Part shown: positions 1 to 41,188 of the stretch, piece by piece
Position numbering within the stretch: position 1 is the first letter of the stretch
How the letters are laid out: each line of letters begins with the position of its first letter
Source: Spirochaetota bacterium
GTDB lineage: Bacteria > Spirochaetota > UBA4802 > JAFGDQ01
Direction of reading: 5' to 3'
NCBI GenBank assembly: GCA_016934735.1
Contig: JAFGSG010000104.1
Span: 1 to 41,188 of the forward strand
DNA length: 41,188 nt
The notes under the pieces: model-generated
What the model was told of the DNA's origin: nothing
Seen by the model: the letters and a program-made list of their open reading frames with translations, nothing else
Databases searched by the model: none
Made by a program: the position numbers and the translations under genes

Positions 1-84
1 AACTCCAGCCAGGTCAGCTGCCCCGTATGCTCACCAGTTGCATGCAAAACCGAGTATTCTTGGTTTAAATTTACCAGTACTCAT
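1..84 (-). CDS. mvhD: MvhD-family subunit, selenoprotein form, 5' end only
   Basis: Only the first 28 codons lie in the window; the gene runs off the left edge. ATG at 84-82 follows a GAGG ribosome site. The reading shows the MvhD N-terminus with CNW at residues 15-17, then an in-frame TGA (31-33) as codon 18, then AYGAADLAGV. The plus-strand gene at 34936 has CNWC at the equivalent place, so the TGA is best read as selenocysteine. A short CAGC/GCTG stem with a 7-nt loop (6-20) lies 10 nt after the TGA and could be the SECIS apex, though the element is cut off. MvhD proteins carry a [2Fe-2S] cluster and pass electrons from a hydrogenase or formate dehydrogenase to HdrA. The gene lies 75 nt downstream of hdrA and corresponds to BamF in a bam-type operon. 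Conventional ORF calling would miss it. Confidence 0.82.
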
Positions 85-159
85 TTTTTCTAACCTCTTA
101 TTTTAGTGAAATACACTGTTTATTTAACTACAAACTGCCATTCAGTATAAACCAGCTCG

Positions 160-3100
160 TTAAGCGGCATCAATCTGTTTAATAATCTCTTGTTCGTCAG
201 TTAAAGCGTCAATTGCACACTCAAGTTCTTCATCCGTAAAATGCTTTAGTGAAATGGCTCCTGTAGGACATTTCGAGTTGCACAGGCCGTCTCCTTTACA
301 GAGAACGGGATTAACCACAACCTTCCTGCCCTGTTTTGTATCCTGAAGCTCTAAAGCGCTGTATGTACAGACTTCCACGCAGGCCCCGCATCCCATGCAT
401 TTTTTCTCGTCTACATAACAGACAGAACCCGAAGCAACGACTATATCATGCGAAAGAAGGGTCATTACACGGCCAGCTGCGCCGTAGGCCTGATTAATTG
501 TCTCCTGTAAAAATTTAGGATAATGAGCAAGACCGCACAGATAAACACCGTCCGTTGCGAATTCAACCGGCCTTAGTTTAACATGCGCTTCTTTAAAAAA
601 GCCGTCCGGGCTTAATGTTACCTTAAACAGGCTTGCAATTTCCTTTGTTGATTCCGAAGGAATTACCGCAGCCGCCAGCGCGAGTATGTCTGCATTGATA
701 GCCAGTTCCTTCCCCAGAACATAATCCGGAAGCGATACTCTTAATATATTGCTGCCGCCTTCATTAACCGCTTCTACTTTAGGCGCATTTTCCGGTTCAT
801 ACCGTATAAACTTAACATCCTTTTCAGACGCATCACGATAATAATCCTCTTTAAATCCGTAGGTTCTCATATCCCTGAAAAGAATATATATATCAATAAG
901 AGGATTTATTTCTTTCAGTTTTAAAGCATTCTTGACGGACTCGCTGCAGCATATTCTGCTGCAATAATTCCTGTCTTCGTTTCTGCAGCCGACGCACTGT
1001 ATCATCACGACAGTCTGGGCATTGATCACTTTTTCGTCCTGAGCGACTATTTTGCCCTCAAGCTCAATATGCGTCATTACCCTGTCATCCTGGCCGTATA
1101 GATATTCCGCAGGTACAGATACGTCAGCTCCTATTGCAATCACGGACGCGCCGTGTTTTATTTCCGTGATTCCTCTGCCGGATTTTACAGTTGTAACAAA
1201 ATTACCTATGTACCCTGTCGCAGCCGTAATTGCAGCATTTTCATATACATGAATTAAAGGATGCTGATAAACTTTCTTTATCAGCTCATCCAGATATCCC
1301 TGCACATCAAATCCTTCCAGCGTGGAATGGATCTTCCGCGTTATGCCGCCGAGATCTGGCTGCTTTTCAATCAGATAAACATCATGCCCCTGATTTGCAA
1401 TGGACAGGGCGCTGTTCATTCCTGCAACTCCGCCGCCAACGACTAAAGCCGCCTTGTTTACGGACAGGTCAAACTCCTTTAACGGCTCGAGCTTGCGGGC
1501 GCGGGCTACTGACATCCGGATTATTTCCTTTGCCTTCTCCGTGGCCTCTTCCTTTTCCTTCTGATGCACCCAGGAGTTGTGCTCTCTGATATTTGCCATT
1601 TCCATGTAATACTGGTTAATTCCCGCTTCGCGAACAGTATCGCGGAACAGCGGTTCAAGCGTCCTGGGAGAACAGGCTGCGATAACAACGCGGTTAAGGC
1701 CTTTTTCCTTTGTAATGTCCGTTATCTCCTGGGCCGAGTTCGTCGCGCAGGAAAATATCTGCTGCTGCGCATGGACAACATTCGGCAGGGTTTTGCAGTA
1801 TTCAACCGTATCAGGAACATTAACAATCCTGCTGATGTTCGCGCCGCAATGGCACACAAATACGCCTATCCTCGGCTCTTCCTGAGAAACATCTCTTTCT
1901 TCGGGATATACTCTTTCTTTAGATAGATTTCCGCGCCTGTAGTCAAGAAGCTCGCCAATCTGTGATCCGGCACCGCTTGCGCTGAAAACCGACTCCGGAA
2001 TATCAATGGGACCCTGCAGGCCGCCGCTTACAAAAACTCCGGGCCTGCTGGTTGCTACTGGATTTGCAGGATTTAGTTTACAGAAGTCATGATGGTTAAG
2101 ATCTACCCCGAATTTTTCCGCTATTTCCTTTACCTTAAGAGGAGGAGTCAGTCCGACAGACAGTACTACCATGTCGAACTCCTCTTCTTTTACTCCATCA
2201 TTATTTGTGGCATAACGTATAAAAACATTCTTTGTTACCGGGTCCTCTCTCACAATCGACGTATAACTTCTGATAAACCTTACCCCGGGAAGAGCTTCCG
2301 TCCTCTGATAATAGCGCTCAAAATCCTTCCCGTAAGAACGGATATCGTTATGGAATATTGTACATTCAGCGTCAGCATCATGATCCTTTGTCAGGATTAC
2401 CTGTTTTTGGGAATACGTACAACATACGGCCGAACAATAACTGTTATTGCCCTCTGTTACCTGTCTTGAACCAACGCACTGTATCCATGCCAGTTTATGA
2501 GGATGCTTTTTATCAGAAGCGCGCAGTATTTCTCCCGCATACGGTCCTGTGGAACCCAGCAAACGTTCAAAATCCATACTGGTTATAACGTTCTGGAAAT
2601 CGCCGTAGTGATATTCCTCTTTAACCTTAGGATCGAACGGTTCAATACCCGGAGAAAGTATTATTGCACCTACTTTTATTTCTACTTTTTCAGGCTGCTG
2701 ATTTAGATTTATCGCGTCATTCTCGCATACTGCTTCGCAGATACGGCATTTTTTTTCTTTAAGATAAAGACAGCTCTCATCAATATATGCGACAAGAGGG
2801 ATAGCCTGCGGAAAATAAATATGCACAGCTTTATTTAGAGATATATCCTGATTATATTTATCAGGATATTGGGCAGGGCAGTACTCGACACATGTAGTAC
2901 ATCCTGTGCATTTATCCTCTATGATATATCTTGGTTTTTTAACAAGCGAAACATTAAAATTTCCCGCTTCGCCTTCCACACTTTTAACTTCAGTGTAGGT
3001 TAAAACTTCAATATTTGGATGCCGGCCGACCTCGACCAGTTTGGGTGCGAGTATTCACATCGAACAGTCATTGGTCGGGAAGGTCTTGTCAAGCTGGGCC

Positions 3101-3285
3101 ATATGCCCCCCTATACTTGGGGCCGTTTCAACAAGATAAACCTTAAACCCGGCACTGGCAAGATCAAGGGAAGCCTGAATCCCGCTGATCCCTCCGCCAA
3201 CAACCATTACATCTCCAAAATTATTGTCTCCAAGACTTTTAGAAAGTTGTTCAATGTTTTCTTTTATTGATACAACATTTTCCAC
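160..3285 (-). CDS. hdrA: HdrA-like flavin/iron-sulfur protein (BamE-type) with selenocysteine at residue 77
   Basis: A 1041-residue HdrA read through one in-frame TGA (3055-3057). GTG at 3285 is the start because AGGAG lies 7 nt upstream. Visible features: FAD-binding VVGGGISG near residue 28; TNDCSM then Sec77; a ferredoxin motif C126-x2-C-x2-C-x3-C; a second nucleotide-binding segment (VVGGGVAGM) mid-protein; paired CCS/CCT cysteine regions; and a C-terminal two-cluster ferredoxin. HdrA proteins take part in flavin-based electron bifurcation, and in class II benzoyl-CoA reductases the equivalent is BamE. The Cys paralogue at 31744 matches along its length and has Cys77, so read-through is preferred to a pseudogene. 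Oddity: the last ferredoxin motif reads CKGDGLC, with Asp999 where the paralogue has Cys. The gene follows bamD after 112 bp and precedes mvhD. Confidence 0.92.
3031..3057 (-). promoter_or_regulatory. Sec codon (TGA) of hdrA with candidate SECIS hairpin
   Basis: The TGA is at 3057-3055 on the minus strand. Three bases later CTCG (3051-3048) can pair with CGAG (3034-3031), and ACC with GGT, around a bulged C and a 6-nt CAAACT loop. This hairpin sits closer to the TGA than in fdhF-type SECIS elements and lacks the GGUC loop, so its assignment is tentative. The Sec reading rests mainly on the Cys77 of the paralogue and on uninterrupted homology on both sides. Confidence 0.5.
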
Positions 3286-3397
3286 TATATATCTCCTAGT
3301 TGGATTTTTTCGGTTTCCCGATGTAAATCTTCAGTAAACAATTAAAAAAATTATTCAAATAATAACATGCTAACCACAGTGTATGCGGGAACATATT

Positions 3398-4549
3398 CTA
3401 AATAACTTCTGCAATAATTTCCGTAATGTCCTTTACATCTATCTTTTCTGCGACATCCATGGTCAATCTGCTGTCTTCAAACATTGTAACACAGTACGGG
3501 CATGCAGTAACCAGCACTTCTGCCCCGGCTCCTATAGCCTGTTCAATTCTCAGGTCGCAGAACCTTTCACCCTTCAGTGTTTCCATCCATACACGGCCTC
3601 CGCCGGCTCCGCAGCAAAGGCTGTCTTTTCGATTATCTGGCATCTCATTCAACTCTAAACCTGGTATACTTTTTAAGGCCTCGCGGGGTTCTTCGAATAT
3701 ACCGTTGTGCCGTCCGAGGTAGCACGGATCGTGATAAGTGATTTTCTTTGCATATTCCTTATTAATCTTAAGCCTGCCGTCTTTTATAAGTTCAAACAGA
3801 AACTGGGCAATATGAATTATCTCAAAATGTACCATGTATTCCGGATATTCATTTTTAAAAGTATGATAACAATGAGGCGAATTAACAAGAATTTTCTTAA
3901 CTCCGTTATCAATAAAAGTTTTAATGTTTTCCTTGGCTAATATATTGAATAATTCCTCATCGCCTGTTTTGCGGATACTCTCACCGCAGCAATTCTCCTT
4001 AGGACCGAGTATCCCGAAATCTACCCCTGCTTTATTTAGAATATTGGCCGTATCTCTGGCCACTTTTTTTAATCTGGGATCATAGCAGAGATAACAGCCA
4101 GGAAAATATAAAAATTCAGTTTCCTTTGTAAATGTTTTAACGTTAATTCCCTGTGCCCACTCTGCCCTCTTGGAACGCTCGCCCTTTAACGGATTTCCGT
4201 CGCCGTAAAGGCTTGCGGTTATGGCGGTGACAGGTTTGACCGGGGTGGGGAAAACCCTGTTCTCAGTTGCAATCCTGCGCAAAGCAACCATGTCGTCTAT
4301 CTGTCTTACATCTCTTGGGCATCGTTGTACGCATCTTCCGCAGGTTGTACATCGCCATATTTCTTCGCTTTCTATCTCCGTTAAACCGAATGTAGCCTCA
4401 CGGACTAATTTGCGCATGCTGAATTGCCTTACCCTGTTCCATGGGCAGACAGCATCGCATAAACCGCACTGGAAGCATCTTTTGAAAGCATCTCCGCCGC
4501 TCAGTTTAATGACTTCTACTATCTCTTTATAGTCAGCTACATTCTCCAT
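3398..4549 (-). CDS. bamD: HdrD-like iron-sulfur protein (BamD-type)
   Basis: A 383-residue cytoplasmic protein. The N-terminus holds two [4Fe-4S] ferredoxin motifs (CFQCGLCDAVCP and CTTCGRCVQRCP). The C-terminal half carries two cysteine-rich CCG-type domains (NCCGE with PGCYLC; LCCGAGGG with DPCYLG), as in HdrB/HdrD, where they bind non-cubane clusters. In bam operons the equivalent protein links the HdrA-like module to the tungsten subunit. The start has an AGGGA site about 11 nt upstream. It sits 30 bp after bamC and before hdrA, all on one strand, so it is probably co-transcribed with them. It has no Sec codon and no second copy in this window. It could instead serve another Hdr complex, since nothing in the sequence fixes the substrate. 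Confidence 0.85.
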   Translation of the reverse strand: MENVADYKEIVEVIKLSGGDAFKRCFQCGLCDAVCPWNRVRQFSMRKLVREATFGLTEIESEEIWRCTTCGRCVQRCPRDVRQIDDMVALRRIATENRVFPTPVKPVTAITASLYGDGNPLKGERSKRAEWAQGINVKTFTKETEFLYFPGCYLCYDPRLKKVARDTANILNKAGVDFGILGPKENCCGESIRKTGDEELFNILAKENIKTFIDNGVKKILVNSPHCYHTFKNEYPEYMVHFEIIHIAQFLFELIKDGRLKINKEYAKKITYHDPCYLGRHNGIFEEPREALKSIPGLELNEMPDNRKDSLCCGAGGGRVWMETLKGERFCDLRIEQAIGAGAEVLVTACPYCVTMFEDSRLTMDVAEKIDVKDITEIIAEVI

Positions 4550-4579
4550 TGTCTTTTTTATCCCTCTAGGCTTATTCTT

Positions 4580-5119
4580 TTATTCCTTCTGTGACATTCG
4601 TGTAATGGTCTCTGCTACCTTTTCTAATCCATATTTATCCACCATTGACGTCAATCCCGCCTCAACATCCTCCATTTCTACTCCTTCCTCCACTTCTTCT
4701 TCCCTTTCTTCATAAATAAGAACATCATTAAGGCACCATTCAACACACAGAGGCTTCTCACGCGGCGGGTCGTCTTCACACATATCGCATTTGAGAGGCA
4801 GACCTGAATCAGGTTCCTTAAATAAATCCCTGGATGGGCAGGAAGCCCTGCAAAATGCGCATTCATCATATTCTTTCCCGTCAATTATATACTTATCCCT
4901 CCCCATGCACTCGGCCGGCGCATATTCACCCGCAAAAACCGGAAGCCATATATTTTTTAACGGATGGCGGATAATCTGGATACGGGACCTCGCAGGATTT
5001 ATAACGCTCCATTTCGGGCTGGAATGAAAAGCTGAACAAACCACCTCACACGTGCGGCAACCGTTGCACTTATCGGCATCAACCTTTATTGTCTTTATCT
5101 TCTTTTTAATCTTGGCCAT
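4580..5119 (-). CDS. bamC: BamC-like ferredoxin-type subunit
   Basis: A 179-residue protein with three cysteine groups: CNGCRTCEVVC near residue 18, CAFCRASC near residue 87, and CDMC followed by CVEWC near residues 110-130. This suits several [4Fe-4S] clusters. The C-terminus is highly acidic. The pattern, length and the stretch CSFCRASC-like/PSRDLFKEPDSGLPLKC match my memory of Geobacter BamC. In class II benzoyl-CoA reductase it forms the BamB-BamC core and feeds electrons to the tungsten cofactor. The ATG at 5119 overlaps the end of bamB by 14 bp, which indicates translational coupling. The role follows from that similarity and the gene order, not from any substrate evidence here. Confidence 0.87.
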   Translation of the reverse strand: MAKIKKKIKTIKVDADKCNGCRTCEVVCSAFHSSPKWSVINPARSRIQIIRHPLKNIWLPVFAGEYAPAECMGRDKYIIDGKEYDECAFCRASCPSRDLFKEPDSGLPLKCDMCEDDPPREKPLCVEWCLNDVLIYEEREEEVEEGVEMEDVEAGLTSMVDKYGLEKVAETITRMSQKE

Positions 5120-7094
5120 TTTTATATAACCCTCTCTTTTCTAAGTCTTCTGCAACATAATCAAGATCCAATTCATGCAGTTTTTCTTTGGTAGGGATGC
5201 CATCCATGTTCCATCCTTTATACTTATAATATGTGGATAGAAGATTCTCTTCGAGTTCTGGGAATCTTTTTTTCCAGTGGTCTTCAGGCGGTTTCTCATC
5301 TGCCCTGCTCATACCTCTTCTAATATTAAATGCTCTGTGTAAGTTCCGACTCCTGTTGACTATCTTTTTAAGACCTGCTTCGTCAAGATCCAACCCCGTA
5401 GCCGCAGAGATAATCTTGGGGTAATTATGTATGTGCCACGGCGGCTTCAAACAAAATGACGACATACCAGCGCACACACAGCAGGCATCATCGATATTGT
5501 GCAGCATCTCCATCCAATCAACAATCTCAGAACACATATCGGCAGTCGGATAATATGGGTTTGCTTTTTCACCGCGCGGTTCCCAGTCCAAAAAATACTG
5601 TTTAAAATGTTCATCAGGAAGCTGCGGCCAGTCCTTCACAAAAGCTTCTCTATCCTCTTTGTTAGGAAAAGCAGCCTGTGGCCAGTTCCCTTCCATCTGG
5701 GTAATACTTATCTTCTCGTTTGTAGAATACATCAGATAATAAAGAGGATCCATCATCCCTAGCTTAATGTTCATCTGTTCATGTTTTTTTATGGTATTAT
5801 GGTCGTAGGCTTCTGCACCTTTGCCGATCTTGCGGGCAGCCCAGTAAACGCCGTCTGCCAGAATATCCCCGATCCCTTCTCTGTGGGCAAGCCTGTCCAG
5901 CAGCCAAAAAAATCTTCCTCTTTTATCGGAGGGACATGCTTCATATTTATCCGTCCCGGCGAAATCCTTGTCTGTAAGAATACCTGCTTCATAAAGCTCA
6001 ACAGCAAAAGCAAGTATCTGTGGTGTTGAAAATGAATCGACACCGTACTCAAACGCTCGTTTTGCTATTTTATATCCGAAATCAAGATCATCTACCTCAG
6101 CGCCCATCAGATAGGTGAGTTTCGAAAAGCATTTCATCATATACGAGGGGACATCCTCGTGAGTGATCAATCCGCCACATTGGGTTGGACAATTAAAACA
6201 GCTTATAAGCCGCTTTGTTGATTCCAACTGTGTTTTTTTCCAACTTTCCTCTATTTCTTTTGTCCAGAAATCTTTTCTACGTCTACGTGCATTCCCCCAT
6301 GCGAAGCTCTCTGTATGCCACTTCTCATCAGTGTGTTTCATTTCCGCCGGAGAACCTATCCCGGATAAAATGGTCATTATTCCAGGGAGAGGATTTTCAT
6401 TCCGGAACTTTATGTATTTAGTCATTTCCTTCATCTGTTCCATAAATTCATCGCCATGAGCGAGATAAATATCTTTTGTACCGCGAACAGCCACTGCCTT
6501 TATCTTTTTATCCCCCATAACAGCTCCGCCTCCGCCCCTGCTGGAGCTAGACCTTGACTGCTCAATTGAGGCAACGAAAACCTTATTCTCACCGGCAGGG
6601 CCTATAGCTGCCACCTGAGCGTTCGGCTGATTCAATTCATTTCTAATAAGTTCCTGAGTTTCAAGAGCGCCTTTTCCAACCAGATGAGAAGCATCTCGTA
6701 TTTCCACTTTGTCGTTATTGATCCATATATACACCCACTCAGGCGATTTGTTGCGGAATATCACTTTATCATAGCCTGCATATTTCAACTCCGCAGACCA
6801 GAATCCTCCCATCATTGGATATGCCAACAAGCCAGTTTGAGGAGAAATGAAGGTAACAATGGTACGATTTGCGCTGAAAGCAGGTGTACCGATCAGAAGA
6901 CCGGAACTAAATATCAGTAGATTCTCAGGATCAAAAGCTTTTACTTCAGGCGGTACCCTGTCCCAGTGTATCTTTACACTGGTGCCGAGTCCTCCAAGAT
7001 GTGTCTCCATTAATTTAGGGTCGGTTTCTACTCGTTCTATATTTCCTGTTGCCAGGTCTATTTCTAAGTTATATCCTGTTTCTGCGTATCTCAT
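5106..7094 (-). CDS. bamB: BamB-like tungsten enzyme of the aldehyde ferredoxin oxidoreductase family
   Basis: A 662-residue AOR-family protein, close to the length of BamB. The start is the ATG at 7094 (MRYAETGY), with AGGAG 6 nt upstream; an upstream in-frame ATG lacks a ribosome site. The cluster ligands CFNCPTQC lie at 299-306, with a late CCVC supplying the last. From this start, Glu251, His260 and Cys322 fall at the positions I recall for active-site residues of crystallised Geobacter BamB, and the surrounding text (KWHTESFAWGNAR, YMMKCF) agrees. BamB reduces the aromatic ring of benzoyl-CoA to a dienoyl-CoA without ATP, driven by low-potential electrons. It needs a tungsto-bis-pyranopterin cofactor. 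It leads an operon with bamC, bamD, hdrA and mvhD. A related cyclic acyl-CoA substrate is possible, since no aromatic-pathway genes are visible nearby. Confidence 0.88.
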   Translation of the reverse strand: MRYAETGYNLEIDLATGNIERVETDPKLMETHLGGLGTSVKIHWDRVPPEVKAFDPENLLIFSSGLLIGTPAFSANRTIVTFISPQTGLLAYPMMGGFWSAELKYAGYDKVIFRNKSPEWVYIWINNDKVEIRDASHLVGKGALETQELIRNELNQPNAQVAAIGPAGENKVFVASIEQSRSSSSRGGGGAVMGDKKIKAVAVRGTKDIYLAHGDEFMEQMKEMTKYIKFRNENPLPGIMTILSGIGSPAEMKHTDEKWHTESFAWGNARRRRKDFWTKEIEESWKKTQLESTKRLISCFNCPTQCGGLITHEDVPSYMMKCFSKLTYLMGAEVDDLDFGYKIAKRAFEYGVDSFSTPQILAFAVELYEAGILTDKDFAGTDKYEACPSDKRGRFFWLLDRLAHREGIGDILADGVYWAARKIGKGAEAYDHNTIKKHEQMNIKLGMMDPLYYLMYSTNEKISITQMEGNWPQAAFPNKEDREAFVKDWPQLPDEHFKQYFLDWEPRGEKANPYYPTADMCSEIVDWMEMLHNIDDACCVCAGMSSFCLKPPWHIHNYPKIISAATGLDLDEAGLKKIVNRSRNLHRAFNIRRGMSRADEKPPEDHWKKRFPELEENLLSTYYKYKGWNMDGIPTKEKLHELDLDYVAEDLEKRGLYKNGQD

Positions 7095-7340
7095 TTTTAA
7101 CTCCTGTATATTCCTGATTACCTGAATTCGCGGTATGCTTTTTGAAAAATAATGCGCATGCACTTAAGAAAAACAGCTTTCATCGATCAGATAAGAGTTG
7201 AAATTGCTTAAGCTGCTGGAGTTATTTTTCTATTACCATCAATGCCATGAGTTCAGAGGACAATAAGCCTTTATAATTAGATAAAAAATAATTCTTCTTG
7301 ATAATAAAAATATTTATAATTTTAAATACATTATGACTAC

Positions 7341-7369
7341 AAAATAGCCATTTCGTAATTACATGTCAA
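7341..7369 (-). promoter_or_regulatory. Candidate sigma70-type promoter for the bam operon
   Basis: On the minus strand TTGACA (7369-7364) and TATTTT (7346-7341) are separated by 17 bp, about 250 bp upstream of bamB. The -35 box lies inside the first 43-bp repeat, and a T-rich tract lies just upstream of it. Confidence 0.5.
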
Positions 7370-7392
7370 GAAAAAAGTAAACCTTTATAAAA
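7350..7392. repeat. 43-bp promoter-associated direct repeat, copy 1
   Basis: This copy and 7605-7647 share a core GTCAAGAAAAAAGTAAA followed by CTTTATAAAA, with only a few differences over 43 bp. On the minus strand the repeat supplies TTGACA and the T-rich stretch upstream of it. It could be a duplicated promoter or a regulator site. Confidence 0.75.
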
Positions 7393-7604
7393 AGCATTAT
7401 ATTTACTTGCAGGCACTTGATCCGAATCAGTCTGTCTTTACATATAAAAACTGATTTTAGATAAGCTGCAGAAGTAATTATTCATCATAATCAATATCAT
7501 TAATACAGAGGAAAGAAGGTCTTGAATACTGAATTAAAAAAATTACTTTTTATTGAAAAAATTGATTATTTAGATGTTCAATTCAGTATAGGGACAATTT
7601 ATTT

Positions 7605-7647
7605 ATTTCGTATTTCTATGTCAAGAAAAAAGTAAATCTTTATAAAA
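7605..7647. repeat. 43-bp promoter-associated direct repeat, copy 2
   Basis: Same element as at 7350-7392, in the same orientation, 255 bp away. On the minus strand it carries TTGACA (7624-7619) with TAAATT (7601-7596) 17 bp downstream, so it may be a second, weaker bam promoter. Confidence 0.7.
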
Positions 7648-7700
7648 CATCCTACATGAATTCTCTAAATTAATGTATACTCATTAAATAGTAATTGCGC

Positions 7701-7729
7701 TTGACAGCAATTATTAACCATAATTATTG
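7701..7729 (+). promoter_or_regulatory. Candidate promoter for fdhD
   Basis: TTGACA (7701-7706) is followed 17 bp later by TTATTG (7724-7729), about 75 bp upstream of the fdhD start. The -35 box is perfect and the -10 box is weak. Confidence 0.4.
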
Positions 7730-7803
7730 CAGAAACGGATATACTATCCATGCAAAGGACAAGCCATTATTATTATTTTTAATATTAGGAGAAAACCCGT
7801 ATT

Positions 7804-8604
7804 TTGGATGACATGATTTATGAAGAAATGGATGTAGTCAGGATCATTACGGATAATGATAATATTCGTACCCAGGATATCAGTAAAAAAGTGATCGCTG
7901 AAATATCTCTTAAAATAATCGTAAACGATATGGAACTCGTCTCTGTTCTTTGCCTTAACCAGTATCATGAAGAACTGGCAGTCGGTTTCCTTTACAATGA
8001 AGGGATTATCAGTTCATATACAGATATCGAGAAAATCAATTTCAATAGTAAATTACTGGCTGTTCTAATCAAGCTAAAAGACGGTGTCGTAATTGATCGT
8101 CAGGAAAGCTTAAGAAGCCTCACCTCAGGCTGCGGTAAATGTTACACTTATATTAATCCTCTTAAACAAAGCCAATACAAATCAGTCTCTGCCAATACGG
8201 CCTATACGGCGAAAAATGTCCTGAATTTAATGAATGACTTTATCAGCAGATCAAAAATATATGCTACAGTCGGAGGCGTTCATAGTGTTCTTTTTTATAC
8301 TCCGGATTATGAAATACTCATTGAAGATATCGGCAGGCACAACTGTTTTGATAAGATTACCGGTTCAATACTAAAAGAAAATAAGCTTAATTTATTCGAT
8401 CAGGGTATTGTATTTGTATCAGGAAGAATCTCTTCTGAAATCATAATGAAAATTATCCGGATAGGCGTCGGAATTCTCGTCTCTAAATCAACACCGACAA
8501 CCGCTGCCATAAAGCTGGCACGGCAATATAATGTAACATTGCTTGGTTATGTCCGCAACAGCGGGGGGTATATTTACAGCTGCCCCGAAAGATTATCTCT
8601 CTGA
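7804..8604 (+). CDS. fdhD: FdhD, sulfurtransferase for formate dehydrogenase maturation
   Basis: A 266-residue FdhD. The family carries sulfur from a cysteine desulfurase (IscS) to the molybdenum/tungsten cofactor, and formate dehydrogenase is inactive without that sulfido ligand. Visible motifs are TSGCGKC, with Cys110 and Cys113 as the sulfur-carrying pair; the VGGVHSVLF region; EDIGRHNCFDK; and FVSGRISSEI, all in family order. The start is TTG at 7804, chosen because AGGAGA lies 11 nt upstream; the next ATG (7813) is too far from it. It lies between the bam operon and fdhA-Sec on the opposite strand to both. It probably serves both formate dehydrogenases in this window. Confidence 0.95.
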   Translation: MDDMIYEEMDVVRIITDNDNIRTQDISKKVIAEISLKIIVNDMELVSVLCLNQYHEELAVGFLYNEGIISSYTDIEKINFNSKLLAVLIKLKDGVVIDRQESLRSLTSGCGKCYTYINPLKQSQYKSVSANTAYTAKNVLNLMNDFISRSKIYATVGGVHSVLFYTPDYEILIEDIGRHNCFDKITGSILKENKLNLFDQGIVFVSGRISSEIIMKIIRIGVGILVSKSTPTTAAIKLARQYNVTLLGYVRNSGGYIYSCPERLSL

Positions 8605-9020
8605 GTGACGGCAAAACGGCCTAGATTGATAATACTCAACCAGCCGTTGCGGATCGAACATGGAGTCAGTATCTGGACCGCATCAGGCAGGCAAGCCGGT
8701 GTTTCGCACTGCATCAAAAAATTTCACCTCAGGAAGATTCCTCATGCCAGATCCACTATAAACCCGCCGATAATCAGGCCTGGAGCGAGACTGCCGTAAA
8801 ATGATTTGATAAGGTTGAGGTACTTTTTATAAGAATAGGTACAAATTTTCATAAATTATTTTACTCCAAATTTCATCAGCAGTCGCTTGAGACTAAGGTC
8901 ATGTCTTTAATAATTTTCGATAATAAATATTTTATGCTTATAATTTTGATTTATTTCAGTGGGTAGGAATTATTATAGAACAAAGGGCGACAGCCCCCTT
9001 GTTATAGACCTATAAAAAAT
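8605..9020. other. Gap after fdhD, with a possible gene remnant and a hairpin
   Basis: No intact gene. One plus-strand frame (about 8635-8811) is open and ends in a plausible-looking protein tail containing TWSQYLDRIRQASRCFALHQ, but it has no start codon and I do not recognise it; it may be the 3' end of a lost gene. At about 8974-9006 an imperfect hairpin (ACAAAGGGC/GCCCCCTTGT) could end the fdhD transcript, though no T-run follows. Confidence 0.35.
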
Positions 9021-9059
9021 GAATTAAACATCCCGTTTAAAACTCGGGATGTTTAATTC
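9021..9059 (-). terminator. Intrinsic terminator of fdhA-Sec
   Basis: A perfect 15-bp inverted repeat (9021-9035 with 9045-9059) with a 9-nt loop starts just after the fdhA stop codon. On the minus strand it is followed by ATTTTTTAT. It may also stop plus-strand read-through from fdhD. Confidence 0.85.
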
Positions 9060-9060
9060 C

Positions 9061-11757
9061 CTAGTTAACTTTATCAATTCGCACTGCACAGGCTTTATAT
9101 TCCGCTGTCTGCGTTACCGGATCATAGACCGGATTAGTAAGCCAGTTTGCGCATGCTTCCCTGAAATGGAAGGCCATCCAGACAAGCCCCTTGGGAACCT
9201 GCCGTGTCACGCGGGCTTTAACCAGAACCTCGCCACGTCGCGATTTGACCGAAATTTTTTCTCCATCGACAATGCCTTTTTCCAATGCATCCGCTGCAGA
9301 GATATCTGCAGTCTCTTCAGGAAGCAGATCATTAATACCCTGAGACCGCCCGGTTTGTGTCCGTGTGTGATAATGATACAAACGCCGTCCGGTGGACAGT
9401 ACCATCGGATATTCCTTGTCGGGAACTTCCGCGGGAGGTATCCAGTCAATTGCTTTAAAGACGCCCTGCCCGCAGGTAAAGCAGCCGTCCTTATGTAGCG
9501 TACATGTTCCCGGATGATCTTCAGTTGGAGCAGGCCACTGAATACCGTCATTTTCAATCCTGGTGTATTTAATACCAGCCATGGATGGCGCAAGTACCGT
9601 TATTTCATTATCCCAGATTTCCCGTGCGCTATCCGATTTCCAGTCGTGGCCCATTCGTTTGGCGATTTCCTTAAATATCCACCAGTTTGGTTTTGCTTCA
9701 CCAGGAGCTACGCTGGCTGTGCGAACGCGGTTTACACGCCGCTCGGAGCTGGTAAATGTGCCGTCATTTTCACTCCATGCGGAAGACGGCAGAATGACAT
9801 GCGCAAAACGCGTCGTTTCAGTCTGGAAAATATCCTGACAGACCAGGAATTCCGCTGATTGAAGACAATGTTCTACATGATGAATATCAGGTTCGGTATT
9901 TGCAAGATTCTCGCCGAAAACATAGAAAGCTTTAATTTTTCCGGTGGTCAGACCCTCCATCATTGTAGGCATCATAAGGCCCGGTTTTTCCGGAAGTGAT
10001 TTTACTTTCCATGCTGCTTTAAACTTTTCTCTGGCTGTCTCGTTATCCACACGCTGATATCCCGGAAAAACATTCGGCAAAGCACCCATATCGCAGGCGC
10101 CCTGAACGTTATTCTGGCCGCGCAAAGGATTAACGCCGCCGCATTCAAAACCAACATTACCCAGAAGCATCTGAAGATTGGCACATGACATAACATTGTT
10201 CACGCCGCATATATGTTCCGTAATTCCCAGCGTATACATCAGCATCGCCGGTTTAACAGAGGCAAGTCTGCGCGCAAGGTCACGAATTGTATCTGCTGAA
10301 ACGCCGCAGATCTCAGCCGCACGTTCCGGTGGATATTCCATCGCCTTCTTTTTGACCTCTTCAAACCCGACAGTGCAGGTACTTACATAGTTCTTGTCAT
10401 AAAGATCTTCATTAATAAGCACATTCATCACACCATTAATCAGAGCAACGTCGGATCCCACTTTGATCTGCACATGCATCCTTGCAAAATCAACTAAATC
10501 GGTACGTCTCGGATCTATAACAATAAGTTCTGCACCGGCGAGAGCAGCATCCTTGACAAATGTTGCCGCGACCGGATGCGCTTCTGTCATATTGGAACCT
10601 ATAACCATGATCATTTTTGCTTTCTTAAAATCAGCAAAAGAATTTGTCATTGCACCTGAACCGAAAGAAGTTGCCAGACCGGCAACAGTCGGAGCGTGTC
10701 AGGTACGCGCGCAGTGATCGATATTATTTGTACCGATCACCGCACGGAACAGTTTCTGCATCTGATAGGAATCTTCATTGATGCTGCGGGCGCAGCTGAC
10801 GCCGCCCAGGGCATCCGGCCCATCACTTTTTATGATTTCCTTAAATTTGTTTGCTACAAGGTCAAGAGCTTCATCCCATGAGGCCTCACGGAATTTACCA
10901 TCAGCTTCACGGATAAGCGGCGTTTTTAGTCTATCTTCGGAATAGATAAAGTCATAACCAAAACGCCCTTTCACGCAGAGTCGTCCCTGATTCGGTTCAG
11001 CATTTTCGACTGCCGTGACCTTTATGATTTTCCCGTCCTTAACATGCAGCCACTGCTGGCAGCCTACACCGCAATACGGACAGGTTGTACGGATCTTCTG
11101 CACTTCCCACGGGCGCCCCAATCCTTTGGCTTTCTTTTCCGTTAACGCCCCGGTCGGGCAGACCTCAACACACTGTCCGCAGAATACACATTCGCTTTCA
11201 TTGTATGGATTGTCGCCGCCGGTAACAATCTTGCTTTCTGCACCTCTATAACCCTGCGTAATTGCACGGTTAACAACAACTTCATTGCAGGCCTGAACAC
11301 ATCTTCCGCATAGGATACAGCGGCTGAAATCGCGGACAATGAATGGATTTTCATCTTCAGTAGGATAAATATTTTCTTTTTGGGGAAATCTTAAATTTGT
11401 AATTTTATAAAAATAAGCCAGATCCTGCAGGCGGCAGTCGCCATTTGACTCGCAAACAAGACAGTTGTGCCTACCACTGGCGAGCAACAGCTCAACATTC
11501 ATTTTTCGTGCTTTGTGGACAAGCTCGCTATCCGTTAGTACGTCCATTCCCGTCGTAACCGGTGTAGAACAGGATGCCATCAGGGAGCGAGCGCCTTTGA
11601 CCTCAACAAGACATATACGGCAGGCGCCTGTAGGTGTAGCACCTTTCAGATAACAAAGTGTTGGAATTTCAACTCCGCCATTGCGGGCAGCATCGAGAAT
11701 CATCTGGCCTGGCGTAAATGGTGTTTCTATGCCGTTTAAAAAAAATGTATTACTCAT
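9061..11757 (-). CDS. fdhA: Formate dehydrogenase catalytic subunit, selenocysteine form
   Basis: An 898-residue molybdenum/tungsten formate dehydrogenase interrupted by one in-frame TGA (10699-10701), which is residue 353 and the active-site selenocysteine. The context is DHCART-Sec-HAPTVAG, and the paralogue at 28574 has Cys353 there. Domains in order: a NuoG-like [2Fe-2S] domain (CYLKGATPTGACRIC), a His/Cys cluster (HNCLVCESNGDC), a two-cluster ferredoxin (CILCGRCVQAC, CVFCGQCVEVCP), the Mo-bisPGD domain with its own cluster (CPYCGVGC), and a C-terminal dinucleotide-binding domain. The start ATG at 11757 has GGAG about 8 nt upstream; the ATG 15 nt earlier is less well placed. It interconverts formate and CO2, passing electrons to partner proteins through the N-terminal clusters. 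No dedicated NADH or hydrogenase subunit is adjacent, so HdrA/MvhD are plausible partners. Confidence 0.96.
10670..10701 (-). promoter_or_regulatory. Sec codon and SECIS element of fdhA
   Basis: The TGA (10701-10699) is followed 12 nt later by GTTGCC (10686-10681), loop GGTCT (10680-10676) and GGCAAC (10675-10670). This is a perfect 6-bp stem with a 5-nt loop. The spacing and the GGTCT loop match the E. coli fdhF SECIS as I remember it. The hairpin would recruit SelB with Sec-tRNA. Confidence 0.93.
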
Positions 11758-12288
11758 TTTATTCTCCTGCAAATTATCTATACCACTAATGCTCTATATC
11801 AATAAAGACATATTGTAATAAAAATTTCAAAAGACATTATTACCAGTCAATTGAATGAATAGAAGAAGCTATCCCGAAAAGACTAATTACCTAAATAACA
11901 ACATTTTATATTATGAAAAAATGTCCAAAAATCAAGAAAAATTTAAAAAATTATTACAAAGCTTTCTTAATATAGAAAGCCTAATTTAGCATATGGAAAC
12001 AGTCAGTCAATTACCAATAATTGTGATTTAATAATAATAAAATTTGGGGATGATATATTATTTACATAAAATAACAATTTTTATATATTGACTGATATTT
12101 TTTGTCAATTTCTTAATTCCCGGAACAATTACTTCGAAATCAGATGCCTATACAAATACTTAACCATCAAGTCCCATATATTATTAGCAACTTGCGGAGT
12201 ATGATGGAAAATAAATATTGACTTCACTAACTAAAATTTATCATGGTACATTAAAACTACAAGCCATTTTTTTGAAAAAAAATTTAAT
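11758..12288. other. Divergent AT-rich region between fdhA-Sec and moeA
   Basis: About 530 bp with no gene. A good minus-strand promoter for fdhA lies at 12080-12108, implying a leader of about 315 nt. I see no copy here of the structured leader found upstream of the Cys paralogues. No clear promoter is visible for moeA. Confidence 0.6.
12080..12108 (-). promoter_or_regulatory. Candidate promoter for fdhA-Sec
   Basis: On the minus strand TTGACA (12108-12103) and TATAAA (12085-12080) are separated by exactly 17 bp. The -35 is also one arm of an inverted repeat (ATTGAC/GTCAAT), which could be an operator. Confidence 0.55.
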
Positions 12289-13524
12289 ATGAAACATAAA
12301 AATTCAATTGTGTCCATTGAAGAAGCACAAAAAATTATTTTAAATTCAGTAAAGCCTTTAAAACATGAGATCATTCCTATCATGGAAGCATCTAATCGTG
12401 TCTTATATGAGGATATTATATCGAAAATATTACTACCCCCTGTAGATAATTCCGCAATGGACGGTTACGCTTTAATTGCAGATGACACTCTTGGGGCTTC
12501 AAAATATAATCCTGTAAAACTTCAGATAATTGGGGAGATACAGGCAGGAGGCTCTGCAGTAGGCAAACAAGTCTTAAAAGGAAAAGCAATACGCATTATG
12601 ACAGGCGCTCCAATTCCCAAAGGAGCTGATTCTGTAATCCGATTTGAAGATACGGAAGAAAAAGCCGGCTATGTTAAAATATTCACTGAATCCGCAAGAT
12701 ACAATAACTATAGAATTGCAGGTGAAAATATTAAAAAAGGGGATACGGTTCTCCACAAAGGAGAACGGCTCAGATCGGCTAATATTGGGATATTCGCGTC
12801 GCTGAATTACAACACAGTTAAAGTATATAAACAACCGACAGTTTCAATTATTTCTACAGGAAATGAACTGGCAGATATAGGTAAAAATATTAAAACCGGT
12901 CAAATAAGGAATATTAATGCATATACAATCTATTCCGAAGTAAAAAAATATAATGGCATTCCTGATTATTTAGGAATCGCCAAAGATACATTGAAAGATA
13001 CAAAAGCAATATTTTTAAAGGCATTAAAATCCGATGTTATAATATCCAGCGGCGGCGTATCAACAGGAAAGTATGATTTCATAAGAGATATTTATTCTGA
13101 TCTTAACGTTGAAATATTTTTTGAACGCATCAATATAAAGCCAGGCAGACCATTCACTTTTGGGAAAAAAGATAATAAACTGATTTTTGGTTTACCCGGA
13201 AACTCAGTCCCTACCATTACATCATTCATTCAATTTGTGAGACCTGCCTTACTTAGTCTAATGGGCGCAAAAAGGATAAAAAAACCTATCGTCAAGGCAT
13301 TTCTTGAAGAGGATATAAAGTCAGTTAATGCTCATCACCTTTTAAGAGGCTTTTTCACAATTAAAAATGATGAATTTTACGTATCAACGTCAGGTAATCA
13401 AAAACCATCAGTACTTCGGTCAATGAGCGATGCAAACTGCCTGATAGTAATTCCGGAAAACGTTATAAAAGCAAAGACAGGAGAAAAAGTGACAATTCAA
13501 TTAATCGATCATGATGAAATATAA
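12289..13524 (+). CDS. moeA: MoeA, molybdopterin molybdotransferase
   Basis: A 411-residue MoeA. It inserts molybdate (or tungstate in related proteins) into adenylylated molybdopterin, so it serves the formate dehydrogenases, the aldehyde oxidoreductase and perhaps BamB. Family motifs in order: VDNSAMDGYA near residue 55, TGAPIPKGAD near 106, VSIISTGNEL near 185, SSGGVSTGKYD near 250 and LPGNSVPTI near 305, with a C-terminal barrel domain. The length is normal. The ATG at 12289 has no obvious ribosome site, so the true start is slightly uncertain. It stands alone on the plus strand, divergent from fdhA-Sec, about 90 bp before a radical SAM gene. The sequence does not separate Mo-specific from W-specific function. 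Confidence 0.95.
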   Translation: MKHKNSIVSIEEAQKIILNSVKPLKHEIIPIMEASNRVLYEDIISKILLPPVDNSAMDGYALIADDTLGASKYNPVKLQIIGEIQAGGSAVGKQVLKGKAIRIMTGAPIPKGADSVIRFEDTEEKAGYVKIFTESARYNNYRIAGENIKKGDTVLHKGERLRSANIGIFASLNYNTVKVYKQPTVSIISTGNELADIGKNIKTGQIRNINAYTIYSEVKKYNGIPDYLGIAKDTLKDTKAIFLKALKSDVIISSGGVSTGKYDFIRDIYSDLNVEIFFERINIKPGRPFTFGKKDNKLIFGLPGNSVPTITSFIQFVRPALLSLMGAKRIKKPIVKAFLEEDIKSVNAHHLLRGFFTIKNDEFYVSTSGNQKPSVLRSMSDANCLIVIPENVIKAKTGEKVTIQLIDHDEI

Positions 13525-13616
13525 CTATACTAGTTGCTAAAGGGACATTACAATAACTCAGGAAAGCGTGCTATCAAACAAGCATTAAAAATAATTATAA
13601 TACTAAAGGATAGTAA

Positions 13617-15056
13617 ATGAACAAGAAGGAGTTACAGCCTGGCGCTGTTTTAAAAAAATCGCCTTTTTTGGTTTTGAACAGACTAAATAATGGCGAAGTA
13701 AGAGTTTATAGTAAATTGCATGGCAATTTAACTTCTTATAATTATAATATTGATAAAATTTTAGAACTTTTTAACTCCCAGATTGATGTCGAGACATCCG
13801 CAAAAAAAATATCTGAAATCTTTCATTGTGAACCATCAACCTTAATAAAAGAGCTGTACGATAAACGATTTATAATAGAAGCTGATAAAAATGAGAAAGA
13901 TATACTCTTGGAATATATTGAAATAGTAAGAAATAAAAATAAAAGCCCGAAGATTACTGACGTTACATTTCTGATTTCAGCCAAATGTAATTTGGCATGT
14001 AAAGGCTGTTATCACAATTTTTACGATTTTAAAAGCAACAATATGGAAGACAATTTCGCAGGTCAAATTTTAAATGGATTATTCCCATATCTGAAAAAAA
14101 GAAAAATACCTGAGTTGCTTATATCCTTTCTTGGTTATGAACCCTTGTTGAATTTCGAAACGCTGAGCAGAATTTATGATAAAGCATGCAGAATGAGTGA
14201 AGAGTACGGAATAAAAACTTCTTTTAAAGTATATACAAATGCCTTTAATCTAAGCAGGGAAATATTTACATGGATTACTAAAAACAAATCCAACTTGGGA
14301 ATTAAGGTCAGTCTGGATGGAATAAAGGAAGACCATGATAAAAGAAGAGTGGATTTCGCCGGCGAGGGCACCTATGACAAAGTAATTGAAAATTTAAAAC
14401 GGATAATAATGACCGATGTTGAATGCAGCGTATTAATAGTCCTTAGTAAATTAAATTTTACTAATATTGAACAATTTACATATGAAATGGCAGAAATAGG
14501 GATTAAGAGTATTACTGCAAATATCTTCAGCGGCCACTCCGAAGACGAGAAGCTGCTGGAATTGACGGAAGAAGAAAAGTTTGAAGCAATCAGAAGAATG
14601 GATTTATCGACCGAGAAATATGGCATTGAGTTCAATGGCGAATGGAAATTTGCTGTAGTTCAAATGATCACAGGCGCGCATTTTTCCTGTCCTGCCGGAA
14701 TAAAGCAATTGGTTTTCTCTTCGGACGGCTTAATTTATCCCTGTCAGCGATTCGCAGGCACAAAAATGAATTTAGGTATATATGAAGATGCTTTTTGGGA
14801 AAAACTAATTGATGGCCAATGCGAAAGTTATAATAAGTGGACTGCCAATCTTTATGATAGCGTAATGGATAGAACAAAAGAAGAAGACAGCGACCTTGCA
14901 GGCTGGAGTTGTCCTTTCCATTTATTTACAAGAGGAGAAAATTTTAGTAAAAATCCCGAAAGACAATTGAATGAACATCTTATTCAATATTTTATTACGC
15001 GTCCTTTGAACAGAATAACAAATCAATTCGATCAGCCCCATCAGGAAACTCATTAA
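13617..15056 (+). CDS. Radical SAM protein with N-terminal PqqD-like region and SPASM-like C-terminus
   Basis: A 479-residue radical SAM enzyme with the cluster motif CNLACKGC (Cys124, 128, 131). Residues 1-100 look like the small winged-helix (PqqD/RRE-like) domain that binds peptide substrates in RiPP maturases; this is judged by layout, not by search. The C-terminal region has cysteines typical of SPASM auxiliary clusters (FSCPAGIKQLVFSSDGLIYPCQ; WSCPFH). Such enzymes modify a peptide or act as anaerobic sulfatase-maturase-like activators. The start at 13617 has AAAGGA upstream. I see no small precursor peptide in the 92 bp before it or the 123 bp after it. Its neighbour is moeA, so a role in maturing a Mo/W enzyme is conceivable but unproven. 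Confidence 0.85.
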   Translation: MNKKELQPGAVLKKSPFLVLNRLNNGEVRVYSKLHGNLTSYNYNIDKILELFNSQIDVETSAKKISEIFHCEPSTLIKELYDKRFIIEADKNEKDILLEYIEIVRNKNKSPKITDVTFLISAKCNLACKGCYHNFYDFKSNNMEDNFAGQILNGLFPYLKKRKIPELLISFLGYEPLLNFETLSRIYDKACRMSEEYGIKTSFKVYTNAFNLSREIFTWITKNKSNLGIKVSLDGIKEDHDKRRVDFAGEGTYDKVIENLKRIIMTDVECSVLIVLSKLNFTNIEQFTYEMAEIGIKSITANIFSGHSEDEKLLELTEEEKFEAIRRMDLSTEKYGIEFNGEWKFAVVQMITGAHFSCPAGIKQLVFSSDGLIYPCQRFAGTKMNLGIYEDAFWEKLIDGQCESYNKWTANLYDSVMDRTKEEDSDLAGWSCPFHLFTRGENFSKNPERQLNEHLIQYFITRPLNRITNQFDQPHQETH

Positions 15057-15179
15057 TTAATTCAAAACGCTTTGCTATTTTAAGTAGAAGCATTAAAGCG
15101 CGTCACGAGAGACCTCATACATCTCTTTACCCGAAATGTTATTGTATAACATAGAATAAACTTCTATTGCTGTAAATGA

Positions 15180-15494
15180 TTACTTCTTAAGGTCATCTAC
15201 CCAAGCAATTGCGGCTGCAACATTCGGGAATCCAATGGTGCCGGTAAGCAAGATCAGAGAGTGATAGATTTCTTCAAGAGTCGCTCCATGTTCTATCGCT
15301 CTGCGGGCATGGCTGTGAACGCCACCCTCAGATCTTATTGCGGCAGTAGCAGCCAGTTGTATTAAATGTGAAGTCTTTTTGTCTATAGGTCCGGAAGTAC
15401 GTACTGTTTTTTCCAATTGATCCAGCGCCTTGCCATACTCTTCAAATCTCTCTAAAATATTTCGATAATGTTTGGGTAATTTGTCGGGCATCAT
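15180..15494 (-). CDS. Carboxymuconolactone decarboxylase / AhpD-like protein
   Basis: A 104-residue all-helical CMD-family protein. The segment AAIRSEGGVHSHARRAIEHGAT matches the family's active-site helix, but the usual CxxC pair is replaced by a His-Ser-His sequence. Thiol peroxidase (AhpD) chemistry is therefore unlikely. ATG codons at 15494 and 15491 both follow GGAGG; the second has the better spacing. Proteins of this size are common in anaerobes next to oxidoreductase genes and are mostly uncharacterised. It is convergent with the radical SAM gene and appears to be a single-gene unit. Confidence 0.85.
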   Translation of the reverse strand: MMPDKLPKHYRNILERFEEYGKALDQLEKTVRTSGPIDKKTSHLIQLAATAAIRSEGGVHSHARRAIEHGATLEEIYHSLILLTGTIGFPNVAAAIAWVDDLKK

Positions 15495-15680
15495 TAATCC
15501 TCCCTATAATTGTTTCAATTGTTGAATAATAGAAACAATATGAAAAGTCAATTAAAATTCATACTATTTTATTGATTTTTAGATTTGTTGATTAAGGCAG
15601 TTATAAATGAAAAATTTATATTTTTATTTATGATTAAAAAATACGGCGTGGTAAACAATGAAATCATTGAGGATTCTTAA

Positions 15681-16109
15681 TCATTCTTTTACAGCACCCG
15701 ACAATTCCGCAATTTTCCTGACGGTTGTTTCATCACATTCCAACCTTTCTGAAAGCTCGGATATCTTTGCATCAGTAACAGGTTCACCGCGGATGATGTC
15801 TGCTTTATTTACCGCAACTTCTGCCGATGGTTTCGGATCTTCAGCCTGCAGGTAAATCACACAATCAGGAGTGATCTCCTCAAGTATACTGTTGCTCTCA
15901 ATTACAAGAAAGCGTGCATTTCTGTGCTCGGCCGCAATTGCTGAAAAGCGAGTCCCCATGTGATAATAATAGCCGTCGCCGCCGGGCTTACGCGCATGAT
16001 GGCCTATTTTTATCCGTACCGCACCAGGCAGTAAATCGCGAAGCGCACGCGCAAGCTGGGTTTTTCCTACATTGGAATGTGCACCTGAAACAACAATGAC
16101 TTTCATCAT
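15681..16109 (-). CDS. MobB-like P-loop NTPase
   Basis: A 142-residue protein with Walker A GAHSNVGKT (residues 9-17) and IKIGHHARKPGGDG, resembling the N-terminal part of MobB, which binds GTP and helps attach a nucleotide to molybdopterin. The C-terminal 30 residues look like a small helix-turn-helix segment (LSERLECDETTVRKIAEL). Its ATG overlaps the stop of the upstream 60-residue gene (TAATG), so the two are translationally coupled. As I recall, a MobB-like gene also occurs in the Desulfovibrio DVU_1551-1559 neighbourhood that the genes at 18470-28032 resemble. It therefore probably serves the aldehyde oxidoreductase cofactor. The exact nucleotide is not determined. Confidence 0.78.
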   Translation of the reverse strand: MMKVIVVSGAHSNVGKTQLARALRDLLPGAVRIKIGHHARKPGGDGYYYHMGTRFSAIAAEHRNARFLVIESNSILEEITPDCVIYLQAEDPKPSAEVAVNKADIIRGEPVTDAKISELSERLECDETTVRKIAELSGAVKE

Positions 16110-16291
16110 TATTCAAAACAGCCGAGCTGGCATTCAATTAATTTAATGCTGTGCTGGTTGCATGTTTCGCCTATGTCTTTTAAGGAAATATTATGTTCCT
16201 TGGACAATTTAACAGCCTGTGTGCATGAAAGGACTTTTCTCCCATTGCGTTCTACTGCGGCATTAATTATATATTTTTCATTTTGATTCAT
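16109..16291 (-). CDS. Small protein ending in CQLGCF, coupled to the MobB-like gene
   Basis: A 60-residue protein with a good GAGGAG ribosome site 8 nt before the ATG. The middle looks like a helix-turn-helix (SCTQAVKLSKEHNISLKDIGETCN), and the C-terminus, KLIECQLGCFE, is cysteine-rich. It shares a TAATG junction with the MobB-like gene and has a good promoter upstream. Similar small proteins ending in CQLGCF are, to my recollection, found next to MobB-like genes in sulfate reducers. I do not know its function; a regulator or cofactor-binding helper is possible. Confidence 0.75.
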   Translation of the reverse strand: MNQNEKYIINAAVERNGRKVLSCTQAVKLSKEHNISLKDIGETCNQHSIKLIECQLGCFE

Positions 16292-16679
16292 TCAATAGCT
16301 CCTCATAATTTATTTAATTAAAACTGCAGGATTTGTATTTACTCAACTAAAATTAATTTTAAAGCAATTGATGCTATTTAACTACAATATAGCTGTATAG
16401 TGATTATACGTCAACAAAAAAGGAATAGGTTTTCAAAAGACTTTCGTTTCTATAAATATTTATACAAACTTTGCAGCACCTATTTAAGTCGCTCTTAGAA
16501 AAATTTACTTCTATTCCATGGAAGATAACGGTCACACAATATGATATCATCTATAACACGAAAAATCTTGACAATAATAAATTGAAAATATTTTATAAGA
16601 CAATTATGGAAGTTCATCATTCTGATATTTTCACAAACAACAAATTTATTATAAAATCTCTTTTGATTCCATATTTACT
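16292..16679. other. Divergent AT-rich region before the mobA-like gene
   Basis: 388 bp holding the minus-strand promoter at 16386-16414. A 72-codon open frame at 16471-16689 overlaps the mobA-like start and has no ribosome site or recognisable motif, so I do not call it a gene. Confidence 0.6.
16386..16414 (-). promoter_or_regulatory. Promoter for the 60-residue/MobB-like operon
   Basis: On the minus strand TTGACG (16414-16409) and TATATT (16391-16386) are spaced by 17 bp, about 95 bp upstream of the start at 16291. The adjacent A-rich stretch resembles the 43-bp repeat upstream of bamB. Confidence 0.6.
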
Positions 16680-17249
16680 ATGCCCATAAAAGATATTACA
16701 GCATTCGTTATCGCGGGCGGGAAAAGTACACGATTCGGGCAGGACAAATTATTATATAAATACAATGGTATGCCGCTTCTAGAATGCGTAACCGTTATTT
16801 TAAAAAAAATATTCAGCAGTATAATAATAATCACTAATGAAGCAGAAAAATACGCCTATTTAGGATTCGAAACGTATCCGGATCTGCTTCAGGATGTTGG
16901 GCCGATTGCAGGCGTCTACACTGCACTTATAATTTCCAGGACAGAAAAAAATTTCTGTGTAGCTGGTGATCTTCCGTTCCTGAATGCTGATTTCATTGAA
17001 TACATGATCTCGGTATCGGATGATTTTGACGTTACTGTGCCGGTCATTGATGGATTTTATGAATCACTGCATGCTGTTTATTCCAAGAACTGTGTTAAAT
17101 ATATAAAGGCTCTTATAGAAAAAGGAAGTAACCAAATATTCAGATTTTACGAAAACTGTATGTTTAGAAAAGTTGAGAAATCCGAAATACAAAAATTTGC
17201 CGATCCGGCGCTTATTTTCAAGAACATCAATTATTTTGAGGATATATAA
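16680..17249 (+). CDS. MobA-like molybdopterin nucleotidyltransferase
   Basis: A 189-residue NTP transferase. The N-terminal loop VIAGGKSTRFGQDK (residues 10-23) is the nucleotide-binding signature of MobA/MocA proteins. The metal-binding GDLPFL motif follows near residue 99. The family links GMP (MobA) or CMP (MocA) to molybdopterin. Mop-type aldehyde oxidoreductases use the cytosine form and formate dehydrogenases the guanine form. The GG and DK residues look MobA-like, but specificity cannot be settled by eye. It corresponds in position to the NTP transferase (DVU_1551 family) of the Desulfovibrio cluster. The ATG lacks a clear ribosome site. It converges on the AraC gene, and a 14-bp palindrome (17274-17287) lies between them. 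Confidence 0.85.
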   Translation: MPIKDITAFVIAGGKSTRFGQDKLLYKYNGMPLLECVTVILKKIFSSIIIITNEAEKYAYLGFETYPDLLQDVGPIAGVYTALIISRTEKNFCVAGDLPFLNADFIEYMISVSDDFDVTVPVIDGFYESLHAVYSKNCVKYIKALIEKGSNQIFRFYENCMFRKVEKSEIQKFADPALIFKNINYFEDI

Positions 17250-17295
17250 TAATACAACAACAACTAATTAACACCATTAATTAATGGCAGTTAGT

Positions 17296-18192
17296 TTACA
17301 GTGTATTGTTAAGATTATGCAGCTGGTATTGTTTGGGTGTTAAGCCGTATTTTTCGTAAAAATTTTTTATAAAATTTGAAATATTGTCGTATCCCAGATC
17401 ATAGGCGACCTCGGTTACTGAGCTGTGTTTAAGGAGTTTTTTTGCTTCTTTGAGTTTGATGTTCATATAGTAAGCATGCGGGGAAACCCCGGTTATCTTT
17501 TTAAATTTTATTGAGAACAAAGCAGGGGACATATTCAGAGAATGGGCGATCTCGTATAAATCCAGGTTCTTTACGTAAAAATTTTTCATTAGCTCAATGG
17601 CTTTATAGATAGGATTGTTGATCTTTTTCTCAAGCATAAGGCCTGCACTCATCCGGCTGAGTAATTTATAGATCATTTCCTGAACGTAAAGATCTATTAG
17701 AAATTCTTTATTCTTCGCTTTCCCCAGGGCAGTTAAAGTTATCTTCTTTATATCGGACTGAATAAGCCTAGTGTTCCCCCTAAAAAGCGGATGCGTTTCT
17801 CTTTCAAGCGGGTTGCATTCAAAATCCTCCGTGATGCAGGCTTTGTCGCATATTTTATCCAGTAAAATATCGCTCAGTTCAAACACCAGACATCTGGTTG
17901 GATCCTTTATTTCCATGGAGACTGCAGATTGCGGGGGCAGTACTACAAATCCGTCTTTATTATAAATAAAGTTTTCCTGATTGTTGACTTCAATGAATTT
18001 ACTGCCATTGAGGATTGTGCAAAGCCTGTAATATTCATAGGATTTATAAAAATCTTTATAATAATGATCGAACTCGTAGTAAAGAAGTCTAATATAATCA
18101 GTCTCGAGTCCGTCAGATAATTCTAAATTTCTGTCGAAACTGTTCATGATCATTATTCCGTTTAGGTAATTAAAAAAAGATGATGTTTCCAC
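17296..18192 (-). CDS. AraC-family transcription regulator
   Basis: About 298 residues. The C-terminal 100 residues contain the two helix-turn-helix motifs of AraC/XylS proteins (LDLYEIAHSLNMSPALFSIKF; SSVTEVAYDLGYDNISNFIK). The N-terminal part would be the ligand-sensing domain and resembles no specific sensor I know. The longest frame starts at GTG 18192; ATG codons at residues 15 and 17 are alternatives, and neither has a strong ribosome site. It is divergent from the aldehyde oxidoreductase across 277 bp and is the only regulator in the middle block. It is therefore the likely activator of the 18470-28032 genes, perhaps responding to an aldehyde or acid substrate. Confidence 0.9.
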   Translation of the reverse strand: METSSFFNYLNGIMIMNSFDRNLELSDGLETDYIRLLYYEFDHYYKDFYKSYEYYRLCTILNGSKFIEVNNQENFIYNKDGFVVLPPQSAVSMEIKDPTRCLVFELSDILLDKICDKACITEDFECNPLERETHPLFRGNTRLIQSDIKKITLTALGKAKNKEFLIDLYVQEMIYKLLSRMSAGLMLEKKINNPIYKAIELMKNFYVKNLDLYEIAHSLNMSPALFSIKFKKITGVSPHAYYMNIKLKEAKKLLKHSSVTEVAYDLGYDNISNFIKNFYEKYGLTPKQYQLHNLNNTL

Positions 18193-18469
18193 AAAAAGAC
18201 AGCTTTCTCAGCAATGCCATAATAATTTTAAATTTCAAGTGTTTTTTTTAAATTTTGGTTAGAATATAGATTAGCCTAATACTAAATTATACTAAAGGCT
18301 TATATAAATACCGTCTTGTTAATATAAAAAAAATAACGAAAAAATTTTAATATTTGGTTTGCAGCAATAAACATCTTAAAATCCATATTTTATGAATGCC
18401 GGTTTTAGCCGATACATAGAGGTTTATTAACTCTAAGATAATATATATATGATAAGGAGGGAGGTTTAT

Positions 18470-21202
18470 ATGCAGAAAAAAGTATTAAACATTAATGGCT
18501 TTACAAGGACATTGATAGTGGATCCCGAAGCCAGCCTGGCAAGCGTACTCAGGGAACAGATGCTGCTAACCGGTGTTAAAGTCGGTTGTAATCAAGGTCA
18601 TTGCGGCGCATGTTCAATAATCAAGGATGGAGAAGTAGTGCGCTCATGTATTATTAAAATGAAAAATGTTGAAAATGATTCTAAAATTACCACTATTGAA
18701 GGTCTTGGAACAGCCGATGATCTGCATCCGCTTCAGATTGCGTGGATAGCTTACGGTGCCGCCCAATGCGGATTCTGCAGCCCGGGTTTCATTCTGTCCG
18801 CCAAAGGCCTGCTCGATAAAAATAAAAAACCCTCAAGAGAAGACGTACGCGATTGGTTCCAGAAGCACCGGAATGCCTGCCGCTGTACCGGTTATAAGCC
18901 TTTAGTGGATGCAGTAATGGCAGCCGCAAAGGTAATGCGCGGTGAAATGGGCAAAGAAGACTTAATATTTAAACCGAAAGACAATAAAATATACGGCACA
19001 ACCTATCCACGTCCTTCAGCCCTGCAGAAAGTTACAGGCACATGGAATTTCGGTGCAGATGTAGCACTGCAGATGCCTCCGGATACACTAAGACTGGCTC
19101 TTGTGCAGGCTGAAGTTTCCCATGCAAATATTAAAAGTTTAGACACGTCTGAAGCGGAGAAGATGCCGGGTGTTTATAAGGTTGTAACCCATAAAGATGT
19201 AAAAGGGAAGAACCGCATAACAGGACTAATCACATTTCCTACGAATAAAGGGGATGGATGGGACCGTCCGATTCTATGTGATAAAAAAGTATTCCAGTTC
19301 GGTGATGCAATAGCTATAGTCTGTGCCGATACGGCAGAGCATGCGAAGGCTGCCGCTAAAAAAGTTAAAGTCGACATGGAAATTCTTCCTTCTTATATGA
19401 ATGCTCCTGCAGCGATGGCTGATGATGCAATTGAAATACACCCCGGAACTCCCAACATTTATTATGAACAGGGCGTTGTCAAAGGTGAAGAGACCAAACA
19501 GATAATGAGCAAACCAGATGTGATGACAGTTGAGGTTAATACTTACTGCAGCAGGCAGCCGCACCTTGTTCTTGAGCCGGATTGCGGGAACGCATATTTC
19601 GATGAGGAAGGCCGTCTCACCATCCATTCGAAAAGCATAGGGATACATCTGCATCACGCCATGATATGCCCGGGTATAGGAATTGAACCCGAGAAGCTCC
19701 GCATTGTACAGAACCCTGCCGGAGGAACATTCGGATACAAGTTCAGCCCTACTATAGAAGCATTGCTTGGGGTTGCATGCATGGCTACGGGCAGACCGGT
19801 ATCACTTGTTTTTGACATGTATCAGCAGATCACCTATACAGGGAAGCGTTCCCCGGGATTTGTAAACTGTAAGATGGCTGCGGATAAATCCGGTAAAATT
19901 CTTGCTATGGAAAACGACTGGTTCATTGACCACGGACCGTATTCAGAGTTTGGGGATCTGCTCACCGTAAGGCAGGCACAGTTCATAGGAGCCGGTTATG
20001 ATATACCCAATATTCGCGGCAGGGGCCGCACTGTATGCACAAATCATGCGTGGGGGTCCGCGTTCAGGGCTTACGGATCGCCGCAGTCATTCCTCGCATC
20101 TGAGATCGCAATGGACGAACTGGCGGAGAAGCTAGGGATGGATCCGTTTGAGTTCAGATTTAAAAATATTTACAGGCCTGGCGCTACGACTCCTACGCAG
20201 CAAACGCCCGATGTGTACTGCCTTGAAGAGATGTTTAAAAAAATGCGCCCGCTGTGGGAGGAAGCGAAGAAACGCTGTAAAAAACTTTCCACGGCTGACA
20301 TTAAAAGGGGAGTTGGCTTCTCCCTTGGAATTTACGGATGCGGACTTGACGGCCCGGACAGCTCTCAGGCATGGGTTGAGCTTACAAAAGACGGCGTGAC
20401 AGTTGCAAGTTCATGGGAAGATCACGGCCAGGGAGCAGACATGGGAGCACTGGCTCATGCTCATGAGACCCTGAGACCGATTGGATTAAAACCGGAACAA
20501 ATTAAGCTTTTAATGAACGATACCGCTCTCACTCCGAACAGCGGTCCTTCAGGCGGAAGCCGCAATAACACTTTTACCGGCAATTCAATCAGGGTGGCCT
20601 GCGAAATGCTTATGAATGCCATGAAGAAAAAAGACGGCAAGTACCGGACATATGATGAGATGGTTGCCGAAAAAATTCCGTTACATTATGATGGCTCATG
20701 GACAGCATCCGACTGTTCTGCCTGTGATGCCGTTACCGGAAAGGGCAATCCATTCCCAATATATATGTATGAAATCTTCATGCCGGAAGTTGAAGTAGAT
20801 ACCAAAACAGGCAAGGCAAAGGTTGTCAAGTTCACAACCATCGCCGACATAGGCACGATTACAAATCAGTCTGTCACTGATGGACAGATTTACGGAGGTT
20901 TAGCTCAGGGCATAGGCCTCGCGCTCACTGAAGATTTTGAAGATTTAAAAAAACATACCAATCTGGTAGCATGCGGCATTCCGTTTATACAGGATATTCC
21001 GGATGAGATGGAGATTATATACAACGTGACACCAAGGCCTCTAGGACCTCACGGCGCCGCAGGAGTAGGCGAAGCTCCGCTGACAGCTCCGCATCCTGCT
21101 GTTCTTAATGCAATCTATAATGCATGCGGCGTGCGAATCTATTCAGTACCAGCTCTGCCTGGAAAGATAAAGGCCGGTCTTGAAGCGGCAGGTAAGAAAT
21201 AG
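18470..21202 (+). CDS. mop: Mop-type molybdenum aldehyde oxidoreductase
   Basis: A 910-residue single-chain enzyme of the xanthine oxidase family that oxidises aldehydes to carboxylic acids. The start is ATG 18470, with AAGGAGG 9 nt upstream; an in-frame ATG at 18449 lies before the ribosome site. The plant-type [2Fe-2S] ligands are Cys40, 45, 48 and 60. The second [2Fe-2S] ligands are Cys100, 103, 137 and 139, the same numbers I recall for Desulfovibrio gigas Mop. The catalytic glutamate (GVGEAPLT) is at about 868, against 869 there. No FAD domain is present, so electrons probably leave to a separate carrier, plausibly the downstream dicluster flavoprotein. The cofactor would be molybdopterin cytosine dinucleotide. 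A strong terminator follows, so downstream genes have their own promoter or rely on read-through. Confidence 0.95.
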   Translation: MQKKVLNINGFTRTLIVDPEASLASVLREQMLLTGVKVGCNQGHCGACSIIKDGEVVRSCIIKMKNVENDSKITTIEGLGTADDLHPLQIAWIAYGAAQCGFCSPGFILSAKGLLDKNKKPSREDVRDWFQKHRNACRCTGYKPLVDAVMAAAKVMRGEMGKEDLIFKPKDNKIYGTTYPRPSALQKVTGTWNFGADVALQMPPDTLRLALVQAEVSHANIKSLDTSEAEKMPGVYKVVTHKDVKGKNRITGLITFPTNKGDGWDRPILCDKKVFQFGDAIAIVCADTAEHAKAAAKKVKVDMEILPSYMNAPAAMADDAIEIHPGTPNIYYEQGVVKGEETKQIMSKPDVMTVEVNTYCSRQPHLVLEPDCGNAYFDEEGRLTIHSKSIGIHLHHAMICPGIGIEPEKLRIVQNPAGGTFGYKFSPTIEALLGVACMATGRPVSLVFDMYQQITYTGKRSPGFVNCKMAADKSGKILAMENDWFIDHGPYSEFGDLLTVRQAQFIGAGYDIPNIRGRGRTVCTNHAWGSAFRAYGSPQSFLASEIAMDELAEKLGMDPFEFRFKNIYRPGATTPTQQTPDVYCLEEMFKKMRPLWEEAKKRCKKLSTADIKRGVGFSLGIYGCGLDGPDSSQAWVELTKDGVTVASSWEDHGQGADMGALAHAHETLRPIGLKPEQIKLLMNDTALTPNSGPSGGSRNNTFTGNSIRVACEMLMNAMKKKDGKYRTYDEMVAEKIPLHYDGSWTASDCSACDAVTGKGNPFPIYMYEIFMPEVEVDTKTGKAKVVKFTTIADIGTITNQSVTDGQIYGGLAQGIGLALTEDFEDLKKHTNLVACGIPFIQDIPDEMEIIYNVTPRPLGPHGAAGVGEAPLTAPHPAVLNAIYNACGVRIYSVPALPGKIKAGLEAAGKK

Positions 21203-21231
21203 AAGGAATGTTTTATTTTGATTTATTAAGC

Positions 21232-21262
21232 ATATCTCCCCGCCCGCAGGGCGGGGAGATAT
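21232..21262 (+). terminator. Terminator after mop
   Basis: A perfect 14-bp inverted repeat (21232-21245 with 21249-21262), GC-rich at the tip with a 3-nt loop, followed by TTATT. It lies 30 bp after the mop stop codon. Confidence 0.75.
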
Positions 21263-21364
21263 TTATTAAAAAACATAACTTATTTTTATAATGACCTGTA
21301 ATTAAATTAGTGCTCAGTACGTACCTTCAAATAATGAAAAAGTCAGTTAAAACAGGCAAGTAAT

Positions 21365-23698
21365 ATGGAACAGGAAATATTACATGAACGTGAAAGAAAA
21401 TGCATTCAGGAAAATGCCCCGGGATGCACAGCAGAGTGCCCTGTTCATGTTGATATAAGGGGTATGATAGCGGAAATCCGGAAGAAAAGTTATTCTGCCG
21501 GATTTCTTATATTTCAGAAAAAAGTACCGTTCCCCGGCATTATCAGCCGTATTTGCAATGAGCCATGCCGTAATGCATGTAAACGCGTAGAAATTGATGA
21601 ACCTGTTTCTATTCGGGCGCTTGAAAGATTCTGCCTAGATAAGAACACAGGCATTATCCAGCCTAACTTTCTTCCTCAACTGAAAGATAAAAAGATTGCA
21701 ATTATAGGTGCCGGACTAAGCGGTTTAACAGCAGCTCTGGATCTTGCAAAAAAAGGTTACAGAGTGACGATTTTTGAAGCAAGTGATCGTATGGGCGGGG
21801 GCATCCATGACATTCCGCATAGCGAACTGCCAGCAGAAATAATAGCAAAGGACTTTTCAGTGTTCAACGGCCTACAGGTTGGCTTTAAATATAATGCTAC
21901 AATCAGCAATCGTTCCAGTGAAGCATTCTCCCTTGATCGAATCTGTACAGAATATGATGCTGTTTATCTGGGAGTCGGCTGCAAGGATGTAAATGCGAAT
22001 GACTTTGGATTAACTTTAGATGCTAACGGAAAAATAGTCATTGATCCATTGACATTAGCTACAAGTCATCCGAAGGTCTTTGCAGGCGGCACTCTTCGCA
22101 GAGGATCGGAACACCATTCTCCGATTGTTTCTATCTCCGACGGGAGGATCGCAGCTATATCGATTGATCGTTTATGTCAAAGCGCATCACTATCTGCGAA
22201 CAGGGAGCGAGAAGGTCCGTACACTTCATCTCTTTATACAAATATAACCGAAATTCCAGCTCAATCTGTTACATATATGGCGGATCCGGTCAGCGGCTTT
22301 ACAGAAGAAGAAGCCCTCCGGGAAGCCGGGCGCTGCCTGCTTTGCGAATGCCTTGAGTGTGTAAAAAAATGTGAATATCTCGCACATTACGGTTCGTATC
22401 CTAAACGGTATGTGCGTGAAATATATAACAACCTTTCGATTGTCATGGGAATCAGGCATTCCAATCAAATGATCAATTCGTGCAGCTTATGCGGCCTTTG
22501 CGGGGAACTCTGTCCCAATGAACTGGACATGGCGGAGGTATGTCTGGAAGCACGGCAAATAATGGTAAAAAAGGGGAAGATGCCGCCTTCGACCCATGAG
22601 TTTGCATTGCGGGATATGCATTTCAGCAACAGCGATCAATTTATTCTGAACAGACATCAACCTGGCTATAAATCCAGCAAAGCAGTATTTTTTCCAGGAT
22701 GCCAACTGGCCGGTTCCGCACCTCACTATATAAAAAAAATCTATGAGTTTCTATGCAAAAAAATAGAAGGCGGTGTCGGCCTCATGCTGGGATGCTGCGG
22801 AGCACCGGCTGACTGGGCCGGGCAGGAGGCCTTAACATCCACAACAATGCAGAGTATCAGACAAAATCTTCGGGATTTAGATAGCATTAGGCTGATTACA
22901 GCCTGTCCGAGCTGTTTTCGCATTTTCAATCACTATCTGCCCGATATTCACATTGAGATGATATGGACATTGTTTGATCAACTGGGAATACCTGATAACT
23001 CCGGTTCCGGGATAAGTCCGCATACATTGGCAGTTCACGACAGCTGCGCTACAAGATATGAGACACGATTGCATAAAAGCGTACGGAATATAGTAATAAG
23101 GCTGGGCCATAAGATTGAGGAGCTTCCGCGTACCCGTGAAAAAACGATTTGCTGCGGCTATGGTGGACTGATGATCTTTGCCAACCGCGAGGTTGCACAT
23201 AAAGAGATCAATAGGCGCATCAGTGAAAGCACGGCCGATTACGTAAGCTACTGCGCAATGTGCAGGGACAATTTTGCATCCCGGGGCAAACGTGTATATC
23301 ACCTGCTTGACCTGCTTTTCGGCAACGATATACAGCATTTAGCGGATAAAGAAGCGCCCGGCTATTCACAGCGTCAGGAAAACAGAGCCAGGCTTAAAAG
23401 ATCATTATTACGTGAAATTTGGGGTGAGACTATGGATGAAATGCAGCAGAAAATCAAACTTATCATTCCTGGCGAAACAAGACAGATTATGGAGGACAGG
23501 ATGATACTTGATAACGATATTATACAGGTTATTGTTCACGCGGAAAGCACCGGCAATAAAATGCAGGATACAGCGAATAATCATTTTCTGGCCTATCATA
23601 AACCTGCGAATGTTACATACTGGGTAGAATACACACCGCAAAATAACGGATTTTTAATTCATAATACCTATTGTCACCGAATAAATATAGTAAAGTGA
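21365..23698 (+). CDS. Dicluster-binding flavoprotein fused to HdrD-like domains (DVU_1558 type)
   Basis: A 777-residue multidomain oxidoreductase. Residues 1-100 form the GltD-type two-cluster [4Fe-4S] region (CTAECPVHVD; CNEPCRNAC). IIGAGLSGL at 113-121 starts a flavoprotein domain. Only about 60 residues separate the first FAD half from the second (DPLTLATSHPKVFAGG), so the usual NAD(P)H-binding insert appears absent. CLLCECLECVKKC and CSLCGLCGELCPN give further ferredoxin clusters. Two HdrB/D-type CCG segments (GCCGAPADW; CCGYGGLM) follow, and the last 90 residues are unassigned. I recognise the overall layout as the pyridine nucleotide-disulfide oxidoreductase/dicluster-binding family. 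It probably carries electrons to or from the aldehyde oxidoreductase without NADPH. It is followed after 12 bp by the small redox protein. Confidence 0.85.
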   Translation: MEQEILHERERKCIQENAPGCTAECPVHVDIRGMIAEIRKKSYSAGFLIFQKKVPFPGIISRICNEPCRNACKRVEIDEPVSIRALERFCLDKNTGIIQPNFLPQLKDKKIAIIGAGLSGLTAALDLAKKGYRVTIFEASDRMGGGIHDIPHSELPAEIIAKDFSVFNGLQVGFKYNATISNRSSEAFSLDRICTEYDAVYLGVGCKDVNANDFGLTLDANGKIVIDPLTLATSHPKVFAGGTLRRGSEHHSPIVSISDGRIAAISIDRLCQSASLSANREREGPYTSSLYTNITEIPAQSVTYMADPVSGFTEEEALREAGRCLLCECLECVKKCEYLAHYGSYPKRYVREIYNNLSIVMGIRHSNQMINSCSLCGLCGELCPNELDMAEVCLEARQIMVKKGKMPPSTHEFALRDMHFSNSDQFILNRHQPGYKSSKAVFFPGCQLAGSAPHYIKKIYEFLCKKIEGGVGLMLGCCGAPADWAGQEALTSTTMQSIRQNLRDLDSIRLITACPSCFRIFNHYLPDIHIEMIWTLFDQLGIPDNSGSGISPHTLAVHDSCATRYETRLHKSVRNIVIRLGHKIEELPRTREKTICCGYGGLMIFANREVAHKEINRRISESTADYVSYCAMCRDNFASRGKRVYHLLDLLFGNDIQHLADKEAPGYSQRQENRARLKRSLLREIWGETMDEMQQKIKLIIPGETRQIMEDRMILDNDIIQVIVHAESTGNKMQDTANNHFLAYHKPANVTYWVEYTPQNNGFLIHNTYCHRINIVK

Positions 23699-23710
23699 TG
23701 AAGGAAAGAG

Positions 23711-23920
23711 ATGAGCGCAGAGTTTAATTTGCAGCAATCAAAAATATTATGCGTAAAATGCGGTGAATACCTGAAAACCGGAAGTGTAACATTAGAGTAT
23801 CTCGGAAACAACTTTCCGGTTGAACTTTATAAATGCCCCCAATGCGGCCTTGTTTTTATACCGGAAAACCTTGCTACGGGGAAAATGCAGCAAGTAGAAA
23901 AAATGCTGGAAGACAAATGA
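23711..23920 (+). CDS. Small CxxC redox protein (DVU_1557 type)
   Basis: A 69-residue protein with two metal- or redox-type pairs, CVKC (Cys14/17) and CPQC (Cys42/45), followed by a charged helix. This is rubredoxin-like or zinc-ribbon-like. GGAAAG precedes the ATG. Its stop overlaps the trsM start (ATGA). Its position between the dicluster flavoprotein and TrsM matches the small redox protein of the Desulfovibrio cluster as I remember it. Whether it binds iron or zinc cannot be told from sequence. Confidence 0.85.
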   Translation: MSAEFNLQQSKILCVKCGEYLKTGSVTLEYLGNNFPVELYKCPQCGLVFIPENLATGKMQQVEKMLEDK

Positions 23921-24660
23921 ATAATTTAAGTTATTCGTGCGGATACAATCCATATGAAATCGGCATCTTTGCAAACCAGGCGAAAGGCCTGCTGCATCCT
24001 GGCGGGCTTTCATTGACAAAGAGTATGCTGGATGTCTGCTATTTTCCCCGCGGCGCCAGAGTACTGGATATTGGCTGCGGTACCGGTAGGTCTGTCGAAT
24101 TGATGCGCGATCAATACGGACTGGAAGCTGTAGGAATTGATATCTCTTTTTTGCTGCTTGGCCGGGCCAAAGAACGTTCAACCGGTCTCAGCATAATCCT
24201 TGGTTCTGCTGAAGAGATGCCTTTTGCGGAAAGTTCATTTGACGGAGTATTGGCAGAATGCAGCTTGTCTGTTATGCACTATTCCGATAAAGTACTAACA
24301 GAAATAAACCGTATTCTGACTCCGGGAGGTAAGCTTTGTACATCCGACATTTATTTCCGCAACGCCGAAAGTATTGCGGTCTTACGTAATATCCAATCAA
24401 CAGGATGTATCGCCGGTGCATTAACATATCCGGAATTAGCTCAAAGGATTGCTTCTAATGGCTTCACGATTAAAAATTGGACCGACAGATCCAGATTATT
24501 AAAAGAATTCGTTGCAGGGATGATTATGAACAGCGGTTCGTTCAACTGGTTCTGGCAGTTTGCATCTGTATGTAAAGAAGACGCTTGTGTTTTACAATCG
24601 TCAACAAAAAAAGCCAAACCCGGGTATTGCTGCCTGATAGCAGAAAAGAATTATCTTTAA
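23917..24660 (+). CDS. trsM: TrsM-type SAM-dependent methyltransferase
   Basis: A 247-residue class I methyltransferase with the SAM-binding motif VLDIGCGTGRSVEL (residues 49-62), acidic GIDIS at strand 2, and PFAESSFDGVLAECSLSVM at motif III/IV. The start is the ATG at 23917, which overlaps the upstream stop as ATGA; a longer open frame from 23833 only overlaps the previous gene. The substrate is unknown. It sits in a fixed order with the small redox protein, the C_GCAxxG_C_C protein and TrsS, and I identify it as TrsM mainly by that order. It could act with TrsS on a common cofactor or metabolite. Confidence 0.85.
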   Translation: MNNLSYSCGYNPYEIGIFANQAKGLLHPGGLSLTKSMLDVCYFPRGARVLDIGCGTGRSVELMRDQYGLEAVGIDISFLLLGRAKERSTGLSIILGSAEEMPFAESSFDGVLAECSLSVMHYSDKVLTEINRILTPGGKLCTSDIYFRNAESIAVLRNIQSTGCIAGALTYPELAQRIASNGFTIKNWTDRSRLLKEFVAGMIMNSGSFNWFWQFASVCKEDACVLQSSTKKAKPGYCCLIAEKNYL

Positions 24661-24674
24661 TGGGAGATATTAAC

Positions 24675-25118
24675 ATGAATGATGAATCCTTTAGAATGCT
24701 GGAATTATCGCAGCAGGGATTTTATTGCAGTCAGATCCTGCTTATGATGGGTCTTGAGGCCCAAAATAAGACAAACCCGGATCTGGTGCGCGCTATGGCA
24801 GGCTTAGGAGGTGGCATAGGGTTTTGCGGAAAGAATTGCGGGTCTTTAACGGGGGGCGCCTGTCTGCTTTCGTTTTATGCGGGCAAAGGCAGCGCACAGG
24901 AAAAGGAAGACAGCCGTATGAGAAAAATGATCGAAGAATTTGTAGATTGGTTCGAGAAGGAGTACGTTTCACTATACGGCAGTATCAACTGCGATGTCAT
25001 TTATGGCGGCGATCCGGTTAAAGGTAAGAAACGTTGTCCGCAGATCATCTCGATGTCCTATATGAAAGTAAAGGATATTCTTAACGCAAATGGTTTCGAT
25101 ATGTCGGGCAACAAATGA
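24675..25118 (+). CDS. C_GCAxxG_C_C family protein (DVU_1555 type)
   Basis: A 147-residue protein with the conserved cysteine series of this family: Cys18 (GFYCSQ), Cys51 and Cys55, Cys63 (FCGKNCGSLTGGAC), then Cys106 and Cys121. The start is ATG 24675 with GGGAGA 8 nt upstream; longer frames overlap trsM. The family is found in anaerobes, often near redox enzymes, and its cysteines suggest a metal or iron-sulfur site. No activity is firmly known to me. It follows trsM by 14 bp and is clearly part of that unit. Confidence 0.88.
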   Translation: MNDESFRMLELSQQGFYCSQILLMMGLEAQNKTNPDLVRAMAGLGGGIGFCGKNCGSLTGGACLLSFYAGKGSAQEKEDSRMRKMIEEFVDWFEKEYVSLYGSINCDVIYGGDPVKGKKRCPQIISMSYMKVKDILNANGFDMSGNK

Positions 25119-25303
25119 CCGGGAACCGGCAACACAAAATTACAGGATATAGTAAAGGCCGCAAAGGCCACGAATAGCCGAAAGCAGCCATGTTGCCAGC
25201 TTCAAGATAATATCCTTTTTACTCATTCTTAATATAATTTTTTAATCTGCCGGAATAAATTCCAAATCCGTCTGTGTTATAGATACTTTGCGGAGATGTA
25301 ATA

Positions 25304-26695
25304 ATGATTAATAAGATTCTAAAGAATACTGAAAGCGTATGCCCCGTTTGTCTTAAGCGCATACCTGCCCGGAAACTTATTGAAGACCAGAATGTCTATT
25401 TAATTAAAGAATGCCCTGAACACGGGAATTTCCGTGTACTTATATGGCAGAGCGGTATCGATTATAACTCATGGGAGATTCCTAAAATTTCATCCATTGT
25501 GCATAATTGTAAAACTGGAATTGAATATGGATGTCCTTTTGATTGTGGAATATGCCCAGATCATAGACAAGAAGGCTGCTGTATTCTCCTTGAAATTACT
25601 TCTAATTGTAACCTCCGTTGCCCAATATGCTTTGCAAATAGCAACCTAAATAAAAACAAAGATCCGGAATTCTCTCTAATTGAAAGCTGGTACCGGCAAT
25701 TATTTAACAGCGGAATTCCCTATAACATACAGCTCTCCGGCGGGGAACCGACAACAAGGGATGATTTACCGGAGATTATCAGGCTTGGCCATGAAATCGG
25801 ATTTGACTATATTCAGTTAAATACAAACGGACTTAGTCTTGGAAAGGAACCGGATTACGTCAGGAAGCTTGGAGATGCAGGACTAAATAGCGTGTTTTTA
25901 CAATTCGACGGGACTACCGACGAAATATATAAAACTATACGCGGGGCTCCGTTACTTGATGTTAAGATGGCAGCTATAGATAATTGTTCCGATAATAATA
26001 TTGGAGTAGTACTGGTCCCAACCTTGGTCCGCGAAATCAACCTGAATAATATCGGCGATATAATCCGTTTGGCCGCTAAACGCATACCTCACGTTCGAGG
26101 TGTACATTTTCAGCCGATCAGTTTTTTTGGACGTTACCCCTCAAAACCACCAATGAACAGAATAACCATTCCGGAAATTATTAAAGCTATCGAATATCAG
26201 ACAGAAGGCCGTTTGAAAACAACCAATTTTCGACCGGCAGGTGCTGAAAACTCATATTGTTCGTTTCATGGTAATTTTATATTAATGCAGGATGGAACCC
26301 TGAAGCCGCTGCCGTCTTCTCAAAGACCGGATTGCTGCACTCAACCTGTAATAGCTGCGGAAGAAATAATAAAATCCAGACAGTTCGTGGCCAAACAATG
26401 GTCTGTAGGCCGCGCATGTTGCTGTAAAAATACCGGCATGAATCGTCCGGAAATAAAAGACGCATTTTCAGATTATGGAATGAACACGGAAAGCCTCGAC
26501 GATTTTTTAGACCATATCAATTCATATAGTTTAGTTATATCCGGAATGGCTTTTATGGATGCATGGAACATGGATCTGGACAGGCTACGTGACTGCAAAA
26601 TCCATGTATTCCATCCTGACGGCAGATTGATTCCGTTTTGTGCTTTTAATCTTACATCTGAGAGTGGGAAAAGTATATACAGGACCATGTATTAA
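25304..26695 (+). CDS. trsS: TrsS, radical SAM protein (cysteine form)
   Basis: A 463-residue radical SAM enzyme. The N-terminus has SVCPVCLKRIPAR (Cys13/16) and ECPEHG (Cys37), a layout shared with the tetraether-lipid-synthase/MJ0619-like group. CPFDCGICPDH (Cys77/81/84) follows, then the SAM cluster motif CNLRCPIC (Cys102/106/109). Late cysteines (CCTQP, ACCCKN) may bind extra clusters. In my recollection this family includes selenoprotein members in other lineages; this copy has no in-frame TGA. GGAG precedes the ATG. It lies 185 bp after the C_GCAxxG_C_C gene and 2 bp before the CoA ligase. The reaction is unknown; the fixed neighbourhood points to a shared substrate with the aldehyde oxidoreductase and ligase. 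Confidence 0.85.
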   Translation: MINKILKNTESVCPVCLKRIPARKLIEDQNVYLIKECPEHGNFRVLIWQSGIDYNSWEIPKISSIVHNCKTGIEYGCPFDCGICPDHRQEGCCILLEITSNCNLRCPICFANSNLNKNKDPEFSLIESWYRQLFNSGIPYNIQLSGGEPTTRDDLPEIIRLGHEIGFDYIQLNTNGLSLGKEPDYVRKLGDAGLNSVFLQFDGTTDEIYKTIRGAPLLDVKMAAIDNCSDNNIGVVLVPTLVREINLNNIGDIIRLAAKRIPHVRGVHFQPISFFGRYPSKPPMNRITIPEIIKAIEYQTEGRLKTTNFRPAGAENSYCSFHGNFILMQDGTLKPLPSSQRPDCCTQPVIAAEEIIKSRQFVAKQWSVGRACCCKNTGMNRPEIKDAFSDYGMNTESLDDFLDHINSYSLVISGMAFMDAWNMDLDRLRDCKIHVFHPDGRLIPFCAFNLTSESGKSIYRTMY

Positions 26696-26697
26696 TT

Positions 26698-28032
26698 ATG
26701 CCAGCTCAGCACGTAATTCCAAAAACCCCTCTGGATCAATGGATAATGATGAAAATAAATTCCCGTCCTGATTCTTTAATAAATCAAAGACTAGATGAAT
26801 ATCAACTTGAAAAATTACAGGAAACAATTGATTTTGTATATAATAACAGCCCATTCTATCATGATCGTCTTCGGGATTTTGCGGAGCATAAGCTTACATG
26901 CTTAAACGATTTAACCAGGCTGCCCTTCACTATACAGGAAGATATCGAAGCCAGCGCTCTTCAGATGTTATGCGTATCGCAAAGCGATATCAGCCGCGTG
27001 GTAACACTCGACACGTCCGGCACTACCAGAAAACCAAAACGCCTGTATTTTACTCGTGAAGATCAGGAACTCACGGTCGATTTTTTTAAAACAGGCATGT
27101 CTACATTCACTGAACAGGGTGATCATGTTATGATTTTACTGCCAGGCGAACGTCCCGGCAGTGTCGGCGATCTACTGGCTGTCTCAATAGAAAGACTTGG
27201 TGCAATTCCTATTAAACACGGAATAATACATAGTATACCAGAAACAATTCAAATATTGGCTGATACTAAAGCTAATGTTGCCGTAGGAATACCGATTCAG
27301 ATGATTGCATTGGCAAGGTATTATGAGCAGAACAATTATAATCCAAAATTAACATTACAGCGTTTATTAGTGAGTACTGATTATCTCCCGAATGCCGTCA
27401 GAAGCGAACTGCAGAGGATTTTAGGTTGTGAAATATTTGATCATTACGGAATGACAGAAATGGGTCTGGGAGGCGGAGTCGAATGCTGTGCACATAATGG
27501 TTATCATATGAGGGAAGCTGATTTATTTTTTGAGATTATCGATCCCCAGACAGGGAAGACCGTGCCATATGGTAATTATGGAGAAGTCGTTTTTACAACA
27601 TTGACAAGGAATGGTATGCCTTTGATACGTTACCGTACCGGTGATTTATCACGTATTATCCCCGGAACATGTCAATGCGGCACCAGCCTGTACAGGTTGG
27701 ATTACATTAAAACGCGTAATTCCGGCAGAATACAAATAGACGATGAATGTTATTTTTCAATATCGGACTTGGATGAAATACTTTTAGCAATACCGGGAAT
27801 TGTTGATTTTTCTGCTAAAATTTTTTATCAAACGTCATCTGTTTTATTAAAAATTGAAATCATTACCATGGAAAAACCAATACCTAAAACTTCTATTTAT
27901 GAATCTTTATATACAATTCCTGCAATCAACATATTAAAAAAGAAGAGTGGACTTACCATACTAATTGAATCTTTTACATGTAATAATACTTATATTCCTA
28001 AAGCAGGCAAGAGAAAGATTTTGGTGTCATAG
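26698..28032 (+). CDS. AMP-dependent acyl-CoA ligase, PaaK-like (DVU_1553 type)
   Basis: A 444-residue adenylate-forming enzyme close in size to phenylacetate-CoA ligase. The ATP-binding loop is LDTSGTTRKPKR near residue 101, the Y/H-GMTE motif is DHYGMTEMG near 251, and the hinge motif YRTGDLSRI is near 312. It should join a carboxylic acid to CoA through an acyl-adenylate, or run in reverse. Next to an aldehyde oxidoreductase, the simplest path is aldehyde to acid to acyl-CoA, and acyl-CoA is also the kind of substrate BamB would use. That link is inference. It starts 2 bp after trsS, so the two are surely co-transcribed. Confidence 0.87.
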   Translation: MPAQHVIPKTPLDQWIMMKINSRPDSLINQRLDEYQLEKLQETIDFVYNNSPFYHDRLRDFAEHKLTCLNDLTRLPFTIQEDIEASALQMLCVSQSDISRVVTLDTSGTTRKPKRLYFTREDQELTVDFFKTGMSTFTEQGDHVMILLPGERPGSVGDLLAVSIERLGAIPIKHGIIHSIPETIQILADTKANVAVGIPIQMIALARYYEQNNYNPKLTLQRLLVSTDYLPNAVRSELQRILGCEIFDHYGMTEMGLGGGVECCAHNGYHMREADLFFEIIDPQTGKTVPYGNYGEVVFTTLTRNGMPLIRYRTGDLSRIIPGTCQCGTSLYRLDYIKTRNSGRIQIDDECYFSISDLDEILLAIPGIVDFSAKIFYQTSSVLLKIEIITMEKPIPKTSIYESLYTIPAINILKKKSGLTILIESFTCNNTYIPKAGKRKILVS

Positions 28033-28137
28033 GTAATATTTCAATGCAGGAAATACTGATATGGGAAATGCAGCCATTTTACTACCTGCACGAAAAAAAT
28101 GGTTTCCTTATTTTTTAAATATTTCAAAAAAATTAAA

Positions 28138-28166
28138 TTGACTTAATAAAATTCAATTATTGATAT
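28138..28166 (+). promoter_or_regulatory. Candidate promoter upstream of the fdhA-Cys leader
   Basis: TTGACT (28138-28143) and TGATAT (28161-28166) are spaced by 17 bp. The predicted start would fall inside the palindrome at 28159-28183. Another AT-rich start closer to the leader is possible. Confidence 0.4.
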
Positions 28167-28183
28167 GGTAATTGCATATCAAT
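28159..28183. promoter_or_regulatory. Perfect 9-bp inverted repeat overlapping the -10 region (possible operator)
   Basis: ATTGATATG (28159-28167) and CATATCAAT (28175-28183) are perfectly inverted with a 7-nt spacer. The position over the predicted -10 and start suits a dimeric repressor. No clear second copy lies upstream of hdrA-Cys. Confidence 0.5.
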
Positions 28184-28298
28184 ATGCAAAAATTATATTT
28201 CTTATTTTTAGTAAACTGATGCCATTATTTAACGGATCAAATACAAAATTTTTTATGATAAATAAAAGTTACATATTTATACCCTTAGTTTGAGGGGT

Positions 28299-28412
28299 GC
28301 AAAGGGAGCCCGTGCGGCATCCCTTTATGATCCTTACCGCTTTCGCCACGCCTTAAAGTCTCAGCCACACTCCTGAGATTCCGGCGCCATAGAAGGCGGC
28401 CGGATCTGTTTT
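28299..28412 (+). promoter_or_regulatory. Unrecognised structured leader RNA, copy A (upstream of fdhA-Cys)
   Basis: About 114 nt, with three hairpins. P1: AAAGGGA (28301-28307) pairs with TCCCTTT (28320-28326) around CCCGTGCGGC. P2: TCTCAG (28359-28364) pairs with CTGAGA (28373-28378). P3: AGATTCCGGCGCC pairs with GGCGGCCGGATCT (28395-28407), with bulges, followed by a U-rich tract. CGTG/CACG and GCGG/CCGC can form a longer helix joining P1 to the ACCGC and CACGCC segments. The same blocks occur in copy B upstream of hdrA-Cys and nowhere else I can find in the window. It does not match any riboswitch class I can recall. Confidence 0.7.
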
Positions 28413-28573
28413 ATCAAGATGTTTCAAATATTAAAATTTAATCGAAATAAGCAGTTATACTTTCGAACCGTATAATTGTAAAATGCTTTTATCCTTAATA
28501 TATTCTTTAAGCGGTATCATATTAGGGAAAAGAGTAATTATTTTTTTTAAATTGATAAACAGGAGAAATATAG

Positions 28574-31264
28574 ATGATCCAGACATTTATTTTAAATGGA
28601 AAAGAAACCGTATTCACCCCGGGACAAATGATTCTTGATGCAGCACAAAAAGCCGGAATTAAAATACCAACGTTATGTTTCCTGAAAGATACCGCTCCTA
28701 CAGGTGCATGCCGAGTCTGTCTTGTCGAGGTTAAAGGAGCGCGCTCATTAATGGCTGCATGTTCCACTCCGGTAACACCCGGAATGGAAGTTATGACTGA
28801 TACTGGACTTGTACATAAAGCCCGGAAAATGAGTATTGAACTATTACTTGCCAGCGGTGAACATAATTGTCTTGTTTGTGAAGCAAACGGCGATTGCCGT
28901 TTGCAGGATTTAGCATATTTTTATAAAATTTCCAATTTAAGATTTCCTAAAAGTGAAGCCAAGTTTCATATTGAAGATGATAATCCATTCATCATCCGCG
29001 ATGCAAGCCGCTGCATACTTTGCGGACGCTGCGTACAGGCCTGTAATGAGCTTACTGTAAACCGGGCTATATCCCATGGTTATCGCGGTGCTAATAGCAG
29101 GATTGTTACCGGCGGCGACCAGCCTTATAATAACAGCGAATGCGTCTTCTGCGGGCAATGCGTCCAGGTGTGCCCGGTAGGCGCACTTTCTGAAAAAAAA
29201 TCCAAAGGACTTGGAAGATCATGGGAACTTAAAACAGTCCGCACGACATGTCCTTATTGCGGTGTCGGCTGCCAGCTTAACCTTCATATGAAGGGCGAGC
29301 AGATAGTGAAAATTACCGGCGCTGAAGATGGCGCACCGAATTATGGAAGATTATGCGTCAAAGGCAGATTCGGGTATGACTTTATTTACTCGAGAGACAG
29401 GCTTACTACCCCGCTGATTCGTCAGGAAAACGGCGATTTCCGAAAAGCTTCATGGGATGAAGCATTTGATCTTGTGGCGGAGAAGTTCAAAGAAATAATT
29501 AAGGAATCCGGGCCGGATGCGGTCGCGGGTATTAGCTGCGCCCGCAGTATAAATGAAGATTCATATAACATGCAAAAACTATTCAGGGCTGTCTTTCAGA
29601 CAAACAATATCGATCATTGCGCCCGCGTCTGCCATGCACCGACAGTCGCAGGCCTGGCCGCGTCTTTCGGCTCCGGTGCTGGAACCAATTCGATAAGCGA
29701 GTACAAGGACGCAAGGATGTTCTTCTGCATAGGCACAAATATGACGGAAGCGCATCCCGTGGCATCTTACTATGTTAAGCAGGCGAAACTAAATGGCGCG
29801 AAACTCATAGTCGCCGATCCGAGATACCATGAACTGGCAAAGATGTCGGATATATTCGCGCAAATCAAAGTCGGATCCGATGTTGCATTCCTGAACGGCA
29901 TAATGAATGTACTGATTAAAGAGAATTTATATAACAGAAAATACATCGAGGAAAATTGCACGGGATTCGAAGATCTGAAAAAGGCAGTAATTAATTATCC
30001 ACCTGAAAAAGCAGCTGAAATAAGCGGAGTGTCCGCTGAAACAATAATCCGGATCGCTCATGAAATGGCTGCCACAAGGCCGTCCATGCTGATCTACACG
30101 CTGGGAATAACAGAACATTCCTGCGGCACAAACAATGTTATGAGCTGCGCAAATCTCCAGATGCTGCTCGGGAACGTGGGTGTTGAATTCGGCGGCGTGA
30201 ACCCGCTACGTGGGCAGAATAATGTGCAGGGCGCATGCGACATGGGCGCGCTGCCCGGGGTTTTTCCGGGTTACCAGAGCGTGACAGTTCCGGAGAACAG
30301 GGAAAAATTCATGAAGGCATGGGGAGTTAAAAGTCTTCCGGATAAGCCGGGCTTGATGATAAATGCCATGATGGAAGGATTGCTTTCCAAAAAAGTAAGG
30401 GCATTATGGGTGTTTGGGGAAAACCTGGCAAATGCAGAGCCGAATATCGGCCATGCCGAAAAGTGCCTAAGTTCCGCCGAATTCCTGGTTGTGCAGGATA
30501 TTTTTCCGAACGAAACGACAAAGTTCGCACATGTAATACTGCCTTCCGCGTCCTGGTGTGAGGACGAAGGGACATTTACAAGCCTTGAAAGACGGGTAAG
30601 CATGGTCAGATCGGTAAAAAAAGCTCCGGGCGTTGCAAAACCGAATTGGTGGATATTCAAAGAACTGGCGAGAAAAATGGGGCACGACTGGGCTTCCGGC
30701 AGCGGACGGGAAATCTGTGATAACGAACTGGCCGTATTATGCCCTATGTTCGCGGGTATAAAATTTTCCCGTATCAAGAAAGACGGTCTGCAGTGGCCAT
30801 GCCTCTCAGAAGAACATCCCGGCACGCCTATTGTTCATAAAGACGGAAAATTTATTAGCGGAAAAGGAGCGCTAAAAGGCATTGAATGGACGCCTCCTGA
30901 GGAAATCGCGGATAAAAATTATCCGTTTGTGTTAAGCACCGGCAGAAGGCTCTCGCAGTATCATACGCGAACACAGACAGGACGCAGCGGCATGGATACT
31001 ATTTACAGCCGTGAAACAGCGGATATTTCCTATGCCGATGCTTCGGAAAAAGGGATAAAGGACGGAGATATGGTTATAGTGGAATCCAGACGCGGGAAAG
31101 TAACCGTTCCCGCAAGGATTACGGACACTGTTCCAAAAGGCCTTATATGGATGACGTTCCATTACCGTGACGGTAATTGTAATTGGCTTACCAATAACGC
31201 ATATGACACTGTTGCGCAGACGCCTGAATACAAGGCCTGCGCCGTACGGATTGAGAAAGCATAA
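28574..31264 (+). CDS. fdhA: Formate dehydrogenase catalytic subunit, cysteine form
   Basis: An 896-residue paralogue of the Sec enzyme at 9061, with the same domain order: [2Fe-2S] (CFLKDTAPTGACRVC), His/Cys cluster (HNCLVCEANGDC), two ferredoxin clusters, CPYCGVGC, and the Mo-bisPGD domains. The active-site residue is Cys353 (HCARVCHAPTV, codon 29630-29632), at exactly the Sec353 position. The two are highly similar along their length, so they arose by duplication. Cys enzymes of this kind are usually slower than Sec forms but need no selenium. AGGAGA precedes the ATG. The upstream region carries a structured leader and a palindrome that the Sec gene lacks. A terminator follows, so this is a single-gene unit. 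A Sec/Cys fdh pair with selenium-dependent transcripts is known from Treponema primitia. Confidence 0.96.
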   Translation: MIQTFILNGKETVFTPGQMILDAAQKAGIKIPTLCFLKDTAPTGACRVCLVEVKGARSLMAACSTPVTPGMEVMTDTGLVHKARKMSIELLLASGEHNCLVCEANGDCRLQDLAYFYKISNLRFPKSEAKFHIEDDNPFIIRDASRCILCGRCVQACNELTVNRAISHGYRGANSRIVTGGDQPYNNSECVFCGQCVQVCPVGALSEKKSKGLGRSWELKTVRTTCPYCGVGCQLNLHMKGEQIVKITGAEDGAPNYGRLCVKGRFGYDFIYSRDRLTTPLIRQENGDFRKASWDEAFDLVAEKFKEIIKESGPDAVAGISCARSINEDSYNMQKLFRAVFQTNNIDHCARVCHAPTVAGLAASFGSGAGTNSISEYKDARMFFCIGTNMTEAHPVASYYVKQAKLNGAKLIVADPRYHELAKMSDIFAQIKVGSDVAFLNGIMNVLIKENLYNRKYIEENCTGFEDLKKAVINYPPEKAAEISGVSAETIIRIAHEMAATRPSMLIYTLGITEHSCGTNNVMSCANLQMLLGNVGVEFGGVNPLRGQNNVQGACDMGALPGVFPGYQSVTVPENREKFMKAWGVKSLPDKPGLMINAMMEGLLSKKVRALWVFGENLANAEPNIGHAEKCLSSAEFLVVQDIFPNETTKFAHVILPSASWCEDEGTFTSLERRVSMVRSVKKAPGVAKPNWWIFKELARKMGHDWASGSGREICDNELAVLCPMFAGIKFSRIKKDGLQWPCLSEEHPGTPIVHKDGKFISGKGALKGIEWTPPEEIADKNYPFVLSTGRRLSQYHTRTQTGRSGMDTIYSRETADISYADASEKGIKDGDMVIVESRRGKVTVPARITDTVPKGLIWMTFHYRDGNCNWLTNNAYDTVAQTPEYKACAVRIEKA

Positions 31265-31273
31265 TTTAAAGAC

Positions 31274-31306
31274 AAATCTCTGCGATTATAAACGGCAGGG
31301 ATTTTT
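31274..31306 (+). terminator. Intrinsic terminator of fdhA-Cys
   Basis: AAATCTCTGC (31274-31283) pairs over 10 bp, with one G-T pair, with GCAGGGATTT (31295-31304), then a short T-run. It separates fdhA-Cys from the hdrA-Cys leader, so hdrA-Cys needs its own promoter. Confidence 0.7.
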
Positions 31307-31410
31307 ACTATTATATAATAAAACGTGTACATCCTTAAAAAGATCAACTTAAAGTTAACAAACTATGATCAATTTACATTACTATAAAATGTTTATTTTT
31401 ATATATTGAG

Positions 31411-31526
31411 AAAGCTACCGGAAACCCGTGCGGCTTCCCTTTGACTTTCCCACCGCCCAGTTCACGCCTTAATACTCAGTATATCTCCTGAGATTCCGGC
31501 GCTGTAAAAGGCGGCGGATCTTTTAT
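31411..31526 (+). promoter_or_regulatory. Unrecognised structured leader RNA, copy B (upstream of hdrA-Cys)
   Basis: It aligns with copy A through the blocks CCCGTGCGGC, CCCTTT, ACCGC, CACGCCTTAA, CTCAG, TCCTGAGATTCCGGCGC and AAGGCGG. The P1 stem is GGAA/TTCC here and GGGA/TCCC in copy A, a compensatory change. P2 is CTCAG/CTGAG with an 8-nt loop of different sequence. P3 ends in GGATC followed by TTTTATAA. A -10-like TATAAA (31383-31388) lies just upstream, so transcription would begin close to the element. The hdrA-Cys start lies about 215 nt downstream. Confidence 0.7.
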
Positions 31527-31743
31527 AATCAGGAGTATTCCGGTTTTAAAATTTTTTTAAAAGTATTTTCAATCCGTCTCAAAAACAGCTGCCAATTTTC
31601 AATTTGAAAGGATTTTAACTAATCATAGCCAGCCAAGTATTTTTTTGAGATAGTTACCTGTGAATTTAACATAATTCATCCATCGGCTTAGTGCCGCAAT
31701 AATGCATTGTAAATTAAAAAATTTTTTACAGGGAGACAAAGAA

Positions 31744-34700
31744 ATGGATAAAGAAATATTATTAAGCGATAATATCCGGCAGCTTTGCCAGAGCCTTGGA
31801 GGCAATAACTTCGGGGACGTAATGATAGTCGGCGGAGGGATCAGCGGCATTCAGGCGGCGCTCGATCTCGGAACCGCAGGGTTTAAGGTCTACTTTGTTG
31901 AAAAATCACCGACAGTAGGCGGCAAGATGGCGCATCTTGATAAGACATTCCCAACTAATGACTGCTCCATGTGTATCGAATCTCCTAAATTTGTTGAATG
32001 TAACAGACACCCCAACATTGAGATTATGTCCTATACTGAAGTCAAACAAGTTGAAGGAGAAGCCGGAAACTTCACTGTTACCCTGATTAAAAAGCCAAGA
32101 TATGTTATAGAGAGCAAATGTACGGGCTGCACAGTCTGTGTTGAGTACTGTCCTCTAAAGTACCCTGATGAATTCAATCAGGGAATATCGAATAATAAAG
32201 CCATACATATATATTTCGCACAGGCGATCCCGCTTAAGCCTTACATAGATGAAACCTGTCTTTACCTGAAAGAACAGAAATGCCGCATTTGTGAAGGGGT
32301 ATGCAAGAATGATGCAATAGATTTAAAACAAGTGCCGGAGAGAGTAGAAGTAAAAGTTGGAGCAATAATTCTGTCCCCGGGCATTGAAGCGTATAATCCT
32401 ACTTTAAAGAAAGAATATCATTACAAAGAATTTACGAATGTAGTAACAGCCCTTGACTATGAAAGACTTTTATGCGCAACCGGGCCTTATGAAGGCGAAA
32501 TTCTACGCGCTTCCGACAAAAAACACCCGCATAATATAGCCTGGGTTCACTGTGTCGGATCCAGACAGGTTACCGAAGGTGCCAACAGCTACTGTTCCGC
32601 AGTATGCTGTACATATACCCAAAAGCAAGTTATCCTTACAAAAGATCATGACGCAGAAGCAAACTGCACCATATTCCATAACGACATCCGTTCTTATGGC
32701 AAGGATTTTGAGCGGTTCTACCAGAGAACGGAGAATCTTCCCGGTGTCAAATTTATCAGAAGTTATGTATCAATAGAAAGAGAAGATCCCATAACCAAAA
32801 ATGTAACCATACGCTATTCTACTCCTGATGACGGCATTAAAGAAGCGGAATTTGATATGGTAGTGCTATCCGTAGGATTGGCTCCGCCTTCCAATGTACA
32901 GGATATCGCTAAAGCATTTGGTATTGAGTTGAATGCCCACGGATTTTGCAAAACCAATCCCGTCAATCCTATGGAGACAACCCGCCCGGGAATTTTTGTA
33001 AGCGGAGCTTTCCAGGGTCCCATGGATATTCCGGAGTCTGTTTTGTCAGCCAGCGGGGCCGGGTCCCAGTGCGGCGAACTCCTTTCGTACAGGCGCGGGA
33101 ACCTTTCCAAAGCAAGGGTATATCCGGAGGAAAGGGACGTCTCAAATGAAGAGCCAAAGATAGGAGTCTATGTATGTCATTGCGGAGCCAATATAGGAAG
33201 AATAGTAAACGTTCCTGATACGATTGAATACTCAAAAACATTGCCGAATGTTGTTCATGCTGAAGAAAGCCTCTTTATCTGTTCCACCGAAGCAGCTGCA
33301 ATGCTGGCAAAGGACATTAAAGAAAGAGGGCTAAACAGAGTAATTGTAGCTGCCTGTACTCCGAGAACACATGAGCCGCTGTTCAGGGATACGCTTCGAG
33401 AGGCGGGAATTAATCAGTATTATTATGATATGGCAAACATCAGGGAACACTGCTCATGGGTGCATTCAAAAGAAAAGGAATCTGCTACACAAAAGGCAAA
33501 GGATATTATCCGCATGTCCGCGGCGCGTGCCTGTTTTTTAGAGCCTCTGCAGGAATTTAACCTGCCGGTCAATAAGGTAGCGATAGTGGTAGGCGGAGGC
33601 ATAGCCGGCATGGTCAGCGCCCTTTCCATAGCTAATCAGAAGCATGAAGTCCATCTGATCGAAAAAGAAAAAGAACTCGGCGGGACAGCACGGAAGCTTT
33701 ATTATACGCTGGAAGGAATAGACGCACAGGCTTACCTGGCCGACCTAATCCAAAAAGTCTATAAGCATCCGTTGATACACATATATACCAATGCCGCTAT
33801 ACCTGATGTTACAGGCTATGTCGGGAATTTTACCACTAAAGTTCAATCCGACAGAGGACTGACAGAGATAAAACATGGAGCAGCCGTAATTGCAATAGGC
33901 GCTGATGTATATACACCGGCAGAATACCTTTACGGGCAAAACGAAAGAGTGATCACTCATCTTGAGTTGGAAGAAAAGATCATCAATAACGATGAAACCG
34001 TAATTAAGTCGGAAAGCATTGTAATGATTCAATGCGTGGGCTGCAGGAATGAAGAAAGAAATTACTGCAGCAAGATTTGCTGCAGCGAATCGATAAAGAA
34101 CGCCTTGAAGCTTAAGGAAATAAATCCTCAGATGGATATTTATATTCTATTCAGGGATATGAGGACATATGGTTTCATAGAAAACTATTACAGGGAAGCC
34201 TCTGAAAAAGACGTAAAATTTATCCGCTATGAGCCGGATACCAAACCTCAGGTGGAAGCAATTAATGACAACGGAAAAAGCGCGTTAAGGGTTACCATGC
34301 CGGATTATATTCTAAACAAGGAATTAAGTATAAAGGCCGACATACTCGTATTGGCCGCAGCCGTAATTCCATCAGCGGAAAGTCAGGAAATATCAAAAAA
34401 ATTCAAGATTACCCTGGGCCCGGATGGTTTTTGCCAGGAAGCTCATGTTAAGTTACGGCCGGTAGACTTTGCAGCTGAAGGCGTTTACCTTTGCGGAATA
34501 GCACATTATCCCAAGCATATATCTGAGACGATCAATCAGGCTTACGGAGCAGCGGGACGCGCTTTGACTCTTCTGGCAAATGATACTGTCGTAGCGTCAG
34601 GATCAGTCTGTACCGTAGAGGAAAAAATGTGCATTGGATGCGGTGCATGCGCGCCGGCATGCACTTACGGAGCTGTTCAGCTTCAGGAAACAAAACAGGG

Positions 34701-34839
34701 GAGAAAAGCTACTGTCATTCCCGTACTATGTAAAGGATGCGGACTGTGCAACTCAAAATGTCCTACAGGCGCAATTTCACTTAAACATTATACAGAAAAA
34801 GAACTTTTTGCTCAAATCCTTGCAGGGCTTGCAAAGTAA
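31744..34839 (+). CDS. hdrA: HdrA-like flavin/iron-sulfur protein, cysteine form
   Basis: A 1031-residue paralogue of the Sec-HdrA at 160. The start is ATG 31744 with GGGAG about 10 nt upstream; an in-frame ATG at 31702 has no ribosome site. Cys77 (TNDCSMC) stands where the other copy has Sec77. FAD motifs (IVGGGISG near residue 28 and VVGGGIAGM mid-protein), the CTGCTVCVEYCP ferredoxin and the paired cysteine segments agree throughout. The last ferredoxin motif is intact ([12 protein letters not shown], Cys999). HdrA is the bifurcating flavin subunit of Hdr-type complexes. No HdrB/C or bamD-like gene accompanies this copy, so it probably joins partners encoded in the left operon. It is preceded by leader copy B and followed after 96 bp by mvhD-Cys. 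Confidence 0.95.
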   Translation: MDKEILLSDNIRQLCQSLGGNNFGDVMIVGGGISGIQAALDLGTAGFKVYFVEKSPTVGGKMAHLDKTFPTNDCSMCIESPKFVECNRHPNIEIMSYTEVKQVEGEAGNFTVTLIKKPRYVIESKCTGCTVCVEYCPLKYPDEFNQGISNNKAIHIYFAQAIPLKPYIDETCLYLKEQKCRICEGVCKNDAIDLKQVPERVEVKVGAIILSPGIEAYNPTLKKEYHYKEFTNVVTALDYERLLCATGPYEGEILRASDKKHPHNIAWVHCVGSRQVTEGANSYCSAVCCTYTQKQVILTKDHDAEANCTIFHNDIRSYGKDFERFYQRTENLPGVKFIRSYVSIEREDPITKNVTIRYSTPDDGIKEAEFDMVVLSVGLAPPSNVQDIAKAFGIELNAHGFCKTNPVNPMETTRPGIFVSGAFQGPMDIPESVLSASGAGSQCGELLSYRRGNLSKARVYPEERDVSNEEPKIGVYVCHCGANIGRIVNVPDTIEYSKTLPNVVHAEESLFICSTEAAAMLAKDIKERGLNRVIVAACTPRTHEPLFRDTLREAGINQYYYDMANIREHCSWVHSKEKESATQKAKDIIRMSAARACFLEPLQEFNLPVNKVAIVVGGGIAGMVSALSIANQKHEVHLIEKEKELGGTARKLYYTLEGIDAQAYLADLIQKVYKHPLIHIYTNAAIPDVTGYVGNFTTKVQSDRGLTEIKHGAAVIAIGADVYTPAEYLYGQNERVITHLELEEKIINNDETVIKSESIVMIQCVGCRNEERNYCSKICCSESIKNALKLKEINPQMDIYILFRDMRTYGFIENYYREASEKDVKFIRYEPDTKPQVEAINDNGKSALRVTMPDYILNKELSIKADILVLAAAVIPSAESQEISKKFKITLGPDGFCQEAHVKLRPVDFAAEGVYLCGIAHYPKHISETINQAYGAAGRALTLLANDTVVASGSVCTVEEKMCIGCGACAPACTYGAVQLQETKQGRKATVIPVLCKGCGLCNSKCPTGAISLKHYTEKELFAQILAGLAK

Positions 34840-34935
34840 TCAGGAAAACAAATCAGATCAATACATCGGTTTAAGATATTTAATATTATATGAACTAAAA
34901 AAATCTGGATTATAAAATACGGAGGTAAAACAATA

Positions 34936-35781
34936 ATGAGCTCAGAAGATAAGTTTATACCGAAAATGTTAGGTATAATTTGCAACTGGTGCTGTTACGG
35001 AGGAGCGGATTTATGCGGAGTATCCCGTTTCCAATATCCTACTTATATAAGACTGATAAGGGTGATGTGTTCCGGCAGGATTGATATGAAACACATACTG
35101 ACGGCTTTTTTAAACGGAGCAGACGCAATATTTTGCGGAGGCTGCCATATTAACGACTGCCATTATAATCCGGAAGGAAATTACGATGCGTTAAGCATGG
35201 TAAATTTGTGCAAAAAATTACTGGAGCATACAGGAATAAATCCAAAACGCTTAAGACTTGAATGGGTATCTGCCGGAGAGGGAATCCGTTTCGCGAATAT
35301 TATGAATGAATTCGCAAAAGAGGTAGAAGAATTAGGGCCTCTCGGTAAAAGCGAAGGAATAGCTCCGGACGAAATGAAATCAAGGTTTGAAAAGATTATA
35401 AAACTTATCCCATATTTTAAACTTGTAAAAATGAAGGAGCTGGCGATACATAATCCGGATCAGGAATCGTACACCAGGCTCTATACTGCTGAAGAAATCG
35501 ACAAATTAATTCGCGAAGCACCATCATACTGGATCGATCCTGAAAAATGCCAGGCATGCATGACCTGCGCGAAGAGATGCCCTGTTGATGCAATTATAAG
35601 TGCAAAGCAGCAGGTACACATTGTTGATCAGGAAAAATGCATAAAATGCGGAACATGCCTGGCAGCCTGCCCTCCCAGGTTCGGAGCTGTAACAAAAGTC
35701 GTGGGTGCGCCTGTTCCGCCGCCGCTTCCGGAAGATAAAAGAGCGATTATCCGGAAGGCCAGAAAAGAAAAGGCAAGCTAA
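34936..35781 (+). CDS. mvhD: MvhD-family subunit with ferredoxin extension, cysteine form
   Basis: A 281-residue protein. Residues 1-140 form the MvhD domain with CNWC (Cys16/19), CSGRID and CGGCHINDC. Cys19 aligns with the Sec of the partial gene at the left edge. Residues 200-250 add two [4Fe-4S] motifs (Cys205/208/211/215 and Cys235/238/241/245). A plain MvhD is about half this length, so the ferredoxin domain is a fusion that would extend the electron path. MvhD links an electron donor such as formate dehydrogenase or hydrogenase to HdrA. GGAGG precedes the ATG. It shares the hdrA-Cys transcript by position and has no leader element of its own. Confidence 0.93.
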   Translation: MSSEDKFIPKMLGIICNWCCYGGADLCGVSRFQYPTYIRLIRVMCSGRIDMKHILTAFLNGADAIFCGGCHINDCHYNPEGNYDALSMVNLCKKLLEHTGINPKRLRLEWVSAGEGIRFANIMNEFAKEVEELGPLGKSEGIAPDEMKSRFEKIIKLIPYFKLVKMKELAIHNPDQESYTRLYTAEEIDKLIREAPSYWIDPEKCQACMTCAKRCPVDAIISAKQQVHIVDQEKCIKCGTCLAACPPRFGAVTKVVGAPVPPPLPEDKRAIIRKARKEKAS

Positions 35782-35940
35782 TAATCCACCCCGCCTGCCG
35801 GGCGAGTAGGAATACCGGGAATTCAGTTAAAAGGGTATCAATGCGGATACTCTTATGACTTGAATCCATAATACAATTATTCTTTATCTAGAGCAATTAA
35901 CTTTTGCCTATTCATTTCAGATAATTGGTAAAAATTGTAA

Positions 35941-36400
35941 AAGATTGAAATAGATTACAAAATTTTCTGCGGAATCAGAGCACTCGCGCTCGGGGCGCGT
36001 TCTCTGTTAAGTGAATGCAGAGCTATTCTCGACACTGATGGCCAGGACACAAAAGCAATTGCGCTTGACGCATGGGTACTCTTGATGATTTATATAAAAA
36101 GAGTCCGATAATCCCGTAGAAGCCCTTGCCGAGCGGTTTCTTAAATTTCCATGCTCATGCATGACTCCGAACGAACGCCGTCTTATAGAAATGAGTGAGC
36201 TTATAGAAAAATTTAAACCGGACGCTGTAGTGGATGTCGTACTCCAGGCATGTCATTCATATAATATAGAATCATATAAGGTTGGGGAACACGTGCGGAA
36301 AAATTACGGCCTTCCGTTCCTTAAGATAGTGACGGATTTTTCACAGAGCGATGCAGGGCAGTTGCGCACGCGAATAGAAGCTTTACTGGAGGCATGTTAA
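35941..36400 (+). pseudogene. 3' remnant of a 2-hydroxyacyl-CoA dehydratase (HgdB/BcrC-type) gene
   Basis: Two adjoining frames read as one protein tail. 35941-36100 gives CGIRALALGARSLL and ALDAWVLLMIYIKR; after a frameshift near the A-run at 36096-36100, the other frame continues SDNPVEALAERFLKFPCSCM. The 36161 segment, MTPNERRLIEMSELIEKF, and the end (LQACHSYNIES, TDFSQSDAGQLRTRIEALLE) match the family's C-terminus. The 5' two thirds are missing and a stop precedes the fragment. The functional family binds [4Fe-4S] clusters for radical dehydration or ring reduction. Its end provides the ribosome site of the next gene. It could still make a 79-residue peptide from 36161. Confidence 0.7.
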
Positions 36401-36403
36401 AAT

Positions 36404-37567
36404 ATGCAGATAATATATTTCGATAACGCAGCGACTTCATGGCCGAAACCGAAAGCCATGATAAAATCCATGGCGGATTTTAACGCGAACGTCGGCGCAA
36501 ATCCTGGGCGCTCCGGGCACAGGCTTTCCGTTGAAGCAGCGCGCATTATTTTCAACACACGCGAAATAATAGCTTCACTTCTAGGATCCGGGGATCCCCT
36601 TTCAATTGTCTTTACCAGGAATGCGACCGAAAGCATTAACACTGCAGTGCGAGGCCTGCTGCAGTCAGGAGATCATGTAATTACTTCGGGTATGGAACAT
36701 AATTCCGTAATGAGGCCTCTAAGGGCAATGGAAAAACAGGGGATTGAATTATCTGTGGTGGAATGTTCGGCAGCAGGCAGCCTGTCCCCTGACGATGTTG
36801 CCTTCGCAATTAAAAAAAATACACGGATGATTATAATGACCCACGCTTCAAATGTAACAGGTGCTATAATGCCTATATCCGATATTGCCAGGATAGCATA
36901 TGATAAAGGCATCATATTCTGCGTGGATGCGGCACAGACAGCAGGCAGCGTCCCGATCAATGTAATTAAGAATAATATTGATATTCTTTTCTTTACAGGC
37001 CATAAATCGCTTTACGGCCCGCAGGGCACCGGCGGATTTTATATCCGCAAAGGAGTGGACACCATGATGGAGCCTCTTGAACGCGGAGGAACAGGGAGCA
37101 GATCCGAGTTCGAAGAACATCCGGATTTTATGCCAGACCGCTTCGAATCCGGTACTCCCAATACTATCGGCATAGCGGGCCTGTGCGCAGGAGCCACGTT
37201 TGTTTCAGCGATGGGAGTGGATGCCATCCGTAAAAAAGAAATCGCCCTTACAGAGCTTTTTCTGGACGGCATACAGCAGTTCAAGGGAGTAAAGATTTAC
37301 GGGAACATGGATCCTGCAAAACGTACTGCAGTGGTCTCATTCACTATAGACGGCCAGAGCCCTTCGGATATCTCATTAAAGCTGGACGAGAAGTACACAA
37401 TTATGTCAAGGCCTGGCCTTCACTGCGCTCCGTCCGCACACCGCACTATCGGGACATTTCCCGAAGGCACAGTACGGTTCAGCTTTGGCGTGTTTACAAC
37501 GGAACTTGAGATTAACATTGCAATAAAAGCAATTGAAACTATATGCCGGGAAAGCACTAATAAATAA
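36404..37567 (+). CDS. Cysteine desulfurase / selenocysteine lyase-like PLP enzyme
   Basis: A 387-residue class V aminotransferase. The PLP lysine is Lys201 in TGHKSLYGPQG, the His stacking on PLP is in EHNSVMRPL near residue 99, and the catalytic Cys341 is in RPGLHCAPSAH. These enzymes remove sulfur from cysteine or selenium from selenocysteine as an enzyme-bound persulfide or perselenide. It begins 3 bp after the HgdB remnant and is followed by yedF and a DUF3343 gene, a grouping typical of selenium-using bacteria. It therefore probably supplies selenium (as selenide, for selenophosphate) or sulfur. Sequence alone does not separate the two activities. Confidence 0.9.
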   Translation: MQIIYFDNAATSWPKPKAMIKSMADFNANVGANPGRSGHRLSVEAARIIFNTREIIASLLGSGDPLSIVFTRNATESINTAVRGLLQSGDHVITSGMEHNSVMRPLRAMEKQGIELSVVECSAAGSLSPDDVAFAIKKNTRMIIMTHASNVTGAIMPISDIARIAYDKGIIFCVDAAQTAGSVPINVIKNNIDILFFTGHKSLYGPQGTGGFYIRKGVDTMMEPLERGGTGSRSEFEEHPDFMPDRFESGTPNTIGIAGLCAGATFVSAMGVDAIRKKEIALTELFLDGIQQFKGVKIYGNMDPAKRTAVVSFTIDGQSPSDISLKLDEKYTIMSRPGLHCAPSAHRTIGTFPEGTVRFSFGVFTTELEINIAIKAIETICRESTNK

Positions 37568-37626
37568 TCTAAAGATAATTGAGTTATAAAATAATACGGA
37601 AACAATAATTTTTAAGGAGAACCACC

Positions 37627-38232
37627 ATGTCGGAAATAATCAACGCCAAAGGACTCGCGTGCCCACAGCCTGTTATCTTAACCAAGAAAGCACTGGACAG
37701 TCAGAATGATGTTACTGTGCTGGTTGACAACACAACAGCAGTTGAGAATATAAAGAGACTGGCATCAAGTTCAGGATGCTCCGCAGAGGTCGCAGAAGAA
37801 CCGGGCGGGATTTACAAAATACGCTTAAAGAAACAGGCCGGCGCTGCCGTTGCAGATGCGCCCGGATATCTTTCATGCAGCACAGGCGCAAACCCGGGCC
37901 CGAACGTCTTTGTTATCTCGTCGGATACAATGGGCAAAGGCAGCGATGAACTCGGCTCCCTGCTAATTAAAGCCTTTATACATACTGCTATTGAACTGGA
38001 AAACAGGCCGGATGTAATGATTTTTTACAATACCGGCGTTAAATTCACAGCACAAGGTTCGGATACTCTTGATGACCTGAAAAATCTCGAAGCCAGAGGT
38101 GTTAAAATACTTGTCTGCGGAACATGCGCTAATTTCTTCAACATTAAAGAAAAAGTCGCCGCTGGAATCGTATCGAACATGTACGACATTGCAGACACAC
38201 TTTCCAGAGCAGGACGGATCGTACAGCCATGA
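37627..38232 (+). CDS. yedF: YedF, selenium metabolism protein
   Basis: A 201-residue two-domain protein. Residues 1-70 are a TusA/SirA-like domain with the CPQP motif (Cys12), the residue that carries sulfur or selenium. Residues 90-201 are a DsrE-like domain ending in ILVCGTCANFFNI, with a second cysteine pair. YedF of this two-domain form is strongly associated with selenium use in bacteria, though its exact step is not settled. AAGGAG lies just before the ATG. It is 59 bp after the desulfurase gene and overlaps the DUF3343 gene by ATGA. Confidence 0.92.
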   Translation: MSEIINAKGLACPQPVILTKKALDSQNDVTVLVDNTTAVENIKRLASSSGCSAEVAEEPGGIYKIRLKKQAGAAVADAPGYLSCSTGANPGPNVFVISSDTMGKGSDELGSLLIKAFIHTAIELENRPDVMIFYNTGVKFTAQGSDTLDDLKNLEARGVKILVCGTCANFFNIKEKVAAGIVSNMYDIADTLSRAGRIVQP

Positions 38233-38459
38233 GCGGAACATCATCCCGGTATTTCATAGCTCTTTTCGATTCCGTAAGCCATGTGCTTCAGTCCGAAAAA
38301 CTGTTAAAAAAAGCAGGCGTATCTCATAAGATCGTCCCGGTGCCGAGGGAAATCAGTTCGGAATGCGGAGTATGCATCAGATTTCTGCCAGAGCACAGGG
38401 ATGATGTTGAAAATGCCCTTGCAGGGAAAGTGGACAAATTTGAAATACGGCAGTTGTAA
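38229..38459 (+). CDS. DUF3343 protein, putative Se/S carrier
   Basis: A 76-residue protein with the family pattern: FDSVSHVLQSEKLLKKAG, then VPREISSECGVCIRF with the CGVC cysteines near residues 41-44. DUF3343 proteins are described as putative selenium/sulfur carriers and usually lie next to yedF and a desulfurase. Translational coupling to yedF (ATGA) supports the same pathway. Confidence 0.88.
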   Translation: MSGTSSRYFIALFDSVSHVLQSEKLLKKAGVSHKIVPVPREISSECGVCIRFLPEHRDDVENALAGKVDKFEIRQL

Positions 38460-38678
38460 AATATTTCAACATTAATAATCCAGCCCCGTCCCTCGGGCGT
38501 GAAAAAAATTAAGAAAGTTAAAAAATTAATATTGGCACTAACTTAAGCTTTAACTTTCCCGAAAGAATATTAAAAATACTATCGGTAATATTAACTTGCC
38601 AGTCCTGTTAAAAAAATTTTCTATAAATTATCATGAATTCTTTTACCGGTTTACTATCACCGACCAGGACAATAATTG

Positions 38679-38706
38679 TTGACTTCTCTTAAAAGCCTGC
38701 TATTAT
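38679..38706 (+). promoter_or_regulatory. Promoter of the zinc-ribbon gene
   Basis: TTGACT (38679-38684) and TATTAT (38701-38706) with a 16-bp spacer, about 45 bp before the start at 38753. It is the best sigma70-type match on the plus strand here. The preceding 220 bp after DUF3343 contain no gene. Confidence 0.65.
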
Positions 38707-38752
38707 TGCTCTTATACAATCAGCACAACAATTCGCTTACAGGAGCAATTAC

Positions 38753-38986
38753 ATGGATATAAAAGAATGTGCAAACTGTGGGTATAAATCTGATATCCCG
38801 TTTGAGGACGATATTTGCCCCAATTGCGGACAGACTTACTGGAAATGCGAAGAATGCGGCTACACGTTGACCGCTTCGGCGCCGCCGGAGATATGTCCTG
38901 CATGCAACAAGAAATGCATATTTAAAAACGTAACATGTTATACCCCCGAATGCGGCGGGCCCGGGAATATTGACGGCAGGCTGTAA
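38753..38986 (+). CDS. Small zinc-ribbon / rubredoxin-like protein
   Basis: A 77-residue cysteine-rich protein with CANCGYK, CPNCGQ, CEECGYTL and CPACNKKC, ending in CYTPECGGPGNIDGRL. The second half resembles the rubredoxin-like domain of rubrerythrins, so it may bind iron or zinc. AGGAG precedes the ATG and a good promoter lies upstream. I recognise the fold type but not a specific function. It converges on the next gene with a 22-bp gap. Confidence 0.85.
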   Translation: MDIKECANCGYKSDIPFEDDICPNCGQTYWKCEECGYTLTASAPPEICPACNKKCIFKNVTCYTPECGGPGNIDGRL

Positions 38987-39008
38987 TTTAATTTTATTAT
39001 TTTCAGAT

Positions 39009-39935
39009 TTACTGCGGAATATAATTCTGCCCGAAATAAAGCCTATGGGTTATTGACCTCTCAAGACTGTATATGTCATCCCGGAATTCCGTAAGTTTTG
39101 GATCAGAATTAATATCTTTCTTTATATCAAAAAGCATATCCTTTAAAAGCAGAAGGTCGGAATTTTTTAAAAATTTATCGGAATCAACCAGTTTTGTTAA
39201 ATAATCGAACTGGCGCCTGCGTAATTGCGCCCTCAGAAAAAAATCAACTCCGTAGATTTTTAACACCCTTTCTAACGGATAATTTTTATTCTTTGAAATA
39301 AGATCGCTGTAGTTCTTTAAACCGGCCGTTTTGCTATCAGCAGATTCATCTGTCTTTTTTTTACCCCGGCCATCTTTTAATTTTGCTTCATATTTAACCT
39401 TGTCGGGCGTACCGCCTGCTATTGCTTTATTTATTTCAATATCAAAATACTTCTCTTTCCATTCTTCCGTATATTCACTGAAATTTTTCTCCATCATCCT
39501 CTCAAGTTCACCCATCATTATTGCCTTGTTCGCTGTCTGGCCGAGAGGCGTATTGTTCAGAGTGTTAATAATCGGCATGATCTCTTTTATAAGCTGATGG
39601 TAGGAAACGCGCCTGTAATGCTCCGCTTCATATTGTCTGATAAGTTCATCCTGGAAAAATAATTTAAGCCTGTTTATGGTTTTAAGGTTGCATTCAATAT
39701 ATCCCTCTATTCTGGGTTCGTTATTCACTTTATCTTCAGATACAATCTCAATTGCAAAAATTTTATGCGAGTTAACCAATGCTTTGAGCAGTCTCTTCGC
39801 GAAATCGGGCTCAATCCCAATAGTAATATTTAAGTAATGTATAAAATCATTGGAATGAGGTACTGATTCAATATTAGCTTTCTCATTCTTTTTTCGAATT
39901 TCCTCAAAAATTTCCTGCGCTATTTTTTTTGACAT
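39009..39935 (-). CDS. Uncharacterised 308-residue cytoplasmic protein
   Basis: It has no signal peptide or membrane segment and is highly charged and mostly helical. Residues 110-160 (YHQLIKEIMPIINTLNNTP) and the basic, low-complexity stretch near 190-205 (KDGRGKKKTDESADSK) separate an N-terminal and a C-terminal helical part. No catalytic motif is visible. The codon pattern and AGGGAAA site support a real gene. I cannot name its family. Confidence 0.75.
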   Translation of the reverse strand: MSKKIAQEIFEEIRKKNEKANIESVPHSNDFIHYLNITIGIEPDFAKRLLKALVNSHKIFAIEIVSEDKVNNEPRIEGYIECNLKTINRLKLFFQDELIRQYEAEHYRRVSYHQLIKEIMPIINTLNNTPLGQTANKAIMMGELERMMEKNFSEYTEEWKEKYFDIEINKAIAGGTPDKVKYEAKLKDGRGKKKTDESADSKTAGLKNYSDLISKNKNYPLERVLKIYGVDFFLRAQLRRRQFDYLTKLVDSDKFLKNSDLLLLKDMLFDIKKDINSDPKLTEFRDDIYSLERSITHRLYFGQNYIPQ

Positions 39936-40125
39936 TGCGATTTCCCTGATCTATTATATAAATAGATGATTTTAACGCATTTGCACATATATATTTCAAA
40001 ATAATGCCGGCAATTAATAAATGCAACAAATAAATGTTCAATTTTATTTAAGTATATGTATAAAATATTCATTTTTTTGTTGACATAAATAGCGCAAAAA
40101 TTACTGTACCAACTACCAAATTAAA

Positions 40126-40200
40126 GGGGTGTTAGCTCAGTTTGGTTAGAGTGCCTGCCTGTCACGCAGGAGGTCGCGAGTTCGAGCCTCGTACACCCCG
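40126..40200 (+). tRNA. tRNA-Asp (anticodon GTC)
   Basis: The acceptor stem GGGGTGT/ACACCCC is perfect (40126-40132 with 40193-40199), with G discriminator base 40200. The anticodon stem CCTGC/GCAGG encloses loop CTGTCAC with anticodon GTC. The T arm GCGAG-TTCGAGC-CTCGT is standard. CCA is not encoded. A decayed integrase follows, so this is a likely integration site. Confidence 0.97.
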
Positions 40201-40311
40201 ATTAAAAACCTTATATTTTACTTGGTTTTAAGTAACTACCAGACAACCGGCCTTTCTCAAATCTTAATGATGTCAGATAAATGTAAGATGAATCTGACTG
40301 GAGGTTATGAG

Positions 40312-40830
40312 ATGGCCGGTTTTTCTATTTATCCACACAAAAAAATGAATAGTAAACTCATTTACTATGTACAATTTAAAAAATCAGACGTAACTTACAC
40401 AACAGCATAAAGCAGTAAATGTACTACCCGCAGGGCTGCAGAGGAATGGGCTGAAAAAGAGCTTTTAAAAAAGGGGTTCCTATTCCTGGTCGTGACATCA
40501 CCTTCGCCGAATTTTTAAAAGACTTTTTTTCATGGACCGGACGGTGGGCAATAAATAAAAAAGTCGAGGGCCGCCGCATAAGTAAAAGACATTGTCTCCA
40601 GTGCTGATATCATGCGCGTTCATGTCCTTCCTGTTTTCGGGTCATTGAAATTAAATGATATTGATAAAATAAAAATACGTGACTTTAGAAATGTCCTGTA
40701 TAACCGAAAATATAGCGGGTCAATGATAAAAATGCCTGTATGCAATTAAAGCGGTTCTTGAAGCTGCAGAGGGATGCAGGTTACATTAAAGCAGTGCCCA
40801 AGATTGAAAAACTTAAATTAAAATTATATT
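40312..40830 (+). pseudogene. Decayed tyrosine recombinase (integrase) N-terminal part
   Basis: Segments in several frames read as one integrase: MAGFSIYPHKKMNSKLIYYV, then a TAA stop, TTRRAAEEWAEKELLKKG, a shift, VPIPGRDITFAEFLKDFF, another shift, MRVHVLPVFGSLKLNDIDKI, then CLYAIKAVLEAAE and GYIKAVPKIE. This is the arm-binding and core-binding region; the catalytic domain with the R-H-R-Y residues is missing. The style of the N-terminus resembles integrases of spirochaetes. It lies 112 bp after tRNA-Asp, the usual position for an island integrase. Confidence 0.8.
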
Positions 40831-41083
40831 CGTATCAGATCGGACTGCTCCGGAAGGAAGAATCTTCTCTTAAATCAAGGCTTTCTATTCTCAACAAAAG
40901 GGTTTTTATGCAAACTATGCTTCCATTACTACTCTCAATAACGAGCTCAAAAAAATAAAATCAAAGATTGAAACCCTGAAGATCAATCTCAGTGCCGGTG
41001 CGGATCAGGATATCCAGAGGGAGATTGAAAAGCTTGATAAAGGGTTTGAGGTAAATTATAGATTGTTTGTCTATGAGTTATAG
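40831..41083 (+). pseudogene. Coiled-coil protein remnant joined to the integrase remnant
   Basis: A lysine-rich helical segment (YSYQIGLLRKEESSLKSRL) shifts frame near 40905 and continues as NNELKKIKSKIETL, ending VNYRLFVYEL and TAG at 41081-41083. It looks like the 3' end of another gene fused by deletion. Family not recognised. Confidence 0.45.
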
Positions 41084-41188
41084 TGCTTTTATTGTCGGAG
41101 CGTTCAATGGATCAGGCAGCATTAAATGAAAACACGCTCCGCCGAGTTCTGACTTCTTTATTTCCATTGTCCCTTTGTGCTGGTTGAG
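41078..41188 (-). CDS. Sensor histidine kinase, C-terminal end only
   Basis: The last 36 codons of a minus-strand gene that runs off the right edge. HKGTMEIKKSELGGACFHLM plus LP resembles the end of the histidine kinase ATPase domain (G3 box followed by a final strand). The stop is at 41080-41078 and overlaps the opposing remnant. The sensor part is not in the window. Confidence 0.7.
   Translation of the reverse strand, partial: LNQHKGTMEIKKSELGGACFHLMLPDPLNAPTIKAL

What the first reader, a model, noticed from the sequence alone, without database searches (positions are those of the whole stretch)
1..35781. Three Sec/Cys paralogue pairs; the second module duplicates exactly the selenoprotein subset of the first
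Left copies of fdhA, hdrA and mvhD each carry an in-frame TGA (Sec353, Sec77, Sec18). Right copies carry Cys353, Cys77 and Cys19. The non-seleno partners bamB, bamC and bamD have no second copy. This pattern is what a selenium-independent backup set would look like, and it covers a whole electron-transfer chain rather than one enzyme. A Sec/Cys fdh pair regulated by selenium is known in Treponema primitia, and Cys backup sets including HdrA exist in methanogens. I do not know of a bacterial three-gene set including hdrA and mvhD.
Basis: partly seen in the sequence, partly recalled or inferred. Interest (0 to 1): 0.93.

Follow-up and report, generated by a model that had tools for sequence, protein, structure and literature searches.

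The report
Selenium-free backup enzymes behind RNA switch
This bacterium carries cysteine-only second copies of three selenium-containing electron-transfer proteins, and those copies sit behind a conserved RNA leader, predicted to fold, that would likely switch them on when selenium runs short.

Summary
Left fdhA, hdrA and mvhD carry in-frame TGA at the Sec site; right copies carry Cys; selA, selB, tRNA-Sec and selD are in the genome. "Duplicate of the left selenoprotein subset" fails: in the HdrA tree the right copy sits in an all-Cys clade of 15 genomes (this one, Sporotomaculum, and relatives of Syntrophorhabdus and Desulfarculus) with no bam gene in any held flank, apart from the bam-linked Sec clade. 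Twelve of the 15 also show the Sec form by residue. Cys FdhA arose repeatedly (5 state changes; one origin rejected, p 1.7e-6) and, among 25 genomes, occurs in 9 of 13 with the Cys hdrA clade and 0 of 12 without. That favours a selenium-independent set.

Unexpected: a ~160-nt structured RNA element, unmatched in Rfam 15, precedes both right-hand Cys units and 7 of 7 Cys cassettes in the Syntrophorhabdus class, but 0 of 12 Sec units examined. It also precedes double-cubane reductase genes and, tentatively, yedE near selD. Selenium genes follow the cassette in 6 of 15 genomes. Best model: a leader RNA that likely controls Cys isozymes by selenium status. Expression and ligand are untested; eight Cys units elsewhere lack it.

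The parts
1..84 (-). mvhD, Sec form (start of gene; TGA at 33-31; continues on contig C140)
160..3285 (-). hdrA, Sec form (TGA codon 77 at 3057-3055)
   Evidence: NF040770 932.6 bits, below its cut-off of 1100
3398..4549 (-). bamD-like, HdrD/CCG family
   Evidence: Pfam CCG
4580..5119 (-). bamC-like ferredoxin
   Evidence: weak Fer4 matches; name from gene order
5106..7163 (-). bamB, benzoyl-CoA reductase family, single copy in the genome as held
   Evidence: PDB 4z3w 1.5e-297
7804..8604 (+). fdhD
   Evidence: Pfam FdhD-NarQ
9061..11772 (-). fdhA, Sec form (TGA at 10701-10699)
   Evidence: TIGR01591 809.7 bits
28267..28427 (+). structured RNA element, copy 1, upstream of fdhA-Cys
   Evidence: fold z -4.34
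28574..31264 (+). fdhA, Cys form (Cys codon 29630-29632)
31383..31541 (+). structured RNA element, copy 2, upstream of hdrA-Cys
   Evidence: fold z -2.08; terminator-like hairpin 31500-31516
31702..34839 (+). hdrA, Cys form (Cys codon 31972-31974)
34936..35781 (+). mvhD, Cys form (Cys codon 34990-34992)
   Evidence: Pfam FlpD
36116..36391 (+). C-terminal remnant of a double-cubane reductase gene
   Evidence: tblastn 39% (1e-17) and 43% (8e-21)
36404..37567 (+). SclA-like cysteine desulfurase / selenocysteine lyase family
   Evidence: TIGR01977 483 bits, above cut-off; SclA model 407 bits, below its cut-off
37627..38232 (+). yedF, selenium-metabolism protein
   Evidence: TIGR03527 208.6 bits, above cut-off

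Best explanation
The right-hand genes encode all-cysteine forms of three selenoproteins encoded to their left, and they likely serve as a selenium-independent formate dehydrogenase/HdrA-MvhD electron-transfer set that a conserved RNA leader would switch on when selenium is scarce. Shown: the Sec and Cys codons, the Sec machinery, the separate ancestry of the Cys hdrA lineage, its co-occurrence with Sec forms, the scattered Cys FdhA rows, and a conserved element with covarying pairs upstream of the Cys units. Inferred: with selenium, the closing helix followed by its U-run (and, in the Syntrophorhabdus class, pairing of the UCUUUU stretch with the GGAGG ribosome site) would hold the Cys genes off; without selenium the Sec genes would stop at UGA, the leader would refold, and FdhA-Cys, HdrA-Cys and MvhD-Cys would take over electron transfer between formate, pyridine nucleotide and ferredoxin. 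Untested: the ligand (a selenium metabolite, or SelB with Sec-tRNA), complex formation, and whether the Cys pair also docks on BamBCD.
For: Cassette clade: 15 HdrA rows, all Cys, none with a bam gene in its held flank; ingroup Sec77 HdrA in one clade (28 Sec and 2 rows lacking the residue), 25 of the 28 with a bam gene in the held flank. Of the 15 cassette genomes 12 show a Sec HdrA by residue and G166 has a TGA in an HdrA fragment; in G103 the residue is missing, in G185 only a Sec MvhD was found. Cys FdhA: 9 of 25 clade-bearing genomes, all 9 with Sec FdhA too; 9 of 13 genomes with the Cys hdrA clade against 0 of 12 without (one-sided Fisher 0.00035; 0.00098 if G163 counts as having it); 5 changes, and one origin rejected, p-AU 1.65e-6, active-site column masked in the 35 clade rows. 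RNA: 9 of 9 Cys units (2 here, which led to the discovery, and 7 in the Syntrophorhabdus class) against 0 of 12 Sec units with at least 995 nt upstream. Structure: 92.9% of cells paired against at most 54.6% when slid; 15 pairs changed on both sides, reached by 0 of 500 shuffles. Selenium links: selD follows Cys mvhD in G186 and G103, a YedF-like ORF in G178, G180, G184, SclA-like and yedF here.
Against: No expression data. The element is missing from 8 Cys cassette units outside this genome and the Syntrophorhabdus class, and from the other Cys hdrA loci among 80 scanned, so it does not mark Cys HdrA in general. It also precedes double-cubane reductase genes, whose selenium link is only provisional in print (PMC10418091, passages). 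The yedE copy is weak: 15.7 bits, E 0.018, fold z -0.35, 94 and 19 of 1000 shuffles as good. No ribosome site with a start codon follows the two window copies closely. A separate HdrA lineage without bam genes also fits a separate function. SECIS-like folds after the three TGAs are not clearly better than shuffles. The 13 copies of the RNA come from two lineages, and its structure was derived from the same alignment that was counted. Genomes are related, so the Fisher values are not independent counts.
Confidence: 0.55

Rival explanations
1. The Cys cassette is a specialised electron module, not a backup: FdhA-HdrA-MvhD would feed low-potential electrons to another enzyme, such as a double-cubane reductase, while the Sec HdrA-MvhD serves benzoyl-CoA reductase.
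For: Clade without bam genes; double-cubane genes near the cassette in G099, G178, G180, G184 and a remnant here; leader shared with such genes in G178 and G184.
Against: Does not explain the repeated Cys state of FdhA only where the Cys hdrA clade is present, nor the neighbouring selD, yedF and SclA-like genes.
Confidence: 0.3
2. The RNA leader is real but answers another signal (molybdenum or tungsten, redox state, or a product of the double-cubane reductase); the cassette merely shares it.
For: The leader directly precedes double-cubane genes in G178 and G184 and a remnant of such a start in G180; in G185 it is followed by codons that resemble that gene's start, as if copied from it.
Against: Sec fdhA, also a molybdenum or tungsten enzyme, lacks it in 7 of 7 loci.
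Confidence: 0.2
3. Simple local duplication of the left selenoprotein genes followed by Sec-to-Cys change.
For: Same three families within 36 kb of one contig.
Against: Right HdrA is 83% identical to a Syntrophorhabdus HdrA and 73% to the left one; separate clades.
Confidence: 0.03
4. In-frame TGAs are assembly errors or pseudogenes.
For: Metagenome assembly in 150 contigs.
Against: Same TGA in relatives at the same codon and full Sec machinery.
Confidence: 0.01

Closest known systems
Methanococcus Sec/Cys isoform sets (Vhu/Vhc, Fru/Frc, HdrA)
   Same: Cys isoforms of HdrA and VhuD-type proteins beside Sec forms; Cys isogenes and yedE rise on selenium depletion (PMC11097638, passages).
   Different: There a LysR protein (HrsM) represses and FdhA has no Cys isoform; here bacteria, a Cys FdhA and an RNA leader.
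Class II benzoyl-CoA reductase Bam complex
   Same: bamB-C-D-hdrA-mvhD order with Sec MvhD; BamB matches 4z3w. In Geotalea daltonii selenite raised bamF1 transcripts (PMC13119186, passages).
   Different: HdrA is also Sec; no bamGHI seen next to the operon.
Sec/Cys FdhF pair of Treponema primitia
   Same: Sec and Cys formate dehydrogenases in one genome.
   Different: One enzyme only; no HdrA or MvhD pair (recalled).
Bacterial Sec hdrA/frhD operons (Syntrophobacter; PMC1794560, passages)
   Same: Sec HdrA and delta-subunit genes together.
   Different: No all-Cys partner set with a leader RNA appeared in the passages seen; that paper reports very few Cys homologues of FdhA in Sec-containing organisms.

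Membership tests
Selenoprotein (UGA-decoded) | In-frame UGA at a known Sec site with homology on both sides | tested here: met
Selenoprotein (UGA-decoded) | selA, selB, tRNA-Sec and selD in the genome | tested here: met
Selenoprotein (UGA-decoded) | SECIS hairpin after UGA | tested here: inconclusive
   z -1.09, -0.20, -0.01
Class II benzoyl-CoA reductase | BamB of the AOR family | tested here: met
Class II benzoyl-CoA reductase | bamGHI in the cluster | tested here: inconclusive
   none among the window ORFs scanned or the eight C140 ORFs scanned, which are chemotaxis and transporter genes plus one without match; other contigs not searched
Selenium-responsive Sec/Cys isoform set | Sec and Cys copies in one genome | tested here: met
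Selenium-responsive Sec/Cys isoform set | Expression follows selenium | not testable with these tools
   needs culture
Riboswitch / cis-regulatory RNA | Conserved structure with covariation, sense strand upstream of genes | tested here: met
Riboswitch / cis-regulatory RNA | Match to a described family | tested here: not met
   no match over the element in Rfam 15
Riboswitch / cis-regulatory RNA | Ligand binding that changes expression | not testable with these tools
   bench work

The most novel reading that the evidence does not exclude
The element is the first selenium-responsive riboswitch class: a leader RNA that reads selenium status and controls, as one regulon, the cysteine isozymes of a formate dehydrogenase/HdrA-MvhD chain, double-cubane reductases and the YedE selenium transporter.
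Probability: 0.3. Interest if true: 0.95.

Novelty: new variant of a known kind. Interest (0 to 1): 0.8.

Why it matters
How microbes sense selenium and swap selenoproteins for cysteine isozymes is largely open; in the worked example seen here, an archaeal LysR repressor, the signal is not identified (PMC11097638, passages), and a bacterial LysR_Se regulator is only predicted (PMC5322559, passages). A defined leader RNA on the Cys genes makes the question testable in a test tube: does it bind a selenium compound, and does it gate the isozymes? It also gives a bacterial case in which three linked redox proteins, FdhA included, have Cys partners, with repeated independent Sec/Cys change of FdhA.

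Tried and rejected
Local duplication was rejected by the HdrA tree. SECIS folds after the TGAs were uninformative. No shared neighbouring gene explains the cassette outside the Syntrophorhabdus class: the flanking genes scanned are unrelated or unmatched. Short shared words between other intergenic regions of the window were mostly AT-rich and left aside. One search counts two TGAs in the HdrA frames of G002 and G106; residue 77 reads Sec in G002 and Cys in G106, the other TGAs were not located. A first per-genome table merged orthologues of different genomes and was redone (replaced by 64). G162 holds an FdhA fragment of the clade that was not carried into the 25-genome table; G148 has a lone Cys FdhA of another clade, and its HdrA and MvhD were not searched.
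Full report
The window is a whole contig (C136) of a genome held as 3.55 Mb in 150 contigs, 90.85% complete. On the minus strand lie fdhA and, apart from it, bamB-bamC-bamD-hdrA-mvhD; on the plus strand, about 17 kb beyond fdhA, lie fdhA-hdrA-mvhD. Left fdhA, hdrA and mvhD each have one in-frame TGA at the position of a Cys codon in the right copy. The left mvhD is cut by the contig end and continues on C140, which shares 55 bases with the window; the next genes there are cheB, cheR, cheA and other chemotaxis genes on the other strand, so the left operon ends at mvhD, and no bamGHI was seen beside it. Sec decoding is present: selB, tRNA-Sec and selA in one stretch, and selD, which itself reads TGAGUASK. 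BamB matches the benzoyl-CoA reductase structure 4z3w (from Geobacter metallireducens, recalled) and occurs once in the genome as held.

Ancestry. In a quick tree of 111 HdrA rows rooted on 4 more distant ones, the Sec77 HdrAs of the ingroup fall in one clade of 30 rows (28 Sec, 2 lacking the residue); 25 of the 28 have a bam gene in the held flank. The right HdrA falls in another clade of 15 rows, all Cys, none with a bam gene in the held flank (some flanks are short, for example the 4-kb contig of G166), 6 with fdhA within 6 kb. Both clades lie in a group of 53 rows in which 6 of the 8 remaining rows have a bam gene in the flank. So the right cassette is not a copy of the left selenoprotein genes but a separate lineage. 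The nearest relatives examined are of the Syntrophorhabdus class: HdrA 83%, MvhD 82-87% (the latter over 92 residues), FdhA 86% over residues 330-896 and 77-78% over full length.

Co-occurrence. I searched FdhA in 63 genomes of the class of Desulfarculus and 46 of the class of Syntrophorhabdus (the class names used elsewhere are mine), then gave 25 of these 109 genomes, those with a close FdhA or a known cassette, to the HdrA and MvhD searches. With this genome, 25 carry an FdhA of the clade; G103 carries none. Nine have a Cys FdhA, and all nine also have a Sec FdhA. Cys FdhA is found in 9 of 13 genomes with the Cys HdrA clade and in 0 of 12 without it. In six of the nine it lies directly before hdrA (in G102 the gene is split over two contigs); in G109 and G161 no cassette hdrA lies in its held flank; in G156 the contigs do not tell. 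On a careful FdhA tree of 38 rows the nine Cys rows are scattered: 5 state changes, and holding them together is rejected (p-AU 1.65e-6) with the active-site column masked in the 35 clade rows. Read with Sec as the ancestral state, which is inference, FdhA of this clade lost selenium several times, each time in a genome that also has Cys HdrA and Cys MvhD. Of the 15 genomes with the Cys cassette clade, 12 show a Sec HdrA by residue, G166 has a TGA in a fragment, G103 lacks the residue, and G185 shows only a Sec MvhD.

A leader RNA. The gaps before fdhA-Cys (541 bp) and before hdrA-Cys (437 bp) share an element, 72% identical over 132 nt. It folds better than shuffles (z -4.34 and -2.08). A model made only from the two window copies finds it in loci of the Syntrophorhabdus class, and a model made only from those finds both window copies at 7e-21 and 2e-12, the next best at 0.63. 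A consensus of 13 copies has 38 pairs, 15 with changes on both sides; against shuffles and slid partners this stands out. With the covariance model R1 I searched 62 loci (928 kb), 80 loci (1.21 Mb), 21 loci (381 kb, partly the same) and 95 loci (518 kb, partly the same). It precedes both Cys units here and the first Cys gene of 7 of 7 cassettes of the Syntrophorhabdus class (G102, G103, G178, G180, G184, G185, G186), and 0 of 12 Sec units of this genome and of that class with at least 995 nt of upstream sequence (7 Sec fdhA, 5 bam operons). It also directly precedes a double-cubane reductase gene in G178 and G184 (458 and 461 bits against a cut-off of 350), and a remnant of such a start before an activase in G180. 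Eight Cys units lack it: cassettes of G104, G157, G161, G109, G099 and the Cys fdhA of G161, G109, G156; among the 80 named-genome loci only one, a Syntrophorhabdus cassette, has it. No Rfam 15 family matches over the element.

Selenium context. selD directly follows Cys mvhD in G186 and G103, in its Cys form. A YedF-like ORF follows in G178, G180, G184; here an SclA-like enzyme and yedF follow, after a double-cubane remnant. That is 6 of 15 cassette genomes; in the others these genes were not found in the held flank, which in G102 and others ends at or near mvhD. In Desulfosporosinus lacus a Cys/Cys bam cluster lies beside yedF, selD, an SclA-like gene and a double-cubane gene, without the element. 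In this genome's selD region a weak third copy (15.7 bits, E 0.018) lies about 300 nt before yedE (TIGR04112, 485 bits). Sequence-only models rank it third in 174 kb of this genome each time, but not significantly (E 0.2-1.2); 94 and 19 of 1000 shuffles align as well, and its own fold is no better than shuffles (z -0.35). I treat it as tentative. Passages of PMC10418091 link the double-cubane protein provisionally to selenium; passages of PMC5322559 link YedE, YedF, Sec lyase and 2-hydroxyglutaryl-CoA dehydratase-like proteins; passages of PMC11097638 report Cys isoforms and yedE rising on selenium depletion in Methanococcus maripaludis, where FdhA has no Cys isoform.

Mechanism. Most likely the Cys set is a selenium-independent stand-in, and the leader gates it. 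The U-rich stretch after the closing helix is conserved, a terminator-like hairpin is scored in copy 2 but not in copy 1, and in the Syntrophorhabdus class a predicted helix pairs this stretch with GGAGG. These suggest a shut-off form. Which signal opens it is inference; selenium status is the best guess from the genes around it. That FdhA, HdrA and MvhD form one complex is inferred from gene order and from known HdrA complexes (5odc and others match by sequence).

In print. Ten library searches, of which I saw the top listings only, showed no title or abstract start on a selenium riboswitch or on this bacterial three-gene set; the library lacks most subscription journals, and one paper I looked for was not held. 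Scores: interest 0.8; backup role with leader control 0.55; selenium riboswitch 0.3.

Noticed in passing
window 18449-28032: Cluster of aldehyde oxidoreductase (NF045668), diclust_near_Sec, DVU_1556 methyltransferase, C-GCAxxG-C-C, TrsS radical SAM and DVU_1553 ligase families; two of the family names mention selenoprotein members, but these ORFs are open without TGA.
   Followed up: no
L215 576-16811 (Desulfosporosinus lacus): All-Cys bam/hdrA/mvhD cluster beside yedF, selD, SclA-like and double-cubane genes; a Sec hdrA/mvhD bam cluster lies on another contig (L216).
   Followed up: partly
L341 7247-7752 (G185): Two near-identical tandem copies of the RNA element before hdrA-Cys, the first followed by codons that resemble the double-cubane gene start.
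   Followed up: partly
L359 6178-7263 (G000:C84): A stretch in a sigma-factor-like ORF reads N (translated as X).
   Followed up: no
L342 5424-6428 (G161): AraC-family regulator upstream of the Cys hdrA-mvhD pair that lacks the RNA element.
   Followed up: no
L234 (G148): Cys FdhA in another FdhA clade, sister to a Sec FdhA of G147.
   Followed up: no
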